From Haliotis asinina (lineage: Eukaryota; Mollusca; Gastropoda; Lepetellida; Haliotidae), in contig NC_090288.1 of NCBI RefSeq assembly GCF_037392515.1, positions 16,462,969-16,526,968 on the forward strand: a stretch of 64,000 nt of DNA, given 5' to 3'. Both the position numbers and the translations under genes were made by a program. Each line of letters starts with the position of its first letter. Position 1 is the stretch's first letter. Below the pieces are notes generated by a model. That model was not told the origin of the DNA. It was given only the letters and a program-made list of their open reading frames with translations, and did no database searches. Of the stretch, positions 1 to 64,000 are shown piece after piece.

Positions 1-3000
1 CAAATAGGTCACTACTCCATACCCACTTTCACTCGCATCACAGAAATGGTGAAGCTGTGAAATAACAACCTTTCCAAAATTCCTTGGCTTCATGCATCTA
101 TCAAATGAAGTGCGCTCCAATTGCGGCAATTCCGCAATCCATTTCTTCCAGCAAGAGAGATACTTGTCTTGAATCTCATCATCCCAACCGCATTTTATCC
201 TGCATAAGTCCTGCAATAATTGCTTTGCTGGTAAAATAACTGGAGCTACAAAGCCCATTGGGTCATAGACTGAACTTGTAATGGAAAGGATGCCCCTTCT
301 GGTTGCTGGTTTGTCTTTTATTAAAATCTTGAACACAAACTGGTCTGATTCAATGCACCATCCAAGTCCTAATGCTCTTTCCATTGTGTCTTGGCCTAAG
401 TCCAAGTCTTTGAACTTTACTGCTCTTTCTTGTTCAGGTACTGTCTCCAAAACTGACCGACTGTTACTCACCCACTTGGTGAGATGAAAACCACCTTTTG
501 AACAAACATCACTTATGTCTGCAACAAAGTTAATGGCATCTGTTTCTGTTTTTACAGATTTCAGGCAATCATCAACATAAAAGTTTCTTCTGATGCTATC
601 AATTAATTCTTTGTCAAAATATGCTGAGTTATCTTTCCCTGTCAATCTGAGTGCATAGTTAGCACAACTTGGACTTGATACAGCACCAAAAATGTGTACT
701 GTCATCTCATATTCTTCTAAATCCCTTGTAATGTCACCGTCTGCACACCACAAAAAGCGTAAGACACTGCGATCACTTGGCGGCACCCTCACCTGGTAAA
801 ACATTGCTTCAATATCGGCCATTAACGCAACAGGTTCTTGACGAAACCTCAACAGGACCCCTAACAAAGAATTAGTCATATCTGGCCCCTTTAGCAACTG
901 GTCATTTAATGAAGTTCCCTGATAGCGTGCAGAACAATCATAAACCACCCGAATCTTGCCTGTTTTTTGTGGATGATAAATGCCGTGGTGTGGTACATAC
1001 CATGTCTTCTCTGTGCGATGAATGTCATCTGCTAGCACCTTCTGTGCATAGCCCTTCTTCAACAAATCATTCATGAATGCTGTATAGTCCATGTGAAATG
1101 ATTCACTTCGTAGAAACTTCTTCTTCAGTTGCTCTGCCCTGTATTCTGCTTGTGCTCTATTGCTGGGTAAAAATTCAGATGATGACTTAAATGGCAAAGG
1201 GATTTCATAATGTCCATCAACAAGCTCAGCAGAGTTCATAATGTTCATAAATAGCTTGTCATTTTCAGACATTTCTGGCTTGTCATCTATAAGCCTTTCA
1301 CTGAAGTCTTGGTTGTACTGACTGATTAGCTGTTTCTCTAAATTCTCCAATACATCAATTCTGTTCACTGACACCCTTGGCAGACACTCATCGATGTCGC
1401 CGCAGTCACCACTTACAGTCCACCCTAAAAGAGTCCGTACAGCATAAGGTCCGCCTTGCTGAGAGTTGATGATCTGCCATGGTTCTAGAGCAGTGGGTAC
1501 ATTACTTCCTATCAACAACTGTACTTCAGCATCAATCTGTGGCAATGTAACTTCCTCTAAGTAAGACCACTTACCCAAAGCTTTCCAATCAAATGCATCA
1601 TTTCTGGTGACCGGAATCTCTTTCTGAGTGTACAGTTTTGGTAACTTCACACAATTTTCACCCTTCAAATCTGTCACTACCAAGCCTGGCACTGTATAAC
1701 ACTGAACTGACCTTTTCTGATTCATAGTCTGCAACATAATGTGGGTTTTCCTACCTTCTATACCCAAATTTCTCATCAGACTTTCTGTACAAAATGAAGC
1801 AGAGCTTCCATAATCAAGAAATGCGTAGGTTTCGTAACGCCTATCAATATTCCTCAACATCACCCTGACAGGCACAATAGGTAAAGTGCCACTTGTTCCA
1901 CTACCACAACCATATGTCACACTTTCACACATGCTTACAGAGTTATTACAAGCAACCTTCACATCTGTTTTAGTGTCTCTAGCATTATCCTTGAATGCAT
2001 TATAATCTTTGTCATAAAACTGAGAATGTAAAACAGTTGCATGCATGCGTCCACACACATTGCATTTCAGTCTGTTAGTACAATGTTTACTCAAATGCCC
2101 TGAGCATAAACATCCAAAGCACAAAGCTTTTGATTTGAGAAAGTCAAGCTTTTCAGAATAGGGCATATTTCTCAGTTTCTTACACAAGTTCAAAACATGC
2201 TGTTCCCCACAAAAGGAACACACTGTTGGAGATTTCCACTGTCTGTTAGACACCTGAGAGTTTCTACATTTCATCTTATCAACCATTGTTCTGTCTTGTG
2301 TTTCGATGTTAGTCACAAAGCTACTGCCTCTTGTACTTTTCATCCTGTCTTGTCTCTGTCTGTTCACTCTTGGTGGCACTTGTTTTCCATCCTCAATGTT
2401 ACCATACAATGGATCCGCTAATATCTGTGCCTGTTCTTCAACAAATGTAACTAAATCTTGGAAAGTTACCTTTTTGTCCTTTTTCTCCTGAATGGTAAAC
2501 ACAAGGCTACGCCATCTGTCCCGCATCTTGTAAGGTAACTTGGAAATGATAATTTTCATGTTTTGGGGGTGCTCCAGCTCCCTCAAATACTCAATGTCTG
2601 CCATGCTGTTGTAGCACTCAAGCAGATATAATGAATATCTGTTCAGTTCATCACTATCTTCAGCTTTAATATGTGGCCATTGTAGAGCTTTCTCTTTGTA
2701 TGCTGTAACAACTTTAAACTTGTTTCCAAACTTGGTCTGAAGCAGCTGTTTAGCTCTTGTATAGCCACGCTCCGGATCCATGTGAATACAACTCTGCACC
2801 AATTCCCCTGGCATTCCACTAGTAAACTGCTCCAAATAATAAAGTCTATCTTTGAAACTGTCTGTCTTACTTTCTATGCAGTGTTCAAATGCCATGATGA
2901 ATGTCTTATATTCCAAAGGATCTCCTCTGAACACAGGAACTTTTCGCTCTGGTAACGTAGCTAATCGCTGATTCTCAATGACCATCTTCATGGTGGCATT

Positions 3001-3876
3001 TTCTATATTGTGTGGAAGACAATAATCCTCAAGCACTTGTGTCTGAGGCACATGTTGAACGTAAGTGTGACTAGTTGGAAACTGTGCTGTTTGAGGAACA
3101 GATGTACCACTCTGAACCACTGGAGGAACAGATTTACCACTCTTAACTTGTTTGTTGTGATTCATTCTACTCACACTGTCTGTAGTCTCCAGTTCCTCAA
3201 GTGCTTCTACCTGAGCATGAGCAACTGCCAATTCTGTATCCATCGCTAACTTTTCTTTCTTCTGTTTAAGATAGTATTCTTCCTCCTCTAAGGCATGCCT
3301 CTGCTGAAGACACTCAGAACGTGCCTTTAACTCTGCCAGCTTAGCTACCATCTTCACTCTTGTAGATGACACACTACTCCTATCTGAATCTTTGGAGCAC
3401 TGACCTGAAGATTTCTTGCCGTCAGATTTATTTGACCGAGCACTACATGCTACACTAGCCTTCTCAACCTTTCCAAGGCTCTGTGCATTATCTTCTATCC
3501 ACACCTCCATTTCAGCCTTGAAACTACGAAACATACTGTCCTTTTCAGCAAACCATGACTGAACATCTGCATCAACAACTTTTGGTGTAACCATATTGCA
3601 ATATGAATCATATGACTGAAGAAAAGCACTGTATTTATCCTTCCATTTAACATAATGTTCCTGAATATCTGTCACTTCAGCATTACTCTTCAGCAAATCT
3701 TCAATAATGCTCTTTTCTTTTGTTACATTCCAACAAAGTTTACACTTTTCTTCCTTTAATCTCTGTATTTTATACAAACGTCCTTTCTCTGACAAAGTCC
3801 TTGATCTGACAGACATACTGTCTTCCTTTAAGTCTGTGTTCCTTTCCATCCTATCTAATTCGCCTTCTGACGACAT
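1..3876 (-). CDS. BEL/Pao Gag-Pol polyprotein, 1292 codons visible, C-terminus beyond window
   Basis: I read every codon from 3876 to 1 and found no stop. From the ATG at 3876 (A at -3), domains in order are: a coiled-coil, Lys/Glu-rich Gag N-terminus with an EEEEYYLKQKKEK run near residues 193-212; a DUF1759-like region about 310-470; three knuckles (C553-C556-H560-C565, C586-C589-H594-C599, C605-C608-H612-H617); a retropepsin-like DUF1758 region with D688-Y-G-S; RT with SLND at 989-992, catalytic D1021 and YVDD at 1100-1103; the Pao domain with YDPMGF around D1205; and the start of RNase H with D1280. An in-frame ATG at 3894 directly follows a stop and is an alternative start, but its context is weaker. 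The product would be a retrotransposon polyprotein for particle assembly and reverse transcription. No frameshift separates gag from pol. Confidence 0.93.
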   Translation of the reverse strand, partial: MSSEGELDRMERNTDLKEDSMSVRSRTLSEKGRLYKIQRLKEEKCKLCWNVTKEKSIIEDLLKSNAEVTDIQEHYVKWKDKYSAFLQSYDSYCNMVTPKVVDADVQSWFAEKDSMFRSFKAEMEVWIEDNAQSLGKVEKASVACSARSNKSDGKKSSGQCSKDSDRSSVSSTRVKMVAKLAELKARSECLQQRHALEEEEYYLKQKKEKLAMDTELAVAHAQVEALEELETTDSVSRMNHNKQVKSGKSVPPVVQSGTSVPQTAQFPTSHTYVQHVPQTQVLEDYCLPHNIENATMKMVIENQRLATLPERKVPVFRGDPLEYKTFIMAFEHCIESKTDSFKDRLYYLEQFTSGMPGELVQSCIHMDPERGYTRAKQLLQTKFGNKFKVVTAYKEKALQWPHIKAEDSDELNRYSLYLLECYNSMADIEYLRELEHPQNMKIIISKLPYKMRDRWRSLVFTIQEKKDKKVTFQDLVTFVEEQAQILADPLYGNIEDGKQVPPRVNRQRQDRMKSTRGSSFVTNIETQDRTMVDKMKCRNSQVSNRQWKSPTVCSFCGEQHVLNLCKKLRNMPYSEKLDFLKSKALCFGCLCSGHLSKHCTNRLKCNVCGRMHATVLHSQFYDKDYNAFKDNARDTKTDVKVACNNSVSMCESVTYGCGSGTSGTLPIVPVRVMLRNIDRRYETYAFLDYGSSASFCTESLMRNLGIEGRKTHIMLQTMNQKRSVQCYTVPGLVVTDLKGENCVKLPKLYTQKEIPVTRNDAFDWKALGKWSYLEEVTLPQIDAEVQLLIGSNVPTALEPWQIINSQQGGPYAVRTLLGWTVSGDCGDIDECLPRVSVNRIDVLENLEKQLISQYNQDFSERLIDDKPEMSENDKLFMNIMNSAELVDGHYEIPLPFKSSSEFLPSNRAQAEYRAEQLKKKFLRSESFHMDYTAFMNDLLKKGYAQKVLADDIHRTEKTWYVPHHGIYHPQKTGKIRVVYDCSARYQGTSLNDQLLKGPDMTNSLLGVLLRFRQEPVALMADIEAMFYQVRVPPSDRSVLRFLWCADGDITRDLEEYEMTVHIFGAVSSPSCANYALRLTGKDNSAYFDKELIDSIRRNFYVDDCLKSVKTETDAINFVADISDVCSKGGFHLTKWVSNSRSVLETVPEQERAVKFKDLDLGQDTMERALGLGWCIESDQFVFKILIKDKPATRRGILSITSSVYDPMGFVAPVILPAKQLLQDLCRIKCGWDDEIQDKYLSCWKKWIAELPQLERTSFDRCMKPRNFGKVVISQLHHFCDASESGYGVVTYL

Positions 3877-4564
3877 GCTGACATCAACTATCATTTATCA
3901 ATGCAGATATTCACAATTTATGTCAACTTGTAATTCAAAACTGCTAATTTCTGAGTGAAACTTCAGACCTCTGACTCTGCGCGACGAGACAGCGGTAAAC
4001 CGGAAACATGCTTGCCACTTTGTAAACAAACCTCAGGTCGTCGCTTCCGGTTACATGCACGAGATTCACGTGCGAAGTGGGAAAATTCGGCAGATCCAAA
4101 ATACAAACAAAGTCACTATAAGTCAATATTTTACGACAAAGCCCTTTCAGCATTCAGAATTATCAACTGTCATTATAATATTTGAGTGTAGAATGCAAAA
4201 TATCAACTTAACTGAACATCACGTGCGCTGTCAAACTGTGTTGTGTTGTCCACGCTCTCTCGCTGTCCTGGGTTTTTCAACTTTTGTGACCGCTGCAAAT
4301 GTCTGTACAAATAACTTCTACGGTTCCAACACAGCAAACCTTTATTCTGTTCATAATTCTGTGTACACTGTGTCCCTGTTGTTGCCGGTTGAAAAACCGT
4401 ATGGCAACGCTGCTTTCTGCCTGACACTGTCACTTGCGCCAGCCTCCCAAAACTGCATAGCACCGCATGCCCCTCCCCAAGTTATCTTCCCTTTTTTAGT
4501 CATGTGACTTACCACAGATCACATGATCCCAATGTAACTATAAATAGGCCATTTGACCGCAACA
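3877..4564 (-). repeat. BEL/Pao 5' LTR plus leader (inner LTR border not resolved)
   Basis: These 688 bases lie between the pol start codon and the LINE A sequence into which the element inserted. The outer end TGTTGCGG fits the usual TG start of an LTR. A TATA-like CTATTTATAG lies about 20-30 bases inside that end. I could not place the inner CA end or a primer binding site with confidence, because the 3' LTR needed for comparison is outside the window. Plus-strand ORFs here do not look coding. Confidence 0.6.
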
Positions 4565-5065
4565 ATATGTGTTCGACCCATCATTGAAAATACATAAATC
4601 ATTTTCGGAACAGAACTCCTCTAGTATTTTACCTTTAGCATTTGTAGTTGTACCACCCCAGAGTGGGTTGTGGCCATTTACATCTCCCATAATAACACAG
4701 GGTTTCGGGAGTTGGTTATACAATTTTTGAAGTTCGGTCTTCTGAAGTGTTGAAGACGGTGAGATATATAAAGAGCATAGTGTGAGTGCAACGTGTAAAG
4801 TAAGTCTCACGGCAACAGCCTGGAGACCAGTATTAAGAATAATAGGGCTCTGAATAATATTCTGGTTTATAAGGATAGAAGCTCCTCCAGTGGCCCTCTC
4901 GCCCGGGGGTGAAAAAGAATGGTGAGCATTGAAATGGCGTAGGTCAAAAGTATCCATCTGCTTTAAATATGTCTCCTGCAGACAGACTGCTGATGGATTA
5001 AAGTCCTGGATCAATAGCTGTAAATCATTGAAATTATTTTTTAGCCCTCTGCAGTTCCACTGTAT
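4565..5065 (-). pseudogene. LINE A ORF2, apurinic-type endonuclease N-terminus only
   Basis: The reading frame starts around an I-Q-W-N-C-R-G motif (strand 1 of the APE-type endonuclease) and contains Q-E-T with the catalytic Glu, the S-P-P-G-E-R-A-T-G-G loop and G-D-V-N-G-H-N-P-L-W with catalytic Asp and Asn. It ends in F-N-D-G-S-N-T-Y, where the BEL/Pao LTR begins. There is no in-frame ATG next to the ORF1 stop; the first Met is about 17 codons in. This domain nicks target DNA for target-primed reverse transcription. RT and RNase H are missing here. Confidence 0.85.
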
Positions 5066-5069
5066 GATA

Positions 5070-6336
5070 TTATAAGAAGAAACTATCTTTTGGGGGATTT
5101 ATTGGGGATATACCCCGCACCTTTTTGGAGGGCGACAGGCTATGTGCCCTAGAATGGACGTTTTCAGATACGTCCATGTCCTCCAGAGATCCATATCTGT
5201 TGTGTAGCTGTATTTTATTTTCCGACCCTTTCGGGGCTCTTCCACTTTGTTTTTTTGAGGCCTCATGCTTCAGTTTACTTTTGCTTGATACAGCTGACTG
5301 AGTATCACATGACGATTTAGATTGTGAACGCGACTGAGAGGATCGCTTAAGATCAGATGAAGACTCTGACTGCTTTTGTGAATGACTAGGAAGTGACTCC
5401 GTAGTTTGAGACGATGTGGTAGGATATAACATCTGGGGAGATTCACATTTGACCCAAGTCAAATTTGTTTGACAGCTTGTGGATAAAGTAGATATTTTAT
5501 GGCTGGATTCAGTTGATGTTTTGATTACAGAAGCATAACTGTCTGGAAGCTCAGATCTCTTGACAAGTTTTTTGGCATCCGAGAAACTGATGTTTTGTGT
5601 AAATTTAATCCTGTTAATTTCCATGTGTTCTTTCCAAATCGGGCATTCTTTTGAAAACGGTGAATGGTTTCCTGAACAGTTGGTGCACTTTTTAAAGGTA
5701 CTTCTCACCACAGTGAGCACACACAACGGACAATGTACAAGTATTTACGCCATGGCCGTACTTCTGGCATTTAAAACATCTGAGTGGATTGGGAATGTAC
5801 ATGTCAACCTTGATGTTGCAGTAACCAGCCTTCAATGATTTTGGAGCTGTCGGAGACGAAAAGGAGAAGAGATAGGTATTGGTGGGAACACTGTCATTGT
5901 TTTTACGGGTCGAAAAGCGTTTGACATAGAGCACACCTTGATCTTTCATCTCATATGCAATGTCAATTTCTGACATTTCAGCAAATAGTCGATCGCGGTC
6001 CCTGATGATGCCTTTGCTTGTATTTAAGGTCTTATGAGCAGAGACCGTAACTGGAACGCCAACGAATGATTCGGTACTCATAAGGTTGGCTGATTGCTGT
6101 CTTTTAGAGCATTCAACCAGCAGCGCACCTGAACGTAACTTTCGTATGTTTTTTACTTCCCCAGCAATACCCTGAATACCCTTGGATATTGCAAATGGAT
6201 TCAGCTTGAAAGGTGTCTTGTCAGTTTCTAGAAAACGTGGCCAAAAATCAATTGATTTGGACGGTCGGATGTCATCATCAATGGGATCAGTTTCAAGAGG
6301 ACGTTTGGTTTTCTTAGTTGGGGTTTCGTAAGCCAT
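5070..6336 (-). pseudogene. LINE A ORF1 (RRM-like plus CCHC knuckles), one frameshift
   Basis: ORF1 starts at the ATG at 6336 (M-A-Y-E-T-P-T-K-K-T-K-R). It encodes an RRM-like region around WPRF and NPFAISKGIQGIAGEVKN, then knuckle C-F-K-C-Q-K-Y-G-H and a second C-A-H-C. The frame breaks near 5700-5726. The second half continues in another frame with C-T-N-C-S-G-N-H, a Ser/Gln-rich tail and the end motif D-M-D-V-S-E-N-V-H-S-R. ORF1 proteins of this class bind the element RNA. The break makes this copy a pseudogene. Confidence 0.85.
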
Positions 6337-6920
6337 GTTTAATATTTATATTTTCATCACCCAAGCTCCCCACCCACCACGGAGTATCACAAGGACAATG
6401 CTAAAAACAAGTGGGTCTCCAACTTGCAGCACCAAGGATACTCGGATGATATACTCCAGCAGAAGAGTTATAAATAACACGTCCACCAGATTGGCCCATG
6501 AGCCACCGCCTTCTGGGTATAAGACTCTAGGCAAAGTTCCAAACATCATAATGAAGATCTTTAACATTTTATATAAACAAATGTGCCAAGTCCAAAAGTA
6601 ACTCTTTTCCAAATTAAAACTGTGTAATGACATAAGTCCATACACAGGACTTGGCGTGACCAGCCGATTGATAGAATCGGGCCGATTCTACCACCCGTCT
6701 AGGTGAAGTCGGGGCCGAAGTGGTGTGTTGAGCAACAGGAACGCTGGTCCTGCTCCCATTGCCCTCAACCACCAGGATCCCCTCCTCCACCGACACAGGG
6801 ACGAAACCACGGCAAACGGGTTGGTGGACCAAATATCCCCCCGGGTCCACTACGGGGGTGTCGGCCAGCTCTTAGCATTACCCAGCACCCACCACGAGGA
6901 GGTGGCTCGCCACGGGTGCC
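6337..6920 (-). promoter_or_regulatory. LINE A 5' UTR, two conserved modules around a variable spacer
   Basis: Module 1 (about 6645-6920) begins GGCACCCGTGGCGAGCC and ends near CACGCCAAG. Module 2 (about 6340-6535) begins GCCTAGAGTC and contains GGCTCATGGGCCAATCTGG and CTCCGTGGTGGGTGGGG just before ORF1. The ~110 bases between them do not match the spacers in the other copies. LINEs of this type need an internal promoter at the 5' end, so these modules are the likely place; that function is inferred. Confidence 0.6.
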
Positions 6921-7307
6921 CAGATAAGTCTAAATGACAAGCTACGCAGATTCGCGGCAATGACACCGGGGAAGTTGAAGGTCTCATTTCTGTACGTAAT
7001 ATACTTCCTAAAATTACCAAACTTTGCATGCATGTAAATGAATGAATATATTGAGCATATTTGCTCATACGTTAAGAAAATATTTTTTTACAATGTTTGA
7101 CATACGTTTGAAAAAAAGCAAAGTTTAACTTACCAGCGTTTCTTCATCTTTCGCTGACAGATACATGTGTACAACGCAATACCATCAAGAAATACCACAT
7201 ACATTTCTTCAAAATATGCGTATTTGGACCTTAAACGTTGGCCTGTACGTGGCCCAAAATTGTACGCAATTCTAAACATAGCGACAATAGCGCCCCTAGC
7301 GGCGGCT
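6921..7307. other. Spacer with no gene seen
   Basis: This stretch lies between the 5' end of LINE A and the 3' fragment B0. It is AT-rich, with a short GC-rich patch near 7285-7320. Short ORFs on both strands show no recognisable motif. I see no repeat shared with the rest of the window. Confidence 0.5.
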
Positions 7308-8280
7308 GCGGTCGCTACTTTTGCTACCTGCATGGACCCTGGTTGGATTTACATCATCCCCTCAGCTCTTAGCAATTTAGACACATCTAGCCAAAAATTA
7401 AAAATACACATACACTACGACTCAGCCGTCAGCAGTTCGGGAAATCTAACAATTCAGTAAAGTAACACTTATTCTACGATTAAAAACCTGGTACACTTAA
7501 ATTTTCATTGAATGTTTTGGGACTTACGTACCCTCTCAGGAGGACAATGATTTTACAATACTTCAACCCCCTTTGAGGGTACAGCCACTAACAATCTCAG
7601 TTACTAATCTAAACTACCAATAAAAAATATCTATTTACCATTCATTCAAAAAATCAAATTGTTTTAAAAATGCAATAATTAAATGAGAACTGATATTAGT
7701 AAAAAGGTCCTTCATACTACGTGATTTAAAACAGGTATCCCTTGTGATGGAACACTCAATGGAATCAAGCAAATCATGCTTCCTTTAAATCAGTTTCCTT
7801 TAAGAAAACCAATAATTAGATGAGCACTGACTGTGTTAAAAAGATCCTTAATGGGTTACTGTAAAATATTTATCCCTTATGATGAAGAATTCAATATAGT
7901 CAAGCATGATGTGCTCGATAATGCGTCTCTCATTACCAGGCATACAAAATGGAGGGTCCTCACCTTTCAATAGGTATTTATGCGTATATCTGGTGTGACC
8001 AATACGACATCATCTCATAATGACCTCTTCAAATCTTGATTGACAACCCAAGTGGGTATCACAGTATAGGGTATTATTTCATGTAATTTATTGATGCCTA
8101 CCTGGGTGTCCCACTTCTTCTACATCAGACCACGGATATAAGATCTAATGTTAGCTTTATAATCAGTGTATGGATTAAAAAGTGGTGTCACAGATTTGTT
8201 GAGTGCTGCTTTGGCAGCAAGATCGGCCATTGCATTACCAGAAATGCCTACGTGGCTTGGTAACCAACAGAAGACGAATG
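7308..8280 (-). mobile_element. GTGA-LINE fragment B0 (end of RNase H, ORF2 C-terminus, inner 3' UTR)
   Basis: The fragment contains the 3' UTR motif TGCTACCTGCATGGACCC (7312 on), CTTTGAGGGTACAGCCACTAA near 7570 and the ORF2 C-terminal region with the C-I-P-C-D-like zinc segment. It then runs back into RNase H (A-D-L-A-A-K-A-A-L) and stops at 8280, where the (GTGA) tail of LINE B begins. Its own outer 3' UTR and tail are missing. Several frameshifts are present. Confidence 0.8.
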
Positions 8281-9786
8281 AGTGAGTGAGTAATTATTTA
8301 ACGTCACAAAGGCAATATCTCAGCCATATTGTGACGAGAACATTCAACAATAAAAAAGATCATATGTACATTATAAAAACCTGTCAGCGATGGACAGTAA
8401 ACAACTAGTATATCACAAATGGGATGAAAACTAGCATGGAAATTTAAAACTAATAGCACTATTCGGACAATACAATATAAAAACAGGCTATAGATTGCCC
8501 ACAACAGAAGGTAGATCACCATAATAGGGACCATGGGGACTTACAATAGTACCTTTGCTACCCGCATGGACCCTAGCTGGATTTACATCATCCCTTCAGC
8601 TGTTAGCAATTTAGATATATCTAGCCAAAAATGAAAAATACAAATATGCTACGATTAAGAACAGTGGAAAGTTTAAATTTACCGTGATTGTTTGTGGACT
8701 TACGTACCGTCTCACGAGGACAATATTTTTACAACACTTCAGCCCCCTTTGAGGGTACAGCCACTAACAATTCTAGTTACAAGTCTAAACTACCAATAAT
8801 TAAAATACATCTATTTACAGAACAAGCGTACTGTTTGAATTTCTTTTTAAAAAAAACAGTAATTAAATGAGAATCAACATTTGTAAAAAGATCTTTAACA
8901 GTTTTGACATATTTATCCCTTGTGCTGGAGAATTCAACACAGTCAAGCAGAATAAGCTTGACTGAATATTTTTTGAATATTGCCGTTCAATAGTATGCAT
9001 ATTTTTACCACGACAAGAAAATATCAAAATCATCCACAAATACCGACCCATCAATTGAAACGTTTAAAACTTTTGACAAACTATCTATCTTGATACTAAA
9101 AAGTGTGACTGACAAGATACTGCCTTGTGGAACACCCTGATCCTGATTGTAATGATCAGACAGGGTAGAACCCACGTGGACTTCAAATTGTCTGTTATTT
9201 AAAAATAAGGCTATGAATTGCGGCAAACGACCTCGCAAACCGAAATCTCTCAAAATACCATATTTCCAGGTTGTGTCATATGCTTTCTCAAGATGAACAA
9301 AGATAGACACAGCATGTTGTTTATTAATTGGTGCGTTTTTCACAAATGATTCTAAATGACAGTACCTCTGTTTCTACGGAAAACACATTGTATATCTGTT
9401 ATGAGATTATTTGTTTCTAAGTACCAAACAAGTCATGCGTCCCATGGTCTTGCAAACACAGCTTGTTAATGAAATCGGACGGTAACTGGGTACTGGTAAT
9501 ACTATGAAGAAGTATGAAAACGCCATGAAGAAGGAAATTTCCCGGAAGTCCAAATATCATCAAACATTGATAAGAGCGTCTCTAAACAGGATTCTGGTAA
9601 GTGCTTCAGGAGTTGATAATGTATGTTATCAGCTCCTGCAGCAGTGTCATGAGCTTGATCAAGAACAGTATGGAGTTCATGAATAGAAAACGTTTCATTA
9701 TAATCTTCCCCATTATCAGAATTGAAATTAATACTTTTCTTTTCTTGTTGTTTTTCATATTGCTGAAATTTAAATATATATACTCA

Positions 9787-9806
9787 ACAAAAAAAGTTAA
9801 GGACCA
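9787..9806 (+). repeat. Left TIR of Tc1 element
   Basis: This 20-bp sequence is the exact reverse complement of 11084-11103. Confidence 0.9.
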
Positions 9807-10069
9807 CTCCTATTTTTGAAGAAAATGTAATGATGTTCTTGAGTTTGAATTATGAAAATTTGGCCCTGCATAGCCCCCATAGGTATCTGGCTCTCCACTA
9901 ACTGCCAAGTCCGTGTTGCACGTGAAATTGTGGAATGTTCATTATAAAGGCAACTGAGTCAATTTCAGTTTCAGTCTTCACATTTGTGAGATGCAATTGG
10001 GTACGCATATGACATTGGTTGAGCGTCTCTTGACAAACTTTGAGTTTCTTAACATCTTGACAAACCAAA

Positions 10070-10840
10070 ATGCCCAACAGAAGACATTTATCGATTGAAG
10101 AGGCAGCCGAAGCTATTGGTCTTGTGAATGCTGGCCTTTCGTACAGAGAAGTGGGCAGAAGACTCCTCGTCAGCCATAGTGTGGTCAGCAGATTACGTGA
10201 ACGGCATCAGCAGACTGGAACAGTGAAGGAAAGAGCCAGGAGTGGCCGTCCCCGCAAAACTACGGAACGCCAGGACCGTCAATTGGCAGTCATTGCCACA
10301 AGAGACCGATTAAAATCAGCCCAATCGATTAATTCTGAGCTCAGAAACATCACTGGCATTCAATTGTCTGATCAAACCGTTAGAAATAGGCTCCACCATC
10401 ACAACTTGCGTGCTCGTAGACCAGCTGTTCGTCCACCTTTGGCTGTGCATCACTGAAGAAATCGCCTAGAATTTTCAAGAATACACGTCAATATGGACAT
10501 GGCTTCTTTAAGGAACATCTTGTTCACAGATGAATCCCGTTTTTGCCTGGATTTTCATGATGGTAGGAGGCGTGTTTGGAGGATGAAAAATGAGAGATTT
10601 GCTAACTGTAATGTGGTGGAACATGACAGGTTCGGAGGTGGGTCTATCATGGTTTGGGGGGGCATCTCTCTTGACGGTTCCACAGACCTGTATGTGATTA
10701 GGAACGGCAGTTTGAATGCTGTGAGATATCGGGATGAGATCTTGGATCCAATTGTCAGACCGTTTGCAGGTGGCAACGGATTCCCCATCAACTCCTTCAG
10801 AATCTTGTCCTCAGCTTCACCAGACGCTGTCAAGCCGTGA
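10070..10840 (+). pseudogene. Tc1-like transposase, one in-frame stop and catalytic deletion
   Basis: The N-terminal half (10070-10453) is a paired-like helix-turn-helix DNA-binding region with L-S-Y-R-E-V-G-R-R-L-L-V-S-H-S-V-V-S-R-L and the basic G-R-P-R-K-T linker. A TGA at 10454-10456 follows His-His; the frame then continues without a shift into R-N-R-L-E-F, the first catalytic Asp in F-T-D-E-S-R-F and the V-W-G-G-I-S motif. The CGA-to-TGA change is a likely CpG transition. After R-P-F-A-G-G the gene is deleted: the segment with the second Asp and the final acidic residue is gone. The family C-terminus (V-I-N-A-R-G-G-H-T-R-Y) reappears out of frame at about 10822-10870. Confidence 0.9.
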
Positions 10841-11083
10841 TCAATGCTCGTGGTGGGCATACTCGTTATTGACATGGTTTCTGTCCAGTTTCGTGGCGTA
10901 CAGAGACATCTGTAAAAACGCTGCATAAACCACCACCTCTCAAAAAATCTGTTTATCTTTGAATAAACACATTTTCATGTTCTTCTTGCGTTTATCCTTT
11001 TCCCTGGCAATGTCTTTTATCTGCTTGTAACTGAAAATTGCATACATACAATATACATATGTGAATATTAGGAAAAATATCCA

Positions 11084-11103
11084 TGGTCCTTAACTTTTTT
11101 TGT
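11084..11103 (-). repeat. Right TIR of Tc1 element
   Basis: This 20-bp sequence is the exact reverse complement of the left TIR. LINE B sequence (TTAGCGAGGGTTTCGCCC) resumes immediately after it. Confidence 0.9.
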
Positions 11104-12035
11104 TAGCGAGGGTTTCGCCCAGTTTATTCGCAATATCTGATTTATGAGTAAGTAATTGATCTCCATGTTTGATATGATGGACATTAGATTTAGTGCCTTT
11201 ACCTTCAATTTTCTGGATCATGTTCCATACCTTGGACATGGGTGTCCGAGAATTTATTTTGGATACATAATTTTGCCAAGATTGGCGTTTGTTCCGTTTA
11301 AACGTACGCCGTGCTTTAGCATTTAAAATTTTAACTTTATTTAAATTATGCACCATAGGATGACGACGGAAATAATGTTCTAGCTTGTTTGCATTCATCG
11401 TTGAACCATGGTTTTCGAATATGTGGAACTGCAGAGGACTTCGTTATACACTCATCAGCTATGGAATTCAGTTCATCAGAAAAGCATTTGATAGCATCAG
11501 GAACGTCAATAAAACGTTCAGGATTAAGTTTTCCAGCACACAGTGTTTTATATAAAGCCCAGTTAGCCTTTTTAAAATTCCGCCTTGATGATGGAGGATC
11601 ATCAGATGGAGTTACAGATTTTGGTATAGTAGGAAAATGGTCACTTTCACAGAGGTCATCGTTGACTGACCATTCAAATTCATTTAGTAGTTCTAAATTT
11701 GTGAGTGACAAGTCAAGAGCAGAATAGGTCCCTGTACCAGGTTGTAAATATGTGTTGGAACCATCATTATAAATACATACATCATTGTCAGAACAAAAGT
11801 TCTCCAACAACTTAGATGAGTTACACTACCCCATAGTGGGTTGTGACCATTTAAATCTCCCATTATCATACAGTGCTTTGGGAGCTGGTCATACAGAGCT
11901 TGAAGATCAGTTTTGGCAAACGTCGAAGATGGCGAAAGAGAGCATAGCGTAAACGCTACATGTAAAGTAATTCTCACTGCAACAGCCTGCATATTAGTAA
12001 TAAGTGGAACAGGGCTTTGAATAATGTTATGTCTG

Positions 12036-12520
12036 ACTAGAATGGATGATCCACCAGTGGCCCTATCACCCGGAGGTGAAAAACAATGGTATGCATTAAA
12101 TTGACGAAGGTCAAATGTATCTGTCTGTTTTAAAATGTGTCTTGGGGACATATGGTTGAAGGTGTAAAATCTTGGACCAATAGCTGTAATTCATGTAAAT
12201 TAGTCCTCAATCCTCTGCAATTCCACTGTACAATATTATGGGAATAAACTATCTTTTGGGGGGATTTATTGGGGATCTACTCTGCACTCTTTTGGAGGGC
12301 GACAAGCTGTGTGCCCTAGAATGAATAGACTAGAATGGATGATCCACCAGTGGCCCTATCACCCGGAGGTGAAAAAAATGATATGCATTAAATTGACGAA
12401 GGTCAAATGTATCTGTTTGTTTCAAATAGGTGTAAAATCTTGGACTATCTTTTGAGTGGAGTTACTGGGGATCTACCTTGCACTCTTTTGGAGGGCGACA
12501 AGCTATGTGCCCTAGAATGG
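12036..12520 (-). repeat. Local direct duplication across the LINE B ORF1/ORF2 junction
   Basis: The block from GACTAGAATGGATGATCCAC to GTGCCCTAGAATG occurs at about 12036-12324 and again at 12326-12520. The second copy lacks about 100 internal bases. It duplicates the endonuclease start and the end of ORF1. No other LINE copy in the window shows it, so it arose after insertion or in this copy's direct source. Confidence 0.7.
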
Positions 12521-12740
12521 ACGTTTTCAGAAACGTCCATGTCTACAAGAGACCCATATTTATTGAACAATTGAATTTTATTTTGTAACCCTTTAGGAGC
12601 TCTGCCACTTTGTTGTTTTGAAGCATCAGGCTTAGGCTTTGGTTTACTTTTCACCGTTTGTTGACTATCAGCTGTCGAATGAGACTTTGAGTGTGACTGA
12701 GATGCTGATTTGTGGTCAGAAGACTTTGATGTACTAGGAA
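12445..12740 (-). pseudogene. LINE B ORF1, C-terminal part
   Basis: This frame encodes the Lys/Pro-rich K-S-K-P-K-P-K-P segment, S-G-R-A-P-K-G, N-K-I-Q-L-F-N-K-Y-G-S-L and the conserved end D-M-D-V-S-E-N-V-H-S-R-A-H-S-L-S-P. It is cut at 12740 by the tail of LINE C and continues at 16617. The family-wide conservation of this end suggests a role in the RNA-binding protein, although I know of no function for it. Confidence 0.75.
12732..12740. repeat. Left TSD of LINE C (TACTAGGAA, up to 13 bp with GTGA)
   Basis: TACTAGGAA occurs here and at 16617-16625. The target also has GTGA next to it, identical to the element's tail unit, so the duplication could be read as 9 to 13 bp. Confidence 0.85.
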
Positions 12741-13289
12741 GTGAGAGAGTGAGTTAAAATTTAACGTCACATCGGCAATATTTCAGCCATATCGTGACGA
12801 GAACATCTAATATCAAAATTAATTATATGTCTACTATAAAACCTGTCAACGAAGGACAGTAAAACAACTAGAATATCACAAATGGAATTAAAACTAGCAT
12901 GGAAAGTTAAAATCAACATCACCATTAGGACAATACACTATAAAATCAGGCTATAGATCGCCAACAACTGAAGGTAGATCACCAAACTAGGGACCATGGG
13001 GACTTACAGTACCTTTGCTACCTGCATGGACCCTAGTTGGATTTACACCATCCCTTCAGCTGCTGGCGAGTGTACAATATGCTAGCCAAAATTAAAACAA
13101 GAAGAATACTACGATTAAAAACCTGGTAGATTTAATTTTACATGGAATGTTTGTGGACTTACGTACCCTCTCACGAGGACAATAATTTTACAATACTTCA
13201 ACCCCCTTTGAGGGTACAGCCACTAACAATTCTAGTTACTAACCTAAACTACCAATCATTAAAATACATTTATATACAGAACATATAAC
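12741..13289 (-). repeat. LINE C 3' UTR and GTGA tail
   Basis: From the ORF2 stop region to the tail, it carries the family blocks CTTTGAGGGTACAGCCACTAA, TTACGTACCCTCTC, TGCTACCTGCATGGACCCTA, GGTAGATCACC, CGAAGGACAGTAAAACAACT and ACGTCACATCGGCAATATTT, in that order from right to left on the plus strand. The same order is found in all 3' fragments of this window. Confidence 0.85.
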
Positions 13290-14690
13290 TCAAAATTCAA
13301 CCAAGAAATCAATTTCCTTTAAGAAACCAATAATTAAATGAGCGCTGACTGTGTTAAAAAGATCCTTAACAGTTTTTACAGAAAAATACTTATCCCTTAT
13401 GATGGAGAATTCAACACAGTCAAGCAGGATATGCTTGACCGTGACTCTCTCATCACAAGGGATACAAAACGGAGGATCCTCACCTTTTAAAAGGTATGCG
13501 TGAGTGTATCTTGTATCTTGAGTGTATCCATCAATTGAATCGTTTAAAACGTTTGATAAACTGTTGATCTTGATGCTAAAAAGAGTGACAGATAAAATAC
13601 TGCCTTGTGGAACACCCTGATCCTGATTGTAATGATCAGACAGGGTAGAACCCACACGGACCTGGAATTGTCTGTCATTTAAAAAGTTGACAATAAATTG
13701 AGGCAAACGACCTCGCAAACCAAAGTCATGTAAATCCCTCAAAATACCATGTTTCCAGGTTGTGTCATATGCTTTTTCAAGATCAAAACAGATAGACACA
13801 GCATGTTGTTTATTAATTAGTGCGTTTTTAACAAATGATTCCAGTCGCACTAAGTGATCGACAGTACTTCTGTTTATTCGGAAACCACATTGTATATCTG
13901 TGATAAGAGTATTTGTTTCGAAGTACCAAACAAGTCGATTATATAATTATTTATCATGCGTTCCATGGTCTTGCAAACACAGCTAGTTAGTGAAATAGGT
14001 CGATAATTGGACGGATCCGTATGATCACGTCTAGGTTTAGGTATTGGTACTACTATGGCGTCACGCCATGACGGAGGAAAGTTACCCGATGTCCAAATAT
14101 CATCAAAAATATGTAGGAGAGTTTCTAGGCAGGATTCTGGTAAGTGCTTCAGGAGTTGATAATGTATGTTATCAGCTCCTGTAGCAGTGTCATGAGCTTG
14201 ATCAAGAGCAGTATGGAGTTCATGAATAGAAAAAGTTTCATTATAATCTTCCCCATTATCAGAATTGAAATTAATAGTTTTCTTTTCTTGTTGGTTTTGA
14301 TATTGCTGAAATTTAGGTACATAATTTGAAGAGGAAGAGTGTTTAGCAAGAGTTTCGCCTAGTTTATTAGCAATATCTGATTTATCAGTAAGCAATTGAT
14401 CTCCATGTTTAAGATGATGGACAGTAGATACCTTGGACATGGGTGTCCGAGAATTTATTTTGGATACATAATTTTGCCAAGATTGGCGTTTGTTCTGTTT
14501 AAAAGTACGCCTGGAGGTGAAAAGCAATGACATGCTTTGTAATGACGAAGATCCAAAGTACCTGTCTGTTTTAAATAAGTCTCCTGCAGACAGATCGCTG
14601 AAGGTGTAAAATCTTGGACTAATAGCTGTAATTCATGTAAGTTAGTCCTCAGTCCTCTGCAGTTCCACTGTAGAATATTGTTGGAATAAA
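13290..14690 (-). pseudogene. LINE C ORF2, fragments of endonuclease, linker, RT and C-terminus
   Basis: The pieces are an endonuclease start (14519-14690); a linker with S-K-I-N-S-R-T-P-M-S-K-V joined to T-A-T-G-A-D-N-I-H-Y-Q-L-L and the RT fingers V-V-P-I-P-K-P-R-R-D and N-Y-R-P-I-S-L-T-S (13874-14518); then F-D-L-E-K-A-Y-D-T-T-W and Q-G-V-P-Q-G-S-I-L-S (13500-13850). The frame then jumps past F-V-D-D and RNase H to the C-terminal zinc segment C-I-P-C-D-E-R-V-T-V-K-H-I-L-L-D-C. The catalytic F-V-D-D is absent, so the enzyme is dead. Confidence 0.85.
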
Positions 14691-15966
14691 CTATCTTTTA
14701 GGGGGATTTATTAAGGGTCTACCCCGCACTCTTTTGGAGGGCGACAAGCTATGTGCCCTAGAATGGACGTTTTCAGAAACGTCCATGTCTTCAAGAGACC
14801 CATATTTGTTGAACAATTGAATTTTATTTTGTGACCCTTTTGGAGCTCTGCCACTTTGGTGTTTTGAAGCATCAGGCTTAGGTTTAGGTTTACTTTTAAC
14901 AGTGTGTTGAATATCAGCTGTTGGTTGAGACTTTGAATGTGACTGAGATGATGATGATTTGTGATCAGAAGAAGACTTGGATGTACTAGGAACTGATTCC
15001 TCAGTCTGTGATGATATAGTAGGGTATAGCATCTGTGGAGAGTTGCAATTTACCCAAGTCAAGGTAGTTTGGCAGCTTGTTGATGATTTTGTTCTTTTAG
15101 AGCTAGACTCAGATGGTGTTTTTGCTTCTGTAGCATAACTTTCTTGAAGATCAGATCTCTGTACCAGTTTTTTTTGCCTCAGAAAAGGAGATATTTTGAG
15201 TAAACTTTATTCTGTTTATCTCCATTTGCTCTTTCCAAATAGGACACTGTTTAGAAAATGACGAATGATCGCCTGAGCAGTTGGTGCATTTTTAAAAATC
15301 ACTGTCACAATCTTCTGTTGTGTGTGTTTTCTCACCACAGTGAGCACACACAACAGACAATGTGCAAGTGTTCACACCATGTCCACATTTCTGGCATTTA
15401 AAACACCGCAAAGGGTTGGGGATGTACAAATCAACGTTAACATTGCAGTAACCTGCCTTGATTGATTTGGGTGCATTTGGTGCAGAGAACGAAAACAGGT
15501 ACGTGTTAGTTGGAACAACCTCATTATTCTTCAGGCTTGTAAATCGTATTACATCTATCACTCCTTGATTCTTCATTTCCGATACAATGTCAAACTCAGT
15601 CATATCTGCAAATAGACGCTCTCGATCTCTTACAATTCCTTTACTGATGTTCAGAGTTCTATGTGCAGACACCTTAACCGGAACTCCAACAAACATTTCA
15701 GTGGACAGCAGATTGGTTGCTTGTTGTTTTCTAATACATTCAAGCAACAGAGATCCTGAACGCAGGCGTTTCACATCTTTAATTTCTCCTGCTATTCCAT
15801 GGATACCTTTTGATATAGCAAACGGATTTAGCTTTAATGGAGTTTGATCAAGAGTCTCAAGAAGTAGGAAACGTGGCCAATAATCAACAGATTTGGAAGG
15901 TCGCTGTTCATCATAATCAATGTCAAGTGGACGTTTCGTTTTTTTGTTTGGGGTTTCGTATTCCAT
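14691..15966 (-). pseudogene. LINE C ORF1, single frameshift near 15170-15300
   Basis: Translation starts at the ATG at 15966 (M-E-Y-E-T-P-N-K-K-T-K-R). It reads the RRM-like region (W-P-R-F, N-P-F-A-I-S-K-G-I-H-G-I-A-G-E) and knuckles C-F-K-C-Q-K-C-G-H-G-V-N-T-C and C-A-H-C-G-E-K-T-H-T-T-E-D-C, and runs to 15292. After a frame change, the Ser-rich region and the D-M-D-V-S-E-N-V end are read to the TAG at 14691. In this subfamily the ORF1 stop lies next to the endonuclease start and no ATG is visible at the beginning of ORF2. Confidence 0.85.
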
Positions 15967-16616
15967 GCTAAGTGGTAATGATTCGTCATCCGAGCTCCCC
16001 ACCCACCACGGAGTATCACAAGGACAATGCTAAAAACAAGCGGATCTCCAGCTTGCAGCACCAAGGATACCCGGATGATATACTCCAGCAGAAAAAATAA
16101 AAGATTAATAGTTCCACCAGATTGGCCCATGAGCCACCGCCTTCTGGGCATACGACTCTAGGCAAAAACAAACATAAAATGATACATTTGAAATTATGGA
16201 ATCCATACATAAAATGATGGGTTTGAACTAACAATTTCAAAATAGCCAAGCATGAAAAATCAAAGCAACAGTTTTATAAATTTTGAGCATTACATAGTTG
16301 TAGCTCAGGGCTTGGCGTGACCAGCCGATTGATAGAACTGGGCCAGTTCTACCACCCGTCTAGGTGAAGTAAGGGCCGAAGTGGTGTGTTGAGCAATAGG
16401 AGCAAAATGGTTCAGTCTCCTACCGCCCTCAACCACCAGACTACCGTCCTCCACCGACACGGGACGCAACACACGGCAAACAGGTTGCCCAATTTATTCG
16501 CCTCTTACGACCAGCAATGGGGTGCTGTGGACACATTTTGTCCCGGGTCCACACGGGAGAAGAGCACTTAGCGGTACCCAGCACCCACCACGAGGAGGTG
16601 GCTCTTCATGGGTGCC
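15967..16616 (-). promoter_or_regulatory. LINE C 5' UTR, second module-1 subtype
   Basis: Module 1 (about 16305-16616) starts GGCACCCATGAAGAGCC and carries GTGTGGACCCGGGACA and TGTCCACAGCACCCCATTGC in place of the GGGGGGATATTTGGTCC block of copies A, B and D. A ~160-base AT-rich spacer separates it from module 2 (about 15970-16165). Two module-1 subtypes therefore exist with the same terminus. Confidence 0.6.
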
Positions 16617-16625
16617 TACTAGGAA
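16617..16625. repeat. Right TSD of LINE C (TACTAGGAA)
   Basis: This matches 12732-12740 and is followed by LINE B ORF1 sequence. Confidence 0.85.
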
Positions 16626-17383
16626 GTGATTCCTCAGTCTGTGATGATATAGCAGGGTACAGAGGCTGTGGAGAATCGCAATTTACCCAGGTCAAGGTTG
16701 TTTGGCATACTGTGGTTAATGTTGTTAACCTGTTTGCCGTGTGTTGCGTCCCGTGTCGGTGGAGGACGGGATCTTGGTGGTTGATATTTCTGGCATTTAA
16801 AACGCCTGAGCGGGTTGGGGATGTAGGTATGAACTGGAATGTTACAGTAGCCTGCCTTCACTGATTTGGGTGCATTTGGAGATGAAAAAATAAACATGTA
16901 CGTATTCGTTTTGATGGTTTCGTTTTTTCTCCGAGTTGAAAAGCGGTTGACATAGAGCACACCTTGATCCTTCACTTCAGAGCCTATATCAAGTTCCGAC
17001 ATTTCATCCAACAATCGATCACGATCTCTCACAATATCTTTAGTCGTGTTCAAGGTCTTGTGAGCAGAGATCGTGACCGGAATGCCCACGAAAGATTTCA
17101 TGTTCATCAGGTTAGTTGCTTGTTGCTTTTTCCCGCGTTCAACTAGCAGGGCACCCAAACGTAAGCGTCTAATGTTTTTCACCTTCCCAGCAATACCTTG
17201 AATACCCCTGGACACAGCAAAGGGGTTCAGTTTTAACGGTGTCTTGTCAGGAGTCTCAATCACAATGAAACGTGGCCAATATTCAATCGATGCAGACGGT
17301 CTCGGGTCAGTATCAGCAGGGGCAATATCAAGTGGACGTTTTGTTTTTTTAAGTGGTATTTTGTAAGCAGTGGTTAAGGTCAT
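16617..17383 (-). pseudogene. LINE B ORF1, N-terminal part with inverted 5'-module insert
   Basis: From the ATG at 17383 the frame encodes K-K-T-K-R-P-L-D-I-A-P, the RRM-like region (W-P-R-F-I-V-I-E-T, N-P-F-A-V-S-R-G-I-Q-G) and P-N-P-L-R-R-F-K-C-Q-K-Y. Instead of the expected G-H-G of the knuckle, the sequence at about 16733-16792 is an inverted ~60-base piece of the LINE 5' module. It then returns to ORF1 at T-L-T-W-V-N-C. The knuckles are lost. The same Q-K-Y junction occurs in copy F. Confidence 0.85.
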
Positions 17384-17926
17384 ATGGTTCATCATCCGAG
17401 CTCCCCACCCACCACGGAGTATCACAAGGACAATGCTAAAGCAAGCGGGCCTCCAGCTTACAGTACCAAGGATACCCGGATGATATACTCCAGCAGAAGA
17501 ATTAAAACATTAATAATTCCACCAGATTGGCCCATGAGCCACCGCCTTCTGGCATAGGACTCAGAACAACATATTTCAAAATCAAAAAAGTTTTAGATAA
17601 TAAAACAATTCCGAAAGATATGTGTGCATTGATAAATATAATAATACTGCATGCACAGGGCTTGGCATGACCAGCCGATTGGTCGAACCGGGCCCATTCG
17701 ACCACCCGTCTAAGCAAAGTTAGGGCCAAAGTGGTGTACTGAGCAACAGGAACACGGTTGCAAGCTCCTATTGCCCTCAACCACCAGGATCCCTTCATCC
17801 ACCGACACAGCGCCGCAACCCACGGCAAACGGGTTGGTGGACCAAATATCCCCCCTACCCCACTACGGGGGTGTCGGCGAGCTCTTAGCGTTACCCAGCA
17901 CCCACCACGAGGAGGTGGCTCGCCTT
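17384..17926 (-). promoter_or_regulatory. LINE B 5' UTR
   Basis: Module 1 (about 17655-17926) is of the GGGGGGATATTTGGTCC subtype and ends at GGCGAGCC, nine bases short of GGCACCC. A ~90-base unmatched spacer and module 2 (about 17395-17555) follow toward ORF1. Confidence 0.55.
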
Positions 17927-18065
17927 AACAATGTAGTTTGCTATTTGTGAAAATAGAGATTGATTATTTTTCATTTGAATAATGTTGTCTTTTGTACACT
18001 AAACAGCTGCAACTTTAGAAAATGACTCAGGTCGGTAGTTAAGTGGATCATTTATCTCATATCCA

Positions 18066-18540
18066 ACTTCTCATAGCCAACACATGTCATATTTGGGATT
18101 TCACTTTCTCAGTAAAGTACAAATTCTAGTACTTTTTTGGTTGAGTCCCATCCGGGATTCGAACACACACCCTCAGAGTCAGGCACCTAATCGCCAGCAC
18201 ACAAACTCAGCCGCCTAGCCCGCTCAGTCATCGCAACTTCCACAAAAATGAAAGTCGGACAACTGGTAGTCTAGACTGCGTACTTTGTGTACCCCTCTGA
18301 TGAGTGTAAATTGGCACGGCTCCCACGGCCGAAAGCTATGATTACACGATGCCATTTAGAAAATGGTCAAATGCAACATATGTCATATTTGGGATTTCAC
18401 TTTCTCAGTAAGGTACAAATTCTAGTACTTTTTGGGTTGGGTCCCATCCGTGATTCGAACACGCACCCTCAGAGTCATAGGCAACTTACATTTTGTTCGA
18501 TAGACAAAAGATTAATTTTGCAGGGTCCTGGCCGACGGCA
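18066..18540 (-). repeat. tRNA-like SINE unit, two partial copies
   Basis: Read on the minus strand, the unit contains TGAGCGGGCTAGGCGGCTG and GTGTTCGAATCCCGG about 45 bases apart, which resemble the A and B boxes of a tRNA-Leu/Ser-like pol III promoter. A shared body follows with AAAAAGTACTAGAATTTGTA and GAAAGTGAAATCCCAAATATGAC. A second, shorter copy follows at about 18365-18490. The same unit forms the palindromic insertion at 30713-31453. Confidence 0.65.
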
Positions 18541-19798
18541 GAATAAAGTGGACCAAGATGATGATAATAGTGTTAAGAAGATTTATTTCCTGTAAATGAC
18601 CTATATAACGTTAGTATTAGTTAATTGTGGGTCAGGTCTAAGGGGATTGTACGGCGCATCCTCTTTTGGGCTGGTAGGTCTGTTTGCATATATTACTTAT
18701 TCCATTTTCCATAAGTAATATTCGTGCCTATGAAAAAAACATCTGTGTCAATTATGATAGGCCATGCTATGATAAAATACATGAAAACTGCACACGAAAT
18801 CATAAAATAAAATTCAGGTTAATTTGATATAACGTATCACTCCGCGTGTGGGCGTATCATGGAGCTGACCTTGATCATACATTCCCCCGCATGACGTCAT
18901 GAATCAAGTCCCACTTTCACAACTTCCCATGGGCAAAATAGTGATACCAGTCTAATGAAATTCATTCATATTCTAATACGTACAATTTGTATGAAGCAAT
19001 GAACAGTCTATTGGACTTTAAATCGATCAAAAGGTCCCAGTCGGGTTTGGTGACCTTCATTTCAAGATCACAAATGGACTTTTACCCTTGACAATAAGAT
19101 AACTCAAGAACCGTTCACTGGATTCTTTTCGTATTCAGCACCGAGCTTCATCGATGGATCGGAGGTTTCAGTTGCTTTTGGCGACACTATGATAATTGTA
19201 GCATGTTAACTTGCATGATAAAATTGTCAGTTAGATATCTCAAGGATAGTTCACTGAGTATTCTTCATAGACTTACATGACTTCTTTTGAATGTTTTGGT
19301 GAGCAATTGCTTTATTACTATTTCTGCCTATTTCATACACCATTACATTCAAGTTAAGGTCAAAGTGAATCTTGAAAATGTTTGCGTTTGAACAGCTATA
19401 GAGAAAGATATCAAGAGAGGTTGACTAGTCAAATTTTGCTTACATAGAACTACACCTTAAACTACGACCTCCACTTTTATAAATTTGATTTGATAATTTG
19501 CGGCTGGGTTAGTGACAACTACTTGTTTCGATTTCATTTCTTGTTGCGCATTTATATCAGTGATGATCTAATTGTTTTACTGTCCTTTGTTTATACTCTT
19601 ACGCTTAATTATAATATATCTATAACTTATTTAGTCACGATATAGCTAAAATACCACCGATGTGATTTAAGATCTTCACTCAATCATTACTTGGTTGTCA
19701 GATGAGGGACAGAACGCGACATCAGACACAAATTAAGCGCATGAGATACCATTGGTACGACAACATCCGATAAAGTGAGGGAAGAAACGTGCGTAAAA
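18541..19798. other. Unassigned sequence, no gene seen
   Basis: There are no convincing ORFs or known repeats here. An exact CRE/ATF-type palindrome TGACGTCA lies at 18892-18899. The sequence is AT-rich and looks like old intergenic DNA. Confidence 0.5.
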
Positions 19799-20366
19799 GG
19801 CACCCGTGGACGGCCACATCCTCATGGTGCGTGCTGGGTAACGCCAAGAGCCGTTCACCCCCGTCGTGGACCCGGGGGGATATTTGGTTCACCAACCCGT
19901 TTGCCGTGGGTTGCGGCCCTGTGTCGGTGGAGGAGGGGATCCTGGTGGTTGAGGGCATGGGAGCAGGACCGGTGTTTCTATTGCTCAACACACCACTTCG
20001 GCCCTGATTTCACCTAGAAGGGTGGTTGAATGGGCCCGGTTCAACCAATCGGAGCAGTCCTGAGCATTACTATATGCAATGTTGCACAACATTTTGAAAA
20101 TTGTAATATGTCTATTATTAGTTCTTGGCCGAATTTTGGATCTTCTGAATTTCAGTTGTACTAATTGTTTTGCCTAGAGTCGTATGCCCAGAAGGCGGTG
20201 GCTCATGGGCCAATCTGGTGGAATTATTAATGTTTTAATTTTTCTGCTGGAGTAGTTCATCCGAGTATCCTTGGTGCTGTAAGCTGGAGGCCCGCTTGCT
20301 TTAGCATTGTCCTTGTGATACTCCGTGGTGGGTGGGGTGCTCGGATGATGAACCATTTACACTACC

Positions 20367-20911
20367 ATGGCTTATTTGAAAACCCAACAAATACACAAAA
20401 AACAAAAACGTCCACTTGATATTGCCCCTGTTGATACTGGCCATAGACCGTCTGCATCGATTGAGTATTGGCCACGTTTCACTGTGATTGAGACTCCTGA
20501 CGAGACACCGTTGAAGTTGAACCCCTTTGCTGTATTCAAGGGTATTCAAGGTATTGCAGGGGATGTGAAGAACATAAGACGCTTACGTTCGGATGGCCTG
20601 CTAGTAGAGTGCGGGAAAAAGCAGCAAGCAACCAATTTGCTGAACATCAAATCTTTCGTGGGCAATCTGGTCACGGTATCTGCACACAAAACCTTGAACA
20701 CAAGCAAAGGCATCGTTAGAGATAGAGACCGACTGTTTGATGATATGTCGGACCTTGATATGGTATCTGAAATGAAGGATCGTGGTGTACTCTACGTCAA
20801 CCGCTTTTCAACTCGGAGAAACAATGAAACCATCAAAACCAATACGTATCTGTTTACTTTTTCAACTCCAAATGCTCCCAAATCAGTGAAGGCAGGCTAC
20901 TGTAACATTCA
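20367..20911 (+). pseudogene. LINE F ORF1 fragment
   Basis: The frame encodes K-K-Q-K-R-P-L-D-I-A-P, W-P-R-F-T-V-I-E-T, N-P-F-A-V-F-K-G-I-Q-G-I-A-G and S-V-K-A-G-Y-C-N-I, where LINE D interrupts it. The reading resumes at 27058 with N-I-Q-V-D-T-Y-I-P-N-P-L-R-R-F-K-C-Q-K-Y. It is the closest relative of the LINE B ORF1 in this window. It has no complete knuckles and no ORF2. Confidence 0.85.
20900..20911. repeat. Left TSD of LINE D (CTGTAACATTCA)
   Basis: The same 12 bases occur at 27057-27068. They are codons of the LINE F ORF1. Confidence 0.95.
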
Positions 20912-21471
20912 GTGAGTGAGTGAGTGAGTTATAATTTAACGTCACATCGGCAATATTTCAGCCATATCGTGACGAGAATAAGCATGATTATACAGAACAT
21001 GTAGATATTATAAAACCCGTCATCAAAGTACGGTAAAATAACTAGAGTATCACAATTCCAGTCTAAAACTAGCATATGAAGTTAAAACTACAGCACAATT
21101 TGGACAATACATAATATAAAAGTAGGCTATAGATCACCAACAACTGAAGGTAGATCACCATACTAGGAACCAAGGGGACTTACGTTACTTTAGCAACCTG
21201 CATGGCCCCTAGCTGGATTCACATCATCCCCTCCGCTGCTGGCGATTGTAGGAAAATGTAGCCGAAATTTAAAATGACAAAAATACTACGTTTAAAATAC
21301 TGGTAAGCTTAAATTTCACTTTGAAAGTTTCTGGACTTAAGCACCCTTTCAGGGGGACAATAATTTTACGCTGCTTTAACCCCCTTTGAGGGTACGGCCA
21401 CTAACAATCGCAGTTGACAATTCACACTACCATGTTTAAGATATCATCTTTCTATTTACAAAACATATTAT
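20912..21471 (-). repeat. LINE D 3' UTR with (GTGA)n tail
   Basis: The sense 3' end reads into TTATAACTCACTCACTCAC. The UTR has no ORF. Fragment J at 29457-29831 repeats its outer 300 bases without visible change. Confidence 0.9.
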
Positions 21472-24400
21472 TCAGAATTTATCTAATAATTCTATTTCCT
21501 TTAAAAATTCAATAATTAAATGATAATTAACATTAAAAAGATCCTTCATTGTTTTGACAGTAAAATATTTCTCCCTTGTGATGGCAAAATCAATACAGTC
21601 AAGCAGAATATGCTTGACCGTGATTGCTTCATCACAAGGGATACAAAACGGAGGATCCTCACCTTTAAGTAAATATTCGTGTGTATACCGCGTATGGCCA
21701 ATACGACATCGTCGCATAACGACCTCCTCAAATCTGGACTGACATCCCAAGTAGGTATAACCAATATACGGTTTCATTTCATGCAATTTATTGATACCCA
21801 CCTGGGTGTCCCACTTCTTCTGCATCAGATCACGGATGTAAGTTTTAATGGTTGCTTTGTAATCTGAGTATGGAATAAGGAGTGGTGTCACTGATTTATT
21901 GAGTGCTGCCTTAGCAGCAAAATCGGCCATTGTGTTCCCAGAAATGCCCACGTGGCTGGGTAACCAACAAAAGACGATGTCATATTGGCCAGTAGCAAGA
22001 TCATTATATAACTCAATAATTTGTATTAAAAGTGGATGTTTACAAGATAGATTTTTAATAGCCTGAAGGCAAGAAAGAGAGTCAGAAAAGATTATATACT
22101 GTTTATGTGCAGGATGCCTTTGAATATATTTAAGAGCCGTTAGTATTGCGTTTGCTTCTGCTGTAAAAATAGAGGTATAATCAGGTATTCTAAAAGAGAT
22201 TGTTCTGGATCCAATGACAGTAGCACAAGCTACTGCGCCACCATCCTTGGACCCATCTGTAAATAGGAATTTGTGTTTATTATATTTATGTTTTAATTGA
22301 ATAAATTCTTGTTTATATTGTAATTCATTAGTTTCTGATTTTTTAAACTCTGTAAGTGTTAGGTCAACATGTGGCCTCACCAACTGCCAAGGAGGAGAAG
22401 AAAAAAGCCGAGAAGGAGAAATAGTCTCCAGCTCAATCCCAGCTGCAGAAATGAATGGTTTGATTCTTATCCCAAGAGGTGGAACAAGTGAAGTTCTTTT
22501 ATTATACAATTCCTCATAAAGAGGATTAAATACGCAGTTATGGGCAGGATTGGATTCATTAGAATATAACTTTGTGATATATTGTAAAGATAATTTGACA
22601 CGGCGAAGTTTTAAAGATGGCTCATCGGCCTCAACGTAGATACTGTCGATGGGAGATGTTCTGAAAGATCCAAGACAAAGTCTCAGACCTTGGTGATGAA
22701 TCGAATTTAATAGTTTTAGGTTGCTTTTGCAGGCTCCACCATATACTATGGAGCCATAATCAAGTTTTGATCGGATAAGAGATCTGTATAAATGAAGGAG
22801 TGTAGTTTGATCCCCTCCCCACTTTGAATTGGACACAACTTTTAATAGATCTAATGCCTTCAGGCATTTAGTCTTCAGATACTTAATATGTGGTAAAAAA
22901 GTCAAATGTTTGTCGAAGATCAATCCCAGAAACTTGGCTTCCTTTACAACGCTAATTGGAGAGCCATCCAAGAACAGTTCGGGATCTTTATGAGTCTTAT
23001 ATTTCCGACAGAAATGTATGCATTTGGTCTTTATCTGTGAAAATTTGAAGCCATTCTCAAGTGACCATTTATGAATTTTATTTAAACACATCTGCAATTG
23101 CCTTTCGATGGTATGCATGTTTTTACCACAACATGAAACGTTAAAATCATCCACAAACAATGACCCATCTATTGAGTCATTTAATACTTTCGAGAGACTA
23201 TTGATTTTTATACTAAACAAGGTAACAGACAAAATACTACCTTGTGGAACTCCCTGATCCTGATTATAATGTTCAGACAGGAATGATCCAACGCGAACTT
23301 GAAATTGTCTCCCTGCTAAGAACTGGGATATAAAATTAGGCAAACGGCCTCTCAAACCAAAGTCATGTAAGTCTCTCAAAATACCATGTTTCCATGTTGT
23401 ATCATAGGCCTTTTCCAGGTCGAAAAAGATTGACACAGCATGCTGGTTATGTACAATGGAATTTTTAACGAATGATTCTAGGCGAACCAAATGATCAATA
23501 GTGCTTCTATTTTTCCGAAAACCACACTGAATGTTAGAAATAAGATGATTGGATTCTAGAAACCATACTAATCTATTATTGACCATGCGTTCCATAGTTT
23601 TACAAACGCAGCTTGTTAAAGAAATTGGTCTATAGTTAGATGGATCTGTATTGTCTCGGCCAGGCTTAGGTATTGGTACAACAATGGCATGACGCCACGA
23701 AGGAGGAAAGTGTCCTGTAGTCCAAATATGATCAAAAATGTTCAAAAGTGTCTCAAGACAAACATTGGGTAAATGTTTCAGGAGCTGGTAGTGGATATTA
23801 TCTGCTCCAGTTGCCGTATCATGAGCTTGTGCCAAGGCAGAATTCAGCTCATGCAGTGAAAATACTTCATTATAGTCTTCACCATTTTCGGAATGAAAGT
23901 TGAGTTTCAACTTTTCTTGATGAGTTTTATATCTCTGAAACTTCGGATGATAATTTGATGAAGAAGAATGACTAGCTTAAGTTTCACCCAACTTGTTGGC
24001 AATGTCAATTTTGTCTGTTAACATATCATGTCCATCTTTAAGATGATGAACGCTAGAATTGCTACCCTTGCCCTTGATTCTCTGAATCATGTTCCACACC
24101 TTCGTCATTGGCGTACGTGAATTAATTTTTGACACAAAGGTCTTCCATGACTGACGTTTACTTTGTTTAAAAGTACGCCGAGCCTTGGCATTATTTATTT
24201 TTACATTATTTAAATTGTGAACTGTAGGATGTCGTCGAAAGTACTTCTCTGCCTTTTTCCTGCTCTTCCTTGCCTGTTTACAATCATCAGAAAACCATGG
24301 TTTGCGGCAATGAGGTTTAGCAGAGGACTTGGGAACAGTTTCATCAGCGATATCATTCAGTGTATCCGAGAACAACTGAATAGGATCAGGAACATTTACA

Positions 24401-25146
24401 AAAAATTCAGATTTCAATTTTTCTGTACAAAGTGTTTGAAATAAAGGCCAGTTGGCCTTATGAAAGTTCCACCTTGTTGCAGGTATGTCATCAGTCGGAT
24501 TTAAAGCGGAGAGAATTGTCGGAAAATGGTCACTACCACAAAGGTCATCATGGACCGACCATTGAAACTCGTTATAAATATTTGGATCTGAGAGTGATAA
24601 GTCAAGTTGAGAATACGTCCCAGTTCCAGGATGTAAATATGTGGCTGATCCATCATTAAATAGGCATAGATTATTGTTAGAAAGGAAGTCTTCAATGACT
24701 TTGCCTTTATTATTAATATTAGTACTTCCCCACAAAGGATTATGTCCGTTCAGATCACCCATAATTATAGAGGGTTTGGGAAGTTGGTCAAATAGATTCT
24801 GAAGATCGGACTGCTGAAGATCTGAAGAAGGGGAAATATACAAAGAGCAAAGCGTAAAGGTTATCTGAAGAGTAAGACGGACGGCAACAGCCTGAAGATT
24901 GGTTTTAAGAGGAACTGGACTATGAATAACACCCTGCCTCACGAGTATAGAAGCACCACCCGTGGCTTTTCCATCGGGAGGGGAGAATGCATGAAAAGAA
25001 TTGTACCGACGCAATTCAAATCGATCTGTACTTTTCAAGTACGTCTCCTGCAGACTAAAAGCTGATGGTGTAAAGTCTTGTGATAATAACTGTAATTCAT
25101 TAAAATTGTTCCCGAGGCCTCTGCAATTCCATTGTATTAATTCCAT
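21472..25146 (-). pseudogene. LINE D ORF2: EN, RT, RNase H; one nonsense codon
   Basis: The frame starts at the ATG at 25146 (M-E-L-I-Q-W-N-C-R-G) and runs 1224 codons. A single TAA at 23977-23979 (codon 390, between E-T and A-S-H-S-S-S) separates endonuclease from RT. The endonuclease has N7, E34, D131, N133 and S205-D206-H207. RT has F-D-L-E-K-A-Y with D576 and F664-V-D-D667. RNase H has the full D964-E997-D1022-D1075 set with W-L-P-S-H-V-G. A C-terminal zinc-like region has C-I-P-C and H-I-L-L-D-C. The protein would nick DNA, copy element RNA and remove it. Everything but the stop looks functional. Confidence 0.93.
23977..23979 (-). other. Premature TAA in LINE D ORF2
   Basis: Other copies read Leu-Ala-Lys-His-Ser-Ser-Ser-Ser-Asn-Tyr here. 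In D the Leu codon is TAA and the frame continues unchanged on both sides. Confidence 0.9.
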
Positions 25147-25155
25147 AAGAACTGC

Positions 25156-26424
25156 TTAGGGCGCTTCAACTGGAGATCGTGAGCGCGTGGCAGCGCTACC
25201 CCTACACCCTGTTTGTGACGGAGTTATGTCCATGTCAAGCGGTTCAAACAGATTTTGAACCGCCACAGAAGGTGTTAAATGAGAAGACTCTTCTAAATGC
25301 TGAAGGGCTCTGGTCTTTCTTCTCAACTTTTTCTTTTCTTTATTTGTGAGTTTCTCAACGCTCTGAGTATCTTGAGTTAAATTAAAATCAGATATTTGTC
25401 CTGGCTGACTGTACTCAGCTTGTGAAGCTGATGATCGCTGACAATCTTGTGATGAGTGAGTGGCGTCATCTAAGGTTATTTGAGAATCCTTTATCCAAGA
25501 TATTTCAGTCTGACAAGATGTTGAAACGAGGGTAGCTTTTTTGACAGAAGAAGGAACAGGAGAAGACACTGTGGCAGAATAGGTAGGAACTGTTGCTGGT
25601 TTTGATTGAGCCTGAATCAGTTTCTTTGCTTCGAAGTATGAGATATTATTATTGCACTTCAGTTTCATGATTTTGTTCTCATACTCATATTTTGGACACG
25701 TTTTCGATGATGCCATATGCTCACCATTGCAATTGGCACACTTTATCTCATTTGTACATTCAGTGCCTTCATGGTTTCCACTACAGCGTGAGCATACTGA
25801 TTTACCTGTGCAAGATCTTGCACCATGTCCAAACTTTTGACACTTGTAACACCGGAGTGGATTTGGTACATATACCTCCACTCCAATATTACAATACCCA
25901 GCCTTTATGAATTTTGGAAGAGTTGTCAGACCAAACGTGAAAAGATAGGTATTTGTTTTGACTAAAGTTGATTCATGTTTTCTGCTGAAACGTTTAACAG
26001 AAGTAACTCCCTGATCTTTCAGTTCTGCCACAATCTCATCTTCTGTCATATCGTACAAACAACGTGCCCTGTCTCTAACAATACCTCTACAGCTGTTGAG
26101 AGTTTTGTGAACAGAAACAACAACCTGGCTGTTTACAAACTGCTTTACTCCCAGCAGATTGACAGATTGTTGCCTACGTAAACATTCAATCAAAAGAGAA
26201 CCATTTCGTAAACGTGTGACGTTTTTTACCTCTCCACAGATACCTTGGATGCCCTTGGAGACGGCAAAAGGATTGGTATTTAAAGGATGGCCATCAGAAC
26301 TTTCAATGACCAAAAACCTTGGCCAGGAATCATGTGTGAAAGTAGATATCTCTTCATCGGATGAAGAAGACATATGACGACGTTTGCCCGTTTTAGATGA
26401 ACCAGAATGAGCGTTTTTAGCCAT
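25156..26424 (-). CDS. LINE D ORF1 nucleic-acid-binding protein, intact, 422 aa
   Basis: The start is the ATG at 26424 (M-A-K-N-A-H-S-G-S-S). Residues about 33-180 look like RRM-type folds (W-P-R-F-L-V-I-E, N-P-F-A-V-S-K-G-I-Q-G-I-C-G-E, N-G-S-L-L-I-E-C). Three knuckles follow: C192-C195-H200-C205, C211-C214-H218-C223 and C229-C232-H236-C243. After them come a Ser/Gln-rich stretch, a basic K-E-K-K-K-L-R-R-K segment near residue 365 and the end motif L-D-M-D-I-T-P. Such proteins package LINE RNA. The stop TAA (25156-25158) is followed by only three codons before the ORF2 ATG, in the same frame, so ORF2 could be reached by reinitiation or readthrough. Confidence 0.93.
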   Translation of the reverse strand: MAKNAHSGSSKTGKRRHMSSSSDEEISTFTHDSWPRFLVIESSDGHPLNTNPFAVSKGIQGICGEVKNVTRLRNGSLLIECLRRQQSVNLLGVKQFVNSQVVVSVHKTLNSCRGIVRDRARCLYDMTEDEIVAELKDQGVTSVKRFSRKHESTLVKTNTYLFTFGLTTLPKFIKAGYCNIGVEVYVPNPLRCYKCQKFGHGARSCTGKSVCSRCSGNHEGTECTNEIKCANCNGEHMASSKTCPKYEYENKIMKLKCNNNISYFEAKKLIQAQSKPATVPTYSATVSSPVPSSVKKATLVSTSCQTEISWIKDSQITLDDATHSSQDCQRSSASQAEYSQPGQISDFNLTQDTQSVEKLTNKEKKKLRRKTRALQHLEESSHLTPSVAVQNLFEPLDMDITPSQTGCRGSAATRSRSPVEAP

Positions 26425-27056
26425 GGTGTATTAGTGTAATTCAACAACCCTGCCCCCCACCCACCATGGAGTGTCAACAAGGACGGTACCGCAGTGGAAA
26501 CCAGACTGCAACACCAGGGTTACAGGGATGTCATACTCCAGAAAATACAGACTTGAAAAGCCATGGTAACTTAAAACATAAGTGTCAGACTGGTTCGGCC
26601 CATGACACTGTTCCTAAGAACACGGAATTCAGAGGTCTATATAACCAGATTGACCCATGAGCCACCGCCTGCTGGCATAGGACTCTAGGTAAGTAAATGT
26701 GTCAATAATTTGTACACTAGATTTTAAAGTGACCAATACCCGAAAAATGTAAGTGCAAAATGTAAGCAATTTCTATGCACAGGGCATGGCGTGACCAGCC
26801 GATTGATTGAATCGGGCCCATTCAACCTCCCGTCTAGGTGAAGTCAGGGCCAAAGTGGTGTGTTGAGCAACAGGAACACGGTCACAGGCCCCTGTTACCC
26901 TCAACCACCAGGATCCCTTCCTCCACCGACACAGGGCCGCAACCCACGGCAAACGGGTTGGTGGACCAAATATCCCCCGGGTCCACTACGGGGGTGTCGG
27001 CGAGCTCTTGGCGTTACCCAGCACCAACCACGAGGAGGTGGCTCGCCACGGGTGCC
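26425..27056 (-). promoter_or_regulatory. LINE D 5' UTR (internal promoter candidate)
   Basis: Module 1 is 26780-27056, an unmatched spacer of about 95 bases follows, and module 2 is about 26435-26690. Module 1 has the GGGGGATATTTGGTCC subtype. Promoter function is inferred from its place in a full-length element; no TATA box is evident. Confidence 0.6.
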
Positions 27057-27068
27057 CTGTAACATTCA
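27057..27068. repeat. Right TSD of LINE D (CTGTAACATTCA)
   Basis: This matches 20900-20911. LINE F ORF1 resumes directly. Confidence 0.95.
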
Positions 27069-27306
27069 AGTTGATACCTACATCCCCAACCCGCTCAGGC
27101 GTTTTAAATGCCAGAAATATCAACCACCAAGATCCCGTCCTCCACCGACACGGGACGCAACACACGGCAAACAGGTTGCCCAATTTAGTCGCTTCTTACG
27201 ACCAGCAATGGGGTGCTGTGGACACATTCTGCCCCGGGTCCACACGGGAGAAGAGCACTTGGCGTTACCCAGCACCCACCATGAGGAGGTGGCTCTTCAT
27301 GGGTGC
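27058..27306 (+). mobile_element. LINE F, right part: ORF1 to Q-K-Y, then inverted 5' module
   Basis: After 63 bases of ORF1 the sequence switches at about 27120 to the reverse complement of LINE module 1 (second subtype, with TGTGGACACATTCTG). It ends exactly at GGGTGCC, the inverted family terminus, at 27306. The joint CAGAAATAT/CAACCACCAAG is identical to the one in LINE B. The unit therefore has inverted copies of the 5' module at its two ends. Confidence 0.85.
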
Positions 27307-28007
27307 CACAATATTATAAATAGGTTATTCTGTGCGTAGGCAGGAGAATCACCCCAACTCGTCTCGTCTCTCTACATGCGCAACCACTCTGTTGTGCATG
27401 ATTCTATAGTTGGAGTACACATGGATTTAGACCGTGGTCTAATACGTGGTTGAATTATACGTTTGGAGTCTCGTCCTGCCCTAAAGACCTAATGATCAAT
27501 TCTCAAAATTACACCACCACCGTGATACTTCAGGCTTCCAAGAGAGTAGTTTCACAGAACAAAATAGAACATGTAACAGACCAAAGTGGAATGCGATTGA
27601 ATGAGTTTAGGTCAAGATTACAACTCGTCAGTCAAACTTCATATCACAGTCTCAAAGGTGAACTAAACCGTTTTTGTGCATGAAGATTTACTATATGGCA
27701 GACAAAAAATAGGGGTAACAAAACATGAAATTATAATGGGTTTGAAAAAGATATATAATAAAAAAAAATAATTATATTAGATGGTGTAGAAGTACTTATG
27801 CCTGTCTCTGGTTTTCTATAGGAGTCGGACAAGAATTACCTAATCGTTATACTTAACCCAGGCTGTTACAACAATGCCAAATGTTGAGTTTAAGAAAATG
27901 GGCACCGTTTAATGGCTGTTGAGGCAAAACGTTTTATTCCTCTGTGTCCTATCGCCCGGCCGACTGTAATTTGTCCCTAATTCGATATTTTCGTTCTTTG
28001 CATTTTG

Positions 28008-28010
<3 letters not shown>
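27307..28010. other. Upstream flank of the host gene, no coding feature seen
   Basis: A 77-codon ORF at 27450-27683 has no motif and no splice context. A purine-rich AAAAAAAATAATTATATTAG stretch lies near 27760. This interval may include the host promoter, but no clear core element is visible. Confidence 0.45.

Positions 28011-28074
<64 letters not shown>
28011..28074. repeat. (GA)32 microsatellite
   Basis: This is 64 bases of uninterrupted GA, about 190 bases upstream of the host start codon. GA tracts can be GAGA-type promoter sites, but that is only possible here. Confidence 0.98.
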
Positions 28075-28076
<2 letters not shown>

Positions 28077-28266
28077 AATTTAAGGATAAATATATGAATA
28101 TTGCATTTACTTTTCTGTGGCACGTGACAATTCAGAGGACAACACAGGCTGGAAAATGAGTATTTAATACTGACGTGTATTGTTTTATTGATCTTGGTGC
28201 ATGTTTGTGCTGGCTGCGGATTTATTGTAATAATCTATTACAAAGTGCCCAGCTGTAGCTCAGTTC

Positions 28267-28512
28267 ATGAACGAGAACATGGAGCAGCGGACGTACTTCC
28301 AAAACCTTTGTCTTGTACTTACCCTTCATTTCATGATTGTAGTGGCGAAACAAGACCAACAGCTCACATTCAATCCCATTGGCATCCTTTTGTGTCAGTC
28401 TAAATGTATGAGTTATGGTTTCTGCAAATCTATTGCGTTTACAGAAAATAACCTAACTTGCAAATTATCAAATCAAGTTAGCAAGTCTGGAAAGATTCAT
28501 TTGGATGTTCAG
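28267..28512 (+). CDS. Host gene exon 1 (signal peptide and PAN-like cysteines)
   Basis: The 82 codons start at the ATG at 28267. A second in-frame Met is residue 5. Residues 14-27 (L-C-L-V-L-T-L-H-F-M-I-V-V-A) form a hydrophobic signal core. C43-x3-C47-x5-C53-x11-C65 with K-S-I-A-F between is typical of PAN/apple domains. The exon ends ...G-A-T-G-T-T-C-A-G followed by the donor GTGAGT at 28513, phase 0. A LINE tail fragment starts about 20 bases into the intron. Confidence 0.82.
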
Positions 28513-31500
28513 GTGAGTCGTGCTTTTCACTGAGTCAGTGAGTGAGTGTATGTGGATTATAAAAAGCTGTCAAAGAAGGACAGTAAAACAACTAGAATTA
28601 ATACAATTAGCATTAATACTAGCGTAGAAAGTTAAAACTAATATCATTATATGGACAATACAGTATGAACGAGTGAGTGAGTTAATATTAAGTGAGGCAA
28701 TATTTCAGCCAAATCGTGACGAGAACATTTAACAATGAAAAGGACTAGAAAACAACTAGAATATCACAATTTGAATGAAAACTAGTGTGGAAACGTAAAA
28801 TTAACATCACTATCTGGACAAAATATTATAAAAACAGGCTATAGATCTCCAACAACCGAAGGTAGATCACCATATTAGGGACCATGCGGACATACAGCAC
28901 CTTTGTTACTTGCATGGATTTGCACCATCCCTTCAGCCCCCTGCGAGTGGAGGACAATAATTTTACAATTCTTCAACCCCCTTCAACTAACAATTCTAGT
29001 TACTAATCTATACTACCAATCATTATAATACATCTGTCTACAGAACATATTACTCAAAATTCAACAATGAAATCAGTTTCCTTTAAGAAAACCAATAATT
29101 AGATGAGCACTGACTGTGTTAAAAAGATCCTTAATGGGTTACTGTAAAATATTTATCCCTTATGATGAAGAATTCAATACAGTCAAGCATGATGTGCTCG
29201 ATCATGCGTCTCTCATCACAAGGGATACAAAACGGAGGATCCTCACCTTTTAACATGTATGCATGAGTATATCTTGTATGACCAATACGACATCGTCGCA
29301 TAATGACCTCTTCAAATCTGTACTGACAACCCAAGTAAGTATAAGGGTATTATTTCATGTAATTTATTTATACCTATTTGGGTGTCCCACTTCTTCTGCA
29401 TCAGATCGCGAGTGTAAGCTCTAATGTTAGCTTTGAAGTCAGAATAAGGAATAAGAGTGAGTGAGTGAGTTATAATTTAACGTCACATCGGCAATATTTC
29501 AGCCATATCGTGACGAGAATAAGCATGATTATACAGAACATGTAGATATTATAAAACCCGTCATCAAAGTACGGTAAAATAACTAGAGTATCACAATTCC
29601 AGTCTAAAACTAGCATATGAAGTTAAAACTACAGCACAATTTGGACAATACATAATATAAAAGTAGGCTATAGATCACCAACAACTGAAGGTAGATCACC
29701 ATACTAGGAACCAAGGGGACTTACGTTACTTTAGCAACCTGCATGGCCCCTAGCTGGATTTACACCATCCCCTCAGCTGCTGGCGATTGTAGCAAAATGT
29801 AGCCGAAATTTAAAATGACAAAAATACTACGGGTAAAGGTAACGTGAAAAGTTAGTCTTACTGCAACAGCTTTGGGATTCGTCGTGAGTGTTACAGTGTG
29901 ACTATTGATAACGTCCTGGTTGACAAGGATTGAAGATCCTCCAGTGGCTCTGTCACCTGGAGGTGAAAAATAATTATATGCAACGAACTGTCATAAATTA
30001 TAAGTGTCGGTCTGCTTCAAATAGGTTTCCTGCGGACAGAAGGGTGAAGGTGCATCACCCTGGACTTATAGTTGTAACTCATGAAAATTGGACCATAATC
30101 ATCTGCAGTTCCACTGTGCTATTTGATAGGAGTAAACTGTCTTTTAGGTGGGTTGACTGGGGATCTGCCCTGGACCTTTTTGGAGGGCGACAAGCTGTGT
30201 GCCCGAGGAGGGATGCTATCAGATACATCCATATCTCCCAGTGATTCAAACTTATTCAACAGTTTGATCTTGTCTGATTCTTTAGGGGCTCGACTAGTTC
30301 TTAAAGTGTCTGATCTAAAGTGTCTCAGTTGGCTCAGGTTACGATCGAGGTTGCTGGGAGACGTTCTGCTGAGCAGGAAGTGATGTTTTCAGTTTGTGTG
30401 GATTGCTCAGGAGAAACAAGTTCAGGAGCGTATGTGTTTATCCATGTCAAGTCTGTTTGACAGGCATGTGACAACGTAATTACTGGTGAATTATTTTCTT
30501 TTCGGTTTGCTTCTCATGGTTCTCTGGTGATGGAGGCATATGTTTCAGTAGGATCAGTTGACTGTGTTAACCTTTTGGCCTCTGCAAAAAAGTGTTATTG
30601 GTAAATTTAATCCTGTTGATCTCCATCTGCTTTTTACAAGTAGGACAATCCTTAGAAAAAGCTGATTGATTTCCACGGCATTTGGCACATATTTAGGAGC
30701 TACTTTCACAATGCAACATATGCCATATTTGGGATTTCACTTTCTCAGTAAAGTACAAATTCTAGTACTTTTTTGGTTGAGCCCCATCCAGGTTTTGAAT
30801 CCGCACCGTCAGAGTCAGGCAACTAATCGCCAGCACACAAACTCAGCCGCCCAGCCCGCTCACCCACCGCAACTTCCACAAAAATGAAGGTCGGACAACT
30901 GGTAGTCTAGACTGCGTACTTTGTGTACCCACTCTGATGAGTGTAAATTGGCATTGTGTAATTATGGCTTTTGGCCTTGGGAGCCGTGCTAATTTACACT
31001 TATCAGAGGGGTACACAAAGTACGCAGTCTAGACTACCAGTTGTCCGACTTTCCAAACCCGGATGGGACTCAACCAAAAAAGTACTAGAATTTGTACTTT
31101 ACTGAGAAAGTGAAATCCCAAATATGACATATGTTGCATTTGACCACTTTCTAAATGGCATTGTGTAATTATGGCTTTCGGCCGTGGGAGCCGTGCCAAT
31201 TTACACTCATCAGAGGGGTACACAAAGTACGCAGTCTAGACTACCAGTTGTCCGACTTTCATTTTTGTGGCTGAGCGGGCTAGGCGGGTGACTTTCTGTG
31301 CTGGCGATTAGGTGCCTGACTCTGAGGGTGCGTGTTCGAAACCCGGATGGGACTCAACCAAAAAAGTACTAGAATTCGTACCTTCCTGAGAAAGTGAAAT
31401 CCCAAATATGACATATGTTGCATTTGATCACTTTCTATGGCATTGTGTAATTATACTTTCACAATCTTCTGTTACATGTGTATTCTCAGCACGGTGAGCA

Positions 31501-34500
31501 CATGTAACAGACAATGTGCAAGTGTTCACACCAAGGCCATATTGTGGCATTAAAAACACCGCAAAGGTTTGGGGATGTACAAATCAATGTTAACATTGCT
31601 GTAACCTGCCCTGATTGATTTTGGCGCATTTGGTACAGAGAACAAACATAGATACGTGTTAGTACGAACAACCTCATAACTTTTCCGGCTTGAAAATCTT
31701 TTTACATGTATCACTCCTTGATCGTGTTACACAGCAGTTATACTCATGAGTATTTGTTAAGGAGGTAAGGCTCCTCCGTTGCGTATACTTTGCGATCAAA
31801 GAATCACGGTCAAGCATGTTCTGCTTGACTGCATTGATTTTATCGTCAGAGGAGATCGATATTTCATTTAGTTTCATCTTTAAAGGTCTTTATTTTATTG
31901 AAGTCCACATTTAATTCTTGTATTTGTAAAGGAATTTTATTTGATTAATATTAATACATTTTGGTCATACACTGTAATTCATAACTAATTTGACATTTGG
32001 TTGAATAATTAGGTGACTATAATTGTTGGTGGCTGTACCCTTTGAAGGGGTTGAAGTAGCCTAACTAATTGTGCTCCGGAGAGCAGACCACATCATTCAA
32101 TGTATGTTGATCACTGCCAGAAGTTTATGTAGTTACAATATATGGTCAAATCGACGAAACTTTACCAATAGCCAAAGGGATGATGTAAACCCAGCTAGAG
32201 CCTTCCTACTAACACATAACATAAAGATATTTAGACCTTATCGTTGGAATGTAGTCACAGTATTTGTTTTATCGTATTGTTTAATATCCACTTGGATTCA
32301 AACTCCATTCCTTTACCACAGATATACATTTGAGAACTCTGTTGAAGGATTTGTCCAGATGCGTTTAGATTTTATTCGTTTTAATAACCTGCAGTACACT
32401 TTTTATAGTACCAGAAAACGTGGACCGATCCCTTTGACTCATATCAGAATGTTCCTTGAGACCTCCGACAATAACTAAAGGTTTAGATGTATGCTTTGTG
32501 TTTCTGTCTAATATTGCACCCATGGTCTCTACATTTGACTTTTTTTGTTTCTGTTCAAAGGTTCAAAATGACACCTTTCTTTCGGAGGCACACAATCCGG
32601 ACATGAGATGTCTGAAAACTCGATCAGGAAAATATATCTGTATTGAGGAGGATGTTGCTGGTGAGTCTGTGAGCGATTCATTGATTTGACATCGTCTTTT
32701 ATTCAACAGTACTGCATATCTTAGCCGCATGTAATGCGTACTTTGTCGTAAAAGGAGGACAGAAATGACGATCAGATCCATGACTGATTCAGTGAAAAGA
32801 CAGCCAGTGATTTTTGTGAATGATTAATGGTCATCGACTAGAAAGTTTACAAGAGTCATCATCAGATTACAAATCCTACGACTCTCGCAAACAGAAATGA
32901 CAGTCCAGCTGACTTAAGCGTTATTGTTTCCATGGAAATCATGAAAGCGATAAATGCCAAAAGTCCACATATAGCAAAGTGTGCCGTTTCTTGCCTGCCA
33001 AATGTGTTGAAAGATTTTGAGCGTGGTTTGCGTTTGTGCCTTGGAAACGAAGCCAACTCCCTCCCTTTGAGATACAGTCCACATCATTTCCATGGAAATG
33101 ATGAAAAATATGCATACCAAACTCCACAAATAGCCAAAGACACCAGTTTAGAATCTGTTTGACATATCTGAAAATCTTTGTTGATAGATGCTGAGTTGTT
33201 TTTGAGACTCTTTTTTGAGACAAAATTGTTTTCATGGAAATCGAGAAAAATGAAAGCGCCAAAAATCCTGTTTGACATATCTTTCTTCAGATCCTGTTTG
33301 ATATATCTTTCAAAGACAAGGATCCTCCATTGTGCATCACGGGCACATATATACTGCTCTGTTTACACAAATTTTGAGAAGTATAATCATAAGTATAACA
33401 TATGTTGCATGACCCGTTTGACTCCACTGATTCTTTCACCACAAGGGCAAATACAGTTAAGGATCTTTTTAGCAATGTTAATCATCATTTCTTTATTGAT
33501 TTTTAAAAAATAAACTATTCTAAACTGATAAATATTCATAGGGTTTTTTTTATTATTGGTAAATTAAATTTGTAACTTACATTGTTAATGGTTGTATCCT
33601 GAAAGGGGGTTAAGGAAATGTAAAGTCATTGCCCCCCGTAAATACGTAGGCCCCCTGAACATTCAAAGATAATTTAATCTTACCTCTTTTGTAGTCGTAG
33701 AATATGTGTGCTTTTAATGTATGGCTGTATTTTCTCCAATCGGTATCGGGTAAACGGATGGTGTAAATATAAGGCACATGGTCTTATGGTGATTTCAGTG
33801 CAAGGGCTTGTGTAATTTCGTGGGCATTACATGTTCATAGTTGGAAACAAAAATACTAAATGTAATCACTATTGTGTATTGATTTATATGGAACCGTAGC
33901 AGGACCAAGGTGAAAAAAATTAGATTATACTGAGATAGATAATTGGACTATCTCCCACCTAGGGCTAATATCTCCTTCGTAGTACTTAATATCTCCTCCT
34001 GTAGCAGATGGTCGATGCATATTAAAATGCATTCATCTGAAATGATCGACTTGAATATCCAGAGACTGTTAGAGTGTACTGTCATAGTGGTTTTTCTACA
34101 CTTATGTGTTACATTTACCATTAGAGTCCTCTGTTTCCTTCACCATTAGATTCACGTGTTCAACTAATTGTTGCACATTACTGCCATGTGTTGGACCGAC
34201 TGTTGTACTTAGCTGCCTCGCGCTCAGTTTGCTTTGCTTTTTCACTGTTATACGTTTTACTGTACTGTTATGTGTTGGTATTTCAGAGGTCATGAGTCAT
34301 AATCTGCGTGCACAGACGTGTTTTAGACTATCGGTGGCAATCTATGCGTACTTCTTTCCTTATTCTTACACAGGCAACTCTTATGGCAATATGTTGCCTT
34401 TTTGAATTTCGGATTGTTTTACGCCACACTCAACACCTCTCCATCCTAGACAAATCACGTACACACACGCACGCACGCACACCGTTACTGTATAGTAGCA

Positions 34501-37500
34501 TGGCGATAATGCCATGAATATTCACTGACTTGCATTTCTATCAAACGTCCTGCACAACACTTTTCAGCTTGATAACAATACTTTGAAACAATACCTGAAA
34601 AGGGATACATTAATATCTACGTAGGAGTTGGTATGTCCTACGTAGCACATCCTACGTCCTGTGTAGGATATATGCAGTCCTACGTTGGCGACTGTAAGTC
34701 CTACGTGGGAGATACTAAGTCCTACGTAGGAAATATTGAGTAATAAGTCTTACGTAGGAGACATTATGTCCAAAGTAGGGGATATTAAGTTCTACGAAGA
34801 AGATATTTAGTCATAGTATAATAGATAGTATCACATACGTAGGAAATAATGAGACTGAAAATGACTTTACTGTGACCCTACCACGTAGATTTATTTGACA
34901 ACCATGGTTCCATTTTTTCTGTTTACTTAATGTAGAGTGTGTGAATATGAGTTCCCAAATTGCTTCATTTCGAGACAAAAATATTTCCATTAACTAATCA
35001 TAACAAAGTTATGTAGCATATCAAAAGGTAGCTCATGATGCATGAAATAGAAATAACCGAGCACCATGCTTCTAATTTCAATTAAAAGACATTAATTATA
35101 ACATAATCATACAATATAATAGGTATTGTCTGTCCTTTAACGGACACCAACATGGTAAGCATTGGTCTATAGTAATGGAAACAATTTTTTTCTCCCATTC
35201 ATACTACCATGACACACATATGTAGTAATGATAGTACCAAGGTCCGCTTAATGTGACTACCACATATTCATATTCCTCATTTACGTAACAGTTCGACGTT
35301 GCGATTGTTCTTGAAATAACTCTCTATAAATACACTCTTTTAAAAATAAATTCTGAAAGTCAAAATGTTTGTACGCATATGCCAAATAAATGAATAGCAG
35401 AACCAGCATCAGCAACTGTCTGGCAAGTGCGCACTTTTAACAGTTGATTTTAGTTAGTTTGAACGGTAAAACAAGCTGTACTAGTTGACTGAATCAAGAG
35501 TGAGTGAGTTATTATTTAACATCACACTGACAATATTTCAGCTATATCGTGACGAGAACAAACATGATTATAAGGAATATGTATATATTCTAAACCCCGT
35601 CGTCAAAGTACGGTAAAATAACTAGAGTATCAGAATATGAGTTTAAAACTAGCATCTGGAGTAACAACTCAATTCGGACAATACATAATATAAAAACAGG
35701 CTACAGATCACCAACACCTGAAGGTAGATCACCATACTAGGGATCAAGGGGACTTACATTACTTTTGCTACCTGCATGGACCCTAGCTGGATTTACACCA
35801 TCCCCTCAGCTGCTGATTGTAGGAAAATGTAACCGAAATTTAAAATGACAAAATTACTACGGTTAAAATACTGGTAAGTTTAAATTTCCCTTTGAAAGTT
35901 TTGGGACTACCGTACCCTCTCAGTGGAACAATAATTTTACGCTACTTTAACCCCCTTCGAGGGTACAGCCACTAACAATCGCAGTTGACAATTCATACCA
36001 CCGTGTTTAAAACATCAGCTTTCTATTTACAAACATATTATTCAAAATTTATCTAATAATCCTATTTCCTTTAAAACTTCAATGATTAAATGATAATTAA
36101 CATTAAATGAGTGAGTGAGTGAGCTAATATCTAACGTCACATCGGTGATATCTCAGCAATATCGTGACGAGAACATTTAATACTAAAATGAAATTTATCT
36201 CTATTATGAAACCTGTCAGCGACGGACAGTAAAACAACTAGGATATCACAGAGTAGAATACTCAGTACAGAACTAGAACTAGTAACTATACCTAAAACAA
36301 TTTATCTATACAGGACAATACAATATAAAAATAGGCTATAGATTGCTAACAAGTGAAGGTAGATCACCATACTAGGGACAATGGGGACTTACAGTACTTT
36401 TGCTACCTGCATGGACCCTAGCTGGATATACATCATCCCCTCAGTCGTCAGCAATTTGTGAAATCTAGCCATACAATAAAAAGACATTTATTCTACGATT
36501 AAAAACCTGGAAATTTAGAATTTACTTTGAATGTTTGTGGACTTACGTACCCTCTCGGTAGGACAATAATTTTACAATACTTCAACCCCCTTTGAGGGTA
36601 CAGCCACTAACAATTTTAGTTACAAATCTAAACTACCAATAATTAAAATACATTTATTTACAGAAAATGTTATTCAAAATTCAACCATAAAATCAATTTC
36701 TTTTTTAAAAAAATAATTGAATGAGAATTAACGTTTGTAAAAAGATCCTTTACAGTTTTGACCTTCAAATATTTATCCCTTGTGATGGAGAATTCAACAC
36801 AGTCAAACAGAATATGCTTGACCGTGACTTTCATCACAAGGGATACAAAATGGAGGATCCTCACCTTTTGAAAAGTATGAATGAGTATATCTAGTATGGC
36901 CAATACGACATCGTCTTAAAATAACCTCTTCAAATCTGGACTGACAGCCCAAGTAGGTGTAACCAATATACGGCTTTATTTCATGTAATTTATTTATACC
37001 TACTTGGGTGTCCCACTTCTGCATCAGATCACGGATGTAAGTTCTAATGCTAGCTTTGTAATCAGTGTATGGAATAAGAAGTGGTGTCACAGATTTGTTG
37101 AGTGCAGCCTTGGCAGCAAGATCAGTCATTGCGTTACCGGAAATGCCTACGTGGGTGGCTAACCAACAGAATACGATGTCGTATTGGCCAGTAGCAAGAT
37201 TATTATACAATTCAATAATGTCAATTAAAAGTGGATGTTCACAAGAAATATTTTTAATAGCCTGAAGGCAAGAAAGAGAGTCAGAATAGATTATGTACTA
37301 TTATGTACAAAGTCTTAGACCTTGACGGTGAACGGAATCAAGAAGTTTTAAATTGCTTTTATAGGCTCCACCATATACAAGGGAGCCATAATCAAGTTTT
37401 GACCGGATCAGTGATCGATAAAGTTGCAGGAGGGTAGCTTGATCCCCTCCCCACTCAGAATTTGAAACGACTTTCAACAAGTCAAGTGCATTGAGGCATT

Positions 37501-40500
37501 TTGAGGGACTTGATATGTGGTAGAAACGTTAAATGCGAGTGAAAAATTATTCCCAAGAGCTTGGCCTCCTTTACAACTTTTATGGGAGATCCATTTAGAA
37601 ACGGTTCAGGATCTTCATGCGGTTTATATTTTCAACAACAGTGTATACAATTAGTTTTGGATTTAGAAAATTTACAGCCGTTTTCAAGACACTATTTATT
37701 TATTTTATTTAAACACAGCTGCAGTTGTTGTTCAATAGTATGCATATTTTTACCACGACAAGAAATATTAAAATCATCCACAAATTACGATCCATCAATT
37801 GAATCGTTTAAAACTTTTGAGAAACTATTTATCTTGATACTATAAAGTGTTACAGACAAAACACTGTCTTGTGGAACACCCTGATCCTGACTGTAATGAT
37901 CAGACAGTGTAGAACCCACGCGGACTTGAAATTGTTTGTTCTTTAAAAAGTTTGCGGCAAACGACCTCGCAAACTGAAATCATGTAAATCTCTCAAAATC
38001 CCATATTTCCAGTTTGTGTCATATGCTTTTTCGAGATAAAAAAAGATAGACACAGCATGTTGTTTATGAATTAGTGCGTTTCTCACAAATGATTCCAGTC
38101 GCACTAGGTGATCGACAGTACTTGTGTTTTTACGGAAACCACATTGTATATCTGTTATGAGGTTATTTGTTTCTAAGTACCAAACAAGTCGATTATTTAT
38201 CATGCGTTCCATGGTCTTGCAAACACAGCTTGTTATTGAAAATTGGATGAATCCGTATGATCACGTCCAGGTTTAGGTAGTGGTATAACTATCGCGTCAC
38301 GCCATGAAGGAGGAGTGAGTGAGTGAGTTAATATTTATCGTCACATCGGCAATCTTGCAGCCATATCGTGACGAGAACAAGTAATACTGACATTGTAGAA
38401 TGAATATAAGAAAATAAAACCCTGCTGACAACGAACAGTAAAAACACTAGTAAATATCACAGATATACATTTAAGACTGGTGATTACATCTAAAACAGTT
38501 TAAGTATAGTGAACAAGACAATATAAAAATGGGCTATGGATTGCTAACAACTGAAGGTAGATCACCATACAGGGGACCATGGGGACTTACATTACTTTTG
38601 CTACCTGCATGGACCCCAGCTGGATTTACACCATCCCCTAAGTCGCTAGCAATTTAGGCACATACAGCCATCCATTTAAAAGAACACATATACTACCATT
38701 AAAAGAGCGGAGTGTTTGAATTTACTTTGAATGTTTGTGGACTTACGTACCCTCTCAGGAGGACAATAATTTTACAGTACTTTAACCCCCCTCAAGGATA
38801 CAGCCACGAACAATCTTAGTTACTAATTCAAAATTCCAATCATAAAATATTTATCTATTTACAATTCATTTAACAAATCTAATTCTTTTAAAATGCAATA
38901 ATTAAATGACCACTGTTATTGTTAAAAAGATCCTTCATAGTTCGGGATTTAAAATAGTTATCCCTTGTGATGGAATATTCAACACAGTCAAGCAAAACAT
39001 GCTTGACCGTGATTATTTCATCACAAGGGATGCAAAACGGAAGATCCTCACCTTTCAATAAGTATTCATGAGTATATCTCGTATGGCCAATACGACATCG
39101 TCCGAAGGCGAACTCTTCAAACCTGGACTGACGACCCAAGTAGGTATAACCAATATAGGGTTTTATTGCATGTAATTTATTTATACCCACTTGGGTGTCC
39201 CACTTCCTCTGCATCAGATCACGGATATACGCTCTAATAGCAGCTTTATAATCTGAGTATGGAATATGAAGTGGTGTCACAGATTTGTTGAGTGCTGCCT
39301 TGGCAGCAAGATCGGCCATTGTGTTGCCAGAAATGCCCACGTGGCTGGGTAACCAACAGAAGACGATGTCGTATTGGCCAGTAGCAAGATCATTATACAA
39401 TTCAATAATTTCAATTAAAAGTGGATGTTTACATGAAATAGTTTTAATCGCCTGAAGGCAAGAAAGGGAGTCTGAATAGATTATATATTGTTTACGTTTA
39501 GGGTGTCTTTGAATATATTTAGGAGCTGTTAATATGGCGTTAGCTTCAGCTGTAAAAATAGAACTATTATCTGGTAATCTAGAAGATATTGTTCTGGATC
39601 AAATGACAGTGGCACTAGCCACTGCGCCACCGTCCTTGGACCCATCTGTAAATAAGGATTTATAATTGCTATATTTATGTTTCATTTGATTATATTCCTG
39701 TTTATATTGTAATTCATTAGTTTCTGATTTTTTAAATGTAGTTAATGTTAGGTCGACTTGTGGCCTAACCATCTGCCAAGGAGGAGAAGAAAGAAGACGG
39801 GAGGGAGGTGGAACCAGGGAAGATTTCTTGTTGTATAAATCTTCATAAAGGGGATTGAAGACACAATTAAATGCAGGGTTAGATTCATTAGAGTATAATT
39901 TGGTAATGTACTGTAAAGTTAATTTTATACGGCGCTGCTCAAGAGATGGTTCATCAGCCTCAACGTAGAGACTGTCGATAGGTGCTGTTCTAAAAGACCC
40001 AAGACAAAGTCTTAGACCTTGGTGATGGACAGAATCAAAAGGTTTCAGGCTGCTTTTGCAAGCTCCACCATATACGATGGAGCCATAATCGAGTTTTGAA
40101 CGGACAAGTGATCTGTATAAATGTAGGAGAGTTGCTTGATCCCCTCCCCACTTTGAGTTGGATACCACTTTTAATACATCGAGTGCCTTCAAGCATTTTG
40201 TTTTTAGTGATTTGACATGCGGCAAAAAGGTTAAGTGGAAATCGAAAATTAGACCCAAGAACTTGGCCTCCTTGACAACTTTGATGGGAGTGCCATTTAA
40301 AAGTAGTTCTGGGTCCTTATGCGGCTTATATTTTCCACAAAAGTGTATACAATTAGTTTTTGATTTAGAAAATTTAAAGCCATTTTCTAGACACCATTTA
40401 TTTATTTTGTTTAAACACAATTGCAATTGCCGTTCGATAGTATGCATATTTTTACCTCGACAAGAAATATTAAAATCATCCACAAATAATGATCCATCAA

Positions 40501-43500
40501 CTGAATCATTTAAAACCTTGGATAAACTGTTTATCTTGATGCTAAAAAGTGTTCCAGACAAAATGCTGCCTTGTGGAACACCCTGATCCTGATTATAATG
40601 GTCAGACAGGGTAGAACCGACTCGGACTTGAAACTGCCTGTCTTTTAAAAATTGTGAGATAAAAAGAGGCAAACGACCCCTTAAACCGAAATCATGTAAA
40701 TCCTTTAAAATGCCATGCTTCCAAGTGGTATCGTACGCTTTCTCCAAATCAAAGAATATCGATACTGCATGTTGTTTATTTACTAAAGCGTTTTTGACAA
40801 AGGATTCCAGACGTACCAAATGGTCAATGGTACTACGATTTTTCCTGAAACCACATTGAATATTTGTTATAAAATTATTGGTTTCAAGATACCAAGTCAA
40901 TCTATTGTTCACCATTCGTTCCATGGTTTTACAGACACAACTCGTTAAAGAGATTGGCCTGTAATTCGAAGGATCGGTATGATCCCGGCCAGGCTTTGGT
41001 ATGGGAACTACGATGGCATTACGCCATGAATCTGGGAAGGTCCCTGTAGTCCATATCGTGTCAAATATATTTAGCAGTGTTTCCAGGCATGATTCAGGTA
41101 AATGTTTCAGAAGTTGATAATGAATACAATCAGAACCTGTTGCTGTATCATGAGCTTGCTCAAGGGCTGCATATAGCTCATGTAATGAAAATAGTTCATT
41201 ATAGTCTTCACCGTTGTCTGAGTTAAAATTGATCTTTTTCTTCTCCTGCTGTTTCTGGTATTTCTGAAACTCAGGGACGTAATTTGATGAAGACGAATGT
41301 TTGGCGAGAGTTACACCAATCTTATTGGCAATATCACCCTTATCTGTCAATACATCGTCACCATCCTTCAGATGGTGCACAGTTGATTTGCAACCTTTAC
41401 CCTTTATTCGTTGAATCATATTCCACACTTTTGAAATTGGTGTGCGGGAATTTATCTTGGAAACATAATTTCGCCAAGATTGACGCTTATTCTGCTTGAA
41501 GGCACGGCGAGCCTTAGCATTTAGAATTTTAATTTTGTCTAAATCATGGACTGTAGGATGTCGCCGAAAATACTTCTCGGCCTTCTTCCTGTTCTTTCTG
41601 GCCTGTTTGCATTCATCATTAAACCCTGGTTTACGAACGTGTGGGGTTGCAGAGGACTTAGGTATAGTTTCATTAGCTATATTCTTCAGTTTATCAGAGA
41701 ATACCTGAATCGGATCCAGACTATTGACAAAAACGTCATTATTTAAGTTTTCAGTGCAGAGTGTCTGAAATAGTGGCCAGTTGGCCTTACTAAAATTCCA
41801 CCTAGTTGCAGGTGGGTTATCAGTAGGATTTATAGCTGTGAGAATTGTTGGAAAATGGTCACTTCCACAAAGGTCATCATGGACTTACCATTCAAACTCA
41901 TTGTATATATCGGGATCTGAGAGTGACAAATCAAGTGCAGAATACGTTCCTGTACCAGGATGTAAATAAGTGGCTGATCCATTATTAAATATGCATACGT
42001 TATTATTAGATATGAAGTCTTGAAGCATTTTCCCTTTATTGTTGGTAGCAGTACTTCCCCATAAAGGGTTATGTCCATTAAGATCACCCATGATAATACA
42101 GGGTTTGGGAAGTTGGTCGTATAGCTCCTGAAGATCAGATGGCTGAACAGCTGAAGATGGTGAAATGTACAGGGAACAAAGCGTGAACGTTATTTGTAAA
42201 GAAAGCCGTATAGCAACGGCCTGAAGATTGCTTTTAAGTGGAACAGGGCTATGAATAACACCCTGCCTCACCAAAATAGAAGCACCACCAGTGGCTTTAT
42301 CACCTTGAGGTGAAAACGAATGAAATGAGTTACACTGGCGCAAGTCAAATCTATCTGTACTTTTCAGGTATGTCTCTTGTAAACTAAAAGCTGATGGTTT
42401 AAAATCTTGTGATAATAGTTGAAGATCATTAAAATTGTTTCTAAGGCCTCTGCAATTCCACTGGATAACATTATGAGAGCTACTCATGGGGGCTCAATAG
42501 GAGAGCGTGCACGAGACGAAGTCCCTTTAAGCTGAGATGGCTGAGAAGGGCTTGTCTCCATAGCTCGCGGTTCATAGGTGTTTTGAACCTCTTCAGGCAC
42601 TTTTAATGGTAAAGGCACCTCAATATGTTTAAGGGCCCTGGCTTCCTTTCGTCGTTGTTGTTTCTGTTCTTTTTTTTTGACATTGTTTTCTTTTCAGGTT
42701 CATGTTGATTGTTGTGCTCAGACGTCATATTAGGTAGCGGTAAAGTATTTGTTGTAAGAGTAGTTTGTGATGATGCTGGCGGCAAGCTGGTATGTTCAGC
42801 ACTGACTTAGTATAAAATAACTTGGTCATCCGAGGTCCAGTGTTATAGCAGTTTGACAACCAGAATCAACTTTGAGAGGGGATGAGGAGACTGCAGCAGA
42901 ATAGGTGAGAGTAGTAGATGAAGCAGATAATTCATTATCAACCAGTTTCCTTGCATCAGCAAAGGAAATGTCATTTGTGTGTTTGACTTTCAATTTTTTT
43001 TGTCTGTCTCACGAAAGAAGGACATGCCTTTGACGAGCTCATGTGCTCACCCTTACAATTTGCGCACTTGATGTTGTCAGTGCAGTCTGTGCCATCATGG
43101 TTTTTACTACACCGGAAGCATACCTGGGTGTTTTTGCAAGATCTTGCACCATGACCAGATTGTTGGCATTTGAAACAACGGAGTGGATTTGGTATGTACA
43201 CATCCACACCGATGTTGAAATATCCTGCTTTAACAGAAGGTGGAATCTTTGTAAGGGCAAAAGTGAAAAGATAGGTGTTTGTTTTTATGGTTTTGTCACC
43301 TTCTCTCCTTGTAAACCGTTTTACAGACAGTACTCCTTGAGACTTCATTTCGGACACAATCTCTTCTTCAGACATATCTGAGAGGCACATTGCACGATCA
43401 CGTACAATGCCTCTGCATGAATTTAGGGTCTTGTGGATTGATACGACAATCTCAGTGTTGGCCAAATGATGAGCTTTGAGAAGATTTTGAGACTGTTGCC

Positions 43501-46500
43501 TCCTTGCACATTCAACTGAAAGAGAACCGGACCGGAGACGTGTAACATTTTTAACAGTTCCACAAATGCCTTCAATAGATTTTGAAATAACGAAAGGATT
43601 AACTTTGAGGGGTGTACCATCACTTCCATCGACAACAAGAAATCGTGGCCATGAATCAATACTATTTATGCATTCCTCATCAGAAGATGTTGCAGCATCA
43701 CTATCAATGTGCCTTCTTTTAGTGTTTGATCTGGAACCAGTAGGTAGTTGGGTAGCCATAATGAAAAATATATTCGACACCCTTGCTCCCCACCCACCAT
43801 GGAGTGTCAACATGGACGGAATTGCAGCGGAAGCCAGCTACAAAACCAGGGCTACAAGGATGCTATACTCCAGCAAGAAGAACGCAGGTAGCTATAATAG
43901 TCAAACAGAGTAAAAGGTCAGGCTGGTCCGGCCCTAGACAATTACCTGATGACAAACAGAACCCGGAGGTCATTAATGCCAGATTGGCCCATGAGCCACC
44001 GCCTTCTGGCATAGGACTCTAGGCAAAAGTGTGGTATAGTAATAGTTTCATGGTTTCCATAGTAACCACATGAAATATCAATATGAATACTCACGTATAA
44101 TCATCCATGCTCAGGGCATGGCGTGACCAGCCGATTGATAGAATCGGGCCGATTCTACCACCCGTCTAGGTGAAGTAAGGGCCGAAGTGGTGTGTTGAGC
44201 AAAAAGGAACAATGTTCAAGCTCCCACTGCCCTCAACCACCAGGATCCCGTCCTCCACCGACAAGGGACGCAACCCACGGCAAACAGGTTGCCCAATTTA
44301 GTCGCCTCTTCCGACAAGCAATGGGGTGCTGTGGACACATTCTGTCCCGGGTCCACACGGGACCATGAAGGAGGAAATATATCCGATGTCCAAATATCAT
44401 CAAAATATTTAGGAGAGCTTCCAGACAGGATTCTGGTAAATGTTTCAGGAGCTGGGAGTTGATAATGTATGTTATCAGCTCCTGTAGCAGTGTCATGAGC
44501 TTGATCAAGAGCAGTATCAAGTTCATGAATAGAAAACGTTTCATTATAATCTTCCCCATTATCAGAATTGAAATTAATAGTTTTCTTTTCTTGTTGTTTT
44601 TGATATTGCTGAAATTTTGGTACATAATTTGAAGAGGAAGAATGTTTAGAAAGGGTTTCACCCAGTTTATTCGCAATATCTGATTTATCAGTAAGCATTT
44701 CATCTCCATGTTTATTTAAGATGATGGACAGTAGATTTAGTGCCTTTACCTTTGAATTTCTGGACCGTGTTCCATACCTTGGACATGGGTGTCCGAGAAT
44801 TTATTTTGGATACATAATTTTGCCAAGATTGGAGTTTGTTCTGTTTAAAAGTACGCAGTGCTTTAGCATTTAAAATTTTAAATTTATTGAAATTATGCAC
44901 CATGGGATGGCGACGGAAATAATGTTCAGCTTTATTCCTTGCCTTCCTAGCTTGTTTGCACTCATCGTTGAACCATGGTTTTCTTATGTGTGGGACTACA
45001 GAGGACTTTGCTGTACACTCATCAGCTATGGAATTCAGTTCATCAGAAAAGTATTTAATAGCATAGGGAACGTCAATAAAACGTTCGGGTTTAAGTTTTT
45101 CAGCACACAGTGTCTCATATAAAGCCCAGTTAGCCTTTTTAAAATTTCGCCTTGATGATGGAGGAACATCGGATGGAGTTACAGCTTTTAATATAGTAGG
45201 AAAATGGTCACTTCCAGAGGTCATCGTGGACTGACCATTCGAATTGATTTAGTAGTTCTGAATTTGTCAATGACAGGTCAAGAGCAGAATAGGTCCCTGT
45301 ACCAGGGTGTAAATATGTGTTGGAACCATCATTATAAATACATAAATCATTGTCAGAACAAAAGTCCTCCAACAATTTACCTTAAGTGTTTGTAGTTACA
45401 TTACCCCAGAGTGGGTTGTGCCCATTTAAATCTCCCATTATAATACAGGGCTTCGGGCGTTGGTCATATAGTGCCTGAAGATCAGTTTTGTCAAACGTCG
45501 AAGATGGTGAAATATATAGTGAGCATAGTGTAAACGCTACATGTAAAGTAATTCTCACTGCAACAGCCTGCATATTAGTGCTATGTGATACAGGGCTTTG
45601 AATAACGTTTTGACTCACTGACTAGAATGAATGATCCGCCAGTGGCTCTATCACCCGGAGGTGAAAAACAATGATATGCATTAAAATGACGAAGGTCAAA
45701 TATATCTGTTTGTTTTAAATATGTCTCTTGGAGACATAACGCTGAAGGTGTAAAATCTTGGACTAATAGCTGTAATTCATGTAAATTAGTCCTTAATCCT
45801 CTGCAGTTCCACTGTACAATATTATTGGAATAAACTATCTGTTGGGGGGATTTATTGGGGATCTACCCCGCACTCTTTTGGAGGGCGACAAGTTATGTGC
45901 CCTAGAATGGACGTTTTCAGAATAGTCCATGTCTTCAAGAGACCCATATTTATTGAACAATGGAATTTTGTTTTGTGACCCTTTAGGAGCTCTGCCACTT
46001 TGTTGTTTTGAAGCATCAGGCTTTGGCTTCGGGTTACTTTTAACAGGTGGCTGACTATCAGCTGTCGATTGAGACTTTAAGTGTGACCGAGATGGTGATG
46101 ATGATGATTTGTGATCGGAAGAAGCTTTAAGACTTTGATGAAGGAGATACGGTCTTTTGTGTAGACTGAGCTATATCTGTCTGAGTAGACTGTTCTGAGA
46201 TTGACTGAGGAATATCTGAATTTACCCATGTCAGGTCAGTCTGACATGAGCTCGACGAAGTTAGTACTGGCGTAGTTGTTCCTTTTGAGAAGGTTTCAGA
46301 TGTTTTTGTGACAGAGGCGTAAGCTTCACTGTGCTCAGTAGATTGTACAATCGTTCTTGCTTCAGCAAAACTGACGTTCCTGGAAAATTTGATTTTGTTA
46401 ATTTCCATTTGCCTTTTCCAAATGGGACATTCTTTCGATAAGGATGAATGATTTCCTTTACAGTTTGCACATTTTTTGTGATTACTGTCACAATCTTCGG

Positions 46501-49500
46501 TTACATGTGTATTCTCAGCACAGTGAGCACATGTAACAGTATTAACACCACGTCCGTACTTTTGACACTTAAAGCAGCACAGGGGATTTGGAATATGTAA
46601 GTCAACATTCAGATTGCAGTAACCTGCTTTGATTGACTTTGGAGGTATTGGAGCTGAAAATGAAAACAGATATGTGTTGGTTTGAACAGTCTCATTATTT
46701 TTCCGTGTTGTGAAACGTTTGACGAAAGATACTCCTTGATCTTTTATCTCGGACATTATAGCAAGCTCAGACGCTCACGGTCTCGAACTATGCCTTTGCT
46801 TGTATTCAGTGTTCTGAGGGCAGAAACTAATACCGGGACTCCGACAGTCATACCAGTTGATAACAGGTTGGTAGCTTGTTTTCTGCTACATTCAATCAGC
46901 AGTGAACCTGATCGCAAAAGTTTGATATCTTTCACCTCACCTGCAATGCCAGTGATACCTTTTGAAATTGCAAAGGGATTTAAGAGTCTCAATAATCAAA
47001 AAACGTGGCCAGTGATCAATTTGTATAGAGGGTCGATGTTTCAAACCCTGGTGTCAGGTAGTGTATAAACTGATACAAGTGGTATTAAGTAGTCCAGTTT
47101 CAGGAACTTACAGACTGTTTTAGCATCTCCCGTTTGATTTCCATTCTTTCCTGCCTACTGTCTTGTCGATGGTCCTTCGTGCTCCTACATATTCCCTTGA
47201 AGGCTTCTGTTGAGAAAAACATATGCGTTCATTTTGATTTTCCCAATGATATATTATTACAATTCCACAAACCTTATTTTGATTATTATCATATTCACCA
47301 TGTATCAAACAAACGAATAAGTAACTTTGGTATATGCATAACTAGAAGGATAACATAAGTTTTTTATTAGCATTAACATGATCAAGTAGAAATTATGCGT
47401 CACACAAAGCCTGAGTGTGCTACGTCAATTGTACTAGATATTATGGTTGCATCATGAGAAATAATGAAAACATCAAAGCTAACGTTATCAATGATAATGA
47501 ATATAAACTGGAACAATATGCTAATGATAATGAACTGTTTCATGGTGGGGCTGAAGAGACATTGTATTCTGCTACTGACAACCTTTTACAAAATATCAGG
47601 TTTGAAAATTTAGACAAATCGAAAGCAACCTTAATTGGATCGAAAGCTAAATCCATTGATAAGATATGGAATGATCTGAAAATTGAATGATCAGTTGGTG
47701 TATGTGATGTGCTAGGTATTAAATTACATCAGACCACGAGTAGTGGGTAAGCAACGCCAACCTCCCCCCCAAAAAAAAACCAAAAAAACCCCAAAAAAAC
47801 CAACAAAACAAAACAAAAAAACAAAACAAAACACAAAACAAAACAAAAAAAAGAAAGAAAAAACAGACCGGATGAGATTTATGGACTCTTAGCAGTCTTA
47901 AAGAAAAAGAAATGTAACACTTATTGGTATAAATAATAACTTTGGTTCATGTTTACGATTCCCTGCGCAGCAGGCTATATCACTTCCCTTGAAAAACTTA
48001 TTTGTTTTAGATTTATTTGGAAAAGAATGAAACAAAAATCATAATCAAAACAACTATGAAGAAGAAGCATGCTTGATACTAAAACATTTATGGACACTAA
48101 TATTATCTACTTTAAGGCGATGTTAGAAAAGATGTGATAAGGATAATCCATGCAATATACGTTTCAAAGACATTGTATAAATCTTAATGTAATTTCAACC
48201 TTTTAGCAGGATGTGCTGAAAGCATGGCAGATATTTTAAATATATTATCATATCGAACAATAATAAAACTTTTAGAAAGTCATTTTATCTTACATAAATC
48301 CGAACTTTTCCATGATTCTTCTCACAACATCCTGAAACATAAAGTAACACACATTTTGATTATGAACATATGTCGATTTGTAATATTTTCCAAATAATTA
48401 TCATGAACTTATTATATTTCGTCTTCAATATTTTACTTGTTGATTTCCTTCATATTAGTATTATTACCATTTCAGACTCAGCGTACTGGTACATTGTAAT
48501 GGGAACACGAAACCACACTTGTCTTATGATTGTACATGTATCATAATGGAGCATTCAGCTGTCAACAATACTAGGCTTTGTAACATCAGATTTCACATCA
48601 TCAAAATGCAATACCTACATCAAGAACCGTGACGGGAGTCGATATGCGAGAGAATGGTTACTGTAAAATAACGTTTCATTCGATACAAACTGAAAATTTC
48701 ATCTGAAACGTACCTGACAAGGATTGGGTACTGTTAATTTTTCTGCCCTGGGTATCCATTGCGATCGCTCAGAGGTTCCCAAATCCTTACTTCCAACGCT
48801 TCAATTGTGAAATATTGCCATATCTCAAGAAAATTGAAGCAAGTATACAGACTGCCTCACTCTCACAGACCTTACTTCCAAACAAGAAAGTTTTCCAATC
48901 TCGCTCTTGTACGTTTGAACAAAGATGGCGGCATTTCAAACAAAGACTTATGGGTGTTGAATTATTTTCTAAAATCTATTGTCAACATGTCACTTGTCAG
49001 CTTACCCTTCATAGTTTTACAAATAACAGCGATAACTGCAATGTGTGTTTAAGTAAATTGTTTGTTATCACAATGACATCACATCTCGCGAGGCCTTATT
49101 CATTCCTAATCAAGCGCTTCCGGTTACGTAGTCTGGCTGCCAGGTGGGCAGCGCTTGCGCCATCGGCCGTGACGGAAAGTTAAACTAATATCACTATTTA
49201 GACACTACAATATGAAAACAGGTCAAAGATCGCCAACAACAGAATGTAGATCACTATACTAGGGACCATGGGGACTTACAGTAAGTGAGTGAGTTAAAAT
49301 TTAACGTCACATCGCCAATATTTCAGCCATATAGTGACGAGGACATTCAACAATGAAAAAGATTATATGTACATTATAAAACCCGTCAACGAAGGACAGT
49401 ACAATCTGAATTAAAACTAACATGGAAAGTTAAAATTAATACCACTATTTAGACAATACAAAATAAAAACAGGCGAAAGATCGCCAACAGCAGAAGGTAG

Positions 49501-52500
49501 ATCACCATACTAGGGACCATGGGGACTTACAAAACCTTTGATATGTTGCCCCGAGGTCACACCGATCCTTTTTGGGAACGTGAACACGTTCTTTGACAGG
49601 TAGTTGAGTTTCCTAGAGATATTTTTGCCCATACAGATTGTACATCATTGGAAAAGAAATTACTGACAGCTACTAGCTCTACAATAATGTGATGGCATTC
49701 TTGGAGATGAATTTATGATTTGTTAACTCCTTCTTTCATGTCCTCAGGAACACTAGTTTCCCTATGTTTACCACGCCTGTCTGGTCTAGGAGTTATATTT
49801 CTTGTTACTTGTTCATGAAAACGTCTGACTAATATCCAGGGTTGTAAGGTAGAACTCTTTACACACTCGAAGGCTTTTTTCTTCAATAATGAAAAAATAT
49901 TAAATGGTATATTTTTTCCTAACTGCTTACTTTTCAGACTTCCTTTTCGTTTGGTCTCTTGTGGTTGTGCTGCCATAAAATACTGACTTTTCTGAGTCAT
50001 TCAGCTTCCAGAGATTCAAATATTTTTTGTCGTTTGTTTGATAATATTTCCTGGCTGCATTTGAATTTACATCTTCCAAAGCAGACTTTCTTTGTCGTAA
50101 TCGTTGGTAGTCTTGGTCCTACATCCCCCTTTGAATTTATATATTCCTGTTCACTCTGTCTTTTCCGGTTTCTAACATTGCCTGTCCACTGATCTTTTTT
50201 TATGTACGCTTTCGGGCCCTTGAGTGTTCCTCGTTAGTGTTATATACATTTTCAATACCGTGTTCCCTACACTGTTTGTTTGTTTCTTCTGTGAATTACT
50301 TTTTCATTTTCTGAGTCATCCAAACTTTCCTCCTGACAACATAACTCATCATCATCGATATCCTTGTCAGAAGCTTTCTCATCCAAATGATTAGAGTTTG
50401 TTTTCATACACTCTCTTCAACAAGTTTCTACCTCTGGCATCAACGCATGTGCCCGATCGTTATGTTTCTGTTTCACAGAATCTAGGGCAGAAGTGATAAA
50501 AGCATCATCTAAACACAATGGATGTTCATTATCGTCATCATTATCACCATCATAATCATTCAGTTTGTTCAATAGAACCACAGCTGTTGACTGATCTATG
50601 TTAAGGGTGCTGATAAATCTCAAAGTGACAGTCACAATAACGGGCTTCTATTTGCTGTTCAAATGACCTTATTGTCACGCGATCCTTCAGACTATTTGAT
50701 AAAACAGTAAAGTGTTGTAACATTTATTCACCTGATTTTATGACGATCATCAACGTCCCATCCATGGTGTTCAAACATCAAAGAAACCTTTGATCACATG
50801 ATACTAAGTCTCTCACTTTTTATTAAATGAAATTCGTAGACTAGTATAGAACTGAATTCAAGTGACGTTGATAGATAGAAGAAGATGATTCTGTCTCTGA
50901 CAACTTTATTATTGGAAAACCCTTACTAATGTTAATTCTATGGCGTGAAGCTCTCGCCAAGAGAGCAACCTCCTCGTGGTGGGTGCTGGGTAACGCTAAG
51001 AACTGTTCAAATTCCCGTGTGGACCCGGATCAACCCGAATTGGGCAGCCTGTTTGCCGTTTGATGGTCAGCTATGATGTTGTTGATTTGTTCACAAACAT
51101 TCCTCTACATGAAGCTCTTGATGTTCTCCGTGCTAAGTTAGCTAGTTGTATTGACACCAAACTCACCATTGACAGTATACATCAACCTTGTGTCTAGCCG
51201 TCTCCAGACCTCGTACTTCACATGGCAGAACAGCATCTACCAGCAGATCCATGGGCTCACCTCTCTCTCCGCTGATAACTGAAATCTTCATGACCAGCTT
51301 TGAAGAATCTGCCCTATCTACATCGCCATTCCAACCGTTATGTTGGTATAGAAAAGTTGATGACACTTTCACTATCCTAGATCCCAACCACAAGCCTGCA
51401 GAACTCCCTCACCACCTTAACAAACAACACGCCCGCATCCAGTTCACGATGGAAGTAGAAGCCCAACACAAGCTGCCATTCCTAGACGTATCCCTTGACA
51501 ACTCATCTGAAAGAAGCGTTCCCACTGTCTATCGAAAGTCCACCCACATTGACCAGTATATCCACTACCTATCCAACCACCATCCACAAATAAAGCAAGC
51601 CATAGTCTCCACCCTAGCCAGACGTGCCAAAGCCATCTGTGACCCAGCCCACCTCCAAGACGAAATTGACCACCTCAAGAGAACTTTCATCACCCTCAAT
51701 GGATACCCAAAACAACTCGTTGACCAGACTAGAGCCACAACTCTCCAGCATCAGAACGACCGCCTCCCTAAACCTGAGCCTGCACCCATCCGAGTCAACA
51801 TTCCATACCAAGGAAAGATAAGTCATCAAATGAGCCGACTCCTCAGAAAAACTGCCAGTGTTGATGTGGCCTTTTATTCTGATAAGACATTGAAAAACAT
51901 CCTTAGAGCAAATGGAAGAGGAGGTAGTGATCACACCAACCCCAACCCCAGAGGCTGCATCTACAAGATAAACTGTGATTGCGGCAGCAGCTACATAGGT
52001 GAAACCTGCAGACCATTCAACATCAGACCCAAAGAGCACAAAACTTCAGTAAGAAAATTAGATCTGAAATCGGCCCTCTCTGAACACATCGTCAACTATC
52101 CAAACCACTCCATCAACTGGAAAAACACCGAGATCCTGGCTTCCAACATCAGTGATTGGCGGAGAAGGAAGCTTTGGGAAGCAATCAACATCAGAAGATT
52201 AGAACCTCAGATCAATAGAGATCAAGGCGTGTACCTACCCTCTGCCTGGTGTGTCAACAAGGACTCATAGACTCTCAATATATCAGCTGTGTAAACAACT
52301 ATGTACTGTTAAAACTCTCCTCCTTTCATCTCTCCTCTGTGATTGTACATACCTAATTACATTTATGTGCTTGTATATACATCTTACCTCTCTGGCTTCA
52401 TGTATACCTGTATATATTCTGCAATGTTACCTATGTTCATTATCCGCCTGACGAAGGGGCAAGAATTAGCCTTGAAACGTCGTGTTGAAAGAATTAAAGA

Positions 52501-55500
52501 AGTTGTCATCCATGATAGTGTCTTGTATTACCTCATCAATTTCTAAATGCCTTTGAAGAATTTCACTAAAACTACTTGATTCTGCCCACCACCAAGGACT
52601 AAGACTCTGTCTTGGGTCCTCAACGTCGTATAAAACTAGCTTTACAGTATATTACGAAATTCTATTCTAACGGGTCTAATCCTGCATTCCATTGTGTTTT
52701 TAATCCTCTTTATGATGATTTGTACGCCAATAAATCTTCTCTTGTTCCTCCTCTTGGACTCAGAATTAAGCGTTTCATTACTGCTGCCGGCATTGAGCTG
52801 GATAATAATAGCGCCTTCTCGTCTTCTTTCTTCTCCTTGCCAATTGGTTAGGCCACAGGTTGACCTAACATTGACTACATTTAAAAAATCAGAAACAGAT
52901 GACTTACAATAGAAACAAGAGTATAATCAATTATAAAGTAAATATAGCAATTATAAACCCTTATTTACAGATGGATCCAAGGACAGTGGAGCAGTAGCTT
53001 GTGCCACAGTCACTGGATCCAGAACAATATCTTCTAGATTGCCAGATAACAGTTCTATTTTTACGGCTGAAGCAAACGCCATACTAACGGCTCTTAAATA
53101 TATTAAAAAAACACCCAAACATAAACAGTATATAATCTATTCCGACTCTCTTTCTTGCCTTCAGGCTATTAAAAATATTTCTTGTAAACATCCACTTTTT
53201 AATGAAATTATGGAAATGTCTAATGATCGTGCTTACTGGCCAGTATGAATTAAAACTAGTGTGGAAAGTTCAAACTGATATCACTATTTGGACAGTACAA
53301 TATAAGAGCCGGCTACAGATTGCCACCAATTGAAGGTAGATCACCATACTAGGGACCATGGGGACTTACAGTACCTTTGCTACCTGCATGGACCCTAGGT
53401 GGATTTACATCATCTCTTCAGACGCTGGAGAGTGTACGAAATGCTAACCAACATGAATACTACGATTAGTAACCTGATAGACTTAAATTTACATCGAAAG
53501 TTTTTGGACTTACGTGGTCTCTCAGGAGCCAGTGGAGCCGGTATGTATTTAGATGTGTCAGTTCAGTGAATGTGTGTTATTCCCTATTGAATCACGTATG
53601 TGATAACTAGCACGTAGTATTTGAATTTGCTATGATATTCTTTTAAAGACGTCACAGAAAGTGGTTCTCTTGCAGACGTGACACCTACTCGTTCAGACAG
53701 TGCAAGAGCAAAAAGAAAAGGAAGCGTTAAAGCAAAGCCCAAAGGCATCGTTACAGGAAAACAAAAGCACAGTGTCCCTGTAATAAGAAAAGGCACACGT
53801 CGCATGTGCAAAACTGGAAAGTACCAGTGCGGATCTGAATCAAAGCCACATTGTTGCCACTCTTGGAAATGGACCGGTCGTGGGAAAGAGTGTATCAAGT
53901 CAACTTGGCAAACTACAGTAATAACAATTTTTTACTCTTTGTAAATGTAGACGGACATTTATCGGCCAGTGATCTGAAGGCGCCCTTGCATAGTCCAATT
54001 TGAGTGAATGTGTGTAGTTTTACGCCACACGCAGCAATGTTCCAGCCATATGACGGAAGTCTGTAAGTAGTCGAGTCTGGGCCAGACAATCCAGTGACCA
54101 ACTGCATGAGCATCGGGCTACACAATAGGGATGCGATACCATATGCCAAATGAGGCATCACATAAGCACTATTCTTACTTCCAAGTATTAATAAAACACA
54201 TGCTATTTAAACATCAGGAGAAGAACGTTGTATCCATTCAGGAAAATTGTGTAATGTACACAAACGTTTCCACGAACACCTTAAATATAAAGTATTATTA
54301 CTGGAGAACTATGAACACTTTATGCCAGTAATACGAATCTCAACCACTTGCATCCCTAGTGAACTGTTGTGGCTACTTCCAAGTTAAACAGAGTACCAGG
54401 GTTTACCATCGGGACAATGTCAGCCCTATATTCAAGCTTAATATGTAAAACAAAAACTAATGGCAATCGTACACACATATATCAGTTCTGTTGAGAGGGT
54501 GTGATATGATTAGGTTTCAGGCAGATAACAACAAATATGTGTTATGCATTTCCGCAAATGCATATTTCTTGATTATCCACTTGGTGAAACATGTGAAAGT
54601 TCTTGATGAACACAAAGCTTTCCATTGTATCAGAAAAAAAAGCCAAGAATGTTGAACAGAATCTCAACGTCAATGTTGATGGCTCTGTGCTGCTAGACGC
54701 TACGGAAATGAATATCAACTAAGCACGTTGACATATCATCAACACAAGGAACGCTTTCTCGGAGGAGGTGTGTTGAGGATGAAAAGCTATGATTAAGTCG
54801 GTTGGCCTGAAAGGTGTAACAGAATTTTCATTTTGCTGCTCTGAATCATTTATATAAGCTTCAATGTGTGATTTTACGTCAAATATGAACACGAAATGTA
54901 CATTTTGTAATACAATGTACATTTGACAGAGTATGATACTAGTGAAAACCCAGCTAGACACCAGTGATAACATATGTCAGTGCAGTGCTCTGAGACATGG
55001 ATACGATAGTTCAGAGTTATCTAAAACCAAACCAGACCGTCGGACTGGCTAGCGATAAATTTGCACCTTCTCAGTCGGTCTGCTGACGGGCGCTTATTTC
55101 ATAAGCTGCATTTAATGATAGAGTCCCCACCTTGTTATTGGACACCCATCGTTGGCATAGACACTGTAGATTAACAGAAATGATATTGCAGCTCAGCCTT
55201 TTATATTATCGCCTTCGCCGTGAAAATAGCAACATTGCTAACAAATTACATCCATTCTCATTTTGCAGTGGAAGGAGCAGAAACTTGATCATCATTAGAT
55301 GGCAACCTTAGCCAGAATAATATCATGTTTAGCAATGCCTGACATTTTTATGAACTCATTCACTGTCGCATCTATCAGAATGATGTGATAACTATCTTGT
55401 ATTATCATCTGTGTTGACATTGACTCAAATGTATCTTTTTGTTGATAGGATAAGGATCAAACGCAACATCCTAACTCCAGAAACGAATTCCGACTGTCTG

Positions 55501-58307
55501 TAAAGACTACGTTTATGACACCTCCCAGCAGGTAAATATCGTTCAGCACCAGTTTTATCTGTCTGTACTTTTCACGGTCTGGCATACGTAATTTACATTA
55601 AATATTCCTCCTTGACATTTGAAAATATGGGAACGCTGTGATGCGCAGTGTCGTGCACTGCAGTCAGTATTTATCGTCACATCGGCAATATTGCAGCCAT
55701 AGCGTGACGAGAACAATTTAATTGTATACCAGTAGTAAGAGCAATAAAATAAAAACTTAAGAACCTGCCATCGAAGGACAGTAAAAAGACTCGGCTATCA
55801 CAGGTATGAACATAAAACTAGCATTGAAAGCCAAAACACTGTAACTAAAGAGGACAATACGACATAAAACACGGGCTATAGACCGCCAAGAACTGAAGGT
55901 AGATCACCATACTAGGGTCCATGGGGACTTACAGTACCTTTGCTACCAGCATGGACTCTAGCTGGATTTCCACCATCGCTTCAGACATTGGCGATTATAC
56001 TGAAATTTAGCCTTTCTCAAAAACAACAAATATACTACGATTGAGAGTTTGGCCGGACTAAATTTACATAAAATGTTTTGGGACTTACGTACTCTCTTAG
56101 GGGGACAATACTTTTACAATACTTCAACCCACTTTGAGGGTACCGCCACTAACAAATGAAGTTACTAATCTAGACTACCAATGATAAAATATGTATCTAT
56201 TTACAGCTCATTTAACAAATCCAATTCCTTTAAAAATGCGCAGTGCAGGGCAGTGCATTATTGTTAAAAAATCGATGTAGGCATCATTCTATATCCGGCT
56301 CGACGGATACGGGAAAGTGTTGAGCATAATTCATGGTAGATACGTCAGAATGAAAACAAATGTATCTACTTCTTGCAAAAAGCAAGTTCCTTTAATGTCA
56401 GCTAGTTATGCATGTCCTCATCCCATAGTGGGTCGAATGTTTAATTGTTCATAGAGAAACCATGGCATGTATATCAATTCTACCTGAACATGGTGTGAAG
56501 AGCACATTTCTCTTTGCAGACTAAAGATAATACTCAGATTCAGAGATAGTGATAATCTGATGTTTACTGATGACATATCTACGCGAAAATCAACGGTAGG
56601 ACTGCGAGACACGGTCCGTGTGAAAGTATTACAAAGACGGACATGGCACCAAGCTAGACAGAGTAAAGAGTATACAACTGAAATCATTGGAGAGAATGGT
56701 GCATACAAGGTCTGTATTTGTATATTTGTGTCATTGGTTTGTGCTGAAACTTTTATCATTACCATTCAGCAACAGCAACAGCTGATTCTATCTGACATTG
56801 GGTCATGTAGGAGATGGTAATGATGGGGATTCCTCACATTCTCGCAAACCATTCTTGGTGGGTTTGACAGTGGGGGATAATAAGACATGAATGTTAAGTC
56901 TAGATTCCGTTATACATTCTTAAAAAATGAAACGCTCAGGCGTTTTCAGCAGTTTGTTATAGCAATTGTCTTGACGTTTATGACAACGTTTGTGATTAAG
57001 AAAATGACAAGATACATGACAACTGACGTAATGCTAGTGCAATGTGTTGGAAACCTGAGTAAAGCCATCGACTACGAAAGGCCAAATCATATTCAATACG
57101 ACTTTTCGACGTAAATGAAGTTGAAATGTCAAGATTGAATGCTACTGACCGAAATATCGCCAGTGGACGTTTGGAAACAAAGGACCTCCAGTCTGCCGTT
57201 GTAAAACTCTTCAACGTCCATCGTACCATGTTTCGATTATGGCATCGATATAACCGTTTCAGTTCGGCCCCAAATAATCCCAGAAGTTTAAGACCAAAAG
57301 TGACCACTCCTGCTCAGGACCAATTCATCAGTGCTTCACCTACGTCACCGATTTGGTACAGCTACGGACACAGGTGCTTGGTCTTCGAAGAATTTCTGAC
57401 CAAACCATCAACGTATTTCGCTGCACTGCGTTCGACAGGTGGACAGATTTGGTGGATAAAGCCTCATTTTATATGGCGCCATGTCCTACAGAACTAGTGG
57501 GGGTTCAAGGCAACCATGTCATCATACAACTGCAGTATGTAACAGTAAATCGTAAGTCACGAATCAAGCATTTTGAGGGTGCTGTTTCAACACAACAAAG
57601 CGCGATCCCACACAGGTGCCTCTATCGGCAAACGTGAAAGTTAATGTCCTTCCTTCACCATCAATAATCGCCTGATCGAACCCGAACTTGACAGACGCGT
57701 GCGTAAACGTCACCATCGCCCGATTGTGAAAACGTTGGAGGAGGAATGGCGAAGAATTCCCTAACCAAAACTTATGCAGTATCTTCAAAGGCAGTGTATG
57801 GCCGTCACAAGTGCAACTGGTACTGACATGAAATGCATGCATGCACACTTCGACTTGTCACGTGAAAATCCGGACTAGATTTGGTGTACAACAATGTATA
57901 CTTGTCGAAAGAAGCGAAGGGCGGTCGCTCGTCACGCTGAAGATCCTTGTTCGATTCCCTACATTGATACGATGTGTGAAGCCCATTTCTGGTGTCCCCC
58001 GTCGTGATATTGCCAAACGCGGCGAAAGACCAAACTCACTCACTCATGTAAGAGGGCGATTGACGAAATTGGATGGTCAGGCTACCTGGCTTGGATGATG
58101 CATATCTCGCCAATACATTCTCAAAAGTAATTACAAACTGTATTTTCAATGTGTTTTCAGATTTATATTGATGGCGAGCCGTACGTACAGGTCCGGAAAA
58201 GATTTCCAAGGACAGGCCCAAACATAGTCAATGTTCAAGAACTGTATGGCACTGTGACGCCACATGAAGTAACAATCAGAAAGTGTGCTGTAGGTCCCTG
58301 TTGCTGA
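28267..58307 (+). CDS. Host gene: six-exon secreted PAN-like protein, 335 aa (spliced)
   Basis: Join 28267-28512, 32561-32660, 53676-53917, 55449-55531, 56520-56709 and 58161-58307. The exons total 1008 nt, exactly 336 codons with the stop, and every intron is GT-AG with matching phases (0, 1, 0, 2, 0). The protein has a signal peptide (about 1-28), a PAN/apple-like module (about 40-110 with C43, C47, C53, C65, C99, C109), a Lys/Arg-rich linker (121-158), a Cys-Cys-Trp module (C160, C167, C175-C176, W179, C188) and a beta-rich C-terminal region (about 205-327) ending C-A-V-G-P-C-C. It should be secreted or on the cell surface. I do not recognise the C-terminal domain and give no name. Introns hold nearly all the transposons of the right half, mostly antisense. 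Confidence 0.82.
28531..28670 (-). mobile_element. GTGA-LINE 3' end fragment in intron 1
   Basis: A CAGTGAGTGAGTG tail and about 120 bases of the outer 3' UTR (GGACAGTAAAACAACTAGAAT) are present. The next fragment's tail starts immediately at 28671. Confidence 0.75.
28671..29456 (-). mobile_element. GTGA-LINE fragment K (3' UTR and ORF2 C-terminus)
   Basis: From the GAGTGAGTGAG tail the fragment runs through the 3' UTR to ORF2 codons for the C-terminal zinc region (C-R-I-G-H-T-R-Y-T-H-A-Y, C-I-P-C-D-E) and the end of RNase H. It stops near I-P-Y-S-D at 29456, where fragment J begins. Confidence 0.8.
29457..29831 (-). mobile_element. GTGA-LINE fragment J, young 375-bp 5'-truncated copy
   Basis: About 300 bases from the tail inward are identical by eye to the 3' UTR of LINE D; only a few changes appear near 29760-29805. 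It sits between LINE K and LINE L pieces. No clear TSD is seen, perhaps because of a target deletion. Confidence 0.85.
30701..30712. repeat. Left TSD of palindromic SINE-like insertion (TACTTTCACAAT)
   Basis: The same 12 bases recur at 31454-31465. Both copies are LINE L ORF1 sequence. Confidence 0.88.
30713..31453. mobile_element. Palindromic tRNA-like SINE composite, 741 bp, with 12-bp TSD
   Basis: The insertion contains one unit in minus sense (30713-30950) followed by about two units in plus sense (30960-31145 and 31155-31453). Each has GTACACAAAGTACGCAGTC, CTAGACTACCAGTTGTCCGA, AAAAAGTACTAGAATT and GAAAGTGAAATCCCAAATATG. The last unit has the tRNA-like boxes (TGAGCGGGCTAGGCGG and GTGTTCGAAACCCGG). 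The first two face each other and can form a long hairpin centred near 30955. It encodes no protein. Confidence 0.75.
31454..31465. repeat. Right TSD of palindromic SINE-like insertion
   Basis: This matches 30701-30712. Confidence 0.88.
31770..32210 (+). mobile_element. GTGA-LINE remnant in plus sense (ORF2 end and 3' UTR)
   Basis: Codons resembling R-I-T-V-K-H-V-L-L-D-C-I-D-F lie near 31790-31850. The 3' UTR marks GTGGCTGTACCCTTTGAAGG (about 32029) and GGATGATGTAAACCCAGCTAG (about 32178) follow. It is old and damaged. A 135-codon ORF at 32071-32478 lies in this remnant and beyond and is not supported as coding. Confidence 0.65.
32561..32660 (+). CDS. Host gene exon 2
   Basis: The acceptor is preceded by a pyrimidine tract (TTTTTTTGTTTCTGTTCAAAG). 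The 100-base exon encodes residues 83-115 (V-Q-N-D-T-F ... E-E-D-V-A) with C99 and C109, which could complete the PAN-like module. It ends after one base of a codon, at donor GTGAGT (32661). The spliced codon with exon 3 is GAC (Asp116). Confidence 0.8.
32925..33310. repeat. Diverged ~150-bp repeat units around CATGGAAAT
   Basis: TTTCCATGGAAAT-like blocks recur at about 32928, 33088 and 33230, each followed by ATGAAA-rich sequence. GTTTGACATATCT recurs at about 33158, 33270 and 33297. No function is evident. Confidence 0.5.
33315..33620 (+). mobile_element. GTGA-LINE remnant in plus sense (ORF2 C-terminus)
   Basis: The sequence GGATCCTCCATTGTGCATCA corresponds to the D-P-P-F-C-I-P zinc segment. 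ACAGTTAAGGATCTTTTTAG corresponds to T-V-K-D-L-F. A 3' UTR mark (GGTTGTATCCTGAAAGGGGG) follows near 33589. It is strongly diverged. Confidence 0.6.
33940..34850. repeat. Foldback-like region with palindromic CCTACGTAGG minisatellite
   Basis: Between 34610 and 34850 about nine ~30-base units repeat the theme TCCTACGTAGGAGATATTAAG. At 33950-34015 the same theme occurs inverted (CTTAATATCTCCTCCTGTAG), so the two ends can pair across ~600 bases. The 34470s also hold a short (CACG)n run. It could be a foldback or MITE-type element, but its borders are not clear. Confidence 0.55.
34851..35497. other. Intron 2 sequence, no feature seen
   Basis: This is AT-rich sequence without ORFs, known repeats or splice-flanked exon candidates. 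Confidence 0.5.
35498..36107 (-). mobile_element. GTGA-LINE fragment I (3' UTR and last ORF2 codons)
   Basis: The fragment has a GAGTGAGTGAG tail, a complete 3' UTR and the final ORF2 codons to ATTAACATTAA. It closely resembles LINE D in the UTR. It ends where the tail of LINE H begins. Confidence 0.82.
36670..38314 (-). pseudogene. LINE H ORF2, RT and RNase H remnants
   Basis: Recognisable in order on the minus strand are T-M-E-R-M-I-N-N-R-L-V-W, I-F-F-Y-L-E-K-A-Y-D, Q-G-V-P-Q-D-S-V-L, F-V-D-D-like codons near 37780, and then, after a ~650-base deletion, L-A-T-G-Q-Y-D-I-V-F-C-W-L-A-T-H-V-G and the zinc end. Numerous stops and shifts are present. Confidence 0.8.
38302..38314. repeat. Left TSD of LINE G (CCATGAAGGAGGA)
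   Basis: These 13 bases recur at 44363-44375. Both are codons of the LINE H RT. Confidence 0.93.
38888..42487 (-). pseudogene. LINE G ORF2 (EN, RT, RNase H), at least two nonsense codons and a late frameshift
   Basis: The ATG at 42487 overlaps the ORF1 stop (ATGA). The endonuclease has Q-W-N-C-R-G, Q-E-T and G-D-L-N-G-H-N-P-L-W. A TAA replaces Ser in the F-E-W-S-V-H-D-D segment at about 41885. RT is open with F-D-L-E-K-A-Y-D and F-V-D-D-F-N-I-S-C. A TGA replaces Gly in A-T-V-I-G-S-R at 39599. RNase H continues in the same frame to A-D-L-A-A-K-A-A-L and the zinc end. The last ~10 codons are shifted by a 1-base deletion near 38886. Confidence 0.9.
42484..43759 (-). pseudogene. LINE G ORF1, frameshifted after the knuckles
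   Basis: From the ATG at 43759 (M-A-T-Q-L-P-T-G-S-R-S) the frame encodes the RRM-like region and three knuckles (C-F-K-C-Q-Q-S-G-H-G-A-R-S-C, C-F-R-C-S-K-N-H-D-G-T-D-C, C-A-N-C-K-G-E-H-M-S-S-S-K-A-C). It breaks near 42971-43000. The Ser-rich and basic tail can be followed in other frames to the end R-A-R-S-P-I-E-P-P and the TGA at 42484-42486, which overlaps the ORF2 ATG. Confidence 0.87.
43760..44362 (-). promoter_or_regulatory. LINE G 5' UTR, second module-1 subtype, slightly truncated
   Basis: Module 2 is about 43770-44025, a ~75-base spacer follows, and module 1 is about 44100-44362 with TGTCCACAGCACCCCATTGC. The same subtype occurs in copy C and in the inverted end of F. Confidence 0.55.
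44363..44375. repeat. Right TSD of LINE G
   Basis: CCATGAAGGAGGA matches 38302-38314, and the LINE H RT sequence goes on after it. Confidence 0.93.
44363..45840 (-). pseudogene. LINE H ORF2, endonuclease, linker and RT start
   Basis: The endonuclease (45230-45840) has Q-A-V-A-V-R-I-T-L-H and I-M-G-D-L-N-G-H-N-P-L-W. The linker has S-D-H-F-P-T-I-L, R-K-P-W-F-N-D-E-C-K-Q-A-R and T-P-M-S-K-V-W-N. The RT start has H-D-T-A-T-G-A-D-N-I-H-Y-Q-L. Frames change near 44460, 44710, 45225 and 45385. It joins 38314 leftward. Confidence 0.82.
45850..47040 (-). pseudogene. LINE H ORF1
   Basis: The start lacks the ATG region. W-P-R-F-L-I-I-E-T joins directly to L-N-P-F-A-I-S-K-G through a short deletion. 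Knuckles C-F-K-C-Q-K-Y-G-R-G-V-N-T and C-A-H-C-A-E-N-T-H-V-T-E-D-C follow, one His-to-Arg change included. The tail is Ser-rich with D-M-D-Y-S-E-N-V at its end. Confidence 0.8.
47415..47690 (+). CDS. Hypothetical 91-codon ORF, unrecognised
   Basis: The composition is Asn/Lys/Glu-rich and the end (N-L-D-K-S-K-A-T-L-I-G-S-K-A-K-S-I-D-K-I-W-N-D-L-K) looks protein-like. I cannot assign a family. It has no splice borders matching the host gene and lies in intron 2. It may be the C-terminus of an old mobile-element gene or chance. Confidence 0.25.
   Translation: MCYVNCTRYYGCIMRNNENIKANVINDNEYKLEQYANDNELFHGGAEETLYSATDNLLQNIRFENLDKSKATLIGSKAKSIDKIWNDLKIE
47764..47865. repeat. C/A-rich low-complexity tract
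   Basis: Poly-C followed by irregular AAAAC repeats makes a strongly purine-biased run of about 100 bases. Confidence 0.9.
47866..48900. other. Intron 2 sequence, no feature seen
   Basis: This is AT-rich sequence. Two overlapping plus-strand ORFs from 48759 have no motifs. Confidence 0.45.
48915..49130. promoter_or_regulatory. Promoter-like cluster: YY1-, TCTCGCGAG- and ETS-type sites
   Basis: AAGATGGCGGC (48922-48932) matches the YY1 consensus, TCTCGCGAG (49084-49092) the palindromic element of TATA-less promoters, and CTTCCGG (49117-49123) an ETS core. The three together in 210 bases are typical of housekeeping promoters. Which transcript they would serve is not visible. Chance or an inserted promoter fragment is possible. 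Confidence 0.4.
49176..49279 (-). mobile_element. GTGA-LINE 3' UTR scrap
   Basis: About 100 bases of inner 3' UTR (GTAGATCACTATACTAGGGA, CCATGGGGACTTACAGTA) are present, cut at 49279 by the next tail. Confidence 0.75.
49280..49535 (-). mobile_element. GTGA-LINE 3' end fragment
   Basis: The AGTGAGTGAG tail and about 250 bases of the outer 3' UTR are present; the piece is 5'-truncated. Confidence 0.8.
49660..50214 (-). pseudogene. Degraded ORF of an uncharacterised repetitive protein family
   Basis: The minus frame from about 50214 encodes N-R-K-R-Q-S-E-Q-E-Y-I-N-S-K-G, C-F-G-R-C-K-F-K-C-S and I-F-E-S. After two small frame changes it goes on with K-S-Q-Y-F-M-A-A, Q-P-W-I-L-V-R-R, R-R-G-K-H, E-D-M-K-E-G-V and S-P-R-M-P-S-H-Y-C-R-A. 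The order C-x3-C-x3-C, I-F, then K-E-G-V and S-H-Y-C-R recalls a family of uncharacterised, repeat-borne proteins of marine invertebrates. I do not know its function. It is clearly broken. Confidence 0.55.
50215..50944. other. Intron 2 sequence, no feature seen
   Basis: A minus ORF (50417-50635) rich in Asp/Asn may be an extension of the broken gene at 49660-50214, but it shows no motif of its own. Confidence 0.4.
50945..51062 (+). mobile_element. GTGA-LINE module-1 fragment fused to Penelope-like element
   Basis: The sequence CTCCTCGTGGTGGGTGCTGG, GTAACGCTAAGA, GTGTGGACCCGG and TTGGGCAGCCTGTTTGCCG is the plus-sense 5' module of the LINE. It stops inside the CCGTGGGTTGCG block, where Penelope RT sequence begins. 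Confidence 0.75.
51063..52270 (+). pseudogene. Penelope-like RT with GIY-YIG endonuclease, frameshifted
   Basis: The first part encodes D-V-V-D-L-F-T-N-I-P-L-H-E-A-L-D-V-L and, after a frame change, Y-F-T-W-Q-N-S-I-Y-Q-Q-I. A further shift at about 51250 leads to M-G-S-P-L-S-P-L-I. From 51188 a 360-codon frame is open, with W-Y-R-K-V-D58-D59-T-F (RT catalytic Asp pair), L-P-F-L-D and Y-R-K-S-T-H-I-D-Q-Y. The GIY-YIG motif follows at residues 257-285 (C-I-Y-K, C-G-S-S-Y-I-G, R280, E-H-K). These proteins copy RNA by target priming with a nickase unrelated to the LINE enzyme. Confidence 0.9.
52440..52485 (+). ncRNA. Hammerhead-ribozyme-like core in the Penelope 3' UTR
   Basis: CTGACGA (52448-52454) and GAAAC (52474-52478) fit the conserved CUGAYGA and GAAA boxes. 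The intervening bases can form a short stem II (AGGG with CCTT, one G-U pair), and GTC (52479-52481) could be the cleavage triplet. Penelope-like elements are known to carry minimal hammerheads. Stem I partners and activity were not established. Confidence 0.45.
52565..53248 (+). mobile_element. GTGA-LINE fragment N in plus sense (RT end to RNase H)
   Basis: The fragment encodes L-D-S-A-H-H-Q-G-L-R-L-C-L-G-S, then after a deletion R-R-I-K-L-A-L-Q-Y-I-T-K-F-Y and F-N-P-L-Y-D-D-L-Y. RNase H follows with T-D-G-S-K, F-T-A-E-A-N-A-I-L and Y-S-D-S-L-S-C-L-Q-A-I-K. It breaks at 53248, before the final RNase H Asp, and meets a minus-sense 3' UTR piece. Frameshifts are present. Confidence 0.82.
53249..53530 (-). 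mobile_element. GTGA-LINE 3' UTR fragment
   Basis: The sequence AATTAAAACTAGTGTGGAAA through GGTAGATCACCATACTAGGG and TGCTACCTGCATGGACCCTA to TTACGTGGTCTCTCAGGA is the minus-sense 3' UTR without tail. It faces fragment N. Confidence 0.8.
53676..53917 (+). CDS. Host gene exon 3 (basic linker and Cys-Cys-Trp module)
   Basis: The acceptor is GGTTCTCTTGCAG. The two first bases complete Asp116; 80 codons follow. Residues 121-158 hold about fourteen Lys/Arg with dibasic sites (A-K-R-K-G, T-R-R-M-C). Then come C160, C167, C175-C176-H-S-W-K-W and C188. The exon ends at ...T-W-Q-T-T with donor GTAATA (53918), phase 0. Without splicing the frame would end at a TAA at 53942-53944, so a short form ending here is an alternative. 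Confidence 0.78.
53998..54165 (-). repeat. (CACT)-tailed gastropod repeat, 168 bp
   Basis: In minus sense it ends GTGTGGCGTAAAACTACACA followed by CATTCACTCA, the same kind of 3' end as the SINEs at 57905 and 61061. The body has TCTGGGCCAGACAATCCAGT and GCATGAGCATCGGG. I recall such sequence as frequent in abalone DNA. Confidence 0.6.
54166..55448. other. Rest of intron 3, no further feature seen
   Basis: No repeat family from this window and no convincing ORF were found. A pyrimidine tract ATCTTTTTGTTGATAG closes the intron. Confidence 0.5.
55449..55531 (+). CDS. Host gene exon 4 (83 bases)
   Basis: Flanks are TATCTTTTTGTTGATAG and GTAAATATC. The exon reads D-K-D-Q-T-Q-H-P-N-S-R-N-E-F-R-L-S-V-K-T-T-F-M-T-P-P-S and ends after two bases of an Arg codon completed by exon 5. 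Only this frame is open and it matches the phases of both neighbours, which is the main support for so short an exon. Confidence 0.72.
55665..56240 (-). mobile_element. GTGA-LINE 3' fragment in intron 4
   Basis: The outer end (TATTTATCGTCACATCGGCA) lacks a clear GTGA tail. The whole 3' UTR and the last ORF2 codons (to CCAATTCCTTTAAAAATGC) are present. Confidence 0.8.
56520..56709 (+). CDS. Host gene exon 5
   Basis: The acceptor is ACATTTCTCTTTGCAG. The first base completes Arg224. The 63 codons read L-K-I-I-L-R-F-R-D-S-D-N ... G-L-R-D-T-V-R-V-K-V-L ... E-I-I-G-E-N-G-A-Y-K, with alternating hydrophobic residues as in beta strands. The donor is AAG/GTCTGT (56710), phase 0, somewhat weak. The frame is closed soon after the donor by non-coding sequence. 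Confidence 0.75.
57126..57830 (+). pseudogene. Second Tc1/mariner transposase remnant
   Basis: M-S-R-L-N-A-T-D-R-N-I-A-S-G-R-L, K-L-F-N-V-H-R and R-P-K-V-T-T-P-A-Q-D are the helix-turn-helix N-terminus of a Tc1-like enzyme. L-R-R-I-S-D-Q-T-I follows in another frame (57375). The catalytic part is deleted. The C-terminal L-D-R-R-V-R-K-R, L-E-E-E-W-R-R-I-P and R-Q-C-M-A-V-T-S-A appear at about 57685-57820. It is not closely related to the Tc1 at 9787. It lies in intron 5 of the host gene. Confidence 0.78.
57905..58048 (+). mobile_element. tRNA-like SINE with (CACT)n tail
   Basis: A B-box-like TGTTCGATTCCCT follows an A-box-like region by about 40 bases. The body GAAGCCCATTTCTGGTGTCC and CCGTCGTGATATTGC is shared with the SINE at 61061. 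It ends CCAAACTCACTCACTCA, like the LINE tail in sense orientation. Confidence 0.75.
58161..58307 (+). CDS. Host gene exon 6, terminal coding exon
   Basis: The acceptor is AATGTGTTTTCAG. The 48 codons read I-Y-I-D-G-E-P-Y-V-Q-V-R-K-R-F-P-R-T-G-P and continue to E-V-T-I-R-K-C-A-V-G-P-C-C, then TGA at 58305-58307. C329, C334 and C335 at the extreme C-terminus suggest disulfide bonding or dimer formation. The reading frame is phase 0 as required by exon 5. Confidence 0.8.
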   Translation: MYIDGEPYVQVRKRFPRTGPNIVNVQELYGTVTPHEVTIRKCAVGPCC

Positions 58308-59826
58308 CCAGGTACATTCTCACTAAGAAACAATGGCTAAAGGTTATCTATGTGTTTGGGTAATTCTCTTGTAAGCTTGTGCATAATGTGACCATAAGAG
58401 AAGGAAGTTTGCCTGAATATTTCCACTCTAGCCGTGATGTGTTCAGTTATTTGTGTTTGCATAATACGAATATTGACGTTGAGGATTCTGCCGTGAGGCA
58501 AGACTTGATTATTTTAAATCTAGTTCGGCATCGTTGTCACTGCATCCGTTTTTAAAACTGCTGAGAAGGAACAAAACTTGTTCTAAAAGGGTTTTACATT
58601 CTAAACTATTCATATTTAAAACGTTCCCTTGTGCAGATGTCAGATTAAAGGGTTTGGGCAATCGTCCTGGCCTACAGCATTGAGAATGCAGTGTTGATGT
58701 ATGTGCACTGGCTTATTGTGTATCAGGGAGGATCTTTTGTCAACACTGATTTGTGTAGCTTTGAATGAATGTTTTTCACATGGTCATAAATTCAAAATTT
58801 GGTCATAAATTCAATTTTTCATTATATTCGGAAATCTGTCCAAACATATTTCACACGTTACAAGAGGGGAAAATCATACGGACTGGTTGCTCAGTGTTAG
58901 CGGTGACACCGCGAGTGTATCCTCCAATCGAACAATATAGTTTATACAGTAAGTGTAGAAAGTCATAGCATAGCATGAAGTAGAATCGCGTTCCATGTCA
59001 TATTTTATGAATTCATCTGCTTCAGGATGTTTATGTGACATTTTCGGAATGTTTTAGCTGAGCACTCAGATTAACCCTGACTATAAAGCTCGTTTATGTG
59101 CAAATGTTCTTTTCCTGAAAACTGAATAAAATGTATGTTTACCGTGCCGGTATTTTCAAGCGAATAATGTAAACCGCTTGTTCAGACGGGTAGTGAAAAA
59201 ATGATAATTAAATGTCTACATATTATAGATAACCTGAACATGCATGTTCGGGTGTTATCATGGACATTGATCTGTTTCAGCTCATGAATTGTTAATTATT
59301 ATCATATTTTAAGACCTGTTGTATTGCTATAGTTATTACAACAAGTTCTTCGTGTTTTGTTTCGTTGTTTCATGTAGATATTTTCAAAGTGACTGACCTT
59401 TAGAAAATATTTAATTCTCAAACAAGAAGCACGGCTTCATATTTTATGTGAACTTGATGAAAGGTTATCCATTTTGAAAAAAAATAAATTAATACTCAGT
59501 TTTGAAAACTGGCGATCATGTGGAGTTATTAAAGTCAATAAAGGTTGTAGAAATAGAATTGCTCTTTCTTTTTACATTTCCATTTAAAAAGAAACAAGAA
59601 GCAAATTTATGATCAGTGAATGGTGTTTAAAATAGTTTAATACTCTTTAAACAAAATTCGAAAATAACATCAAATGTTTGAGGTTCTCGTAAAAGCTATA
59701 TGATGATACTAATTAAAAGAATGGGAGGTTTCACACCTTACAACGGATAATGATGGATGGCGATAAATGGCATGACCATCAGCCGAATTGATGGATAATA
59801 AGGTCAAACCTGACGTTTGGATCTGT
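58308..59826 (+). other. Probable 3' UTR and downstream flank of the host gene
   Basis: The sequence is AT-rich without repeats of the families above. A poly(A) signal AATAAA is at 59125-59130, giving a 3' UTR of about 0.8 kb if used. Further AATAAA occurs near 59484. Confidence 0.5.
59125..59130 (+). terminator. Candidate poly(A) signal AATAAA
   Basis: This is a clear AATAAA about 820 bases after the host stop codon, followed by T-rich sequence. It has not been shown to be used. Confidence 0.4.
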
Positions 59827-60425
59827 ACTGAGTGAGTGTCTATTTAACGTCACATCGGCTACATTTCAGCCATATCGTGACGAAAACATTTAACAATGAA
59901 AATGACTATATGGATATTGTAAAACCTGTCGATGAAGGACAGTAAAGCAACTAGAATATCACAATGAGAATTACAACTAGCGTGGAAAGTTTAAACTAAT
60001 GTCACTGTCTGGGCAAAACAATATAAAACCAGGCTACAGATCTCCAATAACCGAAGGACCCACACTAGGGACCATGGGGACTTACAGTACCTTTGCTTCC
60101 TGCGTGGACCCTAGTTGGATTTACATCATCTCTTCAGCCGCTGGAGAGTGTACAAAATGCTAGCCATAACTAAAATAACATGAATACTACGATTAAAAGC
60201 CTGGTAGACTTTGATTTACATCAAATGTTTTGGGACTTACGTACCTTCTCAGGAGGACAATAATTTTAAAATGCTTCAACCCCCTTTGAGGGTACAGCCA
60301 CTAATAATTCTAGTTACTAATCTAAACTACCAATATTTGAAACACATCTTTCTACAGAAACATATTTCTCAAAATTCAACAATGACATCAATTTCTTTTA
60401 AAAAACCAATAATTAAATGAGAACT
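59827..60425 (-). mobile_element. GTGA-LINE 3' fragment
   Basis: A TGAGTGAGTG tail, the full 3' UTR and the last ORF2 codons to AATTAAATGAGAAC are present. It is the first LINE fragment beyond the host gene. Confidence 0.83.
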
Positions 60426-61060
60426 ACCGCTGTTAGTTCTGGATCTGTAGAGAGTAATACCGCCATGATTTATTAACATTTTGCTTGGGTTATATAGAAC
60501 TTGGCATTGCATCCGTCAAACTTGTACTTTGGGTTTTGACCTAGGATGTCATGAACGGGACCAATGGTTTATCACAGCTTCCAGCATGCCAATAATCCAT
60601 GGACGGTTCGGGGGATGCAAACGCCGCCTCAAAAGTACATACATTCGTTCATCAAGTGAATCACAAGTGTGTAACACAACATATGAAAACAAAAACACAG
60701 GCTCTAATAAAGTCACCCTTCATGTCTATGAGAACACTGCTTCAAGATTTAACTTGGTCTTTCGTTGTTAGTTTTGTTGAAACCACCGTACCAGAGGTAT
60801 ACTTGATCCCACAAATGTAGCAGCTAGGCAACAATTTCGAATTTAATTTTCTGTTGTATTAAATGACATTACCAGATTACAATGTATTCAATTTGATAAA
60901 CAGATCCATGCAACTCGACACATGCTCGTTTGGGTTTATGTTTAGAGGGTTCAGCATAACTGAATTTAAAGCTTCCAAGCGTCATTCTTTCTGAGCTTAC
61001 AACAGCAACACACGCTCACTAAAGACTAGTCTCTTCAACATCCAGTCCAACGCAGCCTTG
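60426..61060. other. No feature seen
   Basis: A 96-codon ORF at 60481-60771 has no motif and is probably chance. Confidence 0.45.
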
Positions 61061-61217
61061 GTGGGGGGATAGCCTTGTGGTCAGCACGTTTGCTCGTCAT
61101 GTTGGAGACCTGGGTTCGATCCCCCATATGGGTACAATGTGTACAGTCCATTTCTGGTGTCCCCTGTCGTGTTATTGCTGAGACAAAACACCTTAATAGT
61201 TAACTCATTCACTCACA
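61061..61217 (+). mobile_element. tRNA-like SINE
   Basis: A box ATAGCCTTGTGGTCAGCACG and B box GGTTCGATCCC are 40 bases apart. The body (TCCATTTCTGGTGTCCCCTG, TCGTGTTATTGCTGAGAC) and the end TAACTCATTCACTCAC match the SINE at 57905. Confidence 0.82.
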
Positions 61218-61426
61218 GTCCATACGTTTAAATCAAATGACACAAACTCCTAAGTCTTCAGCCACATCAAAGTTGATTTGAATGTAGGTGTGTTTTGGTT
61301 GTCGCCGATCTCAACATGCAAGTTAGATCTTTTTATCATGTCACTGTGATGTTGTTTCTCAAGATAAAGACGTCCAATTCAGACTGAGGATTGAAAACTA
61401 CTATGAGGTTTCCAATTTGCAATTTG

Positions 61427-61658
61427 AGTGAGAGAGTGAGAGAGTTGATATTTAAGGTCACATAGGCTATATTGCAGCCATATCGTGACGAAAACATTCT
61501 CGACGTAAAAAAGAAATATATGTATATTTTAAAAACAAAACAATAGCGTGTCAACAAAGGACAGTTAAACCACCACAATATCTCCACTGGAATTGAAACT
61601 AGTGTGGAAAGATAAAGCATATAGCACTATCTTAACAGCACAATGAAAGACCTGGCTA
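61427..61658 (-). mobile_element. GTGA-LINE 3' end fragment
   Basis: A GTGAGAGAGTGAGAGAG tail and about 215 bases of outer 3' UTR are present. The next tail starts directly at 61659. Confidence 0.78.
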
Positions 61659-62704
61659 TAGAGTGAGTGAGTTAATATTTAACGTCACATCGGCAATATC
61701 TCAGCTATATCGTGACGAGAACCATTAATATTATACATAATAGTGAATGGTTAAAGTTTGTCAACGAAAGACAGGAAAACAACTAGAATACCACATACTG
61801 ATATTTAAAACTAGTACTTAAATCTAAAACAGTTTAACTATTGAGGACGATACAATATAAAACACGGACTATAGATCGCAAACAACTGATGGAAGATCAC
61901 CATACTAGGGAGCATGAGGACTTAGGGTACCTTTGCTACTTGCACGGACCTTAGCTGGATTTACACCATCCCTTCTGCCGCTGGCGACGGTAGGACATGC
62001 CAGCCAAAATTAAAATTAAGAATAGTACGATTAAAACCTCGGTAGACTTATATTATATTTTAAATTTACATCGAATGTATGTACCCTCTCAGGAGGACAA
62101 TAATTTTATATCTAGTTACTTACCTAAACTACTAATCATCCTATCTGCAGAACATATTACTCAAAATTCAACAATGAGATCAATTTCCTTTAATCCCCAC
62201 CCACCCCACCCCCAATAATTAACTAAGTGTGTTAAAAAGACCCTTAACTGTTTTGCAGTGAAACATTTATCCCCTATGATGGAGAATTCAACACAGTCAG
62301 GCGCAAGCAGGATATGCTTGACCGTGACACTCTCATCACTATTGTTGTCATTGATTTGTTGAGTGCTGATCAGTCATTATGTTACCAGAAATGCCCACGT
62401 TCCTCAGTAACCAACAAAAGACAATGTCGCATTGGCCAGTAGCAAGATCATTATAGAGTTCAATAATTTCTATCAAAAGTGGACTTTTACATGATACGTT
62501 TTCAATCGCATGAAGGCACGAAAGAGAATCCGAACAGATTATATACTGTTAATGTTTAGGGTGTCTTTGAATATATTTAAGAGCCGTTAATATGGCCTTA
62601 GCAGTAAAAATAGAGCTTGTATTTGGTATTATAGAATATATTGTCCTGGATCCAATAACACTGGCGCAAGTTACTGCGTCACCGTCCTTGGACCCATCTG
62701 TAAA
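61659..62704 (-). mobile_element. GTGA-LINE fragment (3' UTR, ORF2 C-terminus, RNase H)
   Basis: From the AGTGAGTGAG tail it runs through the 3' UTR (with a CCCCACCCACC insertion near 62198) and ORF2 C-terminal codons. A deletion follows, then RNase H back to its first catalytic T-D-G-S-K-D-G at about 62680-62704, where it is 5'-truncated. Confidence 0.82.
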
Positions 62705-62830
62705 TAACACAAGAAAAAAAATGGTGATTTACAAAAATTTACAAAATGTAAATGTCATATTTACAAACATTTTACAACGATTGTAAAGGTGATGTTTACA
62801 AGGCTTGTAAACTTTTGTAAATTTAGGAAG
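62705..62830. repeat. Cluster of direct and inverted TTTACAA motifs
   Basis: TTTACAA or its complement TTGTAAA occurs about nine times in 110 bases, some as back-to-back palindromes such as GTTTACAAGGCTTGTAAAC. It can fold on itself. Confidence 0.7.
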
Positions 62831-63920
62831 GATTTTACCACTACTTCTTTCAATTTTGCCATTTCTCAAGAATCCCCATGACTGTATACTTACTAATTTA
62901 TTATATTTTTTTTTGTTCTGTTAGAGTTCTTACTGTTGATATGCATAATAGAGCTTGCATGTGACATATTTATTCATGAAAACTGAATGGAACAATGGAA
63001 AGGAATAAGCCATAATTTGTATAGTCCATTTGAGCTTTTTATCAATGCAACTGCGTCTGGTGCATGAAAACATGAAAGTTGATGTGTACGGCCAGCATTG
63101 ATCTATATACCAAGTACGTGTGACAGTTAAAACAGATGTCTTGCCTTTGTTCGAGATCATCATCCCAAGCTCATTCCGGTGATTTTACCACTCTACTCCG
63201 TGGGAACTATATGCATTCTCTAAATAACACCTGTCACTAGACCTTTTATGTTGGTGCTCATTAACGGTGTTATGCAATTGGCGTATTTAAGAAATCTCAT
63301 AAACATGTCAATAGATAATTGGTTGTGATGTCAGTACGTGTGGATTGGAGCAAATACTCAAATGAATTAATACAAATCATTGTGTAGCAAGATTTATATA
63401 ATCATTTACAAGAAGTATGTTACAGAATATTTAAAGGGTGCGTGCCGGTCTATCATTTGTTTGTTTATGTTCGGCGTACATTATGTTTTAACTTATCATT
63501 CATACATAAAACATAACTTACATAACTGTACACTCTGTTTTGCATTTGGTAACTTTCGAAAATATAAGAAATTCTTAAAGTGCTACACAATCATACATCA
63601 TCAGTGTCAACAGTGATAGTTCACTTTATACACAACTGACTCAACAAGATGGGAAAAAGCTTTTCCATACTCTGTCATGGTCTTCCTTTCTACTTGAAGA
63701 TGTTTTTTGTTTTTAGTCTATGGTTACTTCGGTGAGCATCCATAATTTTACTATCAAGACACCAAAAATAATTATCTTACCAATAACATTCTCATAAATG
63801 CTCTAGCCACCTCCTTTATTTATCATTGCACAAATATGATTTGGAACTGATTTTGATTGATTTTGGTCTTGGCTTTAATGTCTAAAACATGTTTGATGTT
63901 GAATTATGTTGCTTTGAACT
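62831..63920. other. No feature seen
   Basis: AT-rich sequence without recognisable repeats or convincing ORFs. Confidence 0.45.
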
Positions 63921-64000
63921 TTGCCTAGAGTCTTATGTCAGAAGGCGATGGCTCATGGGCCAATCTGGTAGACTAATTATATTTAATTCTTCTGCTGGAG
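63921..64000 (+). mobile_element. Start of a plus-sense GTGA-LINE (5' module 2), cut by window end
   Basis: TTGCCTAGAGTCTTATG, GGCTCATGGGCCAATCTGG and TTCTTCTGCTGGAG match module 2 of copies A-G. Module 1 is not found in the preceding 200 bases, so this copy either lacks it or has a longer spacer. Confidence 0.8.

Follow-up and report, generated by a model that had tools for sequence, protein, structure and literature searches.

The window analysed here, a 64,000-nucleotide stretch of Haliotis asinina DNA (plus strand, C9:16462969-16526968), contains a six-exon nuclear gene, hereafter W, which is probably intact, belongs to a tandem family and would encode a secreted recognition or cross-linking protein composed of a PAN-like module, a linker and a galectin-like end. 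Judged by its domain types, the product most likely serves in recognition or adhesion outside the cell, and the tandem family to which it belongs evolves fast. A preliminary description of the window had proposed a complete spliced gene within this transposon-rich DNA, and the proposal was upheld by five paralogs with the same six-exon structure. The PAN-like module, the galectin-like domain and the gene cluster are additions to that description. A gene of small exons, spread across 30 kb that consist of repeats for more than half, could thus be pieced together from the bare sequence, with its paralogs supplying the proof.

The preliminary description contained no exon list; we rebuilt its chain from scans for acceptors and donors and from the ends of the interval it had claimed, and we infer that the rebuilt chain is the one that was meant. 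It consists of six plus-strand exons with GT-AG borders (28267-28512, 32561-32660, 53676-53917, 55449-55531, 56520-56709 and 58161-58307), as had been stated. With exon sizes of 246, 100, 242, 83, 190 and 147 bp, which add up to 1008 bp, and with phases 0, 1, 0, 2, 0, the chain gives the reported 336 codons including the stop. Its longest exon indeed measures 246 bases (exon 1, from 28267), and the TGA stop at 58305-58307 lies within the last segment, as described. While the six-exon structure stood, the gene borders required revision: the start moves to 28279 and the 5′ edge of exon 3 perhaps to 53649. No Met is found at the position equivalent to 28267 in any of the five paralogs, whereas all five have a Met at the equivalent of 28279. 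On this comparison, the conserved start of W is predicted to be the ATG at 28279 rather than that at 28267, and in combination with the other borders of the preliminary description it gives 332 codons. Three candidate acceptors of exon 3 (53649, 53658 and 53676) share one frame. When compared by eye, the acceptor of the paralogs B1, B2 and B3 was the counterpart of 53649 and that of paralog C the counterpart of 53658; the GT donors of exon 3 are placed at the same phase in the paralogs. Exon 3 of W may start at 53649 instead of 53676, and with this acceptor and the start at 28279 the protein has 340 aa.

In the revised model, all six exons lie on the plus strand with AG/GT borders throughout and a single terminal stop. 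Exon 1 (28279..28512), which is also present in the five paralogs, carries the signal-peptide-like start and the PAN-like module and ends at the donor CAG/GTGAGT (score 12.7). Exon 2 (32561..32660; phase 0 to 1) has the same 100 bp in all six copies. The lysine-rich linker and the Cys-rich segment are encoded by exon 3 (53649..53917; phase 1 to 0), the Cys codons being located at 53807-53893. The galectin-like region begins in exon 4 (55449..55531; 83 bp, phase 0 to 2), which matches B1 and B2 collinearly at the DNA level and has the borders GATAG/GAT...CAG/GTAAAT; its core lies in exon 5 (56520..56709; 190 bp, phase 2 to 0), and its end, together with a terminal CxxxxCC motif, in exon 6 (58161..58307; 147 bp, phase 0). 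None of these exons exceeds 270 bp. A candidate polyadenylation signal, AATAAA, is found as a sequence match only at 59125..59130 of the plus strand, ∼820 bp past the stop, and an ATTAAA also occurs at 58644. Other models were dropped. A four-exon model was abandoned when a low-copy stretch lying between exons 3 and 6, conserved and collinear in the paralogs, was recognized as exon 4, after which exon 5 was found; chains with phases 0, 1, 0, 2, 0 and a fifth exon ending at 53917 were rejected, the real fifth exon being 56520-56709.

The paralogs were obtained by searching the genome (1.14 Gb, 159 contigs) with the DNA of exon 1 as first query, followed by protein searches for further exons. 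At five other loci, all within 0.74 Mb on this contig, the six exons recur in unchanged order, with identical phases (0, 1, 0, 2, 0) and borders and a single terminal stop. Four of them are located on the minus strand, with exon 1 near C9:16,192,974 (B1), C9:16,310,301 (B2), C9:16,703,916 (B3) and C9:16,790,745 (B4), and one on the plus strand, with exon 1 at C9:16,876,860 (C). The cluster extends over ∼16.173-16.911 Mb of C9 and comprises at least six genes on both strands. The preliminary description had named related genes with a different exon order as grounds for doubt, and the order proved identical in all five paralogs. We consider the exons to be real because collinear exons of the same phases and borders are conserved at five other loci of the genome. 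Exon 6 measures 147 bp in five copies and 165 bp in C, and all differences in exon length among the five copies tabulated are multiples of 3.

The individual exons were recovered with differing ease. When B1 exon 5 was searched against the 1.14 Gb, it matched only 7 places, 6 of which are these copies, W being reached only at E 6.3; in a local set, exon 5 of W matched that of B1 at E 9e-5 and exon 4 of W matched that of B1 at E 0.004. The genome search with B1 exon 4 returned B1, B2 and B4 only, and did not recover W, B3 or C. Exon 4 of C, with E 0.015-0.06 in a small set, was assigned mainly by position and borders. In B4, exon 4 could begin at any of three positions in frame, and the acceptor of exon 3 is weak and was placed by eye. 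Further pairs of exons 1 and 2 form another set, which lies partly within this cluster (C9:16397883, C9:16592927 and C9:16827984) and partly on two more contigs (C8:63306489, C8:63349352 and C13:10868530). These pairs encode a PAN-like start with a longer insert, and in five of the six the two exons are ∼1 kb apart. Of 40 scored matches that resemble exon 2, 21 fall on contig C11 between 5.6 and 18.1 Mb, all of these weak (E 0.0155 to 3.5), which suggests a larger related group of PAN-like genes.

The predicted protein opens with a signal-peptide-like start, after which come a PAN-like module, a linker that is cationic and rich in Lys, Ser and Thr, a Cys-rich segment and a galectin-like end. 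With respect to the signal peptide claimed earlier, the hydrophobic stretch is present (CLVLTLHFMIVV, residues 11-22, followed by VVA-KQ), and the start is graded here as signal-peptide-like. Judged from this hydrophobic N-terminus, the product of W is probably secreted. Exons 1 and 2 encode the N-terminus and the PAN-like module, of which residues 39-74 derive from exon 1. The PAN_1 family (PF00024) matched all six copies at E<=1, around a CxxxCxxxxxC core in exon 1; its cut-off of 21.4 bits was exceeded only by B4 (22.7) and by the four-exon protein of W (22.2), the full six-exon protein of W scoring 20.1. The cysteines at positions 39, 43, 49, 61 and 95 (numbering of W) do not vary among W, B1, B2 and B4. 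In exon 2, W has lost a Cys (NDTFLSE versus, for instance, NGTCSSE) that is kept in seven other aligned exon-2 peptides, and it has an extra Cys ten residues past the MRC motif (KYIC; a W residue in the others). The linker measures 53 aa in W, 107 in B1, 156 in B2, 245 in B3 and 299 in C, and is almost lacking in B4. In the five copies with a measured linker, K+R account for 22-29% of its residues and the pI is 10.9-11.6. Since linker length thus varies more than 5-fold within one cluster, the family offers a test case for the diversification of repeat-armed recognition or adhesive proteins. A Fibrinogen_BP match on the linker of B2 (E 0.0006, with 18.7 bits against a cut-off of 50), which one member also gave under the four-exon model, was read as low-complexity and rejected. 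After the linker, five of the six copies share the pattern CxxxxxxCxxxxxxxCC.SWKW, with CG in place of CC in C; this stretch matched no convincing Pfam family, Fibrillin_U_N being found at E 0.1-0.6.

Exons 4 to 6 together encode the galectin-like domain, which becomes continuous only after splicing. Five of the six copies matched the Gal-bind_lectin family (PF00337) at E<=1, and at least two of them, B1 with 25.0 bits and C with 24.4 bits, scored above the cut-off of 22.1. Scores under this cut-off were obtained for B2 (21.5, full protein), B3 (15.8) and B4 (13.9, exons 5-6 only), and W's own protein gave no PF00337 match in Pfam scans at E<=1. When a profile of the six copies was compared with the PDB, 57 sequences matched at E<=1, seven of these below E 0.01. 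We take 53 of the 57 to be galectins, by their names or by their kinship, many being variants of one protein; most matches were variants of galectin-3 or -8. The top match, at E 1.6e-4, was a fibre protein, presumably a viral one that contains a galectin, and the remaining three were levanase (two) and GPAT1. LEC-6 matched the six-copy profile at E 0.0024. Galectins contact their sugar through the motif H-N-R, N, W-E-R. When LEC-6 is aligned with the family profile, its LHFNAR is placed opposite LhFgvD, and nothing in the profile corresponds to the W-x-x-E-x-R stretch of galectins. At the sugar-contact position the family has LHFGVD and W has LMFTDD. On these alignments the canonical sugar-contact residues are not conserved, and we therefore call the domain galectin-like rather than galectin. 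As the residues that would contact galactose are changed, the ligand is probably something other than a simple beta-galactoside.

To assess selection, dN/dS was determined over 287-304 aligned codons for the ten pairs among five copies, with only the last 120 nt of exon 3 included. The ratios ranged from 0.42 to 0.71, with a bootstrap upper limit below 1 in nine of the ten pairs; the closest pair, B1-B2, had a bootstrap range of 0.32-1.91. For the four pairs that involve W, dN/dS was 0.42-0.59 and the bootstrap upper limits were at most 0.84. When W was evolved neutrally in simulations with 0.1, 0.2 or 0.3 substitutions per site, the frame was still open in 39, 2 and 0 of 2000 runs, respectively. 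Since dN/dS is below 1 and neutral simulation rarely or never keeps the frame, W would seem to have evolved under constraint during most of its past.

The agreement of frames had been put forward in the preliminary description as an argument in itself, a total length divisible by three with matching phases being deemed unlikely by chance. This argument did not survive a count of the alternatives. With exons 1 and 6 fixed and four internal exons of 45-246 bp each, the window yielded 49,147 in-frame chains when splice scores were filtered strictly and 38,266,566 under a looser filter; in the looser set, 863 chains had both the noted phases and the noted total. With so many in-frame chains available, from tens of thousands up to millions, frame agreement lends the model little weight. 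A plausible but false exon at 53422-53540 likewise speaks for a chain found by trying many splice sites; it was rejected as part of a dispersed repeat whose many copies across the genome contain stops. Even so, the probability that W itself is a chance chain is practically negligible in view of the collinear, phase-identical exons at the five other loci and the handful of places matched by B1 exon 5, and copy searches in the genome and in the local set speak against a dispersed-repeat origin of the matching paralog exons. It is also very improbable that the main product skips exons 4 and 5 (273 bp, 91 codons, in frame) and so has no galectin-like domain. The four-exon form would be open, since exon 3 can be joined directly to exon 6 in phase 0, and would comprise 249 aa with the PAN module, the linker, the Cys-rich segment and a short tail. 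However, both exons have kept their phases and borders in all six copies, and the galectin-like domain arises only when they are included. Several features of W could be expected of a recent pseudogene or silent copy in an otherwise functional family. Its least conserved exon, exon 5, shares just 27-33% identity with the four copies compared, whereas identity among B1-B3 themselves is 63-88%; the linker of W is the shortest of the five measured, its exon-3 acceptor is weak, its Cys pattern is altered, and repeats at depth >=3 in the local set occupy 16,873 of the 30,041 bp of its gene body. Nevertheless, its frame is open, every splice site is present, its length changes come only in threes and its dN/dS is below 1, so that we regard a dead or silent W as unlikely and retain the intact family member as the preferred reading.

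What such a gene product would do is a matter of its domains. Once secreted, as predicted from its start, the protein may contact glycoproteins or glycans with its PAN-like and galectin-like ends, if these behave as their domain types imply. The basic, length-variable linker would serve as a flexible arm and might also stick to acidic surfaces, such as those of microbes, mucus or shell matrix. Two predicted binding ends joined by an arm could bring about extracellular recognition and cross-linking, by analogy with the chimeric lectins of snail plasma. The main rival to recognition is a structural or adhesive role, as a secretion of shell matrix, mucus or adhesive in which the Lys-rich repeat acts and the galectin-like end does no more than cross-link. 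Linkers that are basic, repetitive and greatly unequal in length fit such a role, and pearl oyster is described as having lysine-rich matrix proteins (PMC4498902). In frog skin glue, a galectin is reported to interact with the repetitive PRIT glycoprotein (PMC11237159), which resembles the window family in combining a flexible repetitive protein with a galectin outside cells; the glue differs in consisting of two separate vertebrate proteins, and a common origin with the window family is not claimed. On the other hand, the linker of W has just 53 aa and that of B4 has nearly vanished, and we see the structural role as a real possibility that stays clearly on the lesser side. Recognition and cross-linking by a secreted family member is the function that we favour.

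The nearest described design appears, by analogy, to be that of GREP, the galectin-related proteins of Biomphalaria snails in the VIgL/FREP group. In excerpts of the two reports (PMC5433772, PMC9334734), GREP is termed a precursor, occurs in plasma and has several predicted copies, and variants are given for its predicted pocket residues. GREP is a gastropod chimera that joins an N-terminal non-lectin part to a galectin-type domain, a plan that the window family, with its galectin-like end, would share. It differs in having immunoglobulin-type loops where the window family is PAN-like, and the same excerpts mention no lysine-rich linker for GREP, whereas one is present in the window family (PMC5433772, PMC9334734). 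Pfam scans of the copies at E<=1 matched no Ig families. The family resembles galectins (PF00337) by the profile similarity of five of the six copies and by the PDB galectins that match the six-copy profile, but departs from them in its signal-peptide-like start, its changed sugar-contact residues and its fusion to PAN-like and Cys-rich parts. Its likeness to PAN/Apple proteins (PF00024) lies in the PAN_1 match around the CxxxCxxxxxC core of exon 1; it differs from these in scoring near or below the cut-off and in carrying a galectin-like end. A six-exon profile of three copies found no relative at E<=10 in a protein collection of uncertain mollusc coverage (3905 candidates). Earlier models, which were incomplete or wrong, found no relative in the protein collection at E<=1 and at E<=10, and a four-exon profile had 0 matches in the PDB. 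Our literature search returned no paper joining galectin, PAN domain and mollusc and, among the titles and abstract openings listed, none naming such a fusion, which is not proof of absence from print. It thus appears that a chimeric, secreted, lectin-like design is already known and that the combination of a PAN module, a galectin-like domain and a variable lysine-rich arm is new. If the domain reading is true, this combination joins the secreted lectins of molluscs. We tentatively propose, with a confidence that falls somewhat short of even, that the family represents a class of chimeric, lectin-like secreted proteins that has not been described before. Proteins composed of a PAN module, a hypervariable lysine-rich arm and a galectin-like domain whose ligand pocket has been rebuilt would have been expanded in tandem in one mollusc lineage, with fast change of repeat length and pocket, in parallel to the FREP/GREP recognition molecules, which consist of other modules.

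The surroundings of the gene are rich in dispersed repeats, and the LINE copies of the window lie on the minus strand. One of these (21472-26430) starts with a frame of 424 aa that had no Pfam match, followed by endonuclease and reverse transcriptase/RNase H domains in two adjoining open frames. On the plus strand, fragments of a Tc1/mariner-type transposase occupy 10061-10840, with HTH_Tnp_Tc3_2 in 10061-10453 and no Pfam match in the second piece. A plus-strand frame of 365 aa inside intron 2 (51173-52270) likewise had no Pfam match; it resembles the terminal part of a Penelope-like element that has a motif of the GIY-YIG type. Finally, the dispersed repeat at 53255-53540, which has many copies in the genome, presents an open frame, an acceptor and a donor and so makes a convincing false exon, a trap for gene finding.
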